DNA of 64,000 nucleotides. Origin: Aromatoleum evansii (GTDB taxonomy: Bacteria > Pseudomonadota > Gammaproteobacteria > Burkholderiales > Rhodocyclaceae). This document shows positions 1 to 64,000 of this stretch, in pieces. The position numbers and the translations under genes are program-made. Location: assembly GCF_012910805.1 (NCBI RefSeq), contig NZ_WTVK01000031.1, forward strand, positions 1 through 64,000, in the 5' to 3' direction. Position 1 is the first letter of the stretch. Each line of letters begins with the position of its first letter. The notes beneath the pieces were generated by a model that did not search any database, had not been told where the DNA came from, and saw only the letters and a list, made by a program, of their open reading frames with translations.

Positions 1-378
1 CATGCCATCCCGGCCATCGCCGCCGCGCCGGGCCGTCTTCAGTCGCGCTACGCGCTCCTTACGACGGCCCGGCGCAACGACCGGAAATGCAACCGGTGCT
101 GCACAACAACACAATACAAGGGCGGGAAAGCCGAAGGCGCCTGCCGCCCATCGATCGCACCCATGCTGCATCCACCGACGGCAGTACCTCGTGACACGAT
201 CGAACCTGCGGCCGCTTCCGCACCCGTCCTTGTTTCAACGGAATGAGACCGGCCATACCCATACCGCCTTCGGATTGCCCCGACAGTGCGCTAAACTTCC
301 GAGCCCCTTTGGGAACACGTCGGCATAGCATCGACGCAACAAGAAACGCCGCCAGTAACGACTCAGGGAGCGCCGGAA
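1..378. other. No supported gene
   Basis: I see no convincing coding region here. Open frames exist on both strands, but their proteins are arginine/proline-rich low-complexity readings typical of shadow frames in GC-rich DNA. No hairpin with a T tract, tRNA or repeat was recognised. The segment may hold the promoter of the former restriction gene that begins at 379, but no promoter is clear enough to claim. Confidence 0.5.
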
Positions 379-684
379 ATGGCCGCCAAGGAAGCGAAGG
401 CCCGCATCAAGATCGACAAACTGCTCGAAGAGTCCGGCTGGCGCTTCTTCGACGATGCAACGGGCAAGGCGAATATCGTCCTGGAGCCCAAGGACAAGCT
501 GACAAAGGCGGCCATCGACGCCCTCGGCGACAACTTCGAGGAAGCCGGCAACGGCTTCATCGACTTCCCGCTGCTCGATGAGGCGGGTTATCCGCTGCTC
601 GTGCTCGAAGCGAAGTCGGAAGACAAGAATCTGCTGGTCCGGCAAAGAGCAAGTGCGCAAATACGCCAAGTCGCAAACGATTGA
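379..684 (+). pseudogene. hsdR remnant (type I restriction endonuclease, N-terminal stub)
   Basis: The translation begins MAAKEAKARIKIDKLLEESG and continues through GFIDFPLLDEAGYPLLVLEAKSEDK. This is the N-terminal nuclease region of HsdR-type restriction subunits, with the D...ExK-like motif in LVLEAKSE. In the original frame the protein then ends in unrelated residues. The expected continuation (GKEQVRKYAKS) is found in the +1 frame from about position 640, where one extra C after the Val codon breaks the frame. The rest of the roughly 1000-residue enzyme is missing, and no hsdM or hsdS is visible. This is therefore a dead fragment, probably the scar left when the downstream cassette was inserted or a restriction locus was lost. 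The family call is from recognised motifs; the one-base frameshift is seen directly. Confidence 0.75.
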
Positions 685-730
685 GAATAACGAGCGACAA
701 TGCTGTGACCGCCGTTTGGAGAGACTTTAT

Positions 731-1960
731 ATGGCATTAATCGAAGGGTTCCGCGTTCAAAACTATCGTGCACTACGCGATATCAGCCTGGGCCGACTTT
801 CGGCGCAGCAGGATAAGGCACCGCTGACGCCGCTAACTGTGGTCATCGGGCAGAACGGAGTCGGGAAGAGCACCTTGTTCGATGCGTTCGGCTTCGTCGC
901 TGACTGCCTTGCTACGGATGTGGAAACCGCCTGCGACATGAAGCAGCGCGGCGGATTCGAGCGCTTGCGCTCAGTCGGGAGCAACCAGCCGATCCGCTTC
1001 GAAATTTATTACCGTGAAGCGCCGAATGAACGCCCGATCAGCTACGAATTGGCGATCAACCTTGACCCGCAGGGTCGGCCCTACGTCGAACAGGAGATCC
1101 TTCGCCAGCGGCGCAAAGGTCAGAAACATGGCCGACCGTTTCCATTCCTGCGGCTGAACCAGGGACGCGGCCTCGTGTGGGCCGGCGAAGAAAACGTCGA
1201 ACTCGAAGGTCAGGAGGACAATTCCAGCGAGGACGTCGAACTGACCGACCCTCGCCAACTCGGCATCGCCACGCTCGGCACATTGAAGGAGCACCCGCGG
1301 ATCAAACAGTTCCGCGACTTTCTCAAGGGCTGGTATTTGTCGTATTTCACGCCCGACGCGGCGCGCAGTCTCCCGAGCGCCGGTCCTCAGAAGCACCTGA
1401 ACATCCATGGCGACAACCTCGGCAACGTCGTCCAGTACATGGAGCGGGAGCACAAGAGCCGCTTCAAGGTGATTCTGGATCGCATCGCCAGCAAGATTCC
1501 CGGCATTGTAAAGATTGATACGCACGTCACCGAAGACAAGCGCGTCCTATTGCGTTTCAACGATGGCGCGCTGAAGGATCCGTTCTTCGCACAGCAGATG
1601 TCGGACGGTACGCTGAAGGTGTTTGCCTATCTCCTATTAATGGAAGACCCCGAGCCTCCACCATTCATTTGCGTGGAAGAGCCGGAGAACGGCCTGTATC
1701 ACAAGCTACTTGAAACACTAGCGCAAGAGTTTCGAGCCCATGCGACCGGGAAGAAGAACGCATCGCAGATTTTTGTCACCACACATCAACCTTACTTCGT
1801 CGATGCACTGACCCCGGACGAGGTTTGGGTGCTGGAAAAGGAGAAGTCCGGCTTTTCGAGCATCCGACGCGCATCCGACTCGGCACTCGTGCGTAGCATG
1901 GTCGAGCAAGGATTGCCCCTAGGTGGATTGTGGTATAGCGACTATCTCGACTCGAGGTAA
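731..1960 (+). CDS. AAA ATPase of the OLD/RecF-like type (candidate defence protein)
   Basis: This is a 409-residue predicted ATPase of the AAA_21/COG4637 kind. Walker A is GQNGVGKST near residue 40. A signature-like segment QMSDGTLKVFAYLL lies in the last third, followed by Walker B FICVEEPENGL and an H-loop-like IFVTTHQPYF. The start at 731 gives MALIEGFRVQNYRALRD, the usual N-terminus of SMC-like ATPases; the open frame extends upstream only through hsdR debris. The stop is two bases before the DUF4276 gene, so the two are surely co-transcribed. Codons such as TTA and ATT are commoner here than in the neighbours, hinting at transfer. ATPase plus TOPRIM-like partner is a layout seen in phage defence systems such as PARIS and split OLD systems. 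A defence role is inferred, not shown. Confidence 0.8.
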   Translation: MALIEGFRVQNYRALRDISLGRLSAQQDKAPLTPLTVVIGQNGVGKSTLFDAFGFVADCLATDVETACDMKQRGGFERLRSVGSNQPIRFEIYYREAPNERPISYELAINLDPQGRPYVEQEILRQRRKGQKHGRPFPFLRLNQGRGLVWAGEENVELEGQEDNSSEDVELTDPRQLGIATLGTLKEHPRIKQFRDFLKGWYLSYFTPDAARSLPSAGPQKHLNIHGDNLGNVVQYMEREHKSRFKVILDRIASKIPGIVKIDTHVTEDKRVLLRFNDGALKDPFFAQQMSDGTLKVFAYLLLMEDPEPPPFICVEEPENGLYHKLLETLAQEFRAHATGKKNASQIFVTTHQPYFVDALTPDEVWVLEKEKSGFSSIRRASDSALVRSMVEQGLPLGGLWYSDYLDSR

Positions 1961-1962
1961 CA

Positions 1963-2619
1963 ATGCACGTCGAAATTCTCGTCGAGGACAGTTCAGGGAA
2001 GGTGTTATTGAACACATTGGTCCCAAAGATCATCGGCGCATGGGGCGACCCTCACACTTGGAATATTCATTCCTACAAGGGAATCGGCCGAATTCCCTCA
2101 GGACTTACGACCCAAGGCGATCCGGCAAAGCGGATCCTTCTGGAGCAGTTGCCCCGGGTCTTGCAGGGTTACGGCAACACGCCCGGCATTGACGCTGTGG
2201 TCGTCGTACTCGACAGCGATCGGCGTCACTGCACCGATTTTCTGGCGGACTTGAAAGCGTTGGCGGCTAATTGCAATCCGTCCCCCAACACCCTCTTCCG
2301 CCTAGCTATCGAAGAAATGGAAGCATGGTACCTCGGAGACCGAGAGGCACTGATCGCCGCGTATCCGCGTGCAAAAATGAGGGTTCTCGATAATTACGTA
2401 CAGGATGGCGTATGCGGTACTTGGGAGCTTCTGGCTGATGCTGCTTATCCGGGAGGCTCCGCCGCAATCAAGAAAGCCGGCTGGCCGCTACCGGGACAGG
2501 TAAAGCATGAATGGGCGGAGAAGATTGGACCGTTTCTCGATATTGATCAAAATCAGTCCCCAAGTTTCTGCAAATTTCGCGATGGCTTACGGCAGATCGC
2601 GTTGCACAATGCGGGATAG
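1963..2619 (+). CDS. DUF4276 family protein (TOPRIM-like partner of the ATPase)
   Basis: This 218-residue protein has the marks of DUF4276: an N-terminal VEILVED, a hydrophobic strand ending in VVVVLDSDR, and EEMEAWYLGD in the centre. The spaced acidic groups (Glu near the N-terminus, DxD, EE) resemble the metal-binding pattern of TOPRIM nucleases and primases. A nuclease or toxin activity controlled by the neighbouring ATPase is therefore plausible but unproven. The start ATG follows the ATPase stop by two bases. Base composition is less GC-rich than in the flanking catabolic genes. A bidirectional terminator at about 2679-2707 separates this pair from the convergent envelope operon. No other nuclease motif (HNH, PD-ExK) was recognised. 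Confidence 0.7.
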   Translation: MHVEILVEDSSGKVLLNTLVPKIIGAWGDPHTWNIHSYKGIGRIPSGLTTQGDPAKRILLEQLPRVLQGYGNTPGIDAVVVVLDSDRRHCTDFLADLKALAANCNPSPNTLFRLAIEEMEAWYLGDREALIAAYPRAKMRVLDNYVQDGVCGTWELLADAAYPGGSAAIKKAGWPLPGQVKHEWAEKIGPFLDIDQNQSPSFCKFRDGLRQIALHNAG

Positions 2620-2678
2620 CAACCTCGGGGAAACCGGGTTCTTGGGGAAAATCAGTCGTCGGAAATGGGTATATGAAT

Positions 2679-2707
2679 AAGGGCGCTTCCGCGCCCCTTT
2701 TCTTTCC
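2679..2707. terminator. Bidirectional factor-independent terminator
   Basis: A perfect stem GGGCGC-TTCC-GCGCCC is followed by CTTTTCTTT on the plus strand and preceded by A-rich sequence, which gives TTATTC after the stem on the minus strand. It lies between the convergent DUF4276 gene and the DUF1329 gene, where both transcripts should end. Confidence 0.75.
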
Positions 2708-2726
2708 TCGACCTACTCCGCCGCCC

Positions 2727-4028
2727 TCAGCTACCGCGCATGTACTGCACCGAGAACAGCTTCGTCGGGCTCATCTCCTGGTCGAGATGCACCTTGAACT
2801 TGCCGGTCGAGCAATGCTTGGCCTGCACGTCGATGATGCTGAAGCCGTCGTTGATCGCCACGCCGCGCCCGGCGTTCTTCGGCATGTGGCTCTCCGAATC
2901 GGTGTAGGCGATGATGAAGGTCTTCCACAGCTCGCCCTTGCGGTCGTAGATCTCGTTCAGGCTCAGCGCGTAGGTCTCGGCATCGACGTAATGCACGCGC
3001 TTGCTGATGACATGGTCGGGATTGACCGGCACCGACTCGATGACATAGGTCTTGCGCAGCTGCCACGTCACGTTCGGGAAGCACGCCCCTTCGCCGCCGA
3101 AGTCGATGAACTTGAAGCCGTCCGCCTCCTTCGGCTCCTCGGCGAGCTTCTGCTTGTTGTGGGCGTAGAACGGCACCAGCAGGTCGCGCGTGCCCTTGTA
3201 TTCCCACTTCATGTCGCGCATGCGGCCGTTGTAGCCCTCGAAGTCCTCGACCATCAGGTCCGAGCCGAGGAAGGGGTCGGTGACCTGGTTCGAGGCGAGG
3301 CGGCGCACGCGGCGCTGGAAGCCGAGGTAGAGATACACCTCGTCGAGCTTCGCATCGTCCGAGAAGCGGCTGATCAGGAGCTGCGTGTCCTTGAGGTCCT
3401 GCGGCTCATGCACCTTCAGGTAACCCGAGCGCAGGAGCTGCGACGGGTTCGGTTCGACTTCCGGGCGCGGCTCCTGGTCGACGCGGTGCTTCCACTGGAT
3501 GATGTGGTACTCCTGCTTCAGCGTGCGCTCGACCTTGCCGCTCGCCATGTTCTTGTATTCCATGTACCACGGCCAGATCGTGTAGCTGTCGCCGATGCGG
3601 TTGTTGTGCTGGAAATTCCAGAACACCTTCTCGCCGGCGCGCGGGTCCTTCGCGTCGGGCTCCTGCGGGAACGGCCGGCCGGCGACGAAGCCCACCAGAT
3701 CGCCGACGTTGGTCCCCAGCGACACCTTGTTGAGGTTCTTGCGCGTGGCGTCGATGTAGTTCTTGCTGATGCCGAACGAGTAGGTCTCGCCGACCGCGAG
3801 GGTCGTCTGCCCGCTCTTGATGAACTGCGCCATGCTCGGGATCAGCGCCGCCTTCGCGGCTTCGACGTTGCTCTTGTCGATGACCATGCCGGGCTTGACG
3901 CCCGCGACCGTCGGCACGCCGCTCTTGTACGGGCCGAAGCTCTTGTCGACATCCGCCTCGGTCGCGGCCTGCGCCGTGCCGAGCGCGCCGGCCGCCAGCA
4001 GTATCGATGTCATTGTCCTCAATTTCAT
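2727..4028 (-). CDS. DUF1329 family exported protein
   Basis: This 433-residue DUF1329 protein has a signal peptide (MKLRTMTSILLAAGALGTAQA). DUF1329 proteins are periplasmic or outer-membrane-associated and resemble the LolA/LolB fold. Their genes regularly accompany DUF1302 and MMPL transporter genes in degraders of hydrophobic compounds. The exact function is unknown; carriage of a lipid-like or steroid substrate across the envelope is the usual guess. The ATG at 4028 is chosen because the signal peptide begins exactly there. The gene is the last of a four-gene operon (YCF48, RND, DUF1302, DUF1329), 17 bases after the DUF1302 stop. A paralogue in the same arrangement is at 19155-20531. Confidence 0.85.
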   Translation of the reverse strand: MKLRTMTSILLAAGALGTAQAATEADVDKSFGPYKSGVPTVAGVKPGMVIDKSNVEAAKAALIPSMAQFIKSGQTTLAVGETYSFGISKNYIDATRKNLNKVSLGTNVGDLVGFVAGRPFPQEPDAKDPRAGEKVFWNFQHNNRIGDSYTIWPWYMEYKNMASGKVERTLKQEYHIIQWKHRVDQEPRPEVEPNPSQLLRSGYLKVHEPQDLKDTQLLISRFSDDAKLDEVYLYLGFQRRVRRLASNQVTDPFLGSDLMVEDFEGYNGRMRDMKWEYKGTRDLLVPFYAHNKQKLAEEPKEADGFKFIDFGGEGACFPNVTWQLRKTYVIESVPVNPDHVISKRVHYVDAETYALSLNEIYDRKGELWKTFIIAYTDSESHMPKNAGRGVAINDGFSIIDVQAKHCSTGKFKVHLDQEMSPTKLFSVQYMRGS

Positions 4029-4045
4029 TGTCGTCCTCCTCCGGA

Positions 4046-6052
4046 TCAGAATTTGTACTGCATCACGAACTGCAACTCGTCTTCCTCCTGCGCCATGCCG
4101 ATCGGGCCGGCACGGAAGCGGCCGAGCGGCTCGAACCCGCCCAGGCCCAGCGAACCGTCGTTCGGCCCCTGCCCCGGCGAGGCGGAGAAGGGATGGAAGG
4201 GGTTGCAGGTGCGGCAGTCGTCGAACTTGCGCGCGCCGCGGCCGACCTTGACGTTGGCGCCGATCGTGAGCTTCAGGTTGTCGCTGACGAGCCAGTCGAT
4301 CGACGGCGCGATCGTGGTCGCCTCGCCCCGGAAGTCGTGGGCCATGATGACCTGCGGGCTCAGGCGGTCGTTCAGGTAGAAGCCCTTCAGGAGCAGCGTG
4401 AAGATGTTGTTGTCCTTCCAGTCGGGCATGCCCACCTTGCCGAAGGGCCGGTCCTCCAGCTCGTGATCGAGCAGGTGCTGGCCGAACAGCTGCGCCGAGA
4501 TCAGGAAGGCGCGGGTCTTGTTGAGGAAGGGAATGAAGGTCGGCCGATCCCAGCCGACCACGTAGCGGAACACGCGCGATTCCGAGAACAGGCGCTTGCG
4601 CAGCCCGTTCGGAAACTCCTCGCCCTCGGTCAGCGCCGCCTCGAGCCGGAACACCGACTTGATCGCATCGACCTGCAGGTCCATCGAGCCGCCGATCAGG
4701 TTCACACGCGGGAAATGCACGTCGAACGCGATCAGGTAGGGATAGGGATGCGGTTGCGGCTGCGTGTCGACGGCGCCGACGGGGTCGAAGGGATTGCGCG
4801 CCGGGATGCCGCCGCGCAGCGAAGGCAGCTGCGAGCGGTAGGTCAGCGCATTGAGCGAGAAGCCGACGCCGCTCTTCTGGCCTTCGAGCTTGACGCCCAG
4901 TTGCGTGTTCGCCAGCGACCAGCTCGGCAGATGCGCCTTGCGGATGCCGATCTGGTTCGGTCCGAAGTCGGTCGCGGCGAGCCCCGGCAGACCGAGGTTC
5001 GCGAAGTTCGCGACGGTGCCGCCGTTGTCCCACAGGTTCTTCATGCCGCGCATGAAGCAGCCCGCGTCGAGGATCACGTTCGGGCTGCCGCACTGGCCGA
5101 TGTTGTGCGGCCGGAACTTGTCGAAGTTCCACACGACGGCGAAGTTCAGGTCGTCGAAGGTCTCGGTCGCCCCGGCGCGGTACTCCGCCTGCATGATCCA
5201 CATCGGGATGCGGATGTCCTGGAGCTCGTCATAGATGTTGTTGCGCGAGTAGTCGACGGGGTTGATGACGTCGAGCACGCGGAAGAGGTCGGTGCGCCCC
5301 CACACCACCTGCTGCTTGCCGACCTTCATGAACACGCTCGAACCGTCGTCGAAGGGCACGGAGCCGGTCACATAGGCCTCGCGGATGAAGTCCCAGCGGT
5401 CGTTGAACTCGGGCGACTCGAGCTCCTGGCGGGTCGCATCGAGATAATCCTTGATGCAGCCGCGCGAGTCCTTGTCGCACGGGCGCACCGGCACCGCGAA
5501 CGCGACCCCGCCATCGGTGCGGTGCAGATGTTCGCCCAGCACGACGAGACCCTCGTTGGGATTGAAGCGCGGCGCCGACGGGTCGGTCGAGTTGAAGCCG
5601 AAGGCGCCGCCGCCGGGCAAACCCGCGAGTCCGGCCGTCAGCGGATTCGCCGGGCTCCCCAGGCCTTCGCCATGCGCCACGCTCGGCCCCGGGATGCCCA
5701 CGGTGTTCTCCAGCCGCACCGCGCCGCCGGCCTTGTTGCCGTAGCTGTCTTCGTTGAGGCGATAGACACCGTCGAACGTGCCGCGCAGCTTCAGGTTCAC
5801 GCCCACGTCGTCGAACGCGCCGCGCCGGCCGAGCTGGCGGTCGATGTCGATCTTCAGCGTGTTGCGGAACTTCGACAACCCGACATCGCGGCGCGCGAAC
5901 GTCGCGTTCTCGTAGACCACGTCGACGCGCGCCTCCTCGTTCGGGATGTCGCCGGCCGCAGCGCCTCCCGTCTGCGCGACGCCGACGGCAAGCGTCAGCA
6001 TGCCGGCCGCAAGCGGTGCGTTGCGGCTATCCTTCTTTGCGGATTTCCTCAC
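4046..6052 (-). CDS. DUF1302 family outer-membrane beta-barrel protein
   Basis: This 668-residue DUF1302 protein has long stretches of alternating polar and hydrophobic residues. It ends in LQFVMQYKF, a typical C-terminal beta-strand with terminal Phe recognised by the outer-membrane assembly machinery. I place the start at a GTG (6052) preceded by GGGGAGGA six bases upstream. This gives a basic N-terminus followed by a hydrophobic segment ending in AAAG, a plausible signal peptide; no ATG serves as well. It probably forms an outer-membrane channel or docking protein for a hydrophobic ligand, working with the adjacent DUF1329, YCF48 and RND proteins. The substrate cannot be read from the sequence. 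Confidence 0.85.
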   Translation of the reverse strand: MRKSAKKDSRNAPLAAGMLTLAVGVAQTGGAAAGDIPNEEARVDVVYENATFARRDVGLSKFRNTLKIDIDRQLGRRGAFDDVGVNLKLRGTFDGVYRLNEDSYGNKAGGAVRLENTVGIPGPSVAHGEGLGSPANPLTAGLAGLPGGGAFGFNSTDPSAPRFNPNEGLVVLGEHLHRTDGGVAFAVPVRPCDKDSRGCIKDYLDATRQELESPEFNDRWDFIREAYVTGSVPFDDGSSVFMKVGKQQVVWGRTDLFRVLDVINPVDYSRNNIYDELQDIRIPMWIMQAEYRAGATETFDDLNFAVVWNFDKFRPHNIGQCGSPNVILDAGCFMRGMKNLWDNGGTVANFANLGLPGLAATDFGPNQIGIRKAHLPSWSLANTQLGVKLEGQKSGVGFSLNALTYRSQLPSLRGGIPARNPFDPVGAVDTQPQPHPYPYLIAFDVHFPRVNLIGGSMDLQVDAIKSVFRLEAALTEGEEFPNGLRKRLFSESRVFRYVVGWDRPTFIPFLNKTRAFLISAQLFGQHLLDHELEDRPFGKVGMPDWKDNNIFTLLLKGFYLNDRLSPQVIMAHDFRGEATTIAPSIDWLVSDNLKLTIGANVKVGRGARKFDDCRTCNPFHPFSASPGQGPNDGSLGLGGFEPLGRFRAGPIGMAQEEDELQFVMQYKF

Positions 6053-6087
6053 CTTCGTCCTCCCCTCGTTGTTGTCGGCCGCTGCGC

Positions 6088-8463
6088 TCACGCGACTTGC
6101 AGCACACCGTCTTCGTCGAGCCGCGCCTTCGTGATGAAGACGGGCTTGAACATCACAACCCACGCCGGCATCAGCAGCATCGCGGCGAGCGCGTTGAGCA
6201 CCAGTATCAGCGTCAGCAGCAGCGCGGAATCCGCCTGGAAGCGCAGATCGGACAGGAGGACCCACATGATCACGCCCGCGATCAGCGTTACCGCCGTGAA
6301 CACCACCGCGAAGCCCGTCGTGCCCGCCGCGGTGCGCACCGCCCGCCCGAGGTCGTTACACACGGCCATCTCCTCGCGGATGCGGTTCATGATGTAGATC
6401 GCGTAGTCGATGCCGACGCCGATGCCCACCGCGATGACGGGCACCGTATTGACGTTGATGCCGATGCCCATCGCGCCCATGTAGGCGTAGGTCATGACCG
6501 TGGCGAACAGCATGGGCAGCACCATCAGCCAGCCGGCGTGGAGCGAACCGTAGGACAGAGTCACGAAGACGAAGGCCAGCAGGAGCACGAGCGGCACGAT
6601 GAGGCGGTTGTCGTCGTCGACCGCGTCGTTGATCGCAGCATTGACGCCGATCGCGCCGCCCCCCAGGCGCAGCTCGAAGCCCTCGACCGTGCCGACCTTG
6701 GCGATGCCCTGCTCGGCCACATGCACCGCGCGCCGGATCGTGTCGGCCTGCTTGTCCTTGTAGTAGAAGACGAGGTTGGCATCGCGCTCGTCGGCATCTA
6801 GGAACTCGGCAAGCGCGCCGGGAATGGGGCTCGCCGCCATGTAGGCGAAGAGCAGCCCGCCGACCGCCGAGGCCGACTCGGGGATCTGGTTCCAGCGCGG
6901 GTCGGTGTTGTGGATCAGGCCATTGACCGCGCGCACGAGGCCGGGCAGCGCCTTCGTGCCACCGAGCGCCGGATCGAGCAGCATGTAGTGCTGGAACTGC
7001 TCGATCGCGCGCAGCACCTCGGGCCGCTTCAGGCCGCCCTTCTCTTCCGTTCGGGCAACGATGTAGAGCTCCTCGGAGCCGGGAAAGCGCGCGTTGATCG
7101 CACGTGAGGACACGTTGTAGTCGTGGTCCGGGTACAGCAGCGGCGAACCGGCCTCGGCCTCGCCGATCTTGACGCGCGCGGCGAGCCCGCCGCCGACGAC
7201 GAGCAGCACCGCGGCGACCGCCAGCACTGACGCGGCCGCACGACGCCCGGCCACTGCACCGAACACCCGCTCGACGGCCGCATGCGCCCAGCCGCGGCGG
7301 TTCTCGGTGTTGCGCGGCGCGGGCAGCAGCCACAGCAGCAGCGGCACCACCAGCAGCACGGTGAAGAACACCGAGAACGCCCAGAAACCGGCGTAGTAGC
7401 CGAGCTTGGTGTTGATCGGCGCCGCGCCGAGCGCCAGCACGGCGATGCCGATCGCATCGACGGTGATCGCGAGCGAGCCCGGCCGGAACAGGTCCTCGAA
7501 CGCCGCGCGGGCCGCCACGCGGCCGTCGCGGCACGTCGCCAGCTCGGCGTAGTAGCGCTCGACGAGCTGAATGCTGTGCGACATCGCGCGCGCCGCGATC
7601 AGGAAGGGGATCACGAGCGACAGCGGATCGAGGTTCCAGCCCATCTTCGACACGAAACCGAGTCCCCAGATCGACGACAGCGCGATGCCGACGAGGGGCA
7701 GCGCGACGCCGTAGAAGCGGCGGAAATACGCGACCAGCAGGGCCACCATCAGCAGCATCGTGTACAGGAAGATCTGCAGGATCTGCGGCAGGTAGGTGTA
7801 GACCCAGCCGATCAGCACCGGCTGGCCGGTGGCGTGGATCTGCGTGCCGGCGGCCTGCTCCTTCGCGCGCACCGCCTGCAGCTCGCCGAAGATCTTCTCG
7901 TAGTCGATCTCGCCCGCTTCGTTCATCTGCGCCTTCACGAGCGCCGCCTTGGCGTCGGGCGACACGAGCAGGCCGTAGATGCGCGGATTGGCGCGGACCT
8001 CCTTGCCGAGCGCCTCGAGCTCGGCGGCCGACAGCGCCGGGCGCTGCGGGTCGTAATACGGCTGCGAACGCATCTCGCCGTCCTCGGTCAGCCAGATCTT
8101 GCGCGACGTTCTATGCGTCAGGCTGGAGACGAGGTTGTGATTCACGCCCGACAGGCTGTCCACGGCCTGCGTGACGCGGTGGATGCGCGCGAGCGTGTCG
8201 TTGGTGAAGATCGTGCCGTCCTCGACCTCGACCGCGACGACGATCTGGTTCGCGCCGCCGAAGGTGTCGCGGATCTCGTTGTGCAGGCGGATGAAGGCGT
8301 GGCCCTGCGGGAGCAGGTCGGCGAACTCGGTGTGCATCTTCAGCGCCGGGATCTGCAGCGCGAAATACGCGGTGACCGCGAGGATCGCCGCGAGCACGAG
8401 GCGCGGGAAGGCGAAGACCTTCAGTTCCAGTTCGTGCAGCGCGTGGGTGAATTGATGTCGCAC
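6088..8463 (-). CDS. RND superfamily transporter, MMPL type
   Basis: This 791-residue membrane transporter has the two-fold RND layout: one N-terminal helix, a large periplasmic loop, a block of about five helices, then the same pattern again. The second half carries the characteristic PVIAVGIGVGIDYAIYIMNRI segment with the acidic residue of the proton relay, and both halves have the FxxGGANQ/FPGSEEL-type loop starts. It belongs with the MMPL/hopanoid-transporter branch rather than tripartite AcrB pumps; no membrane-fusion protein is adjacent. The GTG start at 8463 has AAGGAGAGG upstream. It is the second gene of the envelope operon, 9 bases after the YCF48 gene. Movement of steroids or other lipids across the inner membrane is an inference from context. 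Confidence 0.88.
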   Translation of the reverse strand: MRHQFTHALHELELKVFAFPRLVLAAILAVTAYFALQIPALKMHTEFADLLPQGHAFIRLHNEIRDTFGGANQIVVAVEVEDGTIFTNDTLARIHRVTQAVDSLSGVNHNLVSSLTHRTSRKIWLTEDGEMRSQPYYDPQRPALSAAELEALGKEVRANPRIYGLLVSPDAKAALVKAQMNEAGEIDYEKIFGELQAVRAKEQAAGTQIHATGQPVLIGWVYTYLPQILQIFLYTMLLMVALLVAYFRRFYGVALPLVGIALSSIWGLGFVSKMGWNLDPLSLVIPFLIAARAMSHSIQLVERYYAELATCRDGRVAARAAFEDLFRPGSLAITVDAIGIAVLALGAAPINTKLGYYAGFWAFSVFFTVLLVVPLLLWLLPAPRNTENRRGWAHAAVERVFGAVAGRRAAASVLAVAAVLLVVGGGLAARVKIGEAEAGSPLLYPDHDYNVSSRAINARFPGSEELYIVARTEEKGGLKRPEVLRAIEQFQHYMLLDPALGGTKALPGLVRAVNGLIHNTDPRWNQIPESASAVGGLLFAYMAASPIPGALAEFLDADERDANLVFYYKDKQADTIRRAVHVAEQGIAKVGTVEGFELRLGGGAIGVNAAINDAVDDDNRLIVPLVLLLAFVFVTLSYGSLHAGWLMVLPMLFATVMTYAYMGAMGIGINVNTVPVIAVGIGVGIDYAIYIMNRIREEMAVCNDLGRAVRTAAGTTGFAVVFTAVTLIAGVIMWVLLSDLRFQADSALLLTLILVLNALAAMLLMPAWVVMFKPVFITKARLDEDGVLQVA

Positions 8464-8472
8464 GGCCTCTCC

Positions 8473-9438
8473 TTACTTCGCGGTCGCAGGGGTCAGGGAA
8501 ACGATGTCGAGCGTGCCGGCGCCGCCCGCGACGAGCAGGCCTCGCCCCGCGAGCGAGAAGCCGCTGCGCAGGTAGGGCGCCGGACGGCCCTCCACCGGGC
8601 GCCACTGCCCGTCGGCCAGCGCCAGCACCAGCCCGTTCGCGCCGAGCGCGTACATTCGGTCGTCGTGGCGGGCGAGGCCGTACATCGGTGCGCCGGTCGG
8701 ATTCGGCTGCTTCTGCCAGCTCGCGCCGCCATCCGTGGTGTGCAGGATCGTGCCGGCGAGCCCGCTGACCCAGCCGGTCTGCGCATCGGTGAAGAGCGCG
8801 CCATACGGATAGAAGTCGTTCGGGATCGGCGTGCCCGCCTGCCAGCTCGCGCCGCCGTCCTGCGTCGTCAGGAAGCTGCCGAACTCGCCGGTGATGACGC
8901 CGTTCTGCGCATCGACGAACTGCACCGTCGTGAACATCTGGTCCTCGCCCAGCGAGGCATCGCGCCACGTCGCGCCGCGGTCCGCACTCGACAGGATCGA
9001 ACTCTCGCTGCCGACGACCCATACCTGTCCGGCCGGGTCGCAGGCGACCGCGAGCGGCGTCGCCTCGCTCGTGATCGGGCGCGCCGTCCAGGTGGTCGCC
9101 GCGGCATCGCCGATCCACACGCGGCGGCCGAAATCGAGGGCGACGAAGCCGCCATCCGGGCACACCGCGACGCCGATCAGCGATGCGCCGGCATCGACGA
9201 CCTGGCGCCGCCAGCTGTTGCCGCCGTCGGCCGACGACACCACGACGCCGTTCGCGCCGACCGCGACGAGCACGCCCGGATTCGCGACGGCGGCCTGGAA
9301 CTGGTCGGAGCGCAACACCGGTGCGGACTGCGTCGCGGCGAGCTCCGCGAGGTTGGCCGACGCGCTGCAGCCGAGCAATGCGGACGGCGCGAGCGCGAAC
9401 GGCAGAAGCCAGGTACGGATGCGGTCAATCCCAGTCAT
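8473..9438 (-). CDS. YCF48/BNR-repeat lipoprotein
   Basis: This 321-residue exported protein has a lipobox (LLGC, Cys near residue 24), so it should be a lipoprotein. The rest is a beta-propeller of YCF48-like/BNR repeats: SADGGNSWRR, SADRGATWRD, TQDGGASWQA and TTDGGASWQK recur about every 40-45 residues. YCF48 (HCF136) proteins are assembly factors in photosystems. In proteobacterial catabolic clusters, homologues sit beside MMPL transporters with unknown function. It heads the envelope operon. A paralogue without the operon is at 33119-34102. Upstream lies the tandem element at 9641-9680. Confidence 0.85.
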   Translation of the reverse strand: MTGIDRIRTWLLPFALAPSALLGCSASANLAELAATQSAPVLRSDQFQAAVANPGVLVAVGANGVVVSSADGGNSWRRQVVDAGASLIGVAVCPDGGFVALDFGRRVWIGDAAATTWTARPITSEATPLAVACDPAGQVWVVGSESSILSSADRGATWRDASLGEDQMFTTVQFVDAQNGVITGEFGSFLTTQDGGASWQAGTPIPNDFYPYGALFTDAQTGWVSGLAGTILHTTDGGASWQKQPNPTGAPMYGLARHDDRMYALGANGLVLALADGQWRPVEGRPAPYLRSGFSLAGRGLLVAGGAGTLDIVSLTPATAK

Positions 9439-9640
9439 GAAGTCCCCTTGCGATCAGCAATGACACCCCCTGCACGGGGGCGGCGAACTCTTGGGCTGGG
9501 GTTGGATGTCCCGACGCGCACGACACCCGCGCGCCGGCGCATCTGCGACTCGGCCGATTCCGCTTCCGGCTCTGAGATCGGGGTCACCTCCCGACGTCGC
9601 GCGACATCGGAAAGGTAAGGATTTAGGGGATGGGGCCGCT

Positions 9641-9680
9641 ATCCGGGGACTGCGGCGCTTATCCGCGGACTACGGATCGT
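9641..9680. promoter_or_regulatory. Tandem 20-bp-periodic element (ATCCG-N7-CGG twice), candidate operator
   Basis: Two units, ATCCG-N7-CGG, begin at 9641 and 9661, exactly two helical turns apart. The second is palindromic (ATCCG...CGGAT). The block lies about 200 bases upstream of the YCF48 start and about 90 bases past the end of the molybdenum hydroxylase operon. A block with the same two units and the same 20-bp spacing is at 13669-13708, upstream of the hydroxylase operon. About 31 of 39 positions agree between the blocks by eye. This looks like a double operator for one regulator controlling both operons. Confidence 0.5.
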
Positions 9681-9730
9681 TTCGCGCGCGCATCGGGGGC
9701 CGCAGCGCGTCAAGGGTCATGGAAACGAAA

Positions 9731-9750
9731 CGGCCGCCCGAAGGCGGCCG
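9731..9750 (-). terminator. Terminator of the molybdenum hydroxylase operon
   Basis: On the minus strand a perfect 8-bp stem CGGCCGCC-TTCG-GGCGGCCG is followed by TTTCGTTTCC. It starts 23 bases past the stop codon of the large-subunit gene. A UUCG loop with a GC stem and a U-rich tail is a standard factor-independent terminator. Confidence 0.8.
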
Positions 9751-9772
9751 TGCACCGGCAGAACGCAGGCCT

Positions 9773-12151
9773 TCAGCGACGGCGGATGCTCGCGTAATCC
9801 CTGACGCCCTTCTCCAGGATGCCTTTCAACACCTTCTCCGGCGTGATCGGCGCCTCGGTGAACTGGATCCCGATGGCGTGGAAGATGGCATTCGCCACCG
9901 CACCGATCGGACTCACCAGCCCCGACTCGCCGACGCTCTTCGCGCCGAAGGGGCCGACCGGATCGGCGTCCTCGACGAGGATCGTCGTGATCTTCGGCAT
10001 GTCCTCCGGGCCGAACATCTTGTAGTCGGTGAAGCTGTTGTTCTGCACCCGCCCCTTGGCGTCGTAGTCCATCTCCTCGCTCAGCACGAAACCGAGCCCC
10101 TGCTGGATGCCGCCTTCGAGCTGCCCCTCGACCGCGGCCGGGTTGATCGCGCGGCCGATGTCGTGCGCATTGACGAGCTCGATCACGCGCACCTCGCCGG
10201 TTTCGGTGTCGACCTCGACCTCGGCGAAGGACGCCCCGAAGGGCGGCGAGTTGTGCGGGGCGAAGAAGCTCACGTAGCCCTGGATCTGCCCCGGCACACC
10301 GCCCGGTTCGCCGGTCATGGGGTCGACGAAGTGATACACGCCGGCGCGCGTGATCGCCTCCGCCTCGATGCCGCGCGAAGGATCAGCCTTGACGAAGATG
10401 CGCTTGTCGCGGATGTCGAGCTCGTCGGCGGGAACGCCCAGCTGCAGCGACGCACGCTCGAAGAGCTGGCGCTTCGCCTCCTCGCAGGCCTTCTTCACCG
10501 CCGCGCCGCCCACGTAGATCGTGCGGCTCGCATGAGCGCCGATGTCGAAGCCGGCGACGTCCGACGTGCCGCCCGACAGCTGCACATGCTCGAACGGGAA
10601 GCCCAGCGTCTCGGCCGCGATCTGCTTCAAGGCCGTGTGCGAGCCCTGCCCCATGTCCGAGCAGGCGAACAGGACCTCGGCGGTCGCGTCCTCGTTGAGC
10701 TTCACGGTGCAGGCGGTATGCTCCAGCAGCATCGGCATCGCGCCGCTGGTGTGGTTCATCACCGCGACGCCCACGCCGCGCCGGATCGTCCCCTCCTGCT
10801 TCGCGTACCTGCGGCGCTTCTCGGTCCAGCCGATCGCCGCGGCGCCACGGTCGAGGCACTCGTCCAGCGCGCACGACGGATAGGTCACGCCCGGACACCA
10901 GCCGTCGTCGCCGACGCCCTTGTGCCATTTCTTGCGCCACTCGACCGGATCGGCGCCGAGCTCCGCGCAGCCGCGGTCGATGAGCTGTTCGAGCACGAAG
11001 TTGGTCTGCGGATTGCCGTAGCCGCGGTACGCGCCGGTCAGCCCCTGGTTCGTGAAGTAGGATTCGCCGCGGTAGCGCAGCGCCGGGAAGCGGTACATGC
11101 CGCCGAGCCAGGCGCCGGCCGTGAAGGCGGTGCCGGAGGCGTCGAGGTAGTAGGCCCCCTTGTAGTTCTCGAAGCGCGCGTCACACGCGAGCGGCGTGCC
11201 GTCGCGCTTGAAACCTATCCTCATCCAGTACTTGCCCGGGTGGCGGCTCGGCGAGATCACCCAGTCCTCCTCGCGCAGCGTCTGCAGCTTCACCGGATGG
11301 CCGGGCACGGCCAGCGCCATCGCGCAGACCTGCGGCTCCGAGATCATGCCGAGGCGCGTGCCGAAGCCGCCGCCGATCACGGTCGGGACGATCTTCATGA
11401 GATTCATCGGCAGGTCGAAGAGCTTCGCGAGCTTGCGCTGCACGAGCTTGGGCATCTGCGACGAGGTCCAGCACGTGAGCCGCCCGCCGCTGTCGACCTT
11501 CGCGACGTAGGCGTGCGGCTCCATCTGGCATTGCTTCTGTTTGGGGACGTAGAACGCGTCCTCGACCACGATGTCCGCGTCCCGCATCGCGCCCTCGACA
11601 TCGCCGCCGCCGAGCGCGTGGTTCGGGAACATCGCCTCGGGCAGCTGGAACGCGAGGTTGCCCGGCTTTTCCGGCGTGAACTGCACCGCCCCCGGCGCCC
11701 TCGACGCTTCCGCGGTCAGGTACACCGGCAGCGGCTCGTATTCCACGATCACTTTCGCCGCGGCGCGTTCGGCCGCCTCTTCGGAGCGCGCGATGATGCC
11801 GCAGATGGCATCACCCTGGAATTTCACGTGCTCGGTGAAGATGGGCTGGTCGTCGATGTCGCCGAGCATGTCGTGCATCGACTCGGACACCATCAGGTCC
11901 AGCACCGACGAGTTGTAGCGCTTCGCCGTGACGTCCTTCGGACCGATCACGCGCACGACGCCCGGCGACGCCGCCGCCGCCGAGAGATCCAGCCGCTTCA
12001 CGCGCGCGTGGGCATGTTCCCAGCAGCGCACCACCTTGCCGTACAGCATGCCCGGCAGCTGGATGTCCGCCGCGTACTGCGCCTGCCCGGTCGCCTTGTC
12101 GCGCACGTCCACGCGCGGCGCGTTGGTGCCGACGATTGCTTGCTCGCTCAT
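9773..12151 (-). CDS. Xanthine-dehydrogenase-family hydroxylase, molybdopterin large subunit
   Basis: The 792-residue molybdenum subunit of a three-subunit hydroxylase. Visible hallmarks are GGGFGTR (molybdopterin contact), GAYRGYGNPQ in the middle, a DMGQGSHT segment, and the C-terminal GAKSVGESGL whose Glu corresponds to the catalytic base of the family. The ATG at 12151 overlaps the small-subunit stop (ATGA) and gives MSEQAIVGTNAPRVDVRDKA, the normal family start. Such enzymes hydroxylate or reductively dehydroxylate ring carbons using water. The substrate is not evident; members act on purines, N-heteroaromatics, 4-hydroxybenzoyl-CoA, aldehydes and CO. CoxL is unlikely because its active-site Cys motif (AYxCSFR) is absent. 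No XdhC chaperone is adjacent. Confidence 0.85.
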   Translation of the reverse strand: MSEQAIVGTNAPRVDVRDKATGQAQYAADIQLPGMLYGKVVRCWEHAHARVKRLDLSAAAASPGVVRVIGPKDVTAKRYNSSVLDLMVSESMHDMLGDIDDQPIFTEHVKFQGDAICGIIARSEEAAERAAAKVIVEYEPLPVYLTAEASRAPGAVQFTPEKPGNLAFQLPEAMFPNHALGGGDVEGAMRDADIVVEDAFYVPKQKQCQMEPHAYVAKVDSGGRLTCWTSSQMPKLVQRKLAKLFDLPMNLMKIVPTVIGGGFGTRLGMISEPQVCAMALAVPGHPVKLQTLREEDWVISPSRHPGKYWMRIGFKRDGTPLACDARFENYKGAYYLDASGTAFTAGAWLGGMYRFPALRYRGESYFTNQGLTGAYRGYGNPQTNFVLEQLIDRGCAELGADPVEWRKKWHKGVGDDGWCPGVTYPSCALDECLDRGAAAIGWTEKRRRYAKQEGTIRRGVGVAVMNHTSGAMPMLLEHTACTVKLNEDATAEVLFACSDMGQGSHTALKQIAAETLGFPFEHVQLSGGTSDVAGFDIGAHASRTIYVGGAAVKKACEEAKRQLFERASLQLGVPADELDIRDKRIFVKADPSRGIEAEAITRAGVYHFVDPMTGEPGGVPGQIQGYVSFFAPHNSPPFGASFAEVEVDTETGEVRVIELVNAHDIGRAINPAAVEGQLEGGIQQGLGFVLSEEMDYDAKGRVQNNSFTDYKMFGPEDMPKITTILVEDADPVGPFGAKSVGESGLVSPIGAVANAIFHAIGIQFTEAPITPEKVLKGILEKGVRDYASIRRR

Positions 12152-12660
12152 TGCACGACCTCCTTGCAGGGCTCGACCGCCACGGCACGGCCCGGCATCG
12201 TCTGCGCCGCCTTTTTCACCGCCTTGACGATCTTCTCGTAACCGGTGCAGCGGCAGATGTTGCCCTCCAGCGCATGACGGATCTCGGCCTCGCTCGGGTC
12301 GGGGTTCGTCGCGAGCAGGCTCGCCGTCTTCATGACCATGCCCGGCGTGCAGTAGCCGCACTGGATCGCAGCCTCGTCGACGAAGGCCTGCTGGATGTGG
12401 TCGAGCCGGCCGAAGTCCGCCCGCCCCGCGACCGTCGCGATGCGCTTGCCGTCCATCGTCGCGGCGAGCGTCAGGCAGGAATTGATCGCCTTGCCCTCGA
12501 CGACCACCGTGCAGGCGCCGCATTCGCCGGTGCCGCAGCCGTATTTCGTCTCCGTCATGCCGAGTTCGTCGCGCAGCACGTCGAGCAACGTGCGATTCAC
12601 GGCGACGTTCAGCCTGTACTCCTCACCATTGATATGGAGCGTGATGTCCCGGTTCTTCAT
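12148..12660 (-). CDS. Xanthine-dehydrogenase-family hydroxylase, [2Fe-2S] small subunit
   Basis: A 170-residue iron-sulfur subunit with the two expected clusters: the plant-ferredoxin-like CGTGECGACTV...NSC motif in the N-terminal half and CGYCTPGM...CRCTGY in the helical C-terminal half. The length is normal for a stand-alone small subunit (CoxS/HcrC type). The start MKNRDITLHING at 12660 was chosen over the longer frame, whose extra 62 residues are arginine/alanine-rich and overlap the medium subunit. It passes electrons from the molybdenum site to the FAD subunit. Gene order medium-small-large, with an ATGA overlap into the large subunit, shows a single transcript. Confidence 0.88.
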   Translation of the reverse strand: MKNRDITLHINGEEYRLNVAVNRTLLDVLRDELGMTETKYGCGTGECGACTVVVEGKAINSCLTLAATMDGKRIATVAGRADFGRLDHIQQAFVDEAAIQCGYCTPGMVMKTASLLATNPDPSEAEIRHALEGNICRCTGYEKIVKAVKKAAQTMPGRAVAVEPCKEVVQ

Positions 12661-12691
12661 TCTGGTCTCCTCGTCTTCTTCGGCCGCGGGC

Positions 12692-13573
12692 TCAGGCGGC
12701 GCCGCAGGCGTCCTGGATCGCGCGCTTGAGCAACACGCCCGACACCTGCTTGCGGTATTCGGCAGTGGAGCGCTTGTCGTCGATCGGGCTGATCTCCCAC
12801 GGCACCGACGCGGCGACGCGTTGCAGCACCTCCGGCGTGAGTTCATGGCCCTTGAGCAACGTCTCGGTCTTGGTCAGCCGCAGCGGCGTGGGCGCGACGC
12901 AGCCCATCGCGAGACGGGCATCGACGCAGGTGTTGCCCTCCATCTCGAGCCGCACCGCGACGTTGAGCTTCGCCAGGTCCTCGCTCGTGCGGGTCATGCG
13001 CTTGAAGGCGGAGCGGGAACCGGCTGCGGGCGGCGGCAGGATCAGCTCGACGGCGAGCTCGTCCGGCAGCCGTGCGGTGACGCCGTACGACAGCCAGAAA
13101 TCATCGATGTCCACCTCGCGGCGGCCGGACGCCCCGTGCAGCACGACGACGCCGCCGATCGCGTAGATCGCGCAACTGCAGTCGCCGGCGGGCGACGCGC
13201 GCAGCAGGTTGCCGAGCACCGTGGCGGTGTTGCGCACCTGGCCGGTCGCGAAGGTCTGCGCGGCATGCCACAGGGCGCGGTAATGCCGTTTCACGTCCGG
13301 CTGCGCGAGCAGCTCGGCGACGGTCGCCTTGGCGCCGATGCGCAGGCCCTTTTCGGGGTCGAACAGCACGTAGCCGAGACCCGGAACGTTCTCCAGGCTC
13401 ATCACGAATTCAGGCAGCTTGGCGGGCGACTGCGCGAACTTCATCGCAACCATGACGTCGGTGCCCCCGGCCATCACGGTGATCCGCTCACGGTGCGTCG
13501 ACAGCAGCTCGACCGCCTCGGGGATGCTCTGAGGAAGCAACAGGTCAAAATCCGGCAATATTCGACTGCTCAT
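12692..13573 (-). CDS. Xanthine-dehydrogenase-family hydroxylase, FAD medium subunit
   Basis: A 293-residue FAD-binding subunit of the CoxM/HcrB type. VMAGGTDVMVAMK is the FAD pyrophosphate loop and TVLGNLLRASPAGDC the second FAD contact. The C-terminal CO-dehydrogenase flavoprotein domain follows. The protein lacks the extra cysteine-rich insert that carries the [4Fe-4S] cluster of true 4-hydroxybenzoyl-CoA reductase beta subunits, so an HcrABC assignment is not supported. It is first in its operon. The tandem element at 13669-13708 lies about 100 bases upstream, in the region shared with the divergent 68-aa gene. Confidence 0.85.
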   Translation of the reverse strand: MSSRILPDFDLLLPQSIPEAVELLSTHRERITVMAGGTDVMVAMKFAQSPAKLPEFVMSLENVPGLGYVLFDPEKGLRIGAKATVAELLAQPDVKRHYRALWHAAQTFATGQVRNTATVLGNLLRASPAGDCSCAIYAIGGVVVLHGASGRREVDIDDFWLSYGVTARLPDELAVELILPPPAAGSRSAFKRMTRTSEDLAKLNVAVRLEMEGNTCVDARLAMGCVAPTPLRLTKTETLLKGHELTPEVLQRVAASVPWEISPIDDKRSTAEYRKQVSGVLLKRAIQDACGAA

Positions 13574-13668
13574 GAAGTCACTCCTTCGCGAGATGCTGGC
13601 AGGGTGGATCGGACGGCACGGATGGGCCGCGCATCCCGTATTGAAGCGGCGGCGGAACCGTGACGGCT

Positions 13669-13708
13669 ATCCGGCGCGTACGGCGCCTATCCCCGGAGTT
13701 CGGAAAAT
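13669..13708. promoter_or_regulatory. Second copy of the tandem 20-bp-periodic element
   Basis: ATCCG-N7-CGG begins at 13669 and a variant ATCCC-N7-CGG at 13689, again exactly 20 bases apart, matching the block at 9641-9680. It sits about 96 bases upstream of the hydroxylase FAD-subunit start and about 135 bases upstream of the divergent small gene, so it could control either direction. Interpretation as an operator is inference. Confidence 0.5.
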
Positions 13709-13843
13709 TCGCCCCGAGAGCGAATGCGAACGGCGCGATGCCACCCATACCGCATGGGGGGGACGCCGACGGCGGCGCGTGGCTATAGTCAGCTCACGTA
13801 CCACCGCATCGACGCTGCGTCGATTCACACGAGGAGAAACGCC

Positions 13844-14050
13844 ATGGCTTCCCAATACGATCCGATGGTCCCGGTGATGGATGCCGAGGGTGACGACACC
13901 GACGTGGCCGGCATTCCGTTTCCCGCCCGGCGCTGCGCCGAGACGCTGGACTTCCCGGCCATGCCCGACGGCGATTCCTTCCTCGGCGAGGTGCTGGCGT
14001 TCATCCGCAGCACGGCCGAACGGAGCGGCGCCGCTGCGGCGGGCCGATGA
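13844..14050 (+). CDS. Small hypothetical acidic protein
   Basis: A 68-residue protein (MASQYDPMVPVMDAEGDD...) preceded by a good ribosome-binding site, GAGGAG, seven bases before the ATG. It has acidic and Ala-rich parts, a possible amphipathic helix in EVLAFIRSTAERS, and no cysteines beyond one. I recognise no family. It is 28 bases upstream of the cysteine desulfurase gene and probably shares its transcript. A helper role for the desulfurase is only a guess from position. Confidence 0.6.
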   Translation: MASQYDPMVPVMDAEGDDTDVAGIPFPARRCAETLDFPAMPDGDSFLGEVLAFIRSTAERSGAAAAGR

Positions 14051-14078
14051 CTGCAATGACACGCAGGGGGGACAGGCG

Positions 14079-15344
14079 ATGACGACGGTCACGATGAACC
14101 GCGACGAAACTGCCCCCCGCCGCGATCTCGCGCAGTTCCGCGCCGATTTCCCTATCCTGCGTACGCGCGTGAACGGCCGGCCCCTGACCTACCTCGACAA
14201 TGCCGCGACCACGCAAAAACCCGACGCGGTCATCGACGCCGAGGCGGACTTCTACCGCACTGCCAACGCCAATGTGCACCGCGGCGTGCACGCGCTGAGC
14301 CAGCGCGCCACCGACGCCCACGAGGCGGCGCGCCACAAGGTCAGGTCGTTCATCAATGCGCGCGCCGATGCCGAGATCATCTTCGTGCGCGGCGCCACCG
14401 ACGCGATCAACCTCGTCGCGCAAGGCTTCGCCGAGGCGCGCCTCGCCGCCGGCGACGAAATCGTCGTCAGCGCGCTGGAACACCATTCCAACATTGTGCC
14501 GTGGCAGATGGCGTGCCGGCGCGCAGGCGCGGTGCTGCGCGTGGTGCCCGTGGATGACGCCGGCGAATTCGATCTCGACGCGTATGCGGCGCTGCTGAAC
14601 GGTCGCACCCGCCTCGTGGCCGTGACGCACCTGTCGAATGCCCTCGGGACGATCACACCGGTCCGGCGCATCATCGACCTCGCCCACGCCCGCGGCGTGC
14701 CGGTGCTGCTCGACGGTGCGCAGGCGATTTCGCATCTGCCGGTCGACGTGCGCGCGCTCGACTGCGACTTCTATGCGTTCTCCGCGCACAAGCTGTACGG
14801 CCCGACCGGCATCGGCGTGCTGTACGGCAAGTCGGAGCACCTGCAGGCGATGACGCCGTGCCAGGGCGGCGGCGACATGATCCGTTCGGTGAGCTTCGAC
14901 GCGACCGAGTACAACGAGCTGCCCTACCGGCTCGAAGCCGGCACGCCCCACATCGCAGGCGTCGTCGGACTGGGCGCCGCGCTCGACTACGTGAGCGCCA
15001 TCGGGCTCGAACGCATCGCGGCACACGAACGCGGGCTGCTGGACGACGCGACGCGACAGCTCGGCGCCATCCCCGGCCTGCGCATCGTCGGGACCGCTGC
15101 GGAAAAGGCCGGCGTCCTGTCCTTCACGCTCGACGGCATCCATCCCCACGACATCGGCACGCTGCTCGACGATTGCGGGGTTGCAATCCGCGCCGGCCAC
15201 CACTGCGCGATGCCGCTGATGCAGCGCCTCGGCATCACCGGCACCGCCCGCGCATCCTTCGCGCTGTACAACGCGCAAGAGGACGTGGACCGGCTCGCCG
15301 CGGGCATCCGGCGGGTGTGGGAGACGCTCGGCGCGATTCCGTGA
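14079..15344 (+). CDS. Class-V aminotransferase, cysteine desulfurase (SufS-like)
   Basis: A 421-residue PLP enzyme of the SufS/CsdA type. YLDNAATTQKP opens the fold, LEHHSNIVPWQ carries the PLP-stacking His, and FSAHKLYGPTGIGVLYG holds the PLP lysine. RAGHHCAMPLM near the C-terminus holds the persulfide Cys in the conserved RxGHHCA context. It removes sulfur from cysteine for Fe-S clusters or other sulfur transfer. No sufBCDE or isc gene is adjacent. The gene is divergent from a molybdenum hydroxylase, a class that needs both Fe-S clusters and a sulfurated cofactor, so a dedicated sulfur supply is possible. That link is inference. Confidence 0.85.
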   Translation: MTTVTMNRDETAPRRDLAQFRADFPILRTRVNGRPLTYLDNAATTQKPDAVIDAEADFYRTANANVHRGVHALSQRATDAHEAARHKVRSFINARADAEIIFVRGATDAINLVAQGFAEARLAAGDEIVVSALEHHSNIVPWQMACRRAGAVLRVVPVDDAGEFDLDAYAALLNGRTRLVAVTHLSNALGTITPVRRIIDLAHARGVPVLLDGAQAISHLPVDVRALDCDFYAFSAHKLYGPTGIGVLYGKSEHLQAMTPCQGGGDMIRSVSFDATEYNELPYRLEAGTPHIAGVVGLGAALDYVSAIGLERIAAHERGLLDDATRQLGAIPGLRIVGTAAEKAGVLSFTLDGIHPHDIGTLLDDCGVAIRAGHHCAMPLMQRLGITGTARASFALYNAQEDVDRLAAGIRRVWETLGAIP

Positions 15345-15362
15345 TTCGCGCCGGAACGCGCG

Positions 15363-16249
15363 TCATGCCATCATGCCCACCGCCGCCCCATGCCGGGTCG
15401 CCTCCGCCAGCCGGCGCGGCACCCAGGCGCCACCGGCGATGAAGACCTGCGGGACGCTGCCGTCCGACTTCAGCGCATCGTAGAGCTGCGGCTGCTGCAC
15501 CGTACCGTACATCAACACGACGCTATCGAAGCCTTCCATGCGATAGGTTTGTTCGACCCAGCTCGAGACGAATTCGCGCGCGTCCGGCGCGATGCGGCGG
15601 AGGATGAGGTTTGGGTGCGCCTTCACGCCGCAGCACTCCATACACTTCAGCACCATGCCGATGGAGTAGCGGGCGATTTCGGTGGCGATGATCACCGCCT
15701 CGGGTTGCAGCGCCTTCACCGCGCCGAGGTCGGAGGCGGTTTCGAGGCGGACGTCGACACCGAGGCGCGCGAGCGAGTTCTCCTCGAAGTACACCTGGTC
15801 CCGAAGGAATCGCGCCCGGGCGCCTTGGCGGCGAGGAGCAGCTGCCCGCCGAGGCGCTTGCCCTGCTCCAGCAGCGTGACCTTGTGGCCACGCAAGGCGG
15901 CGATCCGCGCGGCTTCACAGCCGGCCGCGCCGCCGCCCACCACGACGACATGGCCGGGCTTGTCGGCGGCACGGAAGTCGGCCTCCCACTGCAGCTCGTT
16001 GCCGATCGTCGGGTTGATCGAACAGGTCGGCGTATACGGGATATACGCGGGCTCGGACGCTTCGTCGATGCAGCGCGTGCAGCCGATGCAGCGACGGATT
16101 TCGCCGAGACGGCCGTCGCGTGCCTTGTTGGCGAAGTCAGGGTCCGCAATGCCGGCGCGCACCATGCCGACGAGGTCGCAGAAGCCGCCCTTGACGATGG
16201 CCAAGCCAATGGACTCGCCGCCCAACAAAGACTCACGGCAGTTGTCCAT
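15363..16249 (-). pseudogene. Decayed 2,4-dienoyl-CoA reductase/BaiCD-like oxidoreductase
   Basis: What remains is the end of an FMN barrel (GGFCDLVGMVRAGIADPDFANKA), the [4Fe-4S] segment CIGCTRC...TCSINP and the FAD domain opening HVVVVGGGAAGCEAARIAA. After KAPGRDSF the frame breaks at about 15801 and the protein resumes in another frame as DQVYFEENSLARLGVDV to the normal end. One base, most simply a G from a GGGG run, is missing. Most of the N-terminal TIM barrel (roughly 300 residues) is absent. The remnant therefore carries both a large 5' deletion and a frameshift. It follows the delta4-(5alpha)-dehydrogenase gene. The intact OYE gene at 17809-19035 ends just where this one's FAD domain would begin. 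Confidence 0.8.
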
Positions 16250-16295
16250 AAACATCCAACCACGTTCAACCGAAGCCAGCCTGCCATGACGGGAC

Positions 16296-17765
16296 TCAGC
16301 CTGTCGCCGCTCGCCGGCCCGCCCTCCGTCCAAAGAACGTCGAATCGCCCAGCGACATCCCCGAGCTGTACCCCTCCCCCCAGCGCGGCAGGCCGCAGGC
16401 GCAACGGCCCGCGGCATAGAGACCGACAATCACTCGCCCGGCCTCGTTCAGCACCGCACCGTCCGTGTCCGTCTCGAGTCCGCCCAAGGTGAAGGCGTGT
16501 CCGGGAATGTCGCCGCGGCAATAACTCAGCGCCGCGAACGGCGCCTTCGTCAATGGCCGCAGCCAGGTCGCTGCCTTGTGAAAATCGGAATCGCGGCCCT
16601 CTGAAGCCTCGCGGTTGAAGGCCTCGACGGTGCGCAAGAGGCTGCCCTCCGGCAGTGCGAGTTCCCGCTCGAGTTCCTCCCAGGTCTCCCCGACTGCGGC
16701 GATCGTGATGTCGCGGTGGATCATCGGGCGGCCGAAGATCTCGTCGTCGACGATCAGCCACGCCCGCCCGGCGGGCCGGCGCAGCACGTAATGCGCGACG
16801 CGGCCGTGGTAGGCGTCCTCGTTGATGAAGCGCTCGCCGCGTTCGTTGATGAAGATGCCTTTCACCAGCGATTCGGGCGGGAAGTACGGCAGCGTCGCGA
16901 AGAACTGGTCCATGTGGATCGCGGCGGCGCCAACGGACATTCCCATGCGGATGCCGGAGCCGTCGTCGTTGCCGGCGGACACGGGCGTCTCGCACACGAG
17001 CGCGTCGGGCGCGTAGCGCTCGACCATCTCGCGGTTGGTGATGAATCCGCCCGATGCGAGCACGACGCCGCGGCGAGCGCGCACGCAGCGCGGTTCGCCG
17101 TCGATGCGCACGACGAGGCCAACGACTGCGCCTTGCGCGTCGGTCACCAGCGCCAGGGCTCGGCTGTTGCAATACACCTTGGCGCCGAGCGCCTCGGCAC
17201 GGCCGCACAGCGTTTGCATCAGGGTGCGCCCGGCGCTCCAGCCGTCCTGCTGCGCGGTGTGGCCGCGGGGCGCGGGCTTGGCCTCATGCGAGAAGGGCCA
17301 GGCCTGCTCGGAGCCGGACCACACGAGCGTGTCGTCGGTGTGCGGTTCGAGCCATTTGCCCGGCAGGAAGGTGCCCTTGTACGGCACGCCCTGCTCCTGC
17401 AGCCAGCGGAAGTGCGCCTCGGCGTTCTCGGCATAAACGCGCGCCCGGGCGGTATCGGCGCCAGGGCCGCCGGCCATGACGAGGTACTTGTAGAAGTCCT
17501 CGGTGGAGTCCTTGAAACCGGCGGCGCGCTGCACCGACGTGCCACCGCTGCCGCCGACGTACACCTCGCCGCCGGACAGTGCCGCGCTGCCGCCCGGCGC
17601 TGCGGCGACCTCGAAGATCGCGACGTCCGCGCCCATGCGGCGCGCCTCGATGGCCGCACAACTGCCGGCGGCGCCGAAGCCGACCACGGCGACGTCGGTC
17701 TCGATGTCCCAGTGCGAGACGTCCTCGACGCGGCACGGCCGCGACGCTGAAAACTGTTGCTGCAT
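16296..17765 (-). CDS. 3-Ketosteroid delta4-(5alpha)-dehydrogenase
   Basis: A 489-residue FAD protein of the fumarate reductase/3-ketosteroid dehydrogenase family. The N-terminal VVGFGAAGSCAAIEA binds FAD, and GGSAALSGGEVYVGGSGG is the loop typical of steroid dehydrogenases. The structurally studied delta4-(5alpha)-KSTD of Rhodococcus uses, as I recall, Tyr319, Tyr466 and Ser468. Counting here gives Tyr at 319 (NEDAYH) and Tyr466/Ser468 in GEGYSSGMSLGD, the same positions. It would introduce the 4,5 double bond into 5alpha-3-ketosteroids, using quinone or another acceptor. Position between the OYE gene and its decayed relative fits ring-A processing. A delta1-KSTD activity cannot be fully excluded. 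Confidence 0.8.
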   Translation of the reverse strand: MQQQFSASRPCRVEDVSHWDIETDVAVVGFGAAGSCAAIEARRMGADVAIFEVAAAPGGSAALSGGEVYVGGSGGTSVQRAAGFKDSTEDFYKYLVMAGGPGADTARARVYAENAEAHFRWLQEQGVPYKGTFLPGKWLEPHTDDTLVWSGSEQAWPFSHEAKPAPRGHTAQQDGWSAGRTLMQTLCGRAEALGAKVYCNSRALALVTDAQGAVVGLVVRIDGEPRCVRARRGVVLASGGFITNREMVERYAPDALVCETPVSAGNDDGSGIRMGMSVGAAAIHMDQFFATLPYFPPESLVKGIFINERGERFINEDAYHGRVAHYVLRRPAGRAWLIVDDEIFGRPMIHRDITIAAVGETWEELERELALPEGSLLRTVEAFNREASEGRDSDFHKAATWLRPLTKAPFAALSYCRGDIPGHAFTLGGLETDTDGAVLNEAGRVIVGLYAAGRCACGLPRWGEGYSSGMSLGDSTFFGRRAGRRAATG

Positions 17766-17808
17766 ATCGGATCTCCTTGGGGGTGGATGTAGTCCGCTGC
17801 TCGCCGAT

Positions 17809-19035
17809 TCAGCCGGCGGCGCGGATCTTGTTGAGGTCGGGATCGTTCGGCGGGCTCATCACGCACCATGTCCCGGCCGGGTGGTAGATGTAGGGTACGC
17901 AGCGGTTGCAGTTGGTGCAGCCGGACTGCGTGGCACTGCCCTCGCGGTACTTGTTCACGAGCGCCGGGTCGTGGATCAGCGCGCGCGCCATGACGACGGC
18001 GTCGAAGCCCTCGCGCACCGCCTGTTCGGCGTTGGCGAGCGACTTGGCGCCGCCGAGGTAGCCCAGCGGCACGTCGACCGCAGCGCGGATGCGGCGCGAG
18101 TATTCGAGAAAGTACATCTCGCGGAACGCGATGCGGGGCACGCCGTGCTGCGACCACTTGAGCATCAGGCCGGTGATCGGGCTCGCCGCGAGCACCTTTC
18201 GCATCTCGTCCATGTCGTGGTTGCTGCCGAACATGAACCACCCGGACTCGACGTTGCGCCCGCCCGACAGCACCAGCATGTCGGCGCCGGCTGCCTGCAG
18301 CGCGCGGCCGGTGACGATGGCGTCCTCCACGGTGGCGCCGCCCTTCACGCCGTCGGCGACGTTGATCTTCGCGAGCACGGCCATGTCGCGGCCGACCGCT
18401 TCCTTGACGCGTGCGAGCACCGCAGCGGGGAAGCGGGCGCGGTTCTCGGCGCTGCCGCCGTAGGCGTCGCGGCGCCGGTTCGACAGCGGCGAGATGAACT
18501 GATTGAGCAGGTAGCCGTGGCCCATGTGCAGCTCGATGGCATCGAAGCCGGCATGCCGGCACAGCCGCGCGGCCTCGACGAACTGCTGCGTCACGCGCTC
18601 CATGTCCTCGGCCGTCATCGCGCGCTGGAACAGGTTGCCGCGCAGGAGCCCGGCCTTGTTGAAGCCCGACGACGCGCTCATCGTCGGTCCGCGCACCTTC
18701 AGCGACGTGACGAAGGAGCCGCCGTGAGTGAGCTGGTAGGAGATGGCTCCGCCCTCGGAGTGCACCGCGTCCGCGAGCACGCGCAGGTCGGGCAGGATCT
18801 CGGGGCGCAGCCACACCTGGTTCGGCAGCGTGCGGCCGACCTCGCTCACCGCGCCGTAGGCCACGGTCGTCAGGCCGACGCCGCCGGCGGCGAGGTCGCG
18901 GTGGTGCTTCACGAGCGCTCGGCTGGGCGCGCCGTCGACGACCATGCCCTCGTTCGCGCCGGCGCGGATGAAGCGGTTGCGGAGCCGCAGGGGCCCCAGT
19001 GTCAGCGGATCGAACGGCGATGCTGTTGGTGTCAT
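17809..19035 (-). CDS. NADH:flavin oxidoreductase / Old Yellow Enzyme family
   Basis: A 408-residue FMN TIM-barrel protein beginning MTPTASPFDPLTLGPLRLRN, with ELHMGHGYLLNQFISPLSNRR, the signature of the 2,4-dienoyl-CoA reductase/BaiCD group. It ends soon after a CTNCNRC...WC cluster that matches the [4Fe-4S] ligands of that group. The C-terminal FAD/NAD domains usually present in the long members (about 650 residues) are absent, so electrons must come from a partner. It precedes the delta4-(5alpha)-dehydrogenase by 43 bases and is probably co-transcribed with it. Reduction of a steroid enone or dienone, or the reverse, is a reasonable guess; the substrate is not determined. Confidence 0.75.
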   Translation of the reverse strand: MTPTASPFDPLTLGPLRLRNRFIRAGANEGMVVDGAPSRALVKHHRDLAAGGVGLTTVAYGAVSEVGRTLPNQVWLRPEILPDLRVLADAVHSEGGAISYQLTHGGSFVTSLKVRGPTMSASSGFNKAGLLRGNLFQRAMTAEDMERVTQQFVEAARLCRHAGFDAIELHMGHGYLLNQFISPLSNRRRDAYGGSAENRARFPAAVLARVKEAVGRDMAVLAKINVADGVKGGATVEDAIVTGRALQAAGADMLVLSGGRNVESGWFMFGSNHDMDEMRKVLAASPITGLMLKWSQHGVPRIAFREMYFLEYSRRIRAAVDVPLGYLGGAKSLANAEQAVREGFDAVVMARALIHDPALVNKYREGSATQSGCTNCNRCVPYIYHPAGTWCVMSPPNDPDLNKIRAAG

Positions 19036-19154
19036 CGCATGTCCCTCGTCGTGGCTGCGGCCACCCGGAGGCGGCCGCATGAAGAGCGGAATGCCGCGCG
19101 GGGCATCCTCCGGGCCCGCCGACCCGGACTCGCCCACGCGCGACACGGGGCCGA

Positions 19155-20531
19155 TCACAGACCCATGCGCCGGGCCGCCTCCGGCCCGAACATCTGCGGC
19201 GTTATCTTGTTCTCGTTGAGCTTGTAGGCCGACGGCTGCTCGTTGATGAGGTTGAACGCTAGATAGGTGCCGGCGTTGAGGTCGTGGTAGAAGCCGACCC
19301 CCGCCTGCCAGGTCTGCATCTCGTAGGCGTAGAAGTGGTTCAGCATCGAGGTTCGCCACATTTCGCCGCGCACGTCGTAGTTGTCCGCCATGATGGGGAA
19401 CAGCGTGTCCTCGTCGATGAACATCACGCGCCGGCCGTACAGGTGACGGAAGCCTTCCTTGAGCTTGCCTTCCAGCACCCACACGCGATGCAGCTCGTAG
19501 CGCATGAACTCGGGATTGGCGTGCCCGGGCGTCACCAGCTCCGCGTACTTGATCTTCGGCGAATGCACCTTGTAGGCGTTGTAGGGGATGTAGATCTCCT
19601 TCTTGCCGACGATCGTCCAGTCGTAGCGCTCGGGCGAGCCGTTGAAGATGCGCACCTCGTCGACCGTGATGGAGCCGCCGGTGCCGGGGAAGGCCATGTC
19701 GTAGCCGTAGCCGGGCGACTGCCGCACGCGCCGCGTGCCGGGATCGAAGCGCCAGCTCTGGCGCGGGTTCTGCGCGAAGTTGAAGAACTCCATGCCGGTG
19801 TTGATCTCGCCCTTGTCGCGCTCGGGCAGCAGCGTCTCGTTGAGGTAGTACGAGGACTGCCCTTCGGTCTTGTGCCGCACGCCCGGCTCGTTCGCCGCAC
19901 CGAGGTTGCGCGACTTCACGCGCCCCCAGTTGATCGCGCCGCTGGCGAGCACGTAGGCGTTGTCCGAGACGAGCTCCTCGGTGTAGGCGCGATACGGGAT
20001 GATCGCGTTCCACAGCAGTTCGAGGCCGGTCTTCGGGAAGGGGAAGATCGGCCCGCCGGTCACGCCCATCACGCCTTCGCCGTTATTCAACAGTTCGGCC
20101 TGGGCGGCGTTCTCCTTCGCCGTCTGGCACACCGAATCGGGGAAGCGGAAATCGCGGTGCGACGGGTAGACCGGCATGCGGAAGGTCTGCGGATACTTCT
20201 TGAACAATGCCTTCTGCCCGTCGGACAGCCGCGCCGCGTACTGCTCCATGTTGGCGGCGGTGATCACGAACAGCGGTTTCTCGTCGGGATAGGTGTCGAG
20301 CGGATGGTTGCCGGTGCCCTTGAAGGGCACGTGCGGCGGCGCGCCCAGCCACTTGCCGGAATACTCGGGAATGCTCCCGTCCTTGTTGCCGGCCTTTTCC
20401 GCGCCGATGCAGGTGAGATCCTTGCCCAGGCGCGCGATCTCCTCGGGCGATCCCTTCGCCACGGCCATCGACGGAAACGTCTGCGCTGCCGCCACGAACG
20501 TGAGCAGCAGTCCGCACAATTTCATCTTCAT
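19155..20531 (-). CDS. DUF1329 family exported protein (second copy)
   Basis: A 458-residue DUF1329 protein with a signal peptide (MKMKLCGLLLTFVAAAQTFPSMAVA). It shares with the copy at 2727-4028 the family's WRFDPGTRRVRQSPGYGYD-type core and the acidic IDEDTLFPI region. The ATG at 20531 has AAGGA seven bases upstream. It lies 29 bases after the DUF1302 gene, reproducing the pairing of the first envelope operon, but no RND or YCF48 gene is attached here. The second RND and YCF48 copies are far away at 60609 and 33119. Probable role: periplasmic or outer-membrane handling of a hydrophobic substrate. Confidence 0.85.
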   Translation of the reverse strand: MKMKLCGLLLTFVAAAQTFPSMAVAKGSPEEIARLGKDLTCIGAEKAGNKDGSIPEYSGKWLGAPPHVPFKGTGNHPLDTYPDEKPLFVITAANMEQYAARLSDGQKALFKKYPQTFRMPVYPSHRDFRFPDSVCQTAKENAAQAELLNNGEGVMGVTGGPIFPFPKTGLELLWNAIIPYRAYTEELVSDNAYVLASGAINWGRVKSRNLGAANEPGVRHKTEGQSSYYLNETLLPERDKGEINTGMEFFNFAQNPRQSWRFDPGTRRVRQSPGYGYDMAFPGTGGSITVDEVRIFNGSPERYDWTIVGKKEIYIPYNAYKVHSPKIKYAELVTPGHANPEFMRYELHRVWVLEGKLKEGFRHLYGRRVMFIDEDTLFPIMADNYDVRGEMWRTSMLNHFYAYEMQTWQAGVGFYHDLNAGTYLAFNLINEQPSAYKLNENKITPQMFGPEAARRMGL

Positions 20532-20560
20532 GAACAGATCCTTTTTCGGCTTGAACGCAA

Positions 20561-22234
20561 TCAGAAGGTGTATTTGGCGCTGAGCGACACGTAGTCGCGG
20601 TCGGTCATCGTCCGGCCATTGGCCAGATCGGGCGAACCGAGGAAGGCGACGTAGGTCAGGCCGACCGTGAAGTTGCCGAGGCGCTTGAAGTCGGCGCCGA
20701 GCGTGAGCCGACGGTCGTCCTTGCCCATGCCGGAGAGCGAGCTGCCATCGACGTTCTGCGTCCAGATGGCCTTCGTCGACAGGTCCCAACCGTCGAGCAC
20801 GTTCGGATAGTCGAAGATCGCGCCCAGGCCCAGCAGCGTCGAGGCCTTCGTCTGCGTGTCGTAGGTGAAGTCCTTGAAGGTGCCGTTCTGGCCCGGCAGG
20901 CCGCCGGTGATCGTGAGCTTGTCGACGCCTTCGATGCGCTGATGCACCACTTCGCCCATCAGCGTCGTCTGGTGCGCGAGCTTCGACGGGCCGAGGATGT
21001 AGAGGAAATTGAGGTTGCCCTGCGTGAGTTGGCCGCGCGCGGGCGCGCCGTTCGAAAGATAGACCGGGGCGCCGTCGCGGTAGCTGACCTCCGCGCCGAT
21101 CTGCACGGCATCGCCGATCTTGGTGCTGAGGCTCACACCGGTGAGCTTGATGTCATCGAAGTAGGCGAGCTTGTAGTATGGCGCGCTCGCCGGCGAGGCC
21201 TTGCGACCGAAGCGCCCGAACGAGGAGTACTGCGTCGTGCCGGTGAAGTCGAAGAACATCGCGCCGATGCGGTCATGGTAGCGATAGTGGTAGAGGCCGA
21301 TTTCGGTCGTCTCGCCCAGCCGGAAGCGCGACCCGAGGCCCCACTGGCCGGTGTCGCGCGGTTTGATCTCGCCGGCGAAATTGGCGACGCGGAACGTGTG
21401 GTCGGGCAGCGTGTCGATGACGCCCGGCGCCAGGCGGAAGAACTGTGCGCCCGGCCCGAAATAGTCGCTGCCGAAGTAATCGCCCACCGGATTGAGCTGG
21501 GTCTCTTCCCACTTGTACTGGTAGTAGCCGGCCAGTGTCAGCCACGGATTCAGCGTGAGGGACGCCGACACCTGGCCGACGGGCAGATAGCCTTCCTTCG
21601 CCTCCGTGCCGGGCACGTTGAACTTCGTTGCGTCCACCGGCGACTGACCCTGGCTGATGTTCGGCCAGAACAGGCTTTCGCCCCAAGCCAGCACATGGCG
21701 ACCCGCCTTCAGCGACAGGAACTGCTCGTCGCCCAGCATCCAGTTGCCATAGGCGAAGGCGTCGAGGATGCGCGAGTTCTTGCCGCTGAGCTGGCGCGTG
21801 CGGCTCGTGAATTCGTCATGGTCGCCGGTCTTGTTGACGGTGAGCGGCGAGTCGTTGTCGTTGGAGGACCGATAGGCCCAGTCGTAGAAGCTGCTCGCGC
21901 GCAGCATCGCACCGACGTTGTCGTGCTTGAGCCGGACTTCGGCCAGCGCATTGGCGCGATTCGTGAACAGCGAGCCGCGCTTGAAATTGCGCGTGCCGTC
22001 GTCGCTGTTGAGGTCGTTCAGGTATTCGCGTGCTGCCTTTTCGGTACGCGTCGACGCGGTGTAGGACAGCGTCAGCGAGTAATCGAGCGTCGTGTCCGGG
22101 CCCAGTTGCACCGTCGGCGCCGCGTGCAGCCCGGCACTCGCAAACGCCATCCACAAGGGCGAAAGCGTCCATGCAAGCGGGCGCCTGCGCTTTCCGACCC
22201 CATTTCCGTACCTCTCAAGCTGTGATGCAAGCAT
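20561..22234 (-). CDS. DUF1302 family outer-membrane protein (second copy)
   Basis: A 557-residue outer-membrane protein of DUF1302. After an N-terminal basic/hydrophobic export segment ending near GLHA it is a run of amphipathic beta-strands, closing with DYVSLSAKYTF, a canonical terminal strand with C-terminal Phe. The start at 22234 (MLASQLERYGNGVGKRRRP) is the first ATG that leaves room for the signal; a later start is possible. It heads a two-gene unit with DUF1329. A weak match to the window-wide regulatory element lies about 120 bases upstream at 22356-22375. It would be the outer-membrane entry or exit point of the second envelope set. Confidence 0.82.
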   Translation of the reverse strand: MLASQLERYGNGVGKRRRPLAWTLSPLWMAFASAGLHAAPTVQLGPDTTLDYSLTLSYTASTRTEKAAREYLNDLNSDDGTRNFKRGSLFTNRANALAEVRLKHDNVGAMLRASSFYDWAYRSSNDNDSPLTVNKTGDHDEFTSRTRQLSGKNSRILDAFAYGNWMLGDEQFLSLKAGRHVLAWGESLFWPNISQGQSPVDATKFNVPGTEAKEGYLPVGQVSASLTLNPWLTLAGYYQYKWEETQLNPVGDYFGSDYFGPGAQFFRLAPGVIDTLPDHTFRVANFAGEIKPRDTGQWGLGSRFRLGETTEIGLYHYRYHDRIGAMFFDFTGTTQYSSFGRFGRKASPASAPYYKLAYFDDIKLTGVSLSTKIGDAVQIGAEVSYRDGAPVYLSNGAPARGQLTQGNLNFLYILGPSKLAHQTTLMGEVVHQRIEGVDKLTITGGLPGQNGTFKDFTYDTQTKASTLLGLGAIFDYPNVLDGWDLSTKAIWTQNVDGSSLSGMGKDDRRLTLGADFKRLGNFTVGLTYVAFLGSPDLANGRTMTDRDYVSLSAKYTF

Positions 22235-22355
22235 CCTGTCTCCCTCACGATGTGAGCTCGTTTCGGTTGTCCCCGTCGGGGGCCGAGTCGGCCTGTTGCC
22301 TGTTATTGGAATCACCCTGCGGCACGGAGATGCTCGCACCTCGCCCTTGGCGCGA

Positions 22356-22375
22356 CATCACTAAAACGAACTATG
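22356..22375 (-). promoter_or_regulatory. Weak copy of the steroid-regulon element
   Basis: Gene-ward reading CATAGTTC-GTTT-TAGTGATG, 121 bases before the DUF1302 start. Only about half of the consensus TTAGTCC-N4-GGACGATG is kept, so this is the least certain member of the set. Confidence 0.25.
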
Positions 22376-22447
22376 GAAAGGCGTGCCGGCAGCGGCGCTG
22401 CGGCCCTTTCCGCCCCCTCCCGGCTATCCCATCCCCCGCATGTCCGC

Positions 22448-22465
22448 ATCACCGGAATCGGTGAT
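22448..22465. promoter_or_regulatory. Palindrome upstream of the Oah-type hydrolase gene
   Basis: A perfect 7-4-7 inverted repeat, ATCACCG-GAAT-CGGTGAT, lies about 125 bases upstream of the GTG of the hydrolase gene in a 355-base gene-free stretch (22235-22589). It has no T tract and is not at a transcript end, so a repressor or activator site is more likely than a terminator. Confidence 0.4.
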
Positions 22466-22589
22466 TCGCGCGCGGCATCGTGCCTGTACGGTCGAGGCGC
22501 AATCAAAGATCGAAAACAGATTGTTGGATCGACATCACTGCAATGTGTTGCCGGACATCCTTCCGGCACACCCATACACGGAGACCGAC

Positions 22590-23717
22590 GTGAGCCTGGA
22601 TTTTCTGAAACGTGACAACGAGCTGAAGAATCACGCCCTGATGGAGAACGAACACCTCGGGGCGTCCGCGCCATCGGTCATCTACGAGAAGCGCCCGGTC
22701 CTCGACCCTGCCGGAAAGCCCGTAGACGACCTCTATTCAGCCTGGATCACCCTCAACAACCCGGCGCAATACAACTCCTACACGACCGAGATGGTGAAGG
22801 GGGTCATCGAGGCCTTCCAGAAGGCCTCGTCCGACCGCAGCGTCGTTGCAGCGGTGTTCACGGCAGTCGGCGAAAAGGCATGGTGCAGCGGGGGAAACAC
22901 GGCCGAATACGCGTCCTACTACTCCCGTCGGCCCCAGGAATACGGCGACTACATCGACCTCTTCATCGGCATGGTCGACGGCATCCTCAACTGCAAGAAG
23001 CCGGTGATCTGCCGCGTGAACGGCATGCGCGTGGCGGGTGGCCAGGAAATCGGGATGGCGACCGACATCACGATCTCGTCCGACATGGCGGTGTATGGTC
23101 AGGCGGGCCCGAAGCACGGGAGCGCGCCGGTGGGCGGCTCGACGGATTTCCTGCCGTGGTTCCTGTCAATGGAAGACGCGATCTACAACTGCGTGTCGTG
23201 CGAGCTGTGGAGCGCGTACAAGATGAAGTACAAGGGCATGATCTCGAAGGTCCTGCCGGTGCTGAAGAAGAACGGCGAGTGGATCCCCAATCCGAAGGTG
23301 CGGACCGATACCTGGTCCGAGTTGGGGCAAATCGTGTACGGCGAGATGGTTCAGGGGGCGGCGGCGACGGAGGCCGATGCGCTGATCGCGCAATGCGAAG
23401 TGGATTTCGAGCTGCTCGACAAGGAAGTGAATGCGCTGATCTGGCGCTTCACGAACCTCTTCCCCAACTGCCTGATGAACTCCATCGACGCGATCCGGGG
23501 CAAGAAGAAGTTCTTCTGGGACCAGCAGAAGGCCGCGCAGCGCCACTGGCTCGCCGCGAACATGAACAACGAGGCCTGGCTGGGCTTCAACGCCTTCGAG
23601 TCGCGCAAGATCACGGGCAAGGACACGGTTGATTTCGTGAAGTACCGCCAGCTGCTCGCGAAGGGCGCGCAGATCGACGAGCACTTTGCCGAGCAGGTGC
23701 TGGCCGCTCCCCGCTGA
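22590..23717 (+). CDS. oah: 6-Oxocyclohex-1-ene-1-carbonyl-CoA hydrolase-like ring-cleaving enzyme
   Basis: A 375-residue crotonase-superfamily protein with strong resemblance to Oah/BamA of anaerobic benzoyl-CoA degraders: LYSAWITLNNPAQYNSYTTE near the N-terminus, then CSGGNTAEYASYY, GGQEIGMATDITIS and GQAGPKHGSAPVGG. These regions form the CoA pocket and active site in that family. The known enzyme hydrolyses the C-C bond of a cyclic beta-oxo-enoyl-CoA to give 3-hydroxypimelyl-CoA. The GTG at 22590 with GGAG six bases upstream is preferred because it gives MSLDFLKRDNEL. No benzoyl-CoA reductase or other bam gene is near. In a steroid cluster it may act on a six-membered-ring CoA intermediate, or be a displaced bam gene. 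Confidence 0.8.
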   Translation: MSLDFLKRDNELKNHALMENEHLGASAPSVIYEKRPVLDPAGKPVDDLYSAWITLNNPAQYNSYTTEMVKGVIEAFQKASSDRSVVAAVFTAVGEKAWCSGGNTAEYASYYSRRPQEYGDYIDLFIGMVDGILNCKKPVICRVNGMRVAGGQEIGMATDITISSDMAVYGQAGPKHGSAPVGGSTDFLPWFLSMEDAIYNCVSCELWSAYKMKYKGMISKVLPVLKKNGEWIPNPKVRTDTWSELGQIVYGEMVQGAAATEADALIAQCEVDFELLDKEVNALIWRFTNLFPNCLMNSIDAIRGKKKFFWDQQKAAQRHWLAANMNNEAWLGFNAFESRKITGKDTVDFVKYRQLLAKGAQIDEHFAEQVLAAPR

Positions 23718-23739
23718 GCGATGCCTTTGGCGCCTGCTT

Positions 23740-23782
23740 GCTCGGGCGCCGGTGGAGCCGAGTGGCCCACCGGCGCCCGAGC
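23740..23782. terminator. 16-bp perfect hairpin between convergent genes
   Basis: GCTCGGGCGCCGGTGG at 23740-23755 pairs perfectly with 23767-23782 around an 11-base loop, between the stops of the hydrolase (plus) and ETF-QO (minus) genes. No T tract follows on either strand, so it may work as a transcription roadblock or mRNA 3' stabiliser rather than a classical terminator. Confidence 0.55.
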
Positions 23783-23876
23783 GGTGTAAAAAACGATGGT
23801 GTCACGCAATAGGGAGAGGAGGAGAGCGTCGAAAACCCCAAAAGCGTTCGGTGCGACACCACCGGAAAACTGTCGG

Positions 23877-25520
23877 CTACATCCCTTGGTAGATCGGCCC
23901 CTCGCCGCCCTGCGGCACCACCCAGCTGATGTTTTGCGTCGGGTCCTTGATGTCGCAGGTCTTGCAGTGCACGCAGTTCTGCGCGTTGATCTGCAGACGC
24001 GGACCGGCTTCCTCGCGCACGATCTCGTACACGCCGGCCGGGCAGTAGCGCTGCTCGGGGGCGTCGTACTTCGCGAGGTTCACCGCGATCGGCACCGACG
24101 CATCCTTCAGCTGCAGGTGGCAGGGCTGGTCTTCCTCGTGGTTGGTGTTCGACAGGAACACCGACGACAGGCGATCGAAGGTCAGCACGCCATCGGGCTT
24201 CGGGTAGTCGATCTTTGGGCATTCGGAGGCGAGCTTGAGCTTGTCGTGATCCGAGCTGTTGTGCAGCGTCCACGGGGCCTTGCCGCCTAGGAGCTTCTGG
24301 TCGATGCCGAAGAGCAGCGACCCCATCCACAGGCCCTTCTTCATGTAGGGCTTGAAGTTGCGCGTCTTGTGCAGTTCCTCGTGCAGCCAGCTCGACTTGA
24401 AGGCTTCCGGGAAGGCGACGAGTTCATCGCGCTGGCGCTCGGCGCCCACCGCCTCGAACGCGGCTTCGGCGGCGAGCATGCCGCTCTTGATCGCGGCGTG
24501 GCTGCCCTTGATGCGTGCGGCATTGAGGAAGCCCGCGTCGTCACCGATGAGCGCGCCGCCCGGGAACACGAGTTTGGGCTGGCTCTGCAGGCCGCCCGCG
24601 GCAATCGCGCGCGCGCCATACGCGAGACGCTTGCCGCCTTCGAGATATTTGCGGATCTCGGGGTGGGTCTTGTAGCGCTGGAACTCCTCGAACGGCGACA
24701 GGTGCGGGTTGGTGTAGTTGAGGCCCACGACGTAGCCGATCGCGACGAGGTTGTCCTCGAGGTGATAGACGAAGCCGCCGCCGTAGGTGTCGGAGGGCAG
24801 CGGCCAGCCGGTGGTGTGCACGACGAGCCCCTTCTCGTGGCGCTCGGCCGGTACTTCCCACAGCTCTTTCAGGCCGATGCCGTAGGTTTGCGGATCGACG
24901 CCGTCGCGCAGGTTGAATTTTCCTTCGAGCTGCTTGCCCAGGTGTCCACGACAGCCTTCGGCAAACAAGGTGTATTTCGCATGCAACTCCATGCCCGGCT
25001 GGTAAGCGGGGCCCTGCTCGCCTTTGCGCGTGACGCCCATGTCGCCGGTCGCAACGCCCTTCACCGCACCGTTCTCGTCGAAGAGGATCTCGGCGCCGGC
25101 AAAACCGGGATAGACCTCGACGCCCAGCGCTTCGGCCTGTTCGCCGAGCCACTTCGCGACGTTGCCCAGGCGCACGATGTAGTTGCCGTGGTTCAGGAAA
25201 CAGTCCGGCAGCAGGCCGTTGGGGACCTTGCGCCCGCCCGTCTCGTTGAGGAAGATCACGCGATCTTCGGTGACCGCGGTGGTCACCGGCGCGCCCTGTT
25301 CCTTCCAGTCGGGGATCAATTCGTTCAGCGCGCGCGGATCCATCACCGCGCCCGAGAGGATGTGCGCGCCGATCTCGGCGGCCTTCTCGATCAGGCACAC
25401 CGCCAGTTCCGTGCCCTTCTCGTTGGCCAACTGCTTGAGCCGGATCGCCGCGGCCAGCCCCGCGGGGCCTCCGCCGACGATCAGGACGTCGAATTCCATC
25501 GATTCGCGTTCGTTGCTCAT
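23877..25520 (-). CDS. Electron-transfer-flavoprotein:ubiquinone oxidoreductase
   Basis: A 547-residue ETF-QO of normal length. The N-terminal FDVLIVGGGPAGLAAAIRL binds FAD. The middle has the membrane-surface ubiquinone region, and the C-terminus has the [4Fe-4S] ligands CPAGVYEI...NCVHCKTCDIKDPTQNI. It takes electrons from reduced ETF and delivers them to the quinone pool at the inner membrane. It lies 17 bases behind an SDR gene in one transcript preceded by the element at 26450-26469. With EtfAB close by and two acyl-CoA dehydrogenases in the window, it closes the electron path for steroid-ring and side-chain beta-oxidation. Confidence 0.93.
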   Translation of the reverse strand: MSNERESMEFDVLIVGGGPAGLAAAIRLKQLANEKGTELAVCLIEKAAEIGAHILSGAVMDPRALNELIPDWKEQGAPVTTAVTEDRVIFLNETGGRKVPNGLLPDCFLNHGNYIVRLGNVAKWLGEQAEALGVEVYPGFAGAEILFDENGAVKGVATGDMGVTRKGEQGPAYQPGMELHAKYTLFAEGCRGHLGKQLEGKFNLRDGVDPQTYGIGLKELWEVPAERHEKGLVVHTTGWPLPSDTYGGGFVYHLEDNLVAIGYVVGLNYTNPHLSPFEEFQRYKTHPEIRKYLEGGKRLAYGARAIAAGGLQSQPKLVFPGGALIGDDAGFLNAARIKGSHAAIKSGMLAAEAAFEAVGAERQRDELVAFPEAFKSSWLHEELHKTRNFKPYMKKGLWMGSLLFGIDQKLLGGKAPWTLHNSSDHDKLKLASECPKIDYPKPDGVLTFDRLSSVFLSNTNHEEDQPCHLQLKDASVPIAVNLAKYDAPEQRYCPAGVYEIVREEAGPRLQINAQNCVHCKTCDIKDPTQNISWVVPQGGEGPIYQGM

Positions 25521-25537
25521 GGCTTACGTGGTTCCGC

Positions 25538-26392
25538 TCAGGACGCGGCTGGGCCCGCGTGGCGCCAGTCGGGGACGATGCCGTGTTCGAGCGCGAAGGG
25601 CTGGGCGTTGATCGTGCGTTTCTGGAATTGCGCCGCATCGTCAGCGGTCGCGAGCCATAGCAGGACGGCAGCCGGGACTTCCGGCGGTGCCGATCCGTTT
25701 CGCAGCGCGATCACGCCTTTCTCGCCGATCGTGACCTTCAGCGCGTCTGTGGTCACGACGCCGGGATTGACCGTGAAGGCGCGGATACCCTTTTCACCCA
25801 GTTCGACCGACAGGATGCCCGACAGCCGCGACACCGCAGCCTTGCCTGCGCCGTAGGCGTAGCCCCAGCCGCCCCGCCCCGCGGGGACGGGCGGATCGCT
25901 TTCGCCGGCGCTCGAGGTGATGTTGATCACGACGCCCTCGCCCTGCGCGAGCATCGCCGGCAGCACGCAGCGCGTGAGCAGGAAGGGCGCCATTATGTAG
26001 CCCTGGAACACGCGCTGCAGCGTCGCGGGCTCCAGATCGAGGAAGGGCAGGTTGAGGTCGCTGCCCTGGTAGACGGCGTTGTTGACCAGCACGTCGATGC
26101 GGCCGAATTCGCGCAGCACCGCTTCGCCGGCGGCCTGCACCGACGCGTCGTCGAGCAGATCCATGCGGATCGCGAGCGCCTTGCGGCCGAGACTGCGAAT
26201 GGCGGCGGCGGTTTCCGCGAGGCTCCCGGGCAAGGGGCTCCCGTCCGCCTTGTGCAGGGCGTGCTCATGGGTCTCGCCCTCCTCCATCGTGCGCGCACTG
26301 ATGGCGACATCGAAACCGGCGCGCGCGAAGGCAATGGCCGTCTCGCGCCCGATGCCGCGGCTGGCTCCCGTCACGAATGCGACTTTCTGCAT
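25538..26392 (-). CDS. Short-chain dehydrogenase/reductase
   Basis: A 284-residue SDR: nucleotide-binding TGASRGIG near residue 9, an NNAVYQG variant of the NNAG motif, a serine-rich ITSSAGES strand and the catalytic YAYGAGK (YxxxK). An insert after the second strand (TMEEGETHEHALHKADGSPL) makes it longer than minimal SDRs and resembles hydroxysteroid-dehydrogenase-like (HSDL2-type) or Rv3549c-type members. The start at 26392 (MQKVAFVTGAS) is clear. It is first in an operon with ETF-QO, 57 bases downstream of a regulatory element. A hydroxy-steroid or hydroxyacyl-CoA substrate is likely but unspecified. Confidence 0.75.
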   Translation of the reverse strand: MQKVAFVTGASRGIGRETAIAFARAGFDVAISARTMEEGETHEHALHKADGSPLPGSLAETAAAIRSLGRKALAIRMDLLDDASVQAAGEAVLREFGRIDVLVNNAVYQGSDLNLPFLDLEPATLQRVFQGYIMAPFLLTRCVLPAMLAQGEGVVINITSSAGESDPPVPAGRGGWGYAYGAGKAAVSRLSGILSVELGEKGIRAFTVNPGVVTTDALKVTIGEKGVIALRNGSAPPEVPAAVLLWLATADDAAQFQKRTINAQPFALEHGIVPDWRHAGPAAS

Positions 26393-26449
26393 GGAATCCT
26401 CGACGATCGACTGTGTTGAGTGGATATTCGGCTGTTTGACGCGGCGCCG

Positions 26450-26469
26450 CATCGTCCATTCAGATCATG
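26450..26469 (-). promoter_or_regulatory. Steroid-regulon element, SDR/ETF-QO operon
   Basis: Gene-ward CATGATCT-GAAT-GGACGATG. The proximal half is an exact GGACGATG; the distal half is degenerate. It is 57 bases before the SDR start, the closest of the set. Confidence 0.5.
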
Positions 26470-26516
26470 TCCGGCGCATTTACCGACGGCGAGCAGTCCC
26501 GGCCGGAAAATGACGC

Positions 26517-26547
26517 GGGGGCCCGCTCGGCGTCGCGAGGGGCCCCC
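26517..26547 (-). terminator. GC-rich hairpin after the LuxR-type regulator gene
   Basis: GGGGGCCC at 26517-26524 pairs with GGGCCCCC at 26540-26547, extended inside by CTCG/CGAG. On the minus strand it lies about 30 bases past the regulator's stop and is followed by CATTTTCC. A terminator is likely, though the T tract is weak. Confidence 0.5.
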
Positions 26548-26577
26548 GGTGACGATGCTGCCTGCGCAGCGCAGGCT

Positions 26578-27747
26578 TCAGCGGTTCTTGCTGAGCGCCG
26601 CGACGCTGTTGAGCATGATGCGCACGAGCTCGGTCTGCCGCCGCACGCCGGTCTTGGAGAAGATCGAGCGCAGGTGTGCGCGCGCGGTGTTGCGGCGGAT
26701 GCCGAGGGCCTCGGCGGCCTCCTCCAGCGACAGGCCGTTCGTGAGTTCGAGCGCGAGCGCGGTTTCGGCGGGCGTGAGGTTGAAGAGCTGCTTCGCGACC
26801 GTGCTGCTCGCCAGCGACTTGCCGGCCGCATCGCGGATATAGACCACGGCCGCGGGCTGGCCCTTGCCTTCGGCCCATTCGCTCGATGGCACGACCTCGA
26901 CTACCACTCCCAGGCTCACCAGTCCCGAAGGCCGCGCGATGGACATTGCCTCGGCCACCGCGACATCTTCAGTGCCATAGCGCGCAAACGCGTTGCGCAC
27001 CAGGCGCTGCAGCTCGCGGTTGTCGCTCGGGTAGGACGCCTCCAGCCGGCCGCCGACGATCTTGAGGCCGTCGGCGGACGCGAGGATCTCCTTCGCAATC
27101 AGGTTCTGATCGAGCACCTTGCCGCTCTCGTCCAGCACGATCGTCGCGATCGACAGCCGGCCGATCGCCTGCGCATACATCGCGCCCATCGATTCGCTGC
27201 GGTCGAGCTGGTTGTGGATCTGCAGGGCGCGCCGCAGGTGGGGCAGCAGCGCTTCACAGCGTGCGCGGTCCTCGGCCGAGAACTTCGGCGCATCCTCGGG
27301 ACGCGTGATGCGGAAACGGAGTTTCCCGGCGCCGGGGGTCGCGATATCGACGCCCATGACGTGAAAGACGCCGTGCGCCGCGCACCAATGCTGGTAATAG
27401 GACGAGCGCCGCCACTCGCTCTCGCTCATCAGGTCCTCGACCGTAAACACCTTGTCGGCCGGCTGATTGACGAAGGGCGTCGTCGTCTGGGGGTAGTTCA
27501 TGTAGGTGACGCGGCCGCCGCCCTCGACGTCGCCGACGGCGATCATCAGGCCCTTGTCGGCGAGCTCGGGCGTGCGCAGGATCAGCGTCACGTAGTTCGC
27601 CGTGAAGATCTGCCGCAGATATTCGAGCGCGTCCGCCCACGACTTCGTGTCGAGGGCCGCATCGTACAAGGTGCTGACGATCCGGTCGTACTGCTCCAGA
27701 TCGAAATTCGACTGCATCAGGGACGAAGTCCCCATGGTTGCTTCCAC
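26578..27747 (-). CDS. LuxR-family transcriptional regulator, TeiR-like
   Basis: A regulator of about 389 residues. The last 65 residues form a clear LuxR/FixJ helix-turn-helix: [45 protein letters not shown]. The N-terminal 300 residues have no receiver domain and look like a ligand-sensing region. Size and layout match TeiR, the testosterone-inducible activator of Comamonas testosteroni. I choose the GTG at 27747 because AAGGAG stands eight bases before it; the longer frame runs through a direct repeat (ggggttccctcc twice at 27779-27804) that is probably untranslated. LuxR-type proteins bind roughly 20-bp dyads, so this is the leading candidate to bind the repeated element of this window. 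The assignment is inference from context. Confidence 0.75.
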
Positions 27748-27911
27748 GATCTCTCCTTCACCGGGAATTCGTCTATCGGGGGTTCCCTCCTTTGGGGTTC
27801 CCTCCACGTCCCGGTCATCTCACATCGTTGCCGCAACTGCCGGAGCCATTTCGGCCCCGACCCGCGCAGCCCGGAAGCGTCGCCCCCGAACCGCGATCAT
27901 CTCACTTCTCG

Positions 27912-28856
27912 TCAGCCCGCCGCGAGCCCGTCCGCCAGCTGCGGGACCGCCTCGAACAGGTCACCCACCAGTCCGAAGTCGGCCACCTGGAAGATCGGCG
28001 CGTCCGGATCCTTGTTGATCGCGACGATGACCTTCGAATCCTTCATGCCGGCCAGGTGCTGGATCGCGCCCGAGATGCCGACCGCGACGTACAGGTCGGG
28101 CGCGACGATCTTGCCCGTCTGTCCGACCTGGTAGTCGTTGGGCACGTAGCCCGCATCCACCGCCGCACGCGACGCACCGAGCGCCGCGCCGAGCCGATCG
28201 GCCAGCGGTTCGAGCACTTCGCGGTATTTCTCACCGCTGCCGAGGCCGCGTCCTCCCGACACCACCACGCGCGCTGCCGCGAGCTCAGGGCGTTCCGACT
28301 TGCTCAGTTCGCGTCCGAGCAGGCGCGAAACGCCGAGGTCGGCCGCCGGCGCCCGTTCGCGCACGCCTGCTGCCCCGCCGGAGGGAGCTGCGGCGAACGC
28401 CGTAGTGCGCACCGTAATCACCTGGATGGCCTCGTCGGACTCGACCGTCACCATGACGTTTCCAGCATAGACCGGACGCACATAGCGTCCAGCGCCGGCG
28501 ATCGACACCACGTCGGAGACCGGCGCCACGTCGAGCAATGCGGCCGTCCGCGGGGCAAGATTCTTGCCGAAGCTCGTCCCGCCTGCAACCACGCCCGTGA
28601 AACCTTCGCCACGGACGACGTCGGCGACCAGCACGGCGAGGTTCTCCGCCGACTGGTCGCGATAGTGTGCGGCATCCACCGCGATGATTTCGGCAACGCC
28701 CGCCAGCCCGGCGGCTTCCCCTGCGACGGCGGCCGTATCGTGACCGGCGACCAGCACATGCACGGGCGCTCCGAATGCCTGCGCGGCCGTGACCGCGTTG
28801 AGCGTCGCACCGGCGAGCTTGCCGTTGTCGTGTTCCGCAATGACCAGAACCTTCAT
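27912..28856 (-). CDS. etfA: Electron transfer flavoprotein alpha subunit
   Basis: A 314-residue EtfA starting [22 protein letters not shown]. The C-terminal FAD domain has [58 protein letters not shown] and [22 protein letters not shown], all hallmarks of the family. It carries the FAD that accepts electrons from acyl-CoA dehydrogenases and hands them to ETF-QO (23877-25520). The gene follows etfB by 14 bases. As a second or specialised ETF inside a catabolic cluster it probably serves the FadE proteins encoded at 43129-45364. Confidence 0.95.
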
Positions 28857-28870
28857 ATTCTCGGGACTCC

Positions 28871-29620
28871 TCAGATGACCTTGGCGTCGTTCCTGAGCCG
28901 GGCGATCAGGTCGGCCACGTCGGCGACCTTGATGCCCGCCTTGCGGACCGGCGGTTCGGAATATTGCGAATGGCGCAGGCGCGGCGCGATATCGACGCCG
29001 AGGTCGGCCGCCGGGATCACGTCCAGCGGCTTCTTCTTCGCCTTCATGATGTTGGGAAGGGTCGCGTAGCGCGGCTCGTTGAGGCGCAGGTCCGACGTCA
29101 CGACCGCCGGCAGCTTCAGTTCGAGCGTCTCGAGCCCCCCGTCGACCTCGCGCGTGACGCGCAGGGTCTCACCCTCGACGCAGAGCTTCGACGCGAAGGT
29201 CGCCTGCGCCCAGCCCATCAGCGCAGCCAGGATCTGCCCGGTCTGGTTGGCATCGTCGTCGATCGCCTGCTTGCCGCAGATCACCAGCTGCGGCTGCTCG
29301 CGATCGGCGACGGCCTTCAGCAGCTTGCCCACGGCCAGCGGCTGCAGCTCGGCGTCGGTCTCGACCAGGATCGCGCGGTCCGCGCCCATGGCGAGCGCGG
29401 TGCGCAGCGTCTCCTGGCTCGCGGCGCTGCCGCAGCTCACGGCGACGACCTCCGTCGCGATGCCGGCCTCCTTCAGGCGCACGGCCTCTTCGACCGAAAT
29501 CTCATCGAAGGGGTTGATGGCCATCTTGACGCCGGCGAGCTCGACTCCGCTGCGGTCGGACTTCACCCGCACCTTGACGTTGTAATCGACCACCCGCTTC
29601 ACGGGGACCAGAATCTTCAC
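28871..29620 (-). CDS. etfB: Electron transfer flavoprotein beta subunit
   Basis: A 249-residue Etf[21 protein letters not shown] start, [35 protein letters not shown] and [29 protein letters not shown], the recognition-loop region that docks acyl-CoA dehydrogenases. The start is a GTG at 29620. It binds AMP and forms the ETF heterodimer with EtfA. It is first in the etfBA transcript, 98 bases downstream of the regulatory element at 29719-29738. Confidence 0.95.
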
Positions 29621-29718
29621 TTGCTTCTCCCACTCGGAACGTGATTTGGATGTGCCGGCCGCCGAATCGGCGTATGGCCGGCTCCTGAACCAATCATCGC
29701 GGCCGCGGAGAAGGGAGA

Positions 29719-29738
29719 CATCCCCCAACAGGACTAAT
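29719..29738 (-). promoter_or_regulatory. Steroid-regulon element, etfBA operon
   Basis: Gene-ward ATTAGTCC-TGTT-GGGGGATG. The distal half is a full match to TTAGTCC; the proximal half has two changes from GGACGATG. It is 98 bases before the etfB start. Confidence 0.5.
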
Positions 29739-29775
29739 CGGAACAGAGGCCGGAGCCCGCGCCCTGGCGGCCGGA

Positions 29776-30831
29776 TCAGCCGGGAAAGCGCACGCGCAGG
29801 CGTTGCGAGGTCGGGATGGCCTGGCAGGAAAGGGTCCAGGCGCGGTCGAGGTCCTTCTGGTCGAGCACCTCGTTGTGGCGCAGATGCACGCTACCTTCCT
29901 CGACCTGGCACATGCACGACGCACACATGCCGGCCTGGCACGAATGCGGCGCGTTGATGCCGGCGCGCAGCATCGCGTCGAGCAAGGTCTCGCTGCCGCC
30001 GCAGGCGATCGCGTGGCGCTCGCCGTCGAGCGAGACTTCGAGCTCGGCCTGCTCGACGACCGCCGCGGGGGCCGTCGCCGCCGCAGCGGCGCTCACCGCA
30101 ACGGCATCCTCCTCGTCGGGCAGCGACACGAAACGTTCCACGTGCACGGCCTCGCCCGCCATGCCGATGATTTCCAGCGCCGCGACGCTCGCGTCCATGA
30201 AGGCCGAGGGGCCGCAGATGAAGGCCTGCGCGTCATGCCAGGGTCGTGCGAGCTCGGCGAGCTGCGCGACGGACGGCACACCTTGCACCGAGTCCAGCCA
30301 GTGGATCACCTGCAGGCGCGAGGGATGAGCCGCCGCGAGTTCCCTGAGGCCGTCGCGGAAGATGACGGACCGCTCGTCGCGGTTCGCATAGATCAGCCCG
30401 ACGCGTCCCTGCCCGTGGGCGAGCGCGGAGCGGAGAATGGAATACGCGGGCGTGATGCCGCTGCCGGCCGCGAAGAGGATGAAATCCGCCTGCAGCGCGC
30501 GCGGCGTGAACACCCCGGCCGGCGCCATGACGTCGAGCGTGTCGCCCGCCTTCAGGTGGTCGCACAGCCAGTTCGACGCGCGACCGTGCGCGACGCGCTT
30601 GACCGTAACGCGCGGCCGGGCGTCCAGCGTGGGGGCGCTCGACATCGAATAGCAGCGCGGCAGATGGCGGCCCAGCACGGGCACGCGCAGCGTCAGGAAC
30701 TGGCCGGGACGGTACCTGAAGGTCTCGGCAAGATCCGCCGGCACCTCGAATTCGAAGGACTTCGAGTCGTGCGTCTCCGCAACGACCGAAGCGATCCTCA
30801 GCGCATGCCAGCGCGTCGGGGCCGTGCTCAT
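29776..30831 (-). CDS. kshB: 3-Ketosteroid 9alpha-hydroxylase reductase component (KshB)
   Basis: A 351-residue reductase with the class IA oxygenase-reductase layout: an N-terminal FAD domain (RCYSMSSAP is the RxYS flavin motif), an NAD domain ([25 protein letters not shown]) and a C-terminal plant-type [2Fe-2S] ferredoxin ([14 protein letters not shown]...LSCQA). Order and length match KshB of actinobacteria. An alanine-rich linker of about 20 residues precedes the ferredoxin domain. It passes electrons from NADH to KshA (36727-37833), encoded 6 kb away. The ATG at 30831 overlaps the stop of the HSD gene (ATGA), so HsaA, HSD and KshB form one operon. Confidence 0.85.
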
Positions 30832-31586
30832 AGCCCCATGCCCAGGATCGCGTTGTCGACGCGGATCTCGGCGCCGCTCACGAAGCGCGATTCGTCCGAG
30901 ACGAGGAACAGAACCACGCTGGCGATTTCCTCCGGCATGCACGCGCGCCCGCCCCGATTCTTCGCGGGATCGAACAGCATGTACTTGGGATCGACGCCGG
31001 GCGCGCTCGCCTGCATCATCGGCGTGTAGATTCCGTCCGGATGGACCGAATTGACGCGCACCGCATAGCCGCGCTTGCGGCAGTGGAGCGCCGCGGCACG
31101 CGTCACGGCACCCACCGCGGCCTTCGACGCGCTATAGGCCGCGTAACCGTCCACGGGCAGCCACGATGAAACGGAAGCCATGTTGACGATGGCGCCGCCG
31201 CGCGCCTTCAGCGCCAGCACGCCGTACTTGCAGCCGAGGAACACCGAATCGGCGTTTACGCGCTGGATGCGCTGCCAGTGCTCGAGGGTGGCTTCCTCCA
31301 GCGACGCCGATTCGAGGATGCCGGCATTATTGACCACGGCGTCGAGCTGGCCGAAGCGCGCCTCGGCGGCAGCCATCACCGACTTCCAGTCCTCTTCGCT
31401 CGACACGTCATGGCGCACAAACACCGCCTGCTCGCCGACTTCCTGCGCCAGCGCCTCGCCGGCCTCGACGTTGCGGTCGGTCAGCACCACACGCGCCCCC
31501 TCGCGCGCCATCAGCAGCACGTCTTCCCGTCCCACTCCGCTCGCACCGCCCGTCACGAGCACGACCTTTCCATTTAGCCGTCCCAT
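30828..31586 (-). CDS. 3beta/17beta-hydroxysteroid dehydrogenase
   Basis: A 252-residue SDR. Nucleotide motif TGGASGVG, NNAGIL, and catalytic Ser and Tyr/Lys in NMASVSSWLPVDGYAAYSASK. It closely resembles the classic 3beta/17beta-HSD of Comamonas testosteroni over the whole length, including the diagnostic stretch HPDGIYTPMMQAS and the C-terminal LGMGL. It reversibly oxidises 3beta- and 17beta-hydroxyl groups, for example testosterone to androstenedione, with NAD. The start at 31586 (MGRLNGKVVLVTGG) has GGGGAGAGGA upstream; a longer start at 31610 is less likely. It sits between hsaA and kshB in one operon. Confidence 0.9.
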   Translation of the reverse strand: MGRLNGKVVLVTGGASGVGREDVLLMAREGARVVLTDRNVEAGEALAQEVGEQAVFVRHDVSSEEDWKSVMAAAEARFGQLDAVVNNAGILESASLEEATLEHWQRIQRVNADSVFLGCKYGVLALKARGGAIVNMASVSSWLPVDGYAAYSASKAAVGAVTRAAALHCRKRGYAVRVNSVHPDGIYTPMMQASAPGVDPKYMLFDPAKNRGGRACMPEEIASVVLFLVSDESRFVSGAEIRVDNAILGMGL

Positions 31587-31627
31587 CGTCCTCTCCCCTG
31601 TGTTGTCCATCTGTCGGCCCGTGGCGA

Positions 31628-32851
31628 TTACACGAAGGGATCCGCGTTGGGCAGCCCGAGCATCACGGCGCCATGCGCGCGCGCATACGCGTCCGTGTTG
31701 TTCGCGATGTGCGCCCGCGCCTGATGGATGTCGCGGAAGACGCGTTCCACCGGATTCGTGCGGAACGTGCCGGAGGCGGCGCAAGCGCGCAGCAGCTCAT
31801 CGGCCATGCGCGCGCACACCTTGGGCACCTGCGAGGCCTGGGCGCGCTGCATCAGGCGCTCCTCGACCGGCATCCGCTCGCCATTGCGCGCGCACTGCAC
31901 GATGCGCGCGTAGTTGCGGAACAGCACGAGCTTGAGCTGGTCGGTCGTCATCATCGCTTCCGCCACCGCCGTCTGCGCGTTCGGATCCTCGGCCGTCTTC
32001 GCGCCGTGCTTGCCCACGTGCGCCGCCGCCCGCTCCCGGAAGCTCGCGATCGCCCCGTCGAGCGCGCCGATGCACGAGGACGACACCGCGCGCTGGAACA
32101 CCTGCGTGAAGGGGATACGGTACAGCCAGCCGGAGTTCAGTTCGCGCCCGGGGCAGCCGGCATCGGAGTGATCGTTGGTGCGCTGGGTGCGATGCGCGGG
32201 CACGAAGGCATTGTCGACGACGATGTCATGGCTGCCGGTCGCGCGCAGGCCCAACACGTCCCAGTTGCGCTCGATACGGTAATCCGACTTCGGCAACAGG
32301 AAGGTCGTGTGCTCGAAGCCCTCGGCGCCGTCGCGTTTCGGCAGCAGGCCGCCGAGGAAGATCCATTCGCAGTGATCGACGCCGCTCGAGAAGCTCCAGC
32401 GGCCGGACAAGCGGTACCCGCCCTCGACCTTCTCCGCCTTGCCCACTGGCATGTAGGTCGACGCGATCAGCGTGCCGGAATCCTTCGCCCACACGTCCTG
32501 CTGCGCCTGCTCGGGGAACAGCGGCAGCTGCCAGTTATGCACGCCGATGACGCCGTAGATCCACGCCGTCGACATGCAGCCTTCGGCGAGCGCCATCTGG
32601 ATCCGATAGAACACGCGCGGATCGAGCTCGTAGCCGCCCCAGCGGCGCGGCTGGAGCACGCGGAAGAGGCCCGCGGCGGCGATCTCGCGCACCGACTCCG
32701 CGGGCACCATCCCTTCCCGCTCGGCATCGCTCGCTCGTGCCGCCAGCCGCGGCGCCAACTCGCGCGCCCGCTGCAGCAGCTCGACCGCGTCGGGGGTCAT
32801 GTAGTCTTCGGCGAGCACACCCGCCACCTGGTCTTCGCTCAGAATGCCCAT
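31628..32851 (-). CDS. 3-HSA hydroxylase, oxygenase component (HsaA/TesA2-like)
   Basis: A 407-residue flavin-dependent monooxygenase of the acyl-CoA-dehydrogenase fold (HpaB/HsaA group). YRLSGRWSFSSGVDHCEWIFLGG and WDVLGLRATGSHDIVVDNAFVPAHR are the flavin/substrate loops of this group. The length fits HsaA/TesA2, which hydroxylates 3-hydroxy-9,10-secoandrostatriene-dione at C4 to give the catechol cleaved by HsaC. The enzyme needs a small flavin reductase (HsaB/TesA1), which is not encoded in this window. It is first in an operon with 3beta/17beta-HSD and KshB, 97 bases downstream of a regulatory element. An ordinary acyl-CoA dehydrogenase is excluded by these motifs and by context. Confidence 0.82.
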   Translation of the reverse strand: MGILSEDQVAGVLAEDYMTPDAVELLQRARELAPRLAARASDAEREGMVPAESVREIAAAGLFRVLQPRRWGGYELDPRVFYRIQMALAEGCMSTAWIYGVIGVHNWQLPLFPEQAQQDVWAKDSGTLIASTYMPVGKAEKVEGGYRLSGRWSFSSGVDHCEWIFLGGLLPKRDGAEGFEHTTFLLPKSDYRIERNWDVLGLRATGSHDIVVDNAFVPAHRTQRTNDHSDAGCPGRELNSGWLYRIPFTQVFQRAVSSSCIGALDGAIASFRERAAAHVGKHGAKTAEDPNAQTAVAEAMMTTDQLKLVLFRNYARIVQCARNGERMPVEERLMQRAQASQVPKVCARMADELLRACAASGTFRTNPVERVFRDIHQARAHIANNTDAYARAHGAVMLGLPNADPFV

Positions 32852-32948
32852 CTATCTGTCTCCTCGAACGCGTGCCCGCCGTCATGCAAACATCGCAATG
32901 GGGCATTTGCCCCGTTGTCGCAAGGTTTTCATACGCACCGCAGCGACT

Positions 32949-32968
32949 CATCGTCTGAACGGACTAAC
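32949..32968 (-). promoter_or_regulatory. Steroid-regulon element, hsaA-HSD-kshB operon
   Basis: Gene-ward GTTAGTCC-GTTC-AGACGATG, one mismatch in the proximal half and a full TTAGTCC in the distal half. It is 97 bases before the hsaA start, in the divergent region shared with the YCF48 gene. Confidence 0.6.
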
Positions 32969-33019
32969 GCTGCGACGCGCAGGGAATATGTCCCGGGCAA
33001 GAGCGCGTTGGGCGGCCGC

Positions 33020-33039
33020 ATTAACCCGTTTGGACGATG
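33020..33039 (+). promoter_or_regulatory. Steroid-regulon element, YCF48 gene
   Basis: Gene-ward ATTAACCC-GTTT-GGACGATG, exact in the proximal half, 79 bases before the YCF48 start. It faces the opposite way from the element at 32949-32968, so each divergent gene has its own site. Confidence 0.6.
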
Positions 33040-33118
33040 CCCAACCCCCCGCGCCGTCAATAATTGGCGCACACTGCCGAGGCCTCAGGCGGCAGACCGT
33101 TCATCAAGGAGACAGTCC

Positions 33119-34102
33119 ATGCGAACCCTCGTCGGCTTGGCGATTGCATTGGCCGTGGCGCTTGCCGGGGTCTACGCGTTTTCGCCGCGCAGCGTGCCCC
33201 CGCTTGCCGCCACCCGCATCCCGGTGGACCGGATGCAACTCACGACCATCGTGCGTACAGCAGCCGGACTGGTTACCGCGGGCGAACTCGGGACCATCCT
33301 CGTCTCCACCGACGAAGGCGCGAACTGGCGCCGCGCAAACCTCTCCGCCAACCGCCAGGCCCTGATCACGCGCCTCGTGTTCGCCGACGACAAGACCGGC
33401 ATCGCCCTCGGGCACGAGGGCTGGATACTGCGCACTGCCGACGGCGGCCTCAACTGGGTCGAGGTTGCCTTCGCCGAGAAGAACGGCGAGCCGCTGATGT
33501 CCGCCGCCCGCCTGCCCTCGGGCGAATGGATCGCGGTCGGCGCCTTCGGCCGCTCCCTGCGCTCGACCGACGACGCCAACACCTGGGAGGAGCATGCCAT
33601 CGGCGAACAGGAGGACTGGCACCGCAACTACATCGCCGCGTCCCGCGACAAGAAGACCTGGCTGATCGTCGGCGAGGCGGGCACGATGCAGCGTTCGACC
33701 GACGGCGGACAGGCGTGGACCAAGGTGCCCCAGTTCTACAACGGCTCGCTCTATGGCGCCGTGAATCTCGGCGACGCGCGCTGGGTTGCCTACGGCATGC
33801 GCGGCAACGCGTTCCACAGCACCGATGACGGCGCCACCTGGGCCCCCTCGCGCATGCAGGCACCCATCTCCACCTACAGCCACGCGTTCGACCGGGACGG
33901 CAGGCTGCTCCTGGTCGGCCAGGGCGGCATCGTGCTCGCGAGCGCCGACGGCGGCGCGAGTTTCAGCGTCGTGCGCAAGGGCGGCCGCGAAGCCCTCACG
34001 GATCTCATCGCGTTCGCCGACGGGAAATGGCTGCTCGCGAGCGACAGCGGCCTGCAGGACTGGGCGCCGAAAGCGCCCGCCGCACCGAAAAACGCCTCCT
34101 AG
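33119..34102 (+). CDS. YCF48/BNR-repeat exported protein (second copy)
   Basis: A 327-residue protein with an uncleaved anchor or signal segment (MRTLVGLAIALAVALAGVYAF) and no lipobox Cys. This is followed by YCF48-type propeller repeats: STDEGANWRR, TADGGLNWVE, STDGGQAWTK, STDDGATWAP, SADGGASFSV. AAGGAG stands seven bases before the ATG. It resembles the lipoprotein at 8473-9438 but is a single gene. The RND, DUF1302 and DUF1329 partners of a second set are scattered at 60609, 20561 and 19155. Its job is probably to assist an MMPL transporter complex. It lies divergent from hsaA and 79 bases downstream of its own regulatory element. Confidence 0.82.
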   Translation: MRTLVGLAIALAVALAGVYAFSPRSVPPLAATRIPVDRMQLTTIVRTAAGLVTAGELGTILVSTDEGANWRRANLSANRQALITRLVFADDKTGIALGHEGWILRTADGGLNWVEVAFAEKNGEPLMSAARLPSGEWIAVGAFGRSLRSTDDANTWEEHAIGEQEDWHRNYIAASRDKKTWLIVGEAGTMQRSTDGGQAWTKVPQFYNGSLYGAVNLGDARWVAYGMRGNAFHSTDDGATWAPSRMQAPISTYSHAFDRDGRLLLVGQGGIVLASADGGASFSVVRKGGREALTDLIAFADGKWLLASDSGLQDWAPKAPAAPKNAS

Positions 34103-34119
34103 TCCAAACCCGCATCCTC

Positions 34120-34158
34120 CGCCGGCATCGCTCCCCCGGGCGACGCCGGCGCGCCTTT
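34120..34158 (+). terminator. Probable terminator of the YCF48 gene
   Basis: CGCCGGC at 34120-34126 pairs with GCCGGCG at 34145-34151, with further pairing inside, followed by CGCCTTTTACG. It begins 18 bases after the stop codon. Confidence 0.5.
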
Positions 34159-34214
34159 TACGCCCCCCGCAAGTCCGAAAATTCCCCTCGGCACGCGCCC
34201 GCTCGTCCGCTCGG

Positions 34215-34234
34215 ACTATTCGAAAGGGACGATG
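34215..34234 (+). promoter_or_regulatory. Steroid-regulon element, small-protein pair
   Basis: Gene-ward ACTATTCG-AAAG-GGACGATG, exact in the proximal half and degenerate in the distal half, 71 bases before the start of the zinc-ribbon protein. Confidence 0.5.
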
Positions 34235-34305
34235 CGCCGCCCTGGCCGCACGGACAGAATCGGTAACGTCAGGTCAATTCCGGCGCGACCGGATCGGAGG
34301 CGATG

Positions 34306-34590
34306 ATGGGCAAGCTCATTCGGATCGACGAATACCGCAGGCGCGCGCCCCGAAGCGCGGATGCGGACCCCGAAGTCTGGTCATGCGGTGCTTGCGGCGA
34401 AAGCGCCTGGACTGTCACCACCTCGGGGGGCCTGCGCTGCCGGCACTGCGGCACCGCAGCCGCGAACCTGCGTGTCGCCGACGGCACCCCGGCGGTTCCG
34501 CCCAGCACCGCCGAACCCATGCCGCCGCTGCCGTGGATGCCGCTCGCAGCGTCCGGCCAATGGTGGTGGACCTGGGCGCGGCAATCATGA
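34306..34590 (+). CDS. Small zinc-ribbon protein
   Basis: A 94-residue protein with one rubredoxin-like zinc ribbon: SCGACGESAWTV followed by LRCRHCG, two CxxC pairs 17 residues apart. The C-terminal half is proline-rich and ends in tryptophans (GQWWWTWARQS). The second of two adjacent ATGs (34306) is preferred because GGAGG is five bases before it. Its stop overlaps the next start (ATGA). I know no function; zinc ribbons of this sort bind nucleic acid or protein partners. The regulatory element upstream ties it to the steroid genes. Confidence 0.65.
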   Translation: MGKLIRIDEYRRRAPRSADADPEVWSCGACGESAWTVTTSGGLRCRHCGTAAANLRVADGTPAVPPSTAEPMPPLPWMPLAASGQWWWTWARQS

Positions 34591-34916
34591 CCGCCGCACT
34601 CAGCCCCACCGCGCTGCAGGGCGAGAACCGGCGCTTCCGCAACACCGGCGGCCGCAGCGAGGAAAACCGGCCGCTGGGCTTCCGCCCCGCTTTCAAGGAT
34701 GTCGCCTCCGGCGCCGTCTACGACTCGCGCTTCGCCGACGGCCGCCCAGCCCCCTTCCACTTGCTGGACGGACTGCCCGAAGACGTCATTCTGCACCGCG
34801 ACCCGACCGGTCGCGTCGGGCGGGTAAAAGACAGCATCGTCTCGGGCTTCGTCCTGAACGGGCAGTTCTACACGCGCGAAGAGGCCGCGCAGGAAGTGGC
34901 GGCGCTGGCGGCCTGA
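34587..34916 (+). CDS. Hypothetical protein translationally coupled to the zinc-ribbon protein
   Basis: A 109-residue protein starting MTAALSPTALQGENRRFRNTGG at an ATG overlapping the previous stop. It is hydrophilic with no signal peptide and no cysteines. The segments GFRPAFKDVASGAVYDSRFADGRPAPFHLLDGLPEDVI and GFVLNGQFYTREEAAQEVAAL look like a compact conserved fold. I do not recognise the family. Coupling to the zinc-ribbon gene suggests the two proteins act together. Confidence 0.6.
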   Translation: MTAALSPTALQGENRRFRNTGGRSEENRPLGFRPAFKDVASGAVYDSRFADGRPAPFHLLDGLPEDVILHRDPTGRVGRVKDSIVSGFVLNGQFYTREEAAQEVAALAA

Positions 34917-34950
34917 GCCCCTGATGCGCACCGTCACCGGAGTTCGCTGA

Positions 34951-35937
34951 TCAGCGCGGCGGCGACGCCGACGCGGTCCCTCGCGCCTCGCAGAACGCCC
35001 GCCGATACGCTGAGGGGCTGGTACCGATATGCGCCGCAAAATGCTGGCGCAAGGACAAGGCCGAGCCGAACCCCACATCGGTCGCGATGTGCTCGACCGG
35101 CAAGGCCGTGGTCTCGAGCAATTGCTGCGCACGCGCCAGACGCTCGGTCACGAGCCACCTCGCCACCGTCGTGCCGGTGGCCTCGCGAAAACGCCGAGTG
35201 AAGGTTCGCCGACTCATACAAGCGGCTTCGGCCATGCGGTCTAGCGAAAGTGGCTCACCCAGCCGGCCCCGCGCCCACTCCAACACTCCCGGCAGCCGAT
35301 GCTCGCTCGGCAAGGCGGGCACCGGCTGCTCGACGAATTGCGCTTGTCCGCCTTGGCGGTGCGGCGGCGTCACCAAGAGACGAGCAATGCGGTTGGCTAC
35401 GTCCGCGCCATGGCGCTGGCGCACGAGATTCAAACAACAGTCTATCGCCGCCACCGTGCCCGCCGAGGTGACGATCCCCCCGTCGTCCTCATACAGCACA
35501 TCGGCGCGGAAATCGGCGCGAGGAAAGCGTCGTGCGAAAAGCTCGCGCCATCCCCAATGGGTCGTCGCACGTCGGCCATCGAGCAAACCCGCATCGCCCA
35601 GCACGAACGCGCCCAGGCACAATCCGACCACCTGGGCGCCGCGCGCATGAGCATCGCGCAAGGCATCAGTGAGTCCCGGCGGCGCCGGGGTTTCGGGCTC
35701 GTTCCAGGATGGAACGATGACGAGATCGGCATCGCCCATCGCCGCCAGACCGTCCGGCACGTCGATCTCGATCCCTCCCGCACAACGCACGCGGCCGGAT
35801 TCGGAAGCGCAGTATCGCACCTCGTGCGGCGGCAACCCGCACTGCGACCGATCGCCGCCGAGCACGAGGCCGGGAACCGATACGTGGAAGAGACTGATGT
35901 CCTCAAAGACGACGACGGCGACACGGATCGGCGACAC
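34951..35937 (-). CDS. GlxA-type AraC-family regulator
   Basis: A 328-residue regulator with an N-terminal DJ-1/PfpI-like domain (RVAVVVFEDISLFHVSVPG, GLCLGAFVLGDAGLLDGRRATTHW) and a C-terminal AraC double helix-turn-helix (LSLDRMAEAACMSRRTFTRRFREATG, HIATDVGFGSALSLRQHFAAHIGTSPSAYRR). The GTG at 35937 with GGGGAG seven bases before it is the best start; earlier in-frame starts lack a spaced site. The gene is divergent from an isochorismatase-like hydrolase gene across about 145 bases, so it probably controls that gene. No steroid-regulon element is present here. Confidence 0.85.
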   Translation of the reverse strand: MSPIRVAVVVFEDISLFHVSVPGLVLGGDRSQCGLPPHEVRYCASESGRVRCAGGIEIDVPDGLAAMGDADLVIVPSWNEPETPAPPGLTDALRDAHARGAQVVGLCLGAFVLGDAGLLDGRRATTHWGWRELFARRFPRADFRADVLYEDDGGIVTSAGTVAAIDCCLNLVRQRHGADVANRIARLLVTPPHRQGGQAQFVEQPVPALPSEHRLPGVLEWARGRLGEPLSLDRMAEAACMSRRTFTRRFREATGTTVARWLVTERLARAQQLLETTALPVEHIATDVGFGSALSLRQHFAAHIGTSPSAYRRAFCEARGTASASPPR

Positions 35938-36081
35938 GAGCATTCTCCCCACGCGACGCTTGAAAATGGCCCGATTTTATCTCATCAATGTTTTCGGGCC
36001 ACTATTGCAATGCGGGCCCCTGCACGACAATGCAGTCACGGATAGGCCTTCACGCCCCCCGTCGATCAACCGGAGACCCTC

Positions 36082-36708
36082 ATGCCAGCTTCCCCCCGTC
36101 GCGCACTGCTCGTTATCGACGTGCAGAACGAATACTTCACGGGCAAATTGCGAATCGAATTCCCGCCCGTCGAATTGTCGTTGCCCAACATCGCGCTCGC
36201 CATGGACACGGCGCGAGCGGCCGGAATTCCGGTCATCGTCGTGCAACACGACACGCCCGAAGGCGCACCCGTGTTTGCCCGGGGCTCGGACACCTGGCAA
36301 CTGCATCCCGTCGTCGCGGAACGCCCCGCCGACCATTGCATCAACAAGACCCAGGCCAGCGCCTTTGCGGGCACTGACCTGGGCCAATGGCTTTCCGATC
36401 AGGGCATCGACACGCTCACGGTGGTCGGCTACATGACCCACAACTGCGATGCGGCCACGATCTATGAAGCGTCCCATCGCGGATTGACGGTCGAGTTCAT
36501 GGCCGACGCGACCGGCTCGCTGCCCTACGCAAACGCGGCCGGGCAGGCGAGCGCCGAGGAAATTCACCGCGTCTTCAGCACCGTCTTCCATTCGAACTTC
36601 GCCGCGGTCACAAGCACCGCCCACTGGGTGGCGGCCGTGCGCGACGGCGCGCGGATCGAACGCGACAACGTGTTTCTGTCCAATCAGCGCGCGAAAGGAC
36701 TCGCCTGA
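36082..36708 (+). CDS. Isochorismatase-family cysteine hydrolase
   Basis: A 208-residue hydrolase with the expected triad: Asp in ALLVIDVQNEYF, Lys in INKTQASAF and Cys in VVGYMTHNCDAATIYEA, the Cys preceded by the usual hydrophobic strand. Members hydrolyse amides or vinyl ethers such as nicotinamide, N-carbamoyl compounds or isochorismate. The substrate cannot be told. Divergent pairing with a GlxA-type regulator is a common arrangement and suggests a self-contained inducible unit inserted between steroid genes. Confidence 0.82.
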   Translation: MPASPRRALLVIDVQNEYFTGKLRIEFPPVELSLPNIALAMDTARAAGIPVIVVQHDTPEGAPVFARGSDTWQLHPVVAERPADHCINKTQASAFAGTDLGQWLSDQGIDTLTVVGYMTHNCDAATIYEASHRGLTVEFMADATGSLPYANAAGQASAEEIHRVFSTVFHSNFAAVTSTAHWVAAVRDGARIERDNVFLSNQRAKGLA

Positions 36709-36726
36709 CGCGCACCACGCATCCGC

Positions 36727-37833
36727 TCAGGCCGCCGCGGCCGGCTCCGTATACGGCGTCGCGCCGCGCGGCACGTAGAGCCCTTCGCACTGATCGAGGA
36801 ATTCCTGCTTCTTCGCGCGCGGGTTGTAGAACTGCTTGTACCAGATGCGCGCTTTCATGAAGGGGCCGTCGCTGGGGATGAAGAGGCCGTTGAGGCAGGG
36901 GGCCTTGTTCATCCACACCTCGAAGTCCTGCATGAACGCGAGGCGGCTCGCTTCCTGGAACTGGCGCGCGGCGATCGTGTCGGGGACGGTGGCGACGGCG
37001 TTGCCGCCCGGCGACTTCACGAGCAGCGAGTGCCAGACCTTGATCGAGCCGTCATCGACTGGGGTGTGGGTGATCATCAGCACGGAGTCGTAGAGGCCGG
37101 TCAGATACGAAATCAGCACGCTGGGACCGTGGTAGGTGGTGTCGGTGTGGAGGATGGGGCTCACGCCGTCGGCACCGACCAGGGTGCGGTGCGGGCCGCA
37201 CTGGCGCTGCGTGGCGGTATGGCCGCGGAACTCGTTCTCGTAGCGCTCGACGGTCGAGCCGTGGATGGGGCTGAGGTGGCCGTAGTCGCAGATGTTGTCG
37301 ATGACTTCCTGCGGGTGCTGGTTCAGCACGCCGAGGTGGTCGAACTTCCAGCGCACCCAGGAAGGGTCGTCCCATTGCGGCAGGCTCGGGTGCTCCCACT
37401 CGGGCTCGCCGCCCTCCGGGTCGTGCCACACCCAGATCGCACCGAGGCTCTCGACGACCGTCCAGGACTTCACGCAGGCCGTGGCCGGAATCGGCCCCTG
37501 GTGGTAGGGGATGTCGTCACACTTGCCGTCCGCGCCGAAACGCCAGGCGTGGTAGGGGCAGCGGATGCTGTCGCCCTCGACGTTGCTGCCGCCGCCGTCG
37601 ATCACGACGTAGGACGTGGTGTTCTGCGCCGCGAGGTGGGTCTTCATGTGCGGGCAGTAGGCGTCGAGCAGCACGATCTTGCCGGTCGCGCGGCCGCGGT
37701 ACAGCGCGAAGTCCTTGCCGAAGAAGCGCACCGCGAGCGGCTTGTGGGTGTTGAGTTCCTCGGCGTCGGCGATCATGAACCAGCCGCGCGGATAGGTGAA
37801 TTCGCCGATGCGGTAATCTTTGGTGGTGGCCAT
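36727..37833 (-). CDS. kshA: 3-Ketosteroid 9alpha-hydroxylase oxygenase (KshA-like Rieske)
   Basis: A 368-residue Rieske oxygenase. The [2Fe-2S] ligands are in YCPHMKTHL and RCPYHAWRF, and the mononuclear iron site in NICDYGHLSPIHG, the KshA-type spacing. The sequence CPYHAWRFGADGKCDDIPY is characteristic of KshA and the related cholesterol-7-desaturase group. 9alpha-hydroxylation of a 1,4-diene-3-ketosteroid opens ring B spontaneously. The start at 37833 (MATTKDYRIGEFTYPRGW) has AGAGGAG upstream; the longer frame is not supported. Its reductase KshB is at 29776-30831. It is a single-gene transcript, and two regulatory elements lie in its 208-base upstream region. Confidence 0.85.
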   Translation of the reverse strand: MATTKDYRIGEFTYPRGWFMIADAEELNTHKPLAVRFFGKDFALYRGRATGKIVLLDAYCPHMKTHLAAQNTTSYVVIDGGGSNVEGDSIRCPYHAWRFGADGKCDDIPYHQGPIPATACVKSWTVVESLGAIWVWHDPEGGEPEWEHPSLPQWDDPSWVRWKFDHLGVLNQHPQEVIDNICDYGHLSPIHGSTVERYENEFRGHTATQRQCGPHRTLVGADGVSPILHTDTTYHGPSVLISYLTGLYDSVLMITHTPVDDGSIKVWHSLLVKSPGGNAVATVPDTIAARQFQEASRLAFMQDFEVWMNKAPCLNGLFIPSDGPFMKARIWYKQFYNPRAKKQEFLDQCEGLYVPRGATPYTEPAAAA

Positions 37834-37899
37834 CGAGCTCTCCTCTGGATGGGATATGGGGAATTTCACCCAGATTTTCGAGTTCGCCGCCCCGGCCTG

Positions 37900-37919
37900 C
37901 ATCATCTGTTTGGACGATG
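37900..37919 (+). promoter_or_regulatory. Steroid-regulon element between kshA and the MBL gene (site 1)
   Basis: CATCATCT-GTTT-GGACGATG, nearly a full palindrome. By the orientation rule it faces the MBL-fold gene (122 bases away); by proximity it could serve kshA (66 bases). It pairs with site 2 thirty bases further on. Confidence 0.6.
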
Positions 37920-37949
37920 GTCCGGCGCTCGCTCGGGCACCCGAGGGGA

Positions 37950-37969
37950 CATCGTCCTTTTGGACGTTT
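37950..37969 (-). promoter_or_regulatory. Steroid-regulon element between kshA and the MBL gene (site 2)
   Basis: Read toward kshA: AAACGTCC-AAAA-GGACGATG, exact proximal half, 116 bases before the kshA start. GTCC-AAAA-GGAC is a perfect inner dyad. Confidence 0.6.
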
Positions 37970-38041
37970 TTCCGCGGCACCAGCCCGGTCTAGATTGCAG
38001 CAACGATCGGATTTCTCCGACCGCAGCACACAGGAGCATTC

Positions 38042-39124
38042 ATGCCAGACCACGGGCTTGTTTCGGAACCGGCGTCGGCCGGAAAGGAAAAGGAGGCAGG
38101 GGCGCTCGAATATCCGTTTGCCGCCCCGGCGCCCGATGGCGAAGTCGTCGAGCTGGCGCCCGGAATCCTCTGGGCGCGCATCCCGATGCCGATGCAGCTC
38201 GACCACATCAACGTCTACCTGCTGGAGGATGGCGACGGCTGGCTGGTCGTCGACACGGGCCTGAACACCGGGAAGTCCAAGGCCCTGTGGGAGACGATCA
38301 TCGCCCGCCACCTGAAGGGCCTGCCGGTGAAGGGTCTGATCTGCACGCACTTCCATTACGACCACGCCGGACTCGCGGCCTGGTTCACGGAGCGTTTCGA
38401 CATCCCGCTCTTCATGACCCACGGTGAGTTCTTCACGATGCGGGGCCTGAGCGAACAGGTGCCCGACCCGCTGCCCGTGCCGCTGCGCCAGTTCTACCGC
38501 CGCGCAGGGATGCCGGACGCGCGCATCGACCGGATGTTCGGCGCCCTGCGGCGCGACCCCTTCATGCCGCCTCACCCGCACGCCTTCCGGCGGCTGCGGG
38601 AAGGCGACGAGCTCGGCATTGGCGGGCGCACGTGGCGCGTGATCATCGGCGAGGGGCATTCGCCGGAACACGCCTGCCTGTACTGCGCGACCGACCGCAT
38701 CCTGATCGCCGGCGACCAGCTCCTGCCGCGCATCACGTCGAACGTGCTGGTGTCCGGCGTCGAACCGGAGGCGAATCCGCTGAAGCTGTGGCTCGAATCG
38801 CTGGAGCGCCTCGATCGCCTGGCGCCGGAGACGCTCGTGCTGCCTTCCCACCAGCTGGTCTTCCGCGGCCTCAACGCGCGCGTACGCGAGTTTCGCGAAC
38901 ACCATCGCCACCAGTTCGACGTTCTGCACGAGATCGTGGCTCACGCAGGCAGCTGCACGGCGTTCGAGGCCATGGGCAGCCTGTTCCCGCGCATCCTCGG
39001 CGGCGCCGACGACATGCTCGCGATCGGCGAGACCATTGCGCACCTGTCGTGGTTGCGCTACGAAGGCGAACTGCGACGCGTGCTCGACGACGACGGCGCC
39101 TACCGCTTCAGCGCGGCGAACTGA
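38042..39124 (+). CDS. MBL-fold metallohydrolase
   Basis: A 360-residue metallo-beta-lactamase-fold protein with the full metal set: THFHYDHAG (HxHxDH), IIGEGHSPEH, LIAGDQLLP and LVLPSHQLVF. The N-terminal 30 residues are a disordered extension. Family members include glyoxalase II-like thioesterases, lactonases and C-C hydrolases. CAGGAG lies before the ATG. It is followed after 66 bases by an acyl-CoA ligase gene in the same direction and is divergent from kshA. A lactone or thioester of a steroid intermediate is a possible substrate. The alpha/beta hydrolase HsaD is missing from this window, but nothing shows that this protein replaces it. Confidence 0.8.
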   Translation: MPDHGLVSEPASAGKEKEAGALEYPFAAPAPDGEVVELAPGILWARIPMPMQLDHINVYLLEDGDGWLVVDTGLNTGKSKALWETIIARHLKGLPVKGLICTHFHYDHAGLAAWFTERFDIPLFMTHGEFFTMRGLSEQVPDPLPVPLRQFYRRAGMPDARIDRMFGALRRDPFMPPHPHAFRRLREGDELGIGGRTWRVIIGEGHSPEHACLYCATDRILIAGDQLLPRITSNVLVSGVEPEANPLKLWLESLERLDRLAPETLVLPSHQLVFRGLNARVREFREHHRHQFDVLHEIVAHAGSCTAFEAMGSLFPRILGGADDMLAIGETIAHLSWLRYEGELRRVLDDDGAYRFSAAN

Positions 39125-39190
39125 AGACTCACTGATCTGCACGAACAAGGAAGGCGACGGGGCGGATGCCGCATCGCCACGGAGGGACGA

Positions 39191-40894
39191 ATGACGAACA
39201 TCATCGATGCGCTGGCCGCTGCCCGCGCACAACTGCTGGCGCCGGGCGCGCCGTTCGAGCTCACCGAAACCCAGATCGACGGGCGCGCGGTGAAGCTCTA
39301 CCGCAATGCATTTCCGAATCTGCCGGCGCTGATCGACGCCGGCCGCGTGCATGGCGACAAGCTCTTCGTCGTCTATCAGGGCGAGCGCTGGACCTTCGCG
39401 CGCTTCTTCGCCGAAGTCGACGCAGTGGCCGCCGCGCTCCGCGAGCAGGGCCTGCAGCGCGGCGACCGTGTGGCGATCGCGATGCGCAACCGTCCGGAGT
39501 GGGCGGTGGCCTTTGCCGCGGCGGCGCTCCTCGGCGCCGTTCCCGCGCCGCTGAACAGCTTCGGCCTGCGCGGCGAGCTGCGCGCCGCCCTGGCGGACGT
39601 CGAACCGGCACTGCTGTTCTGCGATCCCGAGCGCCTGGAGCGCCTCGAGGGCGACACCGGCGTGCCCGGCTGCCGCATCGTCCTTGCCGGCGGGGGCACA
39701 CCGGAAGGGGTGCTGTCCTATCAGGCGATGGCCTCCCGGCCCGTCCAGGAACTCGCGCGCCCCGCTCTCGGGGCGGACGATCCGGCCCTTATCCTGTTCA
39801 CGTCGGGCGCGACGAGCCAGGCGAAGGGTGTGCTGTCCTCGCAGCGCGCGGTGTGCCAGGCGCTGTTCAACATCGACTTCATCGGCGCGATTTCGGCGAT
39901 GACCTCACCGCAGGCCGTCGCCGCGATCATGCAAAGCGGCCTCGCACCGACGACGCTCACCGCGGTGCCGCTGTTCCACGTCAGCGGCCTGCACGCGCAG
40001 CTCCTGTCGGCCCTGCGCAACGGCCGCCGCCTGGTGTTCATGCACCGCTGGGATGCGGCGCAGGCGCTGGACCTGATTCGCGACGAGAAGATCACGCAGT
40101 TCAACGGCGCGCCGTCGATGGTCGCGCAACTCCTCGCGGCCCCCGGCTTCGACGACCCGGCGATTACCGGCAGCCTGGGGGGCCTCGGCTTCGGCGGCGC
40201 CGGCCTGCCCCAGCCGCTGATCCGCAGCGTATTCGCCGCGCGGCCAGACGGCTTGTCCGGCATCGGCTTCGGCCTGACGGAGACCAATGGCGTGGGCGCC
40301 GCGGGCTCCGGTGAACTGTTCAAATACAAGCCGCGCAGCTCGGGCATCACCTCACCGATCATCGACGTGTGCATCGCCGACCCGGACGGCAAACCACTGC
40401 CCGCGGGAGAATCGGGCGAGATCTGGCTGCGCGGCGTCACCGTGATGCAGGGCTACTGGCGCAACCCCGATGCGACGCGCGACGCGCTCGTCGACGGCTG
40501 GTTCCATACCGGCGACATCGGTTATCTGGATGACGAGGGCTTCCTGTTCGTCGTCGATCGCATCAAGGACGTGATCAACCGCAGCGGCGAGAAGATCGCC
40601 GCGGCCGAAGTCGAATCCTGCCTGCTGGAGCATCCCGCGGTGATCGAGGCGGCCGTTTTCGCGGTGCCGGACGACAATTCAGGAGAGGCCGTCGTCGCCG
40701 CGGTCGTCGTGGAGGATTCCGGCGTGGTGTCCTCCGAGGCGCTGCGCGAACACGTCGCGGCGCGTCTGGCGGCCTACAAGGTGCCGGTGGTGGTGCATGT
40801 ACGCAGCGAAGCCCTGCCGCGCAATCCGGCCGGGAAGCTGCTGAAGGTGGAGCTCAAGCGAGCGTACGGGGCGCAGCCCGTGGTAGCGCAATGA
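39191..40894 (+). CDS. Acyl-CoA synthetase (AMP-forming), FadD3/FadD-like
   Basis: A 567-residue ANL-superfamily ligase: ATP loop LILFTSGATSQAKGVLSS, GFGLTETNGVG, DGWFHTGDIGYLDDEGF, NRSGEKIAAAEVE hinge and catalytic Lys in NPAGKLLKVEL. The Thr/Gly-rich loop has an unusual A-T-S-Q-A in place of T-T-G-x-P. It activates a carboxylic acid to its CoA thioester. In steroid clusters such ligases act on the side chain or on HIP, the C/D-ring propionate left after ring A/B removal (FadD3). The position next to kshA and the MBL gene, under a regulatory element, supports one of these roles; the sequence alone does not decide which. Confidence 0.82.
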   Translation: MTNIIDALAAARAQLLAPGAPFELTETQIDGRAVKLYRNAFPNLPALIDAGRVHGDKLFVVYQGERWTFARFFAEVDAVAAALREQGLQRGDRVAIAMRNRPEWAVAFAAAALLGAVPAPLNSFGLRGELRAALADVEPALLFCDPERLERLEGDTGVPGCRIVLAGGGTPEGVLSYQAMASRPVQELARPALGADDPALILFTSGATSQAKGVLSSQRAVCQALFNIDFIGAISAMTSPQAVAAIMQSGLAPTTLTAVPLFHVSGLHAQLLSALRNGRRLVFMHRWDAAQALDLIRDEKITQFNGAPSMVAQLLAAPGFDDPAITGSLGGLGFGGAGLPQPLIRSVFAARPDGLSGIGFGLTETNGVGAAGSGELFKYKPRSSGITSPIIDVCIADPDGKPLPAGESGEIWLRGVTVMQGYWRNPDATRDALVDGWFHTGDIGYLDDEGFLFVVDRIKDVINRSGEKIAAAEVESCLLEHPAVIEAAVFAVPDDNSGEAVVAAVVVEDSGVVSSEALREHVAARLAAYKVPVVVHVRSEALPRNPAGKLLKVELKRAYGAQPVVAQ

Positions 40895-40922
40895 CGGGCG
40901 GCCTTTGAGACGACTTCCGGCG

Positions 40923-40945
40923 GCCGCCTCCGAAAGGGAGGCGGC
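40923..40945. repeat. 9-bp perfect hairpin between convergent operons
   Basis: GCCGCCTCC (40923-40931) pairs with GGAGGCGGC (40937-40945) around GAAAG, 28 bases past the ligase stop. No T tract is present on either side. It separates the plus-strand ligase transcript from the end of the ten-gene minus-strand operon. Confidence 0.4.
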
Positions 40946-41089
40946 GCCTCAACGAGCGGCGTAGCGAGGCGCGAGCGCATCGTCGCGCCGGCGCTCAACG
41001 GCAAGCACGATCGGCCCGATTCGGCAGGTGCCGGATCAGGCCGATCACGATGACACGGGGCCGCGTGGCAGCCGATGCCGCGTTGCTGC

Positions 41090-41974
41090 TCAGCTTCCCC
41101 AGACTTTCTGCGCCGGAGCCGCCTCGGCGAGGATCGCATCCACCGCGGCGCCGACTTCGGCGGGTTCCCAGCGCGCGCCCTTGTCGCGCGTCACGCCGGT
41201 GCGCCAGCCGTCGCACAGCGAGATGCGTCCGCCCTGCGCCTCGAACACCTGGCCGGTGACGTGGCGCGACAGCGGGCTGCCGAGCCACACGACGAGCGGC
41301 GCCACGTTCTCCGCTGCCCACAGGTCGAAGCTGCCGTCCTCGGGTTTCTTCACGACAGCGGCCATCGCGCTCTCGGTCATCGAGGTGCGCGCCGACGGCG
41401 CCAGCGCATTCGCGGTAACGCCGTAGCGCGCGAGTTCCGCCGCCTGCACCAGCGTAAGCGAGGCGATGCCGCCTTTCGCCGCCGAGTAGTTCGACTGGCC
41501 GATCGAGCCCTGCAATCCGGCGCCAGAGCTGGTGTTGATGATGCGGGCGTCGACCTTCTGGCCGGCCTTGGCCTGGTCGCGCCAACGGCGGCCGAGGATG
41601 TTGGCGAGGCAGAAATGGCCTTTCAGATGCACGCGCATCACCTCGTCCCAGTCGTCCTCGCCGAGGCTCACGAACATGCGATCGCGCAGGATGCCGGCGT
41701 TATTGACGACGACATGCACGTCGCCGAAGGCGTCGAGCGCCGCATCGACGATGCGCTGCGCGGATTCGAGGCGCGTGATGTCGTTGGAGTCGGCGATCGC
41801 CTTGCCACCGGCTTCGCGGATCTCGCTCGCGACGGCCACCGCGGCGTCGTTGCGGATGTCGTTGACGACGACATTCCCGCCTTCGGCCGCGAAAGCCAGC
41901 GCATAGGCGCGCCCGAGGCCGCCGCCGGCCCCGGTGATGATGACGGTGCGTCCGTCGCAGATACCCTTTGTCAT
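41090..41974 (-). CDS. SDR dehydrogenase, Rv3548c-like (ring C/D beta-oxidation)
   Basis: A 294-residue SDR: TGAGGGLGRAYALAFAAEG at the N-terminus, VVNDI, VVNNAGILRD and catalytic SNYSAAKGG. The opening MTKGICDGRTVIITGAGGGLG and the overall length match the Rv3548c type and the dehydrogenase domain of peroxisomal multifunctional protein 2, which oxidise 3-hydroxyacyl-CoAs. It is the last gene of the ten-gene operon; its ATG overlaps the thiolase stop. A likely role is dehydrogenation of a hydroxyacyl-CoA formed from the C/D-ring remnant before the thiolase step. Confidence 0.78.
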   Translation of the reverse strand: MTKGICDGRTVIITGAGGGLGRAYALAFAAEGGNVVVNDIRNDAAVAVASEIREAGGKAIADSNDITRLESAQRIVDAALDAFGDVHVVVNNAGILRDRMFVSLGEDDWDEVMRVHLKGHFCLANILGRRWRDQAKAGQKVDARIINTSSGAGLQGSIGQSNYSAAKGGIASLTLVQAAELARYGVTANALAPSARTSMTESAMAAVVKKPEDGSFDLWAAENVAPLVVWLGSPLSRHVTGQVFEAQGGRISLCDGWRTGVTRDKGARWEPAEVGAAVDAILAEAAPAQKVWGS

Positions 41975-43125
41975 TTCAATACCTCGATGATCGTCACATT
42001 CGCCTGCCCGCCGCCTTCGCACATCGTCTGCAGACCGAAGCGCCCGCCCGTGCGCTCCAGCTCGTGGAGCAGCGTCGTCATCAGCCGTGCACCGGTGGCG
42101 CCGAGCGGATGGCCCAGTGCGATGGCGCCGCCGTTGACGTTGGTGCGCGCCGGGTCGTAACCGGTTTCCTTCGCCCAGGCCATCACGACCGAGGCGAAGG
42201 CCTCGTTGATCTCGACGCGGTCGATGTCGCCGATCGTCATGCCGACCTTCTTCAGCGCGGCGCGCGTCGCCGGGATCGGCGCGGTGAGGTGCCAGATCGG
42301 GTCGTCCCCGAGCACGCTGAGGTGGTGGATGCGCGCGCGCGGAGTCAGGCCGTAGCGCTTCAACGCCGCTTCCGACACCACCAGCAGGGCTGACGAGGCG
42401 TCGCAGGTCTGGCTCGACACGGCGGCGGTGATCCCCGGGAACTCCGGTGCGACCGGCTCGAGCTCGGCCATCTTCGCGACCGTCGTGTCGCGCGGCGTCT
42501 CGTCGTGCTCGACGCCCTCCAGCGGCACGATCTCGCGCGCGAAGCGGCCCTCGGCGATAGCGGCGCGGGCGCGGCGGTGGCTTTCGAGTGCGAATTCCTC
42601 CATCTGCGCGCGGCTGATATGCCAGTGGTCGGCGATGCGCTGCGCGGCGTAGAACTGGTTCACCGGCTGGTCGCCGAAGCGCGCCTTCCAGCCACGGCTG
42701 CCGGAGAAGGGGTCGGGAAAGCCGAGCGGCTGGCCGGCGAGCATCGCGGACGAGATCGGGATCTGCGTCATCGTCTGCACGCCGCCGACGGCGACGACGT
42801 CCTGCGTGCCGCTCATCACTGCCTGCGCGGCGAAATGCAGCGCCTGCTGCGACGAGCCGCACTGGCGGTCGACCGTGGTGCCGGGCACGTTGAGCGGCAG
42901 GCCGGCGGCGAGCCAGCTCGTGCGCGCGATGTCGCCCGCCTGCGAGCCGATGGTGTCGACGCAGCCGAAGATCACGTCGTCGTATTCCTCGGCGGGAATC
43001 GCGTTGCGCTCGACGAGCGCTTTCAGGACATGCGCGCCGAGGTCGATCGCATGCACGTGGGACAGACCGCCCTTGCGCTTGCCGGTCGGGCTGCGCAGGG
43101 CGTCGACGATATAGGCTTCAGCCAT
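41971..43125 (-). CDS. Acetyl-CoA acetyltransferase, FadA6/FadA5-like
   Basis: A 384-residue degradative thiolase with all catalytic residues: nucleophile Cys in VDRQCGSSQQALHFAAQA, His in GGAIALGHPLGATGAR and second Cys in MCEGGGQANVTII. The length and CGSSQQA motif match steroid-associated FadA5/FadA6 rather than general acetoacetyl-CoA thiolases. In the KstR2-type gene set, FadA6 cleaves a late intermediate of ring C/D degradation. It overlaps the SDR start by four bases and follows the second FadE by three. Confidence 0.85.
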   Translation of the reverse strand: MAEAYIVDALRSPTGKRKGGLSHVHAIDLGAHVLKALVERNAIPAEEYDDVIFGCVDTIGSQAGDIARTSWLAAGLPLNVPGTTVDRQCGSSQQALHFAAQAVMSGTQDVVAVGGVQTMTQIPISSAMLAGQPLGFPDPFSGSRGWKARFGDQPVNQFYAAQRIADHWHISRAQMEEFALESHRRARAAIAEGRFAREIVPLEGVEHDETPRDTTVAKMAELEPVAPEFPGITAAVSSQTCDASSALLVVSEAALKRYGLTPRARIHHLSVLGDDPIWHLTAPIPATRAALKKVGMTIGDIDRVEINEAFASVVMAWAKETGYDPARTNVNGGAIALGHPLGATGARLMTTLLHELERTGGRFGLQTMCEGGGQANVTIIEVLK

Positions 43126-43128
43126 CCT

Positions 43129-44187
43129 TTATTCCTCGAAGGTGCGGCCGGGGCCGAGCGCCGCGGCATCGCCGAGCACGAAGCCGGCGACGCGCGTCTT
43201 GTGGAAGCCGCGGTCGCCCCACGACGCATCCAGCGCCCAGGCGCGTTTCATGAACATCTGCAGATCGACTTCCCAGGTGTAGCCCATCGCGCCATGCACC
43301 TGGATGCCGTGGCGCGCCGCGAGCCACGCCGCTTCCCCGCACGCGAGCTTGGCGTGCGACACGCGCACGGCGGCGCCGGCCTCGCCCTGTGCGAGCGCAT
43401 GCGCCGCGCGGTACAGCACCGGCTTGGCGAATTCGATGCGGGTCGCGACGTCGGCGAGGTGGTGCTTGACGGCTTGGAAGCTGCCGATCGGTTTGCCGAA
43501 CTGCTTGCGCTGCGCGGCGTAATCCACCGAAAGATCCAGCATGCGCTGCGCGAGGCCGAGCAGCTGGCCGGCGGCCGACAGCACGCCGCGCTCCAGCGTC
43601 GTAGCCCACAGCGCGCGACCGGCCTCGCCTGCCGCCACACGGGTCGCGGAGTTGGGCTCCCATACGACGCGTCCGAGGCGGCGCGAGTGATCGACGCTGG
43701 GATTGGCGATCACGTCGACCAGCGAGCGCGGCACCGCATGCACTTCGTCGCTGTGCGCGAGAAGCAGCAGGTCCGCGGGCTGCGCGTCGGCGACGAAGGG
43801 GTTGATCGGGTGACCGACCGCGATGCGGATGCTGCCGTCGGCGATCGTGCGCAGCCATTCCTCACGCTTCGCGACATCCTCCGGCAAGGCCGCGATGAGG
43901 CCGGCGGCGACGTAGGCGGTGTCGGCGAGCGAGTCGGGGATCGCGTAGTAGCCGAGTTCCTGGGTCATCAGCGACCACGCGACGTCGTCCATGCCGAGAC
44001 CGCCGCAGCTGTCCGGCACCGACAGCGCGGTGAGGCCCTGTTCCGCGATTTTTTGGCGCAGGTCGGGCGAGCGGCCGACGTCGGTATCCCAGATCTCGCG
44101 CAGCATCTCAGGCGCGGCTTCCGTCATCAGGAAGCGGCTCACGGCTTCGCGGAAGGCGAGCTGGTCGTCGGTAAAGGTGAAGTCCAT
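43129..44187 (-). CDS. Acyl-CoA dehydrogenase, small partner of a FadE pair
   Basis: A 352-residue acyl-CoA dehydrogenase-fold protein, MDFTFTDDQLAFREAVSRFL to RTFEE. The C-terminal half has the flavin contact AQRKQFGKPIGSFQAVKHHLADV and HGAMGYTWEVDLQMFMKRA. The middle beta-domain is short and poorly conserved. Steroid acyl-CoA dehydrogenases of actinobacteria form alpha2beta2 heteromers encoded by adjacent genes, with only one subunit of each pair carrying the catalytic Glu. The adjacency and unequal lengths here (388 and 352) fit that plan. The substrate is probably a C/D-ring acyl-CoA. Confidence 0.82.
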   Translation of the reverse strand: MDFTFTDDQLAFREAVSRFLMTEAAPEMLREIWDTDVGRSPDLRQKIAEQGLTALSVPDSCGGLGMDDVAWSLMTQELGYYAIPDSLADTAYVAAGLIAALPEDVAKREEWLRTIADGSIRIAVGHPINPFVADAQPADLLLLAHSDEVHAVPRSLVDVIANPSVDHSRRLGRVVWEPNSATRVAAGEAGRALWATTLERGVLSAAGQLLGLAQRMLDLSVDYAAQRKQFGKPIGSFQAVKHHLADVATRIEFAKPVLYRAAHALAQGEAGAAVRVSHAKLACGEAAWLAARHGIQVHGAMGYTWEVDLQMFMKRAWALDASWGDRGFHKTRVAGFVLGDAAALGPGRTFEE

Positions 44188-44197
44188 GACGGCCCCC

Positions 44198-45364
44198 TCA
44201 GGATTTGGGCAGGCCGAGCATGCGCTCGGCGATGATGTTGCGCTGGATCTCGTTGGTGCCGGCGTAGATCGGGCCGGCCTGCGCGAAGAGGAAACCTTCG
44301 AGCCAGCTCGCGCCGTCCTCGGCATCGGGTGCTTCCGCGACGAGTTCGCCGCGCGCGCCGAGGATGCGCATCGCCGTCTCGTGCATCTTGAGGTCGAGCT
44401 CCGACCACACGATCTTGTTGGTGCTCGCCTCGTCGCCGATGCGCGCGCCCTTCGCGAGCCGCCCGACGGTGTGATACGCCGACAGCGCATAGGCTTCGGC
44501 GCCCATCCACGATTCGCACACGGCGTCGCGGATCGCCGGATCGCGGTCGGCCGACTCGCGGTGCGCCTGGTACAGCGCGACGAGCCGGCGCGCGGTGTGC
44601 TGGAAGCGCCCCGGCGAGCGCAGCAGCAGGCCGCGCTCGAAGCCGGCGGTTGCCATTGCGACGTGCCAGCCCTTTCCTTCGTCGCCGATGCGGTTCTCGA
44701 CCGGCACGCGCACGTCGTCGAAGAAGATCTCGGCGAAGGCTTCCTTGCCGTTGAGCGCGCGGATCGGGCGGATCGTCACGCCCGGGGCATCGAGCGGAAC
44801 CGTGAGGAAACTGAGACCATGGTGACGGCTCGACGCCGGATCGCTGCGGAACAGGCCGAACAGCCAGTCCGCGTAGATCGCGCGCGTCGACCAGGTCTTC
44901 TGGCCGTTGAGGACGTAGTGATCGCCCTCCCGAATCGCCTTGCTGGTGATCGCCGCCATGTCGGAACCGGCGTTCGGCTCCGACCAGCCCTGCGCCCACA
45001 TGTCCTCGCTCGACGCCATGCGCGGCAGGAAGCGCTGCTTCTGCGCCTCGGTGCCGAACTCCATCAGCGTCGGGCCGAGCAGCAGCTGGCCATTCTGGTT
45101 CACGCGCAGCGGCGCGACCGAGGCGTAATACTCCTCCTCGAAGATCAGCCACTCGATGAGGTCGCAGCCGCGGCCGCCGAGGGCCTCGGGCCACATCACC
45201 ATCGACAGCCGGGCATCGAACAGCCGCCGCTCCCATTCGCGGTGCTGCTCGAAGCCTTCTCGCGTGTCGTAGCTCGTGAGCGGCGTGCGCGGCACGTTGT
45301 CGGCGAGCCAGGCGCGGACCTCCGCGCGGAAGGCGCGCTGCCTGGGCGTAAACGCAAGATCCAT
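44198..45364 (-). CDS. Acyl-CoA dehydrogenase, large partner of a FadE pair
   Basis: A 388-residue acyl-CoA dehydrogenase. WPEALGGRGCDLIEWLIFEEEYYAS, WAQGWSEPNAGSDMAAITSKA and YVLNGQKTWSTRAIYADW form the FAD/substrate pocket, and the C-terminal GPIYAGTNEIQRNIIAERMLGLPK is a family signature. It resembles the FadE30/FadE26 class of steroid dehydrogenases. Electrons go to EtfAB and ETF-QO encoded in the same window. It lies between echA20 and the smaller FadE partner with gaps of 10-12 bases. Confidence 0.85.
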   Translation of the reverse strand: MDLAFTPRQRAFRAEVRAWLADNVPRTPLTSYDTREGFEQHREWERRLFDARLSMVMWPEALGGRGCDLIEWLIFEEEYYASVAPLRVNQNGQLLLGPTLMEFGTEAQKQRFLPRMASSEDMWAQGWSEPNAGSDMAAITSKAIREGDHYVLNGQKTWSTRAIYADWLFGLFRSDPASSRHHGLSFLTVPLDAPGVTIRPIRALNGKEAFAEIFFDDVRVPVENRIGDEGKGWHVAMATAGFERGLLLRSPGRFQHTARRLVALYQAHRESADRDPAIRDAVCESWMGAEAYALSAYHTVGRLAKGARIGDEASTNKIVWSELDLKMHETAMRILGARGELVAEAPDAEDGASWLEGFLFAQAGPIYAGTNEIQRNIIAERMLGLPKS

Positions 45365-45376
45365 GATGTCCCCCCT

Positions 45377-46129
45377 TCAGAATTTCGCGTCGCGTTTTTC
45401 GACGAAGGCCCGGCGCGTCTCGGCCGAATCCGGGCTGGTGTAGGCCTGCAGCGTGAAGCCCTGCTCCCAGCGGTACTTGTCCTCGAGGTTGCCGTCCTCG
45501 ATGCCGTTCAGCGCTTCCTTGGCGATGCGGATCATGGACGGGCTCTTCGCGGCGATCTTCGCGGCGATGCCCAGCGCCGTTTCGCGCAGTTCGGTGCGCG
45601 GCACGACGCGTTCGATGAAGCCGTAGCGCTCGGCATCGCGCGCGCCGATCTTCTCGCCAGTGAAGAACAGGTAGCGCACCTTCTGCACCGGGAAGAGGCG
45701 CTGCAGGTGCGCGCCGCCGCCCATCGCGCCGCGGTCGACCTCGGGCAGGGCGAAGGTCGCGCACTCGGACGCGACGACGATGTCGGCCGCCCCCGTGATG
45801 CCGATACCGCCGCCGAGCACGAAGCCATGGACCGCCGCGATCACCGGTACCGGGCAGCGATGCACGGCCTTGAAGGTCGCATAGTTGCCCGCGTTCACCG
45901 CGACGATCCGCTCCGGGTGGGCGTCGAGCTCCTTGATGTCCACGCCGGCGCAGAAGCCGCGGCCTTCGGCGCGGATCACGATGACCCGTACTTCGGGATC
46001 GGCGCCCAGTTCGTCGATCGTGCGCGCGAGCGCGAACCATTCGCCGCTGTCGAGCGCGTTGACCGGCGGCTTGTCGATCACCAGCTCGGCGATGCCGGCG
46101 TCGAGCCGGATGTGGATTGCGTTCGTCAC
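45377..46129 (-). CDS. EchA20-like ring-opening hydrolase (crotonase family)
   Basis: A 250-residue crotonase. KPPVNALDSGEWFALA, IRAEGRGFCAGVDIKELDA, VHGFVLGGGIGITGAADIVVAS and FALPEVDRGAMGGGAHLQRL follow Mycobacterium EchA20 almost motif for motif, including the GFxAGVDIKE oxyanion loop and the C-terminal YRWEQGFTL. EchA20 hydrolyses the bicyclic HIEC-CoA, opening ring D before IpdAB opens ring C. The flanking ipdC, ipdA, ipdB and fadE genes confirm the pathway. A plain enoyl-CoA hydratase role is less likely. Confidence 0.85.
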   Translation of the reverse strand: MTNAIHIRLDAGIAELVIDKPPVNALDSGEWFALARTIDELGADPEVRVIVIRAEGRGFCAGVDIKELDAHPERIVAVNAGNYATFKAVHRCPVPVIAAVHGFVLGGGIGITGAADIVVASECATFALPEVDRGAMGGGAHLQRLFPVQKVRYLFFTGEKIGARDAERYGFIERVVPRTELRETALGIAAKIAAKSPSMIRIAKEALNGIEDGNLEDKYRWEQGFTLQAYTSPDSAETRRAFVEKRDAKF

Positions 46130-46181
46130 GTGGGTGTCTCCAGTCTCTTCTGTGGGGTCGGGGTGTGTCGTTGGTCGCGGT

Positions 46182-47300
46182 TCAGGCCGCAGTGCTGGTT
46201 ACCGGCGCATCGAGGCGCGAGTACAGGCGCGCGAAGCAGGCTTCGGCCTCGACGGCAACCCCGCGGATGAGTTCGTCGCAGCTCTGCAGCTCGCCGATCG
46301 CCGCGGCGACCTGGCCGCTCGGCAAGATGCCCTCGTCCGGGCGCCCTTCGACCATCGAACGCTGCAGCAGCACCGGCTGGTTCGCCGACATCACCGTCTG
46401 CGACACCGCCCCGGCGTCTTCCCTGATCGCCTGGCGCAGCACGCCCAGCATGTGCCCCACGCTCATGCCCGTCTGCGCCTTCCACGCCCACGCGCTCTTG
46501 AGCGCGATCGCGAGGCGTCCCAGCGGGCCGGCCGCTTCGAGACGGCGGATGAAAGGGTTGTCGATCATGCGGTGACGCATGCCGTCGACGGCGAGCGTCA
46601 CGCGGATCTTCTGCGGATCGTCGACCGCCACGTAACGCTCCAGCGTCGCGCGCGGCGTCGGCGCATCGGTGCTCATCAGAAAGCGCGTGCCCATCGCGAT
46701 GCCCGCGGCGCCTGCCGCCAGCGCCGCGGCCAGCCCGCGTCCGGTCGAATAGCCGCCGGCCGCGATCACCGGCACCTTCACGGCGTCGAGTACCTGCGGC
46801 AGCAGGATCGTGGTCGGCACCCCGCCGGTGTGTCCGCCGCCCTCGCCGCCCTGGATCGTGATCATGTCGGCGCCGAGTTCGACCGCCTTCACGGCGTGCT
46901 TGAGCGCCCCCACGGTCGGGATGCACAGCACGCCGGCCTGCTTGAAGCGCGCGATGGTCTTCTTGTCCGGTCCGCGCCCGTAGCTCACCGCACGCAGCTT
47001 GTACTGGATCGCGAGATCGACGCACTGCGCGGCGTTTTCCTGGAACATGTGGAAGTTGAGCCCGAAGTTCGTTCCGCCCGTCGCGGCGATGACGTTGCGG
47101 ATCTCGCCTTCGAGCCGGTGCGCCTCGATCGTCGCGCCGGCGAGGAAGCCGAAGCCGCCGGCCCGGGTCGTCGCGATCACGAGGTTCGCGTCGGCGACCC
47201 AGCCCATCGCCGTCTGCACAATCGGATAGCGGCAGCCCAGCGCCTCGGTGAGCGGCGTGCGCAGCAGCGCGGAAAAGTCGAACGGCGCGTCGCGGTTCAT
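46182..47300 (-). CDS. ipdC: IpdC-like flavin-dependent dehydrogenase (nitronate monooxygenase family)
   Basis: A 372-residue FMN TIM-barrel protein of the nitronate monooxygenase/2-nitropropane dioxygenase family. VQTAMGWVADANLVIATTRAGGFGFLAG opens the barrel, and IQGGEGGGHTGGVPTTILLPQV and AAGGYSTGRGLAAALAAGAAGIAMGTRFL bind FMN. Placement between ipdAB and echA20, and the length, identify it with IpdC, which oxidises 5-OH-HIC-CoA in ring C/D breakdown. The ATG at 47300 overlaps the preceding hydratase stop by four bases; 52 bases separate it from echA20. Confidence 0.82.
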   Translation of the reverse strand: MNRDAPFDFSALLRTPLTEALGCRYPIVQTAMGWVADANLVIATTRAGGFGFLAGATIEAHRLEGEIRNVIAATGGTNFGLNFHMFQENAAQCVDLAIQYKLRAVSYGRGPDKKTIARFKQAGVLCIPTVGALKHAVKAVELGADMITIQGGEGGGHTGGVPTTILLPQVLDAVKVPVIAAGGYSTGRGLAAALAAGAAGIAMGTRFLMSTDAPTPRATLERYVAVDDPQKIRVTLAVDGMRHRMIDNPFIRRLEAAGPLGRLAIALKSAWAWKAQTGMSVGHMLGVLRQAIREDAGAVSQTVMSANQPVLLQRSMVEGRPDEGILPSGQVAAAIGELQSCDELIRGVAVEAEACFARLYSRLDAPVTSTAA

Positions 47301-48223
47301 GCGCCCTCTCCTGCGGTGGCGGCCTGCTTGTTGGCCTGCGCCATGGCCTTCGCGTCGTAGCCGCCGAGCTTGTCGCCCGACAGCAGCTCGTTGTGGGCAT
47401 GTGCGAAGTGGTGCCAGCCGAAGGCGGCGTCCATCGCAGTGCGCTTGCCCTGCAGGTCCTCGACGTGGTTGATCGCCTGCTTGGTCAGCGCGAGGCCCAT
47501 GCGCGGCTGCTGCGCGATGCGCGCGGCGATCGCGTACGTAGCCGCTTCGAGTTCGGCGCGCGGCACGACGCGATTGACCATGCCCATCTGGTACGCGCGC
47601 TCGGCCCCCATGCGGTCGCCGACGAAGAGGAACTCCTTGGCGATGCGCGGATGCAGCTCGAAGGGATGGGCGAAATACTCGACGCCCGGGATGCCCATGC
47701 GCACGACCGGGTCCTGGAAGAATGCATCGTCGGAGGCGACGATCAGGTCGCACACCCACGCCAGCATCAGCCCGCCCGCGACGCACGCCCCCTGCACCAT
47801 CGCGATGGTCGGCTTGGGCAGCTCGCGCCAGCGCCGGCACATCCCGAGATACACCTCCTGCTCGCGCGCATACAGGTACTCGCCGCCGGGCTTGTTGGTG
47901 TGATCCCACCAAAGCTGCACGCGGTCGAAGGGCTTGTTGATGTCACGCCCCGGCGTGCCGATGTCGTGCCCCGCCGAGAAGTGGCGGCCCTCGCCGCGCA
48001 ATACGATCACCTTCACCGCGTCGTCATCGACGGCGCGCCGCAGGGCCGCGTCGAGTGCGTAGGTCATCTGCGAGTTCTGCGCGTTGTTGAACTCCGGCCG
48101 GCACATCGTCACGGTCGCGATTCCGTCCTGCACGACGTACTGCACCGGCGTGTCGGTCTCGTATGACGAGGTGTCGGCGCGGCTGACGAAGTCGCCGACG
48201 TTGGGGGTCGAGGGGGCTGTCAT
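47297..48223 (-). CDS. Enoyl-CoA hydratase/isomerase family protein of unassigned step
   Basis: A 308-residue crotonase with VIVLRGEGRHFSAGHDIGTPG, MVQGACVAGGLMLAWVCDLIVAS and FFQDPVVRMGIPGVEYFAHPFEL. It is longer than the usual 260 residues because of an insert after the oxyanion loop (DINKPFDRVQLWWDHTNKPGGEYLYAREQ). It lies between ipdB and ipdC and overlaps ipdC by four bases, so it belongs to ring C/D catabolism. The acidic residues expected of a typical hydratase are not obvious (IPGVEYF in place of the common PExxLG). I cannot match it to a characterised Mycobacterium gene. Confidence 0.78.
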   Translation of the reverse strand: MTAPSTPNVGDFVSRADTSSYETDTPVQYVVQDGIATVTMCRPEFNNAQNSQMTYALDAALRRAVDDDAVKVIVLRGEGRHFSAGHDIGTPGRDINKPFDRVQLWWDHTNKPGGEYLYAREQEVYLGMCRRWRELPKPTIAMVQGACVAGGLMLAWVCDLIVASDDAFFQDPVVRMGIPGVEYFAHPFELHPRIAKEFLFVGDRMGAERAYQMGMVNRVVPRAELEAATYAIAARIAQQPRMGLALTKQAINHVEDLQGKRTAMDAAFGWHHFAHAHNELLSGDKLGGYDAKAMAQANKQAATAGEGA

Positions 48224-48243
48224 TGTCGTTTTTCCTTGCCCGA

Positions 48244-49044
48244 TCAGACGGCCGGACGGATGCCCGGCGGATTGCCCTTGATCGCGGTCGCGCGCAGGTC
48301 GTGGGGGTCGAGGCGGCGGATCAGCGCAAGCTGGTCGGCGGTGGGATGCGGCGTCTCGCGCAGCTCGGCCGCCGCGATGAGCGGGAAGCCGGTCTTCTCC
48401 TGCACTTCGGCGAAGCTCACGCCGGGATGCAAGGAGCGCACGCGCGCCGCCCGCGCCGGGCCGTCGTAATCCATCACGCACAGGTCGGTGACGACGATGC
48501 GGATCTGCATCAGGTCGCTGCGCTCGCCGTCGTTCCAACGCTCGGGCTTGAAACCGACGCCCGACACCATGTCGACCTCGCCCTCGACGAACACGCGGCG
48601 GCCGTGATTCGGGACGAAGAAGGAGTTGATGTGGTTGATGCTGTTGCCCGGCAGGCCGCGCACCCCGAGCATCGCCGACTTGGGCTTCGCGTACTCGCCG
48701 ACGCACGAGAGGTTGGTCTGGCCCCAGCGGTCGATCTGGGTCGGGCCGATCATCGCGTGGCGACGTCCGCCCCACACGCACTCGAACACGCGCTCGAAGG
48801 GCATCCAGCCCGAATAGCGCGGCTGGTAGTCGCCGCGCGGCCCGAGCGGGATCGGCTCCTCGACGAGGAAGGCTTCGCTGTCGGTCATCAGCAGGCCCTC
48901 GCTGTGCGTGAGCTTCGCGAGGCTCGCGCCGAGGCGCGGGATCACGCCGAGGCCGGACGCGAGCACTTCGCCGTCACCGCGCCAGGCTTCCGAGGCGGCG
49001 ACGATCATCAGTTCGGCCAGTGTGAAATCAGTCTTTTCGGTCAT
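48244..49044 (-). CDS. ipdB: IpdB, COCHEA-CoA hydrolase beta subunit
   Basis: A 266-residue protein of the class I CoA-transferase beta-subunit fold: TLAELMIVAASEAWRGDGEVLASGLGVIPRLGA, SGWMPFERVFECVWGGRRHAMIGPTQIDRWGQTNLSCVG, and VRGLPGNSINHINSFFVPNHGRR. Together with the next gene upstream it corresponds to IpdAB, which, despite the transferase fold, hydrolytically opens the last steroid ring (ring C). It stands 12 bases after ipdA. The partner order A-B and the neighbours ipdC and echA20 are as expected for the steroid gene set. Confidence 0.87.
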   Translation of the reverse strand: MTEKTDFTLAELMIVAASEAWRGDGEVLASGLGVIPRLGASLAKLTHSEGLLMTDSEAFLVEEPIPLGPRGDYQPRYSGWMPFERVFECVWGGRRHAMIGPTQIDRWGQTNLSCVGEYAKPKSAMLGVRGLPGNSINHINSFFVPNHGRRVFVEGEVDMVSGVGFKPERWNDGERSDLMQIRIVVTDLCVMDYDGPARAARVRSLHPGVSFAEVQEKTGFPLIAAAELRETPHPTADQLALIRRLDPHDLRATAIKGNPPGIRPAV

Positions 49045-49056
49045 CGCGCGATCTCC

Positions 49057-49935
49057 TCAGAACACCGGCAGCGGCAGCGTCCCGAGACGCGCGGCTCCAC
49101 CGTTCCTTTCCTGGTAGGCGGCTTCGCCCGGGGTGACGAACTCATCGACATAGGCCTGCCAGCCGCCCTCCTCGCCCGCGCTCGCGGCGTAGCGCTTGAA
49201 GTGGCTCATGTCCCAGCCGTAGTCGGACGGGCACGAGGTCGGATGCGCACCGAAGGGCGCTTCGACGACGCCGGTCACGAGGTAGCGCTCGAAGGTGTTG
49301 CTGCGCGCGCTCGCGGCATCCAGCTGCAGCCGCTCCTCGACGCGCTCCGCGGACACGTAGCACTGGTCGGCTGCGCGCGCGAAGAGGTGATCGAAGTACG
49401 GGTCGGGCCCGGTCACCAGCGTGTTGCCGAGGCGGTCGGCGACATTCACGTGCAGCAGCGCGACGTCGAGTTTCAGCGCCGGCATCGCGATCAGCACTTC
49501 GCCGTCGTCGTAGGGCGAACGGATCGTGCGCAGTTCGGGGTTGAGCTTCACGACGTCGGTCGCAAGGCCGCAGCGCGTGGGCAGAAAGGGCAGGCGCATG
49601 CCGGCGGCGCGCAGGCCCCACTGGAACATGCCCTCGTCGAGCTCCATCAGCTCCGTCAGCTCGCCCGCCTCGCGCGCCTTGCGGTAATACGGTTCGAGCG
49701 GGATCGCGTCGAGCGTGGCGAAACCGAACACGAGTTTTCTCACCTTCCCCGCCGCGCACAGCATGCCGACCTCAGGCCCGCCATAGGCGACCACCGTCAG
49801 ATCCTTCACCGGCGAGCGCAGGATCTCGCGCACGATCGCCATCGGCTTGCGCCGCGGCCCCCATCCTCCGAAGCCGATCGTCATGCCGTCGCGCAGTGCG
49901 CCGACGACATCGGCCGTGGTCATTCGCTTGTCCAT
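49057..49935 (-). CDS. ipdA: IpdA, COCHEA-CoA hydrolase alpha subunit
   Basis: A 292-residue class I CoA-transferase-fold subunit. MTIGFGGWGPRRKPMAIVREILRS is the nucleotide/CoA loop. LMELDEGMFQWGLRAAGMRLPFLPTR carries acidic residues at 98-101, where Mycobacterium IpdA, as I recall, has its catalytic Glu105. SPYDDGEVLIAMPALKLDVALLHVNVADRLGN follows. The length matches Mycobacterium IpdA. It is the second gene of the operon, ten bases after hsaC. Confidence 0.87.
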   Translation of the reverse strand: MDKRMTTADVVGALRDGMTIGFGGWGPRRKPMAIVREILRSPVKDLTVVAYGGPEVGMLCAAGKVRKLVFGFATLDAIPLEPYYRKAREAGELTELMELDEGMFQWGLRAAGMRLPFLPTRCGLATDVVKLNPELRTIRSPYDDGEVLIAMPALKLDVALLHVNVADRLGNTLVTGPDPYFDHLFARAADQCYVSAERVEERLQLDAASARSNTFERYLVTGVVEAPFGAHPTSCPSDYGWDMSHFKRYAASAGEEGGWQAYVDEFVTPGEAAYQERNGGAARLGTLPLPVF

Positions 49936-49945
49936 GGGTGCGTCC

Positions 49946-50836
49946 TTATCGCTGTCCGACCGAGAAATCGTGGCCCCACAGGCTCACGCGCGTGAATTCG
50001 AAGGCGGCGTGGCGCGACCAGTCGACTTGCAGCCCGCCGCAGCCGTATTCGAGATCGAAGTCCGACGGCGTCTTCATGTAGAAGGAAATCATGCGGTCGT
50101 TGAGGTGCTGTCCGAGCGTGGCCGACAGCGGCACGTCGTGCGCGATGCGGCGGTCGTGCGCGCGGCCGACCTCGGTCATCGAATCGACTTCGACCATCAC
50201 GTGCACGCAGCCCGAAGGCACCGGGTACTCCGCCAGCGCGAGGCTGTGATGGCGCGCGTTGGCGCAGTGCAGGAAGTGGATGCGCACCGCCGGAGCGGAC
50301 GGGTCGGGGCGGAAATTGAAGATGTCCGACACGCCGAAGCCCAGCACGTCGCGATGGAAGGCCACGGTCTCGTCGAAATTCGGGGCGGGCAGCACGGTAT
50401 GGCCGAGTCCCATGTCGCCGGTGATGAAGCGCGGCACGCCCTGCGGCGACACGAAAGGCTGGCAGTCCGAGCGATGGCCCCAGCCGAGTTCATGGCGGTT
50501 TCCGGCGGGATCGGTGACGATCGCGATCGCCTGCATGCCGCGCTGCTCGCACAACCCGGCCGACGCCGGCTCCCACTTCGCGCGCTTCTGTTCGAGCACG
50601 GCGATCGCGGCATCGAAGGCGCGCTCGTCCGCCAGTTCCCAGCCCGACGCGAGGTAACGGCGCTCGGCCCCTTCCACCACCAGCATGCGGAACGGACGCT
50701 CGTCCATCTTAACGTACAAACCGCCGCCGGGCGCCGGCGCAGTCATCATGCCCAGCACGTTCTGCGCGTAGCGCTGCCATTCGGCGAGCTGATCGGTTTG
50801 GGCGACGATATAGCCCAGACCGCGAATATCGATCAT
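49946..50836 (-). CDS. hsaC: 3,4-DHSA 4,5-dioxygenase, extradiol (HsaC/TesB)
   Basis: A 296-residue vicinal-oxygen-chelate extradiol dioxygenase. The iron ligands are visible: His in DMGLGHTVL, His in NARHHSLAL and Glu in FDLEYGCGG. PLSATLGQHLNDRMISFYMKTPSDFD and VSLWGHDFSVG follow HsaC/TesB closely. It cleaves the catechol made by HsaA next to the C4 hydroxyl, the meta-cleavage step of 9,10-seco degradation. The start at 50836 (MIDIRGLGYIV) is preferred over 50851 because it has a spaced GGGAG and matches HsaC. It leads the ten-gene operon. Confidence 0.88.
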   Translation of the reverse strand: MIDIRGLGYIVAQTDQLAEWQRYAQNVLGMMTAPAPGGGLYVKMDERPFRMLVVEGAERRYLASGWELADERAFDAAIAVLEQKRAKWEPASAGLCEQRGMQAIAIVTDPAGNRHELGWGHRSDCQPFVSPQGVPRFITGDMGLGHTVLPAPNFDETVAFHRDVLGFGVSDIFNFRPDPSAPAVRIHFLHCANARHHSLALAEYPVPSGCVHVMVEVDSMTEVGRAHDRRIAHDVPLSATLGQHLNDRMISFYMKTPSDFDLEYGCGGLQVDWSRHAAFEFTRVSLWGHDFSVGQR

Positions 50837-50906
50837 GTCTCTGGCTCCCATGAGCCCGGCCTTTTGCCGGTATGGAAGCCATTTTCGCGACGAGCTGCGG
50901 CATGCT

Positions 50907-50926
50907 CATCGTCCGTTGAGACTAAG
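50907..50926 (-). promoter_or_regulatory. Steroid-regulon element, hsaC-ipd operon
   Basis: Gene-ward CTTAGTCT-CAAC-GGACGATG: exact proximal half and one mismatch in TTAGTCC. It is 70 bases before the hsaC start. The core is nearly identical to the site before the FATP-type ligase. Confidence 0.65.
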
Positions 50927-50973
50927 CAGTCGGCCACCCCGGACGGGGGATCTGTGGATGACGTGAAATGAGC

Positions 50974-51014
50974 AAAGCCGTTGACGCGCCCGAACAGGGC
51001 GCATCAACGGCTTT
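50974..51014. terminator. Long inverted repeat after the protease gene
   Basis: AAAGCCGTTGA-C-GCGCCC pairs with GGGCGC-A-TCAACGGCTTT around GAACA: 17 paired bases with one mismatch. On the minus strand it starts 19 bases after the protease stop and ends GGCTTTGCTCATT. It is a strong terminator insulating the protease from the hsaC promoter. Confidence 0.75.
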
Positions 51015-51033
51015 CAGGCAAGGCCGGGCGGAA

Positions 51034-52494
51034 TCAGGGGCAGGTGACGGCGGATCCTGCCTTCCCGTCCGCTGGCGGAGTGGTCGGGAATGGGAGCTGT
51101 TTCGCTGCACCGAAAACGCAGTTCGCAGACGTATCGACCAGTTTCGCCCCTGCCATGCCTGGCAGCGAATTGCCAAACCGATCGACGTAGCCCCAGGAAT
51201 TGACGGAGATGATGGGGCCACTGCCCAGTGCGTCGTCCATCGGCTGCACCCACGGGCCACCGGACGCTCCGCCGGAAAGTCCGCAATCAGCGAGCCACCA
51301 GTTGGCAGTGCCGTTGGTCGTCATGTCCTGCGCGCAGTACATGAAATTCGGATCGTCCTTGTAGGAATAGCCCAAGGCTGTCGTGTAATCCGAGCTGTCC
51401 ATGGTGTCATGGCTTACCGGATCGAAACTTATCGCGAGGGCACCTGCGGTTTGATCCAAGGCTGCCGACGGTACCGTAGTACCCGTATGGGCCCCCGTAT
51501 CGCTGACGACGTAGTAGGCATAATCCCATGCGACGTTGTTCGGGAAGGTCCGAGTGGTCCAGTTGGTATCCACGACCCCGAACGTGGGCAGCCAGCAGCC
51601 CATCGGGTCGTTGCCGCAGTTGAGGTCGGTCTTGTCGGTGCCGCCGTCATCCTGATCCGGAATGAACAGCACGTTGCGCGCAAAGACCTTGTTGGCATCG
51701 TCATACACGCAGTGCGCTGCGGTGACGATAAGCGAGCGACCCGCCGTCTCGTCCGTCGCCACGGTTCCGGAACAAACGAAACCACCCCAGCCGCCGTTGT
51801 AGGGCATCTCGAAATAGACACGCCCGGCGGCCTTCTGTACTGCGCCTCCGCTCCAGCGCGCGTTGGTGATGACGTTTCCGCCACCGCCTCCGCTGGTGGT
51901 ATTCACGGTGAAGCCCTGGTTCTGGCTCGTGGTCGTGTTACCCGCCTTATCCTTTGCGACGACTTGCCAGGTCCAGCTGCCATCGGTGAACCCCTGCAGC
52001 CCCACGCTCCAGACACTGCCGCTGGTATTGGTGGCAGAGAAGGACTTCGCACGTGCACCGTTCTTCGCAATCTTGAAAGTCACCGACCGGAGGCCGCTTG
52101 CATCGGCAACCGTGGCGGCAAAGGTGTACGAAGCTCCGATCGTCGCACCGGGGGCGGGGTCCATTCCGTCAACTGACGGGGGCGTTGTGTCACCGCTTCC
52201 ACCGCTCGGCTTCCCGGCGGCTGGAGCCGGCGTTCCCGTCGCGGTGATTTCGAATGCGACGTTATGGCCATACGGATGGAGGACACCGTCCCGCCCCTTC
52301 AAGTAGCCCAAGCCGCGATGGTCGATGACGAGATCCCGGGGAATCGCGGCTGCTCTGCGTTCGCCGGTCCAGTAGTTCGCGATCCGGGCCTTGTCAGGAG
52401 CGAGTTCCGTGCCGTTCTGTGCGCCGGCGTTGAAGACCGGAAGCGAAAGGCACAGTGCGAGCCACAGGCCAAATTGTCTTTTCGCGCTATTCAT
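51034..52494 (-). CDS. Secreted trypsin-like serine protease with an Ig-like domain
   Basis: A 486-residue exported protease. The signal peptide is FGLWLALCLSLPVFNAGAQ. An Ig/fibronectin-like domain spans about 105-200 (DTTPPSVDGMDPAPGATIG...WQVVAKDKAGN). After a glycine linker comes a chymotrypsin-fold domain with His261 (VTAAHCVYDD), Asp324 (AWDYAYYVV) and Ser411 (GLSGGASGGPW); several Cys pairs suggest disulfides. It has no evident role in steroid breakdown. Insulating hairpin structures and a distinct style suggest an independent, perhaps acquired, gene between two steroid operons. Confidence 0.85.
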   Translation of the reverse strand: MNSAKRQFGLWLALCLSLPVFNAGAQNGTELAPDKARIANYWTGERRAAAIPRDLVIDHRGLGYLKGRDGVLHPYGHNVAFEITATGTPAPAAGKPSGGSGDTTPPSVDGMDPAPGATIGASYTFAATVADASGLRSVTFKIAKNGARAKSFSATNTSGSVWSVGLQGFTDGSWTWQVVAKDKAGNTTTSQNQGFTVNTTSGGGGGNVITNARWSGGAVQKAAGRVYFEMPYNGGWGGFVCSGTVATDETAGRSLIVTAAHCVYDDANKVFARNVLFIPDQDDGGTDKTDLNCGNDPMGCWLPTFGVVDTNWTTRTFPNNVAWDYAYYVVSDTGAHTGTTVPSAALDQTAGALAISFDPVSHDTMDSSDYTTALGYSYKDDPNFMYCAQDMTTNGTANWWLADCGLSGGASGGPWVQPMDDALGSGPIISVNSWGYVDRFGNSLPGMAGAKLVDTSANCVFGAAKQLPFPTTPPADGKAGSAVTCP

Positions 52495-52618
52495 GGCTTT
52501 CCCCGATCCGTTTTGTCACCGACTGTACTAATTTCATTCATTAACGCAAGCGCACCGGGTTTGCAAGAAGACGCTCCCCTCGGCGGGGAATGCACGTGAC
52601 CAATTGTGCGGAGAAGAC

Positions 52619-52652
52619 AAAAAAATGCCGCTCACCCGAAGGGCAGAGCGGC
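52619..52652 (-). terminator. Terminator of the Ltp2-like / DUF35-MaoC operon
   Basis: On the minus strand, GCCGCTC-TG-CCC-TTC-GGG-T-GAGCGGC is followed by ATTTTTTTG, about 36 bases past the stop. The T7 tract makes this the clearest terminator of the window. Confidence 0.85.
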
Positions 52653-52687
52653 CAATAAGGAGAGGACCACACGAGACCACTACAAAA

Positions 52688-53650
52688 CTACATATACAGA
52701 ATCACCAGATCGTTGATCACGGACGGGCGTTCGCTGCCGACGACATGGGTGGTCACTTCCAGCGTGAGCTGCATGCCCTTGGCGAGCTTCTCGACCGCTT
52801 TCACCCGCGCACGGGCGTGGATGCGGGAGCCGGCGGGGACTGGCGCGGGGAAGCGCAGGCGGTCCGAGCCGTAATTGACCATGTTGTTGAAGCCGGTGAC
52901 CTCGAAGCCGAGCGGCATCTTGAGGCGCGACTGCAGGATCTGCACCAGCGCGCCGTGCGCGATCGTGCCGCCGAACGGGCTCTGCTTCGCGGCGCGATCG
53001 GGATCGGTGTGAATCCAGTAATCATCGCCGGAGAGCTTCGCGAATTCGTCGATCAGCGCCTGGTCGACGACGACCTGGTTGCTCCACGGCGTGAAGGCAT
53101 CGCTCACCAGCGACTTCATCGCCGCCTCGTCGTCGAAGTGGACTTGGCGCACCGGGCTCGCGGCGATCTCCGCGGCCAACTTCGCGTCCGCCGCGGCGGC
53201 GAGCGCGTCCGGCGTGCTGTCGATACGTACCGGGAATTCGCTGTCGGCCGCCGTGAAGCGCAGCAGCGTCGCGCCGTCGGCGCGCACCTTGTCGAACACC
53301 GGCTTCACGCGCATGCCGATGCGGATCTCGTCTTCGTTCAGGCCGACCAGCGTGGTGTTGATGCGCACGCCTTCGTCGAGCTCGACCACCGCGAGCTTCT
53401 GCGGCATCTCGTCGGCGAAGTCGGGTAGCGTCGGGATGCGCGCGACTGTGTAGGAATAGAGCTGGCCGGCGCCCGACACTTCGCGCCATTCGACGGCATG
53501 CGAGAAGCAGCGGTCGCAGTGGCGCCGCGGGTAGAAGATCCAGTGACCGCAGGCGGTGCAGTGCGGAATCCGCAGCACGCCCTCCTTCAGGGCATTCCAG
53601 AACGGGGCCGAGATCTCGGTCGGCACCGGCATCGGTTTGTTCATCGACAT
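52688..53650 (-). CDS. DUF35 zinc-ribbon/OB-fold fused to MaoC-like hydratase
   Basis: A 320-residue two-domain protein. Residues about 25-140 form a DUF35 module: rubredoxin-like zinc ribbon (PHCTACGHWIFYPRRHCDRC) plus OB fold. Residues about 180-320 are a hot-dog MaoC-like domain with DYWIHTDPDRAAKQSPFGGTIAHG, the hydratase active-site motif (D...H). In Mycobacterium ChsH2 the order is the reverse (MaoC then DUF35), and its DUF35 part docks the aldolase Ltp2. Here the Ltp2-like gene is immediately upstream, so a hydratase-aldolase complex removing a steroid side chain is likely. No separate ChsH1 is present, so one chain may provide both functions. Confidence 0.8.
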   Translation of the reverse strand: MSMNKPMPVPTEISAPFWNALKEGVLRIPHCTACGHWIFYPRRHCDRCFSHAVEWREVSGAGQLYSYTVARIPTLPDFADEMPQKLAVVELDEGVRINTTLVGLNEDEIRIGMRVKPVFDKVRADGATLLRFTAADSEFPVRIDSTPDALAAAADAKLAAEIAASPVRQVHFDDEAAMKSLVSDAFTPWSNQVVVDQALIDEFAKLSGDDYWIHTDPDRAAKQSPFGGTIAHGALVQILQSRLKMPLGFEVTGFNNMVNYGSDRLRFPAPVPAGSRIHARARVKAVEKLAKGMQLTLEVTTHVVGSERPSVINDLVILYM

Positions 53651-53655
53651 CTTCG

Positions 53656-54867
53656 TCACGCTCCCTGCAGGATCAAGGCGCCCTGCTCGCTCATCACACC
53701 GCCGGTGCCGGACACATACACCCGGTCGCAACGCTTCAACTGACGATCGCCGGCACGGCCGGCGAGCTGCGTGAAGGCCTCGATCACCTGCGACATGCCG
53801 CCAGCCGATCCGGCTTGGCCGAAGCTGAGCTGACCGCCGTGCGTGTTCATCGGGAAATTCCCGCGCCAGGTGAGGTCGTGCTCGCGCACGAAGCGCATGC
53901 CCTCGCCCTTCTCGCAGAAGCCGGCGTCCTCGAGCGTGAGGAGTGCCGTGATCGTGTAGCAGTCGTAGATCTGCGCGGCGTCGACATCGGCCGGCTTGAT
54001 GCCCGCCATCTCGAATGCGCGCCGCGACGCGGGTCCGATCGGCGTCTCGGTCATCTCGGCTGCATACGAGGGAGACTTGAACGCGAGATGCTCGCCGAAA
54101 CCCGTGACGAAGGCTCCGCGGTTACGCGCACGCGCCGCGAGCTCTTTCGACGCGACGATCACCGCCGCGCCGCCCGCGACCGGCATCACGATCTCCAGCA
54201 CGTGCAGCGGATCGGCCACCATCTTGCTCGCGAGGACCTCTTCCGCCGTGAGCGGCTTGCCGAAGAACATCGCATCCGGGTTCGTCAGGGCGTTGGTGCG
54301 CTGATCGACGGCGATCTTCGCCATCGCCAGCGGGTCGTAACCGTACTTCGCCGCATAGCGCTGCGCGATCATCGCGTAGCCGGTGTTCTGGCCCATGTGG
54401 CCGTAGGGCAGGTCGAATTCCGCCTCGGGTGCGCCGAACGCCGTGCTATGCCCGCCGAAGCGCATCGCCCGGGCCATCCAGGCCGGGTCCTCGTCGGGGC
54501 CAAAGGGCGCCATGCGCGCCGGCAGCACGCACAGCACGGCCTGGCACAGCCCGAGCTCGATCGCCGCGGCTGCGCGCCACACCATCCCCACGGAAGTCGT
54601 GCCGCCCAGGTCGACGACCTCGGCGAAGTTCAACTTCATGCCGAGGTATTCGGCGGCCATCGCGGGAACGAACACCGAGGCCTCGTGGAACTGCGGCCCG
54701 TTGATGACCAGGCCGTCGAGATCCGACGCCTTCAGCCCGGCGTCCTGCAGCGCCCGCGCCGCGAGATCCGCCACCTGTTCGAGGTGGAACATGCGCGGCG
54801 CGGTCGCGTACTTCTCCGGCTTGTACTGCGCCGCCCCAACGATCGCGGCCTGTCCTTTCAGTCCCAT
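53656..54867 (-). CDS. Thiolase-like lipid-transfer protein / aldolase (Ltp2-like)
   Basis: A 403-residue thiolase-fold protein of the SCP-x/Ltp2 group. Where thiolases have the nucleophilic Cys it reads VVDLGGTTSVGMVW, so ordinary thiolysis is excluded. QIYDCYTITALLTLEDAG and the NTHGGQLSFGQAGSAGG loop are those of steroid side-chain retro-aldolases such as Ltp2, which cleave a 17-hydroxy acyl-CoA to the 17-ketosteroid and propionyl-CoA. The pair with a DUF35-MaoC protein five bases downstream is diagnostic. It lies 75 bases after a regulatory element. Presence of this pair suggests the host uses steroids that still carry a side chain. Confidence 0.82.
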   Translation of the reverse strand: MGLKGQAAIVGAAQYKPEKYATAPRMFHLEQVADLAARALQDAGLKASDLDGLVINGPQFHEASVFVPAMAAEYLGMKLNFAEVVDLGGTTSVGMVWRAAAAIELGLCQAVLCVLPARMAPFGPDEDPAWMARAMRFGGHSTAFGAPEAEFDLPYGHMGQNTGYAMIAQRYAAKYGYDPLAMAKIAVDQRTNALTNPDAMFFGKPLTAEEVLASKMVADPLHVLEIVMPVAGGAAVIVASKELAARARNRGAFVTGFGEHLAFKSPSYAAEMTETPIGPASRRAFEMAGIKPADVDAAQIYDCYTITALLTLEDAGFCEKGEGMRFVREHDLTWRGNFPMNTHGGQLSFGQAGSAGGMSQVIEAFTQLAGRAGDRQLKRCDRVYVSGTGGVMSEQGALILQGA

Positions 54868-54942
54868 GTCAGCCCCTGTTCGCGATTTGCCCTTGCCGTT
54901 GCCGGCGATGGGGGAACGATGCCACAGGCCCGAGCGCGCGGT

Positions 54943-54962
54943 AATCGTTCAAATCGACTAGG
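54943..54962 (-). promoter_or_regulatory. Steroid-regulon element, Ltp2-like operon
   Basis: Gene-ward CCTAGTCG-ATTT-GAACGATT: TAGTC kept, two mismatches in the proximal half. It is 75 bases before the start codon. Confidence 0.4.
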
Positions 54963-55099
54963 CCGGTTCGAGCTTCCCTTCACGCCTGCTGCAATCTAGT
55001 CCGCGTGGATGATGCGCGCACCGGTGGCCGATGCAAACGTCGACACACCAACGACGCTCCACATTCGGGGCGTCGACTTTCATGCGAGGAGAACGGCAC

Positions 55100-55387
55100 G
55101 TGGACGCAGTCATCCCCTGGATCGGCCTGATCGGCCTGATCGGTCTCGCCGGGTTAGCCGGCATCAAGTCGCCTGTTCTACGCTCACGCTCCGGTGCCGG
55201 GGTGCGCATGATGGGCGTGCTCGGACTGGCAGGCCTGAGCGGCATCTGGATTCCGGGCGCAGGCGCCATGGGCGCTTTCGGCGCACTCGGCCTGTGGAAC
55301 CATCAGTCCAGCCGCCTCGCCTTCTGGGGGCGGATGGGATGGACGGGACTGGTCGGCGTGCCCTTCTTGCTGATGGCGCTTAAATAG
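55100..55387 (+). CDS. Small Gly/Leu-rich membrane protein
   Basis: A 95-residue very hydrophobic protein with three to four predicted membrane segments (WIGLIGLIGLAGLAGI, VLGLAGLSGIWI, GAMGAFGALGLW, MGWTGLVGVPFLLMAL) and many glycines. The GTG at 55100 has AGGAG eight bases upstream; an ATG at 55082 is the alternative. I recognise no family. The repeated GLxGLxG pattern suggests tightly packed helices. It is a single plus-strand gene between minus-strand steroid operons; its function is unknown. Confidence 0.55.
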   Translation: MDAVIPWIGLIGLIGLAGLAGIKSPVLRSRSGAGVRMMGVLGLAGLSGIWIPGAGAMGAFGALGLWNHQSSRLAFWGRMGWTGLVGVPFLLMALK

Positions 55388-55589
55388 GTTTTCGGCTGGC
55401 CCCGACTGGGGCCGTCGCCGGTCTCCAGCCCCCGAGCTGCCCGATGATTCCGGCGAACTGATCGGCGCGCAAATACGGGCGCGCTCACCGGACGTCCATC
55501 CGGCGGCAGGACGAGACATTGAACGGTGGGCGCAAGAGACGTCGCGCTTCCCTTCTACCGGGGCGGTGCGAAGAGAAGCCGATATTCGC

Positions 55590-55769
55590 CTAGCGCGTCG
55601 TCAGCGCGGCGAAGAACTGGTCGGGCGAAGCCCGTCCCAGGACGATTCCCTGGCAGTGATGAACGGATGCGGCGCAAGACGCGACATTGTCCGACGACGC
55701 GCTCCCCTTGAACCACTGGGAGCCAATAAAGGCACACAAGGCGCCGAACACGAGCAGCTTGATCGTCAT
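55590..55769 (-). CDS. Small exported or membrane-anchored protein
   Basis: A 59-residue protein: MTIKLLVFGALCAFIGSQWF is one hydrophobic anchor or signal, then a short polar tail with two cysteines (VASCAASVHHCQG). GGAGAGAG lies before the ATG. I recognise no family. A well-matched regulatory element stands 126 bases upstream, inside the tail of the CoA-ligase gene, so it is probably induced with the steroid genes. Confidence 0.55.
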   Translation of the reverse strand: MTIKLLVFGALCAFIGSQWFKGSASSDNVASCAASVHHCQGIVLGRASPDQFFAALTTR

Positions 55770-55895
55770 TGTCTCTCTCCAGTCGGGCCTCTGACGGGCC
55801 TCTTCGGTGAACCGATCCCGAACCGCCCCTCCCGCCGGGGAGATGGACGTTCGGTCCGATGTATGACGCAACTTGCGCCGCGCAATGGCGGCGCA

Positions 55896-55915
55896 CATCG
55901 TCCAAATGGACTATA
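55896..55915 (-). promoter_or_regulatory. Steroid-regulon element overlapping the ligase stop codon
   Basis: Gene-ward TATAGTCC-ATTT-GGACGATG, exact proximal half and perfect inner dyad GTCC/GGAC. It overlaps the last bases of the CoA-ligase gene (stop at 55911-55913) and faces the 59-aa gene 126 bases away. Confidence 0.6.
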
Positions 55916-57779
55916 TCGACTTCTCCAACGTCGCTCCGAAAGCGGGCACCCCCACCTTCTCCAGCGCGGCGGACGAGTACGGCAGGTAAGTGCGGTCCGT
56001 CTCACTGCGGACGTACAGCGGGTCGTCGAAGGCAGCCGGGTCGTAGCCCTGACGCTGCAGGTCGACCTTGCGCAGCTTGAAGGTGGTCGTGAGGTCGGCG
56101 GCCTGCGACACGCGCACGAAGAGCGGCGCCGCGTAGCGCGGCAGGCGTTCCTCGGTGAGCGCGTAGAATCCGGCCGGATCGAAGCGGTGTCCGTCCTGCA
56201 TCACCACCGCCGCCATGCCCGCCCGCCCCTCGTGGCCGGGCACCTGCACACCGTAGATGTTGATCAATTCCGCGCCGGGATAATCGGAGAGCGCGTCGGC
56301 GACCTCCATCGTCGACACGTTCTCGCTTTTCCAGCGGAAGGTGTCGCCGATACGATCGACGAAGTAGAAGTAACCGTCGTCGTCGTAGCGCAGCAGGTCG
56401 CCGGAGCTCCAGTAGGCGTCGCCGTCGACGAAGACATTGCGCAGGATCTTCTTTTCCGTGGCGTCCGCCGAGGTGTAGCCCTCGAAGCGCCCGCCGCCGA
56501 TGTCCGGATGATCCACGATGTAGCCGATCCCCTCGCCGACCTCGCCCGGTTGGCACAGCAGGTAGAAGCCGCGCGCATCGCGCACGTGCTCGCCGCTTTC
56601 GAGGTCGTAGCGCACGAGACGGAAGTTGGTCTTCTCCCAGTACGGCACTCGGCCGCAGGACCCGATGCGGTTGTCGACGTTGATGAGGTTGGCGTTCGCC
56701 TCGGTCGAGCCCCAGCCTTCGAAGATCTGTACCGCACCGAAACGCTCCACCCAGCGCAGCCAGGACTCCGGGGTGAGACCCGCGCCCATCATGCAGCGCA
56801 GCGCGTGTTCCCGGTCCTGAGGGGTGGCAGGCTGGTTCAGCAGGTAGCGGCAGATCTCGCCGATGTACTGGCACACCGTGATGCCGTGGCGGCGCACATC
56901 GTTCCAGAACTCGCGCGTGCTGAACTTTCGCCGGACGACGATGCTTGCACCCGCCTTCAGCGCCGTCGACGTGACCGAGGTCGCCGCCGCGCCGTGATAC
57001 AGCGGCAGGAAACAGTAGAAGACGTCGTTCGGGCTCGCGCCGATGGTGTCGACCATCACGTCGCCCGATGACAGCCAGCGCATGTGGCTGTAGCGCGCCG
57101 CCTTGGGCAGCCCCGTAGTGCCGGAGGTGAAGATCAGCAGGCCCGGCGTCTCCGCTGTGAGCGGCGCGCGCAGGTCGCGCGGGAAAGCTTCGCGCGGCGC
57201 GCGCTCGACCTCATCCGCAAAATCGGTATCGCCGGGCCGTCTCAGGCCCGCAGGTGCCGGCCTTTCGGCATCCGGCAGCAGCCACTGCATCACGGCGGGA
57301 AGTTCTTCAGTCATGGAAAAGTTGGCAAGACACTCCTCGCCGACCAGTACCGCCTTCGCGCCGGTCGTCTCGATCGCGTGCGCCAGCGGCCGACCGCTCA
57401 CCTGCGTGTTGATGAAGGCGGCAACGGCACCGATCTTGGCCAGCCCGAACCATGCGAAGAAGAACTCCGGGCGGTTCTCGATAGCCATCGCACATACGTC
57501 CCCCGGCCCAAGTCCTCGCGCGCGCATGGCATGCGCGTACTGGTTGGCGCGCGCATCGACCTCCGCATAGCTGAAGCGGGCATCGCCGTAACTCAGGAAG
57601 GTCCTCCGGCCCTGCACCGCGGCCTGAGCCTCGACGCGGTCCGCAATCGTGTACAGGTCGCGCGGTTTGATCAGCGCACTGCTCTGTGCGCGCCGATCGA
57701 GCCTGGCCTGGGTCTCGTCGCGCGACACGATATCCTGCAAAGGCTGCGATGCCTTGCTGGCCGCGATGCCGTTGTCCAT
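55911..57779 (-). CDS. Very-long-chain/bile-acid-type acyl-CoA synthetase (FATP family)
   Basis: A 622-residue AMP-forming ligase. ATP loop LLIFTSGTTGLPKAARYSH, FEGWGSTEANANLINVDN, and SSGDLLRYDDDGYFYFVDRIGDTFRWKSENVSTMEVADAL, the signature of the FATP/VLACS branch that also contains animal bile-acid CoA ligases. The substrate is therefore likely a bulky acid such as a C22-C24 steroid carboxylate. The start at 57779 (MDNGIAASKASQ) is preferred; the longer frame is arginine-rich. It is a single-gene transcript 133 bases downstream of a regulatory element. It probably primes side-chain removal by the Ltp2-like system encoded just downstream. Confidence 0.83.
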   Translation of the reverse strand: MDNGIAASKASQPLQDIVSRDETQARLDRRAQSSALIKPRDLYTIADRVEAQAAVQGRRTFLSYGDARFSYAEVDARANQYAHAMRARGLGPGDVCAMAIENRPEFFFAWFGLAKIGAVAAFINTQVSGRPLAHAIETTGAKAVLVGEECLANFSMTEELPAVMQWLLPDAERPAPAGLRRPGDTDFADEVERAPREAFPRDLRAPLTAETPGLLIFTSGTTGLPKAARYSHMRWLSSGDVMVDTIGASPNDVFYCFLPLYHGAAATSVTSTALKAGASIVVRRKFSTREFWNDVRRHGITVCQYIGEICRYLLNQPATPQDREHALRCMMGAGLTPESWLRWVERFGAVQIFEGWGSTEANANLINVDNRIGSCGRVPYWEKTNFRLVRYDLESGEHVRDARGFYLLCQPGEVGEGIGYIVDHPDIGGGRFEGYTSADATEKKILRNVFVDGDAYWSSGDLLRYDDDGYFYFVDRIGDTFRWKSENVSTMEVADALSDYPGAELINIYGVQVPGHEGRAGMAAVVMQDGHRFDPAGFYALTEERLPRYAAPLFVRVSQAADLTTTFKLRKVDLQRQGYDPAAFDDPLYVRSETDRTYLPYSSAALEKVGVPAFGATLEKSI

Positions 57780-57912
57780 GCATTTGTCTCCGTCATTGCT
57801 GTTCTCTCGCCCCCTCGCGCGCGCACCCTTGCGGCGTGGGGTCGGAGTGCCGGCGGCGTCAGACGACGGCACTCTTGATGGAGCCAATCATTCACCCGGC
57901 GTGTAAGCGGAA

Positions 57913-57932
57913 CATCGTCCGTTGAGACTAAT
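57913..57932 (-). promoter_or_regulatory. Steroid-regulon element, FATP-type ligase
   Basis: Gene-ward ATTAGTCT-CAAC-GGACGATG, exact in the proximal half with one mismatch in TTAGTCC. The core and spacer are identical to the hsaC site. It is 133 bases before the start codon. Confidence 0.65.
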
Positions 57933-58041
57933 GCCGGCGGGAACGGAGCATCTGCAGTTTCGGGCAGAGTCCCCGCCGCCCGAACGGACGACGAGGCGTT
58001 ACGCGGGTTGCCGGAAGATGCGAGCGGGCCGACACACGGCT

Positions 58042-58680
58042 TCAGCCGCGTTCGAGCACGCAGCGCACCGCGTCCATCACCTCACGCTTCAGGACCTGGT
58101 GATCGACCGCGATGCCACGCACGGCGCGTGCTGTGATGCCGAAAAGGATCGCGCTGATCACTTCGTACTGTGCCGCAATCCGTGCTTCCAGGGCCTCGCC
58201 CGTCAGTTTCGGGTTGGCCAGCCGCAGGCTCTGGTAAGCGCTTTCCCGCGCACGGCGGTCGAGCGCATGCACACGCGCGCAGATGCACGGATTGCGAGCG
58301 CTCTCGGCGAGTATCTCCAGACGCAGCCTGGAGTTCTGCGGGTCCGTGTAATGAATGACGATGTCACCCGAGCGCGCGACGATCGCTTCGACGACGTTGC
58401 GCTCGAGGTGCACGCTATCGTGGATTTCGAGCAGGGCTTCGAGCTCGGCCTCCGCGATCGCCGCGATGATCTCTTCCTTGTTGCGGAAGTAGTAATAGAT
58501 ATGGCCGGCACTGACCCCCGCGACGGCGGAGATGTCGGCAATGCTGGCGCCGTGGAAACCCTTGTCGCGAAAGCATGCCTCGGCCGCATCGAGGATCTGC
58601 CGGCGCCGTGCCTCCGGGCCGCTCGGCGGCGCGTCGCCCGCCTCCGGCCGAACCACGCCGGTGTGCGAATCGTGCTTCAT
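58042..58680 (-). CDS. TetR-family regulator
   Basis: A 212-residue TetR repressor-type protein. The N-terminal helix-turn-helix is RRQILDAAEACFRDKGFHGASIADISAVAGVSAGHIYYYFRNKEEI, the full family motif, followed by an all-helical ligand domain. It precedes the FATP-type ligase gene but lies beyond that gene's promoter, and it is 46 bases downstream of hsdA, so it may be co-transcribed with hsdA. A role like KstR/KstR2 or the HsdA regulators is possible. It is the second candidate, after the LuxR protein, to bind the repeated element. Confidence 0.85.
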   Translation of the reverse strand: MKHDSHTGVVRPEAGDAPPSGPEARRRQILDAAEACFRDKGFHGASIADISAVAGVSAGHIYYYFRNKEEIIAAIAEAELEALLEIHDSVHLERNVVEAIVARSGDIVIHYTDPQNSRLRLEILAESARNPCICARVHALDRRARESAYQSLRLANPKLTGEALEARIAAQYEVISAILFGITARAVRGIAVDHQVLKREVMDAVRCVLERG

Positions 58681-58726
58681 CCGGACGGCCGCCTGCGGGG
58701 AATCGCCATCGCGCGCCGGCGCGCGA

Positions 58727-59494
58727 TCAGAAGCGCTCGGGTCGCGTCAGCGCATCCATGCCGCCATCGACGAACACCACCGTTCCGTGCATGAAGCTCG
58801 CCGGTTCGGACTGCAGGAAACCGACGACGCGCGCGATCTCGTCAGGGCTGCCATTGCGCCCCAGCGGCGACACGAAGTTGCGGATCGCCTCGCCATAGCG
58901 CGGATCCGACAACGAAGCCTGCAGCAGCGGCGTCTCGACCGCGCCCGGCGCGACCACGTTCAGGCGGATGCCGCGCCGCCCCCATTCGACCGCCTTGCGG
59001 CGAGCGAACACGGTGATCGCGTACTTCGAGCCCGCATACGCCGCCTGCGGATTGCCCATTGCATCGGCCTGCGCCTTCGCTGCCGCTTCGTCGCGCGCGA
59101 GCATCAGCTCGACCATCGGCAGCTTTTCGATGCCGGGGTGCGCCGAGGCCACCGATCCGATAAGGAGCGCCGCGGGCTTCTCGCCGCGCGCCAGCGCCTC
59201 ACCGAGGCCGTCGAGCAGCTCGCTCATGCCGAAGTAGTTCACTGCGACGATCAGGCCGCAGGAGCTCGCCGTCGGCCCCAGCCCCGCGCAGCAAACCAGT
59301 CCGTCGAGAACGCCGTTGCAGGCTTCAAGTGCGGCCGCCACCGCGGCCTGCCGCCCTTCGGCGGTGGAGAGGTCGGCGACGATATCCGCATCGCGTCGGT
59401 CGATGCCGATCACGCGATGCCCCGCCTGCCGCAGCTGAGCGCTGACGGCGGCTCCGATACCCGACGCCGAGCCGGTTACGACAGTTACAGTCAT
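58727..59494 (-). CDS. hsdA: 3alpha-Hydroxysteroid dehydrogenase
   Basis: A 255-residue SDR with the unusual features of Comamonas 3alpha-HSD: TGSASGIGAAV, IGIDRRDADIVADLSTAEGRQ, LVCCAGLGP in place of NNAG, VNYFG, SSVASAHP-like SVASAHP and YAGSKYA (catalytic Tyr/Lys), then GAVETPLLQASLSDPRYGE and DGGMDALTRP at the end. It interconverts 3alpha-hydroxy and 3-keto steroids with NAD and starts degradation of androsterone or bile-acid-type substrates. A regulatory element lies 77 bases upstream in the divergent region shared with the Cache protein. Confidence 0.9.
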   Translation of the reverse strand: MTVTVVTGSASGIGAAVSAQLRQAGHRVIGIDRRDADIVADLSTAEGRQAAVAAALEACNGVLDGLVCCAGLGPTASSCGLIVAVNYFGMSELLDGLGEALARGEKPAALLIGSVASAHPGIEKLPMVELMLARDEAAAKAQADAMGNPQAAYAGSKYAITVFARRKAVEWGRRGIRLNVVAPGAVETPLLQASLSDPRYGEAIRNFVSPLGRNGSPDEIARVVGFLQSEPASFMHGTVVFVDGGMDALTRPERF

Positions 59495-59571
59495 GCAGTG
59501 ACTCCTTCCGGTAACAAAGATGCCGAGAAGCGGCGCTGTTCCGGAGTATCTGCCCCCGCTAAAGCGCCGGA

Positions 59572-59591
59572 CATCGTCCAGCCGGACTACG
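59572..59591 (-). promoter_or_regulatory. Steroid-regulon element between hsdA and the Cache/RND operon
   Basis: Read toward hsdA: CGTAGTCC-GGCT-GGACGATG, exact proximal half and full TAGTCC, 77 bases before hsdA. It also lies 64 bases before the divergent Cache gene and could serve both. Confidence 0.65.
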
Positions 59592-59655
59592 AAGTCGCGG
59601 AAGGACTTCCCTACAATGAGCCTCGCCGCAATCTTCTTTGGGAGGACGTCGCGAC

Positions 59656-60531
59656 ATGGCTCCGCTGAGAACCCTCATCCTGGCCGCCGTGCTGGGCATT
59701 GCATTAAACACCATGTCGCTCCATGCGGAGACTGCCGCAACCGGCGGCGAGGACCGAACGGCCGCCGCGCGCACCGAGGCCCTTCTCGACCGTGCCGAGC
59801 AACGCTTGCGCGACAAGGGCGAGCAGGCGATGGCGACGTTCAGCCAGGCCGGCGAATTCCAGGACGGCGACCTCTACGTCTATGTCATGGGGATGGACGG
59901 CAAGTTCCTCGCGAGCGGCGGCACCTCATCTGCGCTGATCGGCCGAAACGTGCGTGAGCTGACGGACTCGGACGGCCGCCACTTCATGCGCGAGATCCTG
60001 GACGGTGCCAAGACTGCCAAGACCGGAACCGTCAACTACCGCTGGTTCAACCCGGCGCGCAACCGGGCCGAAGCGAAGATCGCCACCTATCGCGTGGTCG
60101 GCGACCGCATTCTGGTGGTCGGCTACTACGCCCCGAATGCGTCGATCGAACTCGCGAAATCCATGCTGTGGCGCGCTGTGCACGAGTTGAAGACGCACGG
60201 CGACCGCGCCTTCGAACGCTTCAACAGCCTCGACGGCGGCTTCGTGCACGACGACCTGTACGTCTTCGTCGTGGGCCTGGACGACGAGATGGTCTACGCG
60301 CACGGCGGCAGTCCGCGCCAGGTCGGACGCAAGGCCGGCGATCTCGTCGATGCGAAGGGCAAGTACTTCATCCGCGAAATGATCGCGTTGGCCAAGAGCA
60401 AGGGCGAAGGCGACGTGCGCTATGCATGGCGCAATCCGGCCAACCTGAAAGTCGAGAACAAGCACAGCTACGTCGTGCGCGTCGGCACGTACCTCGTCGG
60501 CGCGGGCGCCTACGCCGGCCCCGTCCGGTAA
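59656..60531 (+). CDS. Exported tandem-Cache-domain protein
   Basis: A 291-residue exported protein: signal peptide MAPLRTLILAAVLGIALNTMSLHA, then two copies of a single-Cache (sCache_2-like) unit of about 115 residues. Compare FSQAGEFQDGDLYVYVMGMDGKFLASGG...GRHFMREILDGAKTAKTGTVNYRWFNP with FNSLDGGFVHDDLYVFVVGLDDEMVYAHGG...GKYFIREMIALAKSKGEGDVRYAWRNP. Cache domains bind small ligands outside the cell, usually in front of signalling modules. Here no transmembrane or signalling domain follows, so it is probably a soluble periplasmic ligand binder serving the RND transporter 77 bases downstream. Confidence 0.8.
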   Translation: MAPLRTLILAAVLGIALNTMSLHAETAATGGEDRTAAARTEALLDRAEQRLRDKGEQAMATFSQAGEFQDGDLYVYVMGMDGKFLASGGTSSALIGRNVRELTDSDGRHFMREILDGAKTAKTGTVNYRWFNPARNRAEAKIATYRVVGDRILVVGYYAPNASIELAKSMLWRAVHELKTHGDRAFERFNSLDGGFVHDDLYVFVVGLDDEMVYAHGGSPRQVGRKAGDLVDAKGKYFIREMIALAKSKGEGDVRYAWRNPANLKVENKHSYVVRVGTYLVGAGAYAGPVR

Positions 60532-60608
60532 AGCCGTCGGGCCCGCTATCGCGTCCGCCCGCGTCTGATCGCTACCCCAGCCATACGCCAGAATCCCGGA
60601 GTCGCCTC

Positions 60609-63068
60609 ATGAACAGCCCCCACGCCCTGTCCAGAACCGACGCACTGGTTGCAGTGCTCGCCCGCATGCTCATTCGCTGGCGCAAGCCGCTGGGGGCCTT
60701 CTTCCTGCTCGTGACGGTCGGCCTCGGCTACTCGGCGCTCAGCACCCGGCTGGATCCCGGCTTCAACAAGCTGATCCCGCTCAAGCACGAATACATGGCA
60801 GCCTTCCTGCAGCATTCGACTACCTTCTCCGGCGCCAACCGCATTCTCGTGAACGTGCAGTGGAAGGGCGAAGGCGACATCTACAACGCCGAGTTCCTGC
60901 CCATCCTGCGCAAGGTCAATGATGAAGTGTTCTTCACGCCCGGTGTCAATCGCGCCAGCGTGCGCTCGATTTTCGCGCCGAACGTGCGCTACGTCGAAGT
61001 CACCGAAGAAGGCTTTACCGGCGACGTCGTGATCCCCGCGCGCTTCGAGACCGACGAGCGCGGCCTCGGCCAAGTCCGCGCCAACGTCGCGAAATCCGGG
61101 CAGGTCGGCCGCCTCGTCGCCAACGACCTCAAGTCCGCGCTGGTGCAGGCCGACCTCCTCGAGACCAACCCCGACACGGGCGCAAAGCTCGATTACGCCG
61201 AGGTCGCGCACAAACTCGAAGCCATTCGGGCGCAGTTCGGCAGCGACAAGGTCGACATCCAGATCGTCGGCTTCGCCAAGGTCATGGGCGACGTCATGGA
61301 AGGCCTCGCTACGGTCGTGACCTTCTTCGCGATCGCCTTCGTGATCACGTCGCTGCTGCTGTGGATGTACTCGCGGTCGCTCAAGCTGACCGTGCTCGCC
61401 ATCGCGGTGGCGCTGCTGCCGGTGATCTGGCTGCTCGGGCTGCTGCCGCTGATCGGCTATGGCATCGACCCGATGTCGGTGCTGGTCCCCTTCCTGATCT
61501 TCTCGATCGGCGTTTCTCATGCCGTACAGATGACCAACGCCTGGAAGCAGGACGTGCTCGCCGGCGAGACGGCGATGGAAGCCGCCGAAGGCGCATTCCG
61601 CAAGCTTGCGGTACCGGGCATCATGGCGCTGCTCGCCAACGCGCTGGGCTTCCTCGTGATCATGGTGATCGACATCCCCATCGTGCATGAGCTGGGCCTC
61701 ACCGCCTGCCTCGGGGTCGCGCTGATGATCATGACGAACAAGATGTTCATGCCCATCATCCTGTCGCACCTGCACCTCGAACGCATGGCGCTCAACCAGC
61801 CGGTGGACAACAAGGAAAAGCACCCGGCCTGGTGGAAGCTCTCGGCGCTGTCGGAACCGCGCCCGGCGCTGGTGACCTTCGGCGTGATGCTGGCGCTGCT
61901 GGCGACCGCCACGTACTTTTCGCGCCAGCTGCAGACTGGCGACATCGGCAGCGGCGTGCCGGAACTGCGTGCCGACTCGCGCTACAACAAAGACAACGAG
62001 ACCATCATCAGCAACTACTCCATCGGCATGGACGTGCTGTCCGTCTATGTCGAAACCGAGAACCTGACCGAGGCCTGCCTCAACTGGGAGGTCATGAACG
62101 CCGTCGAGCGCTTCGATCTCCACATGCGCGGCGTCGACGGCGTCCAGTCGGTGAATACGGTCGCCGGGCTCGCCAAGCTCTTCGCCGCCGGCAACAACGA
62201 GGCCAACCCGCGCTGGGCCGCCCTGCAGCGCACCGAAGCGGCGCTACGCACCGGCAGCCGCGCGGCGAATCCGGAACTGGGCTTCAACTCCGCCGGCTGC
62301 AAGACCATCCACCTCGCCGTCTACCTCAACGACCACCAGGGCCCGACGCTCAAGCACGTCGTCGACGAAGTGCGCAAGTTCATCGACGAGGACAAGACGC
62401 CCAACGTGACTTTCCGTCTCGCTGGCGGCAACGCGGGCGTGGCGGTGGCGACGAACGAGGCGGTCGAGCGCGCCGAGGTGCAGATGCTCGCCTCGATCTT
62501 CGCGTCGATCTCCTTCCTGTGCTGGCTCACCTTCCGCTCGTGGCGTGCGGTGCTGTGCGTGGTCGTGCCGCTGACGCTCGTGACGATCATGTGCAACGCG
62601 CTGATGGCCTTGCTCGGGATCGGCCTCAAGGTCGCCACCCTCCCGGTGATCGCACTGGGCGTCGGCGTGGGCGTCGACTACGGCATCTACATCTACGAAC
62701 GCATGCAGCACGAACTGGCCGAGCACGGCTACAGCCTGCGCGAGGCTTTCTACGAAGCGATGCGCCAGCGCGGCACGGCTGCGGTCTTCACCGCGGTGAC
62801 GATGTCGATCGGCGTCGGCACTTGGGCCTTCTCGGCGCTGAAGTTCCAAGCCGACATGGGCGTGCTGCTCGCCTTCATGTTCCTGGTGAACGTGCTCGGC
62901 GCGATCTTCCTGCTACCGGCCCTGGCCTGCTGGCTCGGCGTGGGGCGGCGCGAGGCCGCCGGCTCCGCGCAGCTCGCGCCGGCACCCACTACCCGCGCGG
63001 AACCGTCCGGCACGCGGGCCACCCGCACTGCCGACAAGCGCGTGGCAGCGGAGCCCCTGCGCTCCTGA
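60609..63068 (+). CDS. RND superfamily transporter, MMPL type (second copy)
   Basis: An 819-residue RND/MMPL transporter with duplicated halves: an N-terminal helix (AFFLLVTVGLGYSAL), a periplasmic domain, a helix block with VLVPFLIFSIGVSHAVQM, a second periplasmic domain and VIALGVGVGVDYGIYIYERM in the last block. It is paralogous to the transporter at 6088-8463. The C-terminal tail is long and Ala/Arg-rich. The ATG at 60609 has CGGAG upstream. With the Cache protein it forms an operon ending in a strong terminator. Export or import of steroid-like compounds is suggested by the shared regulatory region with hsdA, but the substrate is unproven. Confidence 0.87.
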   Translation: MNSPHALSRTDALVAVLARMLIRWRKPLGAFFLLVTVGLGYSALSTRLDPGFNKLIPLKHEYMAAFLQHSTTFSGANRILVNVQWKGEGDIYNAEFLPILRKVNDEVFFTPGVNRASVRSIFAPNVRYVEVTEEGFTGDVVIPARFETDERGLGQVRANVAKSGQVGRLVANDLKSALVQADLLETNPDTGAKLDYAEVAHKLEAIRAQFGSDKVDIQIVGFAKVMGDVMEGLATVVTFFAIAFVITSLLLWMYSRSLKLTVLAIAVALLPVIWLLGLLPLIGYGIDPMSVLVPFLIFSIGVSHAVQMTNAWKQDVLAGETAMEAAEGAFRKLAVPGIMALLANALGFLVIMVIDIPIVHELGLTACLGVALMIMTNKMFMPIILSHLHLERMALNQPVDNKEKHPAWWKLSALSEPRPALVTFGVMLALLATATYFSRQLQTGDIGSGVPELRADSRYNKDNETIISNYSIGMDVLSVYVETENLTEACLNWEVMNAVERFDLHMRGVDGVQSVNTVAGLAKLFAAGNNEANPRWAALQRTEAALRTGSRAANPELGFNSAGCKTIHLAVYLNDHQGPTLKHVVDEVRKFIDEDKTPNVTFRLAGGNAGVAVATNEAVERAEVQMLASIFASISFLCWLTFRSWRAVLCVVVPLTLVTIMCNALMALLGIGLKVATLPVIALGVGVGVDYGIYIYERMQHELAEHGYSLREAFYEAMRQRGTAAVFTAVTMSIGVGTWAFSALKFQADMGVLLAFMFLVNVLGAIFLLPALACWLGVGRREAAGSAQLAPAPTTRAEPSGTRATRTADKRVAAEPLRS

Positions 63069-63093
63069 CCGGGCTTCTGCCGGAACGAACCCA

Positions 63094-63124
63094 GGGCGCC
63101 ACCGTGAGGTTGGCGCCCTTTTTG
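63094..63124 (+). terminator. Terminator of the Cache/RND operon
   Basis: GGGCGCCA (63094-63101) pairs with TGGCGCCC (63111-63118), followed by TTTTTG. It begins 26 bases after the transporter stop codon. Confidence 0.8.
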
Positions 63125-63159
63125 TTTCGTGCGACGGCCTGCCGGACGAGGCAGGTTCC

Positions 63160-64000
63160 TTACCCGGCCCGCGCCTCTTCCCGCACCCAGTCGCACACTG
63201 CCGCCACCGCCGGCCGCACTTCGGCGCCAGGCAGGCGCAGCAAGTGATACTGGTAAGGCCCCTTCACCGACAGGCCGTCAAACAACACCCGCAGGCGTCC
63301 GCCCGTGATTGCGTCGCCCAATATGTGTTCGCCCGCCAGCGCCACACCTTGCCCGGCGATTGCCGCTTCCAGGGTGAGATAGGTATGCGAGAAGAGGTGC
63401 CCTGCGAGGCGGCGCGGCGGCTTGATGCCCACCGCCTCGAACCACTTGCGCCAGTCCACCTCGTCGGGGAGCGCGTCGATCACCTCGTCGTGGAGCAGCG
63501 GTAGGCGAAACAGATCGGCCGGCGTCGCGAGATTCGGGTGAGCCTCAAGAAAGCGGGGGCTGGCGACGGCGACAAAATTCTCGATCAGCAACTCTTCGGA
63601 TGCCAGTCCGGCATACGGCCCCCGTCCGAGGCGAATCGCAACATCCGCCTCGCCGTGAAACAGATCCACGTGTTTCACCGAGGCCAGCACACGCACCTCT
63701 ATGTCCGGATGACGGACCGCCAGCCGTGGCAGGCGCGGCATGAGCCAGCGAGTCACCAGCGAGGGCATGGCCGTCACGGTCACCACGCGGTCATCGCGGC
63801 GGACCAGCAATTGCCGGGTCGCAGCAGATAGTTTCTCGAACGTGTCAGCCACCGCTGCCGCATAGGCCAAGCCTGCCGGCGTAGGCACGACCCCGCGGGC
63901 GTGACGTTCGAAAAGCCGCATGTCCAGCCATTCTTCGAGCTGCTTCACCTGATGGGCCACTGCGTTGGGTGTCAGCGCGAGTTCGTCGGCGGCGCGGGCG
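63160..64000 (-). CDS. LysR-family regulator, cut by the window edge
   Basis: The visible 280 residues contain the end of the LysR helix-turn-helix (LTPNAVAHQVKQLEEWLDMRLFERHARGVVPTPAGLAYA) and the whole ligand-binding domain with SFP-like PSLVTRWLMPRLPRLAVRHPDIEVRV, typical of the GcvA-like branch. The N-terminal 15-20 residues lie beyond position 64000. It is convergent with the RND transporter and separated by its terminator, so it need not belong to the steroid set. Its target is unknown. Confidence 0.85.
   Translation of the reverse strand, partial: ARAADELALTPNAVAHQVKQLEEWLDMRLFERHARGVVPTPAGLAYAAAVADTFEKLSAATRQLLVRRDDRVVTVTAMPSLVTRWLMPRLPRLAVRHPDIEVRVLASVKHVDLFHGEADVAIRLGRGPYAGLASEELLIENFVAVASPRFLEAHPNLATPADLFRLPLLHDEVIDALPDEVDWRKWFEAVGIKPPRRLAGHLFSHTYLTLEAAIAGQGVALAGEHILGDAITGGRLRVLFDGLSVKGPYQYHLLRLPGAEVRPAVAAVCDWVREEARAG

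Follow-up and report, generated by a model that had tools for sequence, protein, structure and literature searches.

The steroid gene cluster of Comamonas testosteroni encodes TeiR/TesR, a positive regulator of the LuxR type according to the available text of two sources (PMC6895838, PMC6678751), and in the available passages of two reviews TeiR is described as a polar membrane protein acting via kinase activity (PMC6678751, PMC8399759). A report cited in the accessible part of PMC6895838 gives tesR-like genes as occurring exclusively in C. testosteroni. Pseudomonas stutzeri Chol1 has two TeiR-like genes in its steroid cluster, and deletion of one of them delays growth on cholate (unpublished, cited in PMC8399759); the accessible part of that review gives no binding site for these regulators, and the comparison strain used here is Stutzerimonas stutzeri K1. 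In the literature searched, whose coverage did not extend to the original TeiR paper, we found no operator for the TeiR/TesR-like group, and none is stated in the available parts of PMC12882949, PMC6895838, PMC8399759, PMC12239570, PMC8700777, PMC6678751, PMC13101464 and PMC4810484. A text search for GGACGATG gave, among the matches listed, titles that look unrelated.

Here we analysed a window of 64,000 nucleotides from Aromatoleum evansii (contig NZ_WTVK01000031.1, positions 1 to 64,000), in which a dyad recurs before steroid operons. Judging from sequence comparisons, we put the probability at roughly 0.8 that this dyad serves as operator for a TeiR/TesR-like LuxR-family activator of steroid catabolism encoded in the window (LuxR1), and perhaps also for its paralogue on contig C327 (LuxR2). 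LuxR1 resembles TeiR/TesR in being of the LuxR type and lying in a steroid cluster, a likeness of family and genomic setting only. Whereas for TeiR/TesR a membrane kinase mechanism has been proposed and no operator is stated in the available texts, LuxR1 has a predicted DNA site and no membrane-like segment (highest 19-residue hydropathy 1.48).

The lux box of quorum-sensing LuxR is a 20-bp dyad centred near -42.5 that serves class II activation. The steroid dyad would share this geometry, but its sequence and the sensor domain of the proposed reader differ, and the steroid regulon is pathway-wide and catabolic. In Actinobacteria, KstR/KstR2 likewise form a case of one regulator for the whole steroid gene set, but they are TetR repressors. 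The operator of EdcR in Caenibius tardaugens is likewise palindromic and located in a steroid (estrogen) cluster, but, in the available text, EdcR is a TetR repressor whose operator has another sequence and lies over the -10 box (PMC8700777).

Sites in the window and the genome

The predicted operator has the consensus TAGTCY-N4-GGACGATG. An earlier note on this DNA had listed thirteen sites; all thirteen places checked hold the described dyad, nine of them with an exact GGACGATG, and the gaps of 57-133 nt to a start codon hold with the start codons given in Table 1. The plus-strand sites fit better when shifted one base on, to 33021, 34216 and 37901. The 8-mer is indeed not absolutely specific, as there are 14 copies in the window, five of them away from the thirteen sites (3353, 20606, 25573, 31584 and 39676).

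Table 1. Predicted operators and candidate regulator genes in the window.
Feature	Position	Strand	-10-like element	Start codon	Score (bits)	Remark
Weak operator before DUF1302 gene	22356..22374	-	GAGCAT 22330-22335	ATG 22234	8.2	
Operator before SDR/ETF-QO	26450..26468	-	GAATAT 26424-26429	ATG 26392	25.9	
LuxR1, TeiR/TesR-like activator, proposed operator reader	26578..27747	-				C-terminal GerE helix-turn-helix, residues 324-377
Operator before etfBA-luxR	29719..29737	-	GATGAT 29693-29698	GTG 29620	19.8	
Operator before hsaA-like/SDR/kshB-like operon	32949..32967	-	AAACCT 32923-32928	ATG 32851	25.9	
Operator before YCF48-like gene	33021..33039	+	AATAAT 33059-33064	ATG 33119	25.8	
Operator before zinc-ribbon gene pair	34216..34234	+	CAGAAT 34255-34260	ATG 34303	21.8	
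Operator paired with kshA by footprint	37900..37918	-	GAAAAT 37874-37879	ATG 37833	17.9	27.0 bits on +
Operator paired with MBL/ligase by footprint	37951..37969	+	TAGATT 37991-37996	ATG 38042	17.3	21.5 bits on -, at 37950
Operator before hsaC-like operon	50907..50925	-	GAAAAT 50881-50886	ATG 50836	27.1	exact in strict pattern
Operator before Ltp2-like thiolase/ChsH operon	54943..54961	-	CATCGT 54916-54921	ATG 54867	22.8	
Weak extra operator, divergent from 54943	54996..55014	+	AAACGT 55035-55040		12.9	-10-like word at +20
Operator before 59-aa gene	55896..55914	-	CAAGTT 55870-55875	ATG 55769	30.6	
Operator before FATP-like ligase	57913..57931	-	AATGAT 57887-57892	ATG 57779	27.1	
TetR-family gene, rejected as operator reader	58042..58680	-				close orthologue missing in G002, G013
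Operator before hsdA-like SDR	59572..59590	-	GATACT 59545-59550	ATG 59494	21.9	

A weight matrix was built from twelve of the window sites, leaving out the one at 22356, and used to scan the genome and its relatives, as the earlier note had suggested. The twelve training sites score 19.8-30.6 bits with their own matrix and are the matches of at least 18 bits in the window, against a mean of 0.15 in first-order Markov copies. In non-training DNA, at least 20 bits were reached six times in four other steroid contigs of the same genome (63 kb), once in 400 kb of random stretches of that genome and not at all in 400 kb of a genome without the LuxR (G009). The pattern WAGTCN5GGACGATG with at most one mismatch occurs at 56 places in the genome: all eight exact places are intergenic and in steroid contigs, and 34 of the 48 with one mismatch lie within genes (by approximate flags from a simple GC-position gene caller). 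Fifteen of the 56 reach at least 20 bits, and 14 of these are steroid sites; the exception, on C286, scores 20.0 bits and has no -10-like word. The earlier note had named as one refuting outcome that high-scoring sites would be just as dense within genes or ahead of unrelated operons; this was seen neither here nor in the Markov and 80-locus scans, and the observation comes out stronger than originally claimed.

Fixed spacing to a -10-like element

Beyond the dyad we found a -10-like element at fixed spacing, absent from the earlier note: NANNNT occurs 20±1 nt downstream at 17 of the 19 sites of the genome, and none of 5000 permutations did equally well. The remaining two, between kshA and the MBL gene, fit when read on the opposite strand (19/19). 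Among matches of at least 20 bits in loci L163-L237, the word is present at +20±1 in 158 of 160, versus 108 of 1600 at other offsets (orthologous repeats counted), and of 86 non-redundant sites 67 carry A at +21 and 58 carry T at +25. The dyad, whose inverted halves flank N4, lies upstream of the -35 position; columns -3 to +2 hold ATG and then mixed bases, with no TTGACA consensus. From the spacing to the -10-like word, the dyad centre is predicted near -42 to -42.5, which would be the position of a class II activator, at about -41.5 or -42.5.

The half with GGACGATG had been described as lying on the gene side under one consistent reading. This holds in general but not at kshA/MBL, where the footprint favours the opposite reading and where the site-gene pairing given before has to be inverted, since both sites conform only on the opposite strand and do so in eight genomes. 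The 37900 operator keeps its -10-like word at constant distance in 8/8 genomes (GACAAT in G005), and the 37951 operator is kept with TAGATT in 8/8 at 20-21 nt, while the DNA separating the two operators varies.

Regulator and distribution

Comparisons across 17 genomes of the genus, 399 of the order and 80 named loci support the proposal of a regulon operator with an activator as its reader, as does the fixed -10-like element. LuxR1 has a C-terminal GerE domain (25.8 bits vs a Pfam cut-off of 23.5), and its DNA-binding part is its most conserved portion; its surroundings (KshA_C, BphC-like, ChsH2 and DUF1302/1329 families) mark a steroid degradation cluster. No kinase appeared among the 11 families listed in a Pfam search at E 1, a PDB profile search gave only ComA DNA-binding domains (E 0.004-0.006), and the viral contigs scanned held no relative. 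The predicted structure is modest (mean pLDDT 72, pTM 0.49), and a GAF/PAS-like sensor fold is only suggested, because the 50 PDB fold matches listed, with many GAF/PAS sensors among them, reach TM-scores to the query of only 0.20-0.35.

A strict form of the pattern gave 56 matches in 8 of the 17 genus genomes (reversed control 0), one of them inside a gene (G008:C13:351818), and exactly these eight carry LuxR1, LuxR2 and kshA. As the three always occur together there, co-occurrence within the genus cannot separate them. It is conceivable, though improbable, that LuxR2 (C327:1660-2787) is the main reader in the genus or shares the sites: its DNA-binding domain agrees with that of LuxR1 at 36/57 positions, versus 108/290 ahead of the domain, but sites persist in genomes with only LuxR1-type relatives at E 1e-50 (eight in G434, four in G443 and six in G450). 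Among 369 genomes of the class, four besides our own have kshA; five sites occur in G128, which carries the LuxR, and none in the three that lack it.

Thirteen order genomes have a LuxR relative at E 1e-30, and strict sites occur in only three of them; in nine of the other ten the relatives are weak (E 1e-31 to 1e-41). In G319, with four relatives (36-46%), even a looser pattern found nothing, though a single 24.5-bit site stands upstream of one of the four. The looser pattern, run on 30 genomes, gave three control matches (one in G439, two in G615). Order-wide, the strict search found single matches in 10 genomes without a strong LuxR relative, which we take as chance because the reversed control gives 6 in the same 399.

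The 80 named loci, chosen by nearness to LuxR1 relatives and chiefly from Pseudomonas, Thauera and Zoogloea, hold 246 matches of at least 18 bits on both strands, against two in Markov and three in reversed sequence; 244 of them lie outside genes, and intergenic DNA makes up 19% of these loci. S. stutzeri K1 has a 77% LuxR together with sites, and a Vibrio plasmid with a 58% LuxR has sites that score 24.9, 27.1 and 25.1 bits, all followed by the -10-like word. In Sphingobium a single 19.0-bit site stands about 55 nt upstream of kshA, and the word follows at +20.

A class II activator needs a single fixed spacing between site and promoter, as is seen here ahead of promoters that lack a -35 consensus, whereas repressor sites usually vary in position. 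Repression by a LuxR protein from the dyad is therefore very unlikely. The contact with the -35 region might speak for it, and a Comamonas LuxR that represses a steroid gene is on record (cited in the available text of PMC8700777 and PMC6678751), but reports on TeiR/TesR describe a positive regulator. Both the LuxR and the TetR gene had been put forward as readers, and the LuxR fits, co-occurring with the sites. Repression by the TetR is still harder to sustain: a palindrome near a promoter would suit a TetR dimer and the gene lies within the cluster, but a close orthologue (79-85%) is absent from G002 and G013, which keep two and six exact sites, and the TetR falls outside the 45 reference proteins matched most often in the named loci. 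Least probable is that the dyad forms the upstream part of an alternative sigma factor promoter, as its fixed spacing and preferred orientation might suggest, given its inverted symmetry and position upstream of -35, the opposite reading at kshA/MBL and its tracking of a LuxR gene.

Proposed mechanism, reach and minor sites

Under activation by LuxR1, a dimer would bind with its centre at about -42 relative to the predicted start, sitting just upstream of the would-be -35 box and 20 nt before the -10-like hexamer, and could recruit RNA polymerase by class II activation to promoters that appear to have no good -35 box. The N-terminal part may sense a steroid or a pathway intermediate, and some 19 promoters would be switched on, serving membrane proteins as well as ring cleavage and the side-chain and CoA steps. 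On balance we lean slightly towards a broader view, that steroid catabolism in Proteobacteria is generally switched by one operator-plus-promoter module, read directly by TeiR-like LuxR activators that would bind DNA themselves with no membrane kinase cascade. By site matches, the reach of such a module appears strong in Beta- and Gammaproteobacteria, the Vibrio plasmid among them, and can be traced in Sphingobium.

Pairing a defined operator with its matched regulator opens the way to a direct binding and reporter test. It also predicts pathway genes, among them some whose role is unknown (YCF48-like, MMPL, zinc-ribbon and 59-aa genes), and could serve as a marker of steroid-degradation regulons in environmental genomes or as a part for steroid biosensors. 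The YCF48-like gene is the most frequent gene behind sites elsewhere (61 rows), and the 32949 operator has a counterpart in 7/7 genus relatives.

The weak 22356 site is retained, scoring 8.2-11.0 bits and followed by GAGCAT at +20, in all five other genus genomes in which a DUF1302 of at least 92% was found (eight loci, three genomes seen twice); the background chance of at least 8.2 bits within 450 nt is 4.4%. Distant DUF1302 genes (35-44%) mostly have no upstream site, and counterparts outside the genus score 18.7 bits in Thauera (L174) and 17.4 bits in Pseudomonas (L207). The site at 54996 is a further weak one added here to those listed before, and in G012 an 18.6-bit site lies divergent to the counterpart of the 54943 operator.

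Predicted operator sites and their -10-like element

The dyad that an earlier note had described at 13 places in the window, and proposed as the operator of a steroid regulon, is present at all of them as described. A weight matrix was built from 12 of these sites (19.8-30.6 bits), excluding 22356 (8.2 bits). The matrix gave six matches of at least 20 bits in 63 kb of non-training DNA from four other steroid contigs of the same genome, one in 400 kb of other DNA from this genome and none in 400 kb of genome G009, where neither a LuxR1 relative (E 1e-15) nor KshA (E 1e-60) was found. A genome-wide search for WAGTCN5GGACGATG with at most one mismatch returned 56 places, all of which were scored: the eight exact matches were all intergenic and on steroid contigs, 34 of the 48 one-mismatch places lay within genes, and 14 of the 15 places with at least 20 bits were steroid sites. 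Gene families near sites include KshA, Fer2/NAD reductases (KshB-like), BphC-like ring cleavage enzymes, ETF, ETF-QO, ChsH2/thiolase, AMP ligases, DUF1302/DUF1329, MMPL and YCF48-like proteins.

Aligning the A. evansii sites on the dyad revealed further conservation 20 nt downstream, in a block whose information (4.41 bits over six columns) exceeded that of all 5000 circular-shift permutations (maximum 2.43). The corresponding -10-like word, NANNNT at +20±1, played no part in finding the sites and occurs at 17 of 19 of them; two off-cluster intergenic places, on contigs C286 (20.0 bits) and C8 (19.1 bits), lack it. The two sites without the word are the kshA/MBL pair in the strand assignment of the earlier note. 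When these operators are placed on the opposite strands, the words GAAAAT and TAGATT are present. When this intergenic region is aligned across eight genomes, each operator proves to be kept as a unit with its own word (GACAAT on the kshA side in G005; a distance of 20-21 nt on the MBL side), while the length of the DNA between the operators varies. Therefore, 37900 (-) belongs with kshA and 37951 (+) with MBL, the inverse of the earlier assignment.

If the transcription start is set seven bases past the hexamer, the predicted dyad centre falls at about -42.5, a region that is the position of class II activators. The dyad site behaves as expected of a true operator.

Features of the predicted regulatory system in the window and on other contigs of the same genome
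Feature	Location	Context
LuxR1, TeiR/TesR-like	window 26578..27747 (-)	
AraC-family regulator with DJ-1/PfpI domain	window 34951-35943	between zinc-ribbon pair and isochorismatase gene
Weak additional operator	window 54996-55014	divergent from 54943 (before Ltp2-like operon); absent from the earlier list
Cluster TetR	window 58042..58680 (-)	
Additional sites	C281	enoyl-CoA hydratase/SDR, hydrolase, amidase, DUF1329
Additional sites	C315	SDR
Additional sites	C327	flavin reductase
Additional sites	C3	acyl-CoA dehydrogenase
LuxR2	C327:1660-2787	41% identical to LuxR1; adjoins aldehyde dehydrogenase gene
Near-perfect palindrome, 17.9 bits	C327:4385-4403 (L034)	137 nt upstream of aldehyde dehydrogenase; recurs in six genus relatives

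The predicted reader

The strict pattern TAGTCYN4GGACGATG was confined to 8 of 17 genus genomes (56 exact matches, one of them, in G008, within a gene), with none in the other nine and none in the reversed control. LuxR1 (86-100%), its paralogue LuxR2 (39-41%) and KshA occur in exactly these eight of the 17. Among matches of at least 16 bits in the relatives' stretches, 177 of 178 lay outside genes, and in G012 all eight strict matches fell within 117 kb of one 4.96-Mb contig.

In the order, 13 of 399 genomes had a strict match, more than one occurring only in G000 (8) and G128 (5); eleven genomes, including G280 (LuxR 48%), had one each, and the reversed control gave six matches across the 399 genomes. 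A LuxR relative at E 1e-30 was found in 13 order genomes, three of which (G000, G128 and G280) had strict sites; none were found in G319, which has four LuxR relatives (36-46% identical), nor in nine genomes with weak LuxR relatives. KshA occurs in 5 of 369 class genomes: that of the window, G128, which has the LuxR and five sites, and G472, G615 and G697, which have no LuxR at E 1e-10 and no sites. A looser pattern matched 26 genomes of a 30-genome set, the four without a match being these last three and G319.

LuxR1, possibly together with LuxR2, is most likely the reader and would act as a class II activator. In each of three genomes (G434, G443 and G450) the only relative at E 1e-50 is of the LuxR1 type; these genomes contain 8, 4 and 6 sites, respectively, and G434 has an additional distant LuxR relative (26%). 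LuxR1 has a C-terminal GerE domain, and its DNA-binding part is its most conserved region (mean 0.93 vs 0.61-0.75 elsewhere, 32 relatives); a structure model of modest quality places two alpha/beta parts before this domain. The cluster TetR was rejected as the reader: a close orthologue exists in six of the eight genus genomes with strict sites, yet G002 and G013, which lack it, have two and six. The AraC-family gene has no site of at least 8 bits upstream in the matrix scan of the window.

TeiR/TesR of Comamonas testosteroni is described, in passages of PMC6678751, PMC8399759, PMC8700777 and PMC6895838, as a LuxR-type positive regulator and as a polar membrane protein that has kinase activity; two TeiR-like genes are reported there for P. 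stutzeri Chol1. In Caenibius tardaugens, according to passages of PMC12239570, the progesterone cluster encodes a LuxR protein that is TesR-like. None of these passages gives an operator for a TeiR-like protein, nor did a search of one literature collection turn up any. A report cited in PMC6895838 holds tesR-like genes to be exclusive to C. testosteroni, which the Chol1 report and the present loci do not bear out if TeiR-like is taken broadly.

Reach of the predicted operator in other lineages

A public-genome scan with the LuxR alignment yielded 148 relatives, the closest named ones belonging to Aromatoleum toluolicum, A. toluclasticum and Azoarcus sp. Aa7 (91-94%). The best 80 of the 148 loci (57-94% identical) were analysed; they span Pseudomonas, Halopseudomonas, Stutzerimonas, Thauera, Zoogloea and proteobacterial bins and include five Aromatoleum/Azoarcus loci already covered in the genus comparison. 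On these 80 loci the window matrix gave 246 matches of at least 18 bits, both strands counted, of which 244 lay outside genes in DNA that is only 19% intergenic; Markov copies gave 2 matches and the reversed sequence 3. A single locus, the 5-kb fragment L205, had no site. Matches of at least 20 bits in L163-L237 carried the -10-like word at +20±1 in 158 of 160 cases, orthologous repeats included; ten other offsets together showed it in 108 of 1600. A set of 86 non-redundant sites agrees with this pattern.

LuxR1 was the most frequently matched reference protein used for naming (83 loci), and neither the window's TetR nor its AraC protein was among the 45 most frequently matched members of this naming set. 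The commonest genes behind sites, in a count that also took in the small loci L238-L255, were YCF48-like (61 rows), HsdA-like (32), HsaA-like (30) and KshA-like (21); the KshA-like proteins of Pseudomonas are only 27-32% identical and therefore may be other Rieske oxygenases. In Pseudomonas and relatives (L170-L236), a YCF48-like gene, often with MMPL, stands behind a strong site, alongside the LuxR gene in many loci, some of which have no clear hsaC or kshA nearby.

Farther afield, a Vibrio alfacsensis plasmid (NZ_CP140104.1, L256) encodes a 58% identical LuxR together with a steroid side-chain-like set of genes. Its three strong sites score 24.9, 27.1 and 25.1 bits, precede an acyl-CoA dehydrogenase gene, etfB and a pair of enoyl-CoA hydratase and SDR genes, respectively, and each carry the -10-like word. 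Cases more distant than this plasmid are weak. Burkholderia arboris (LuxR 46%) has three sites of 14.8-19.3 bits, each followed by the word at +20. In Sphingobium pTomTYG64a (L258:13483-14740; LuxR 36%), a 19.0-bit site with the word lies about 55 nt before kshA, whereas four further sites of 14-17 bits lack it; the kshA site hints that the operator-promoter module may reach the Alphaproteobacteria. In L242 (G259), a 20.2-bit site accompanied by a -10-like word lies 194 nt upstream of a LuxR relative that is only about 28% identical to LuxR2.
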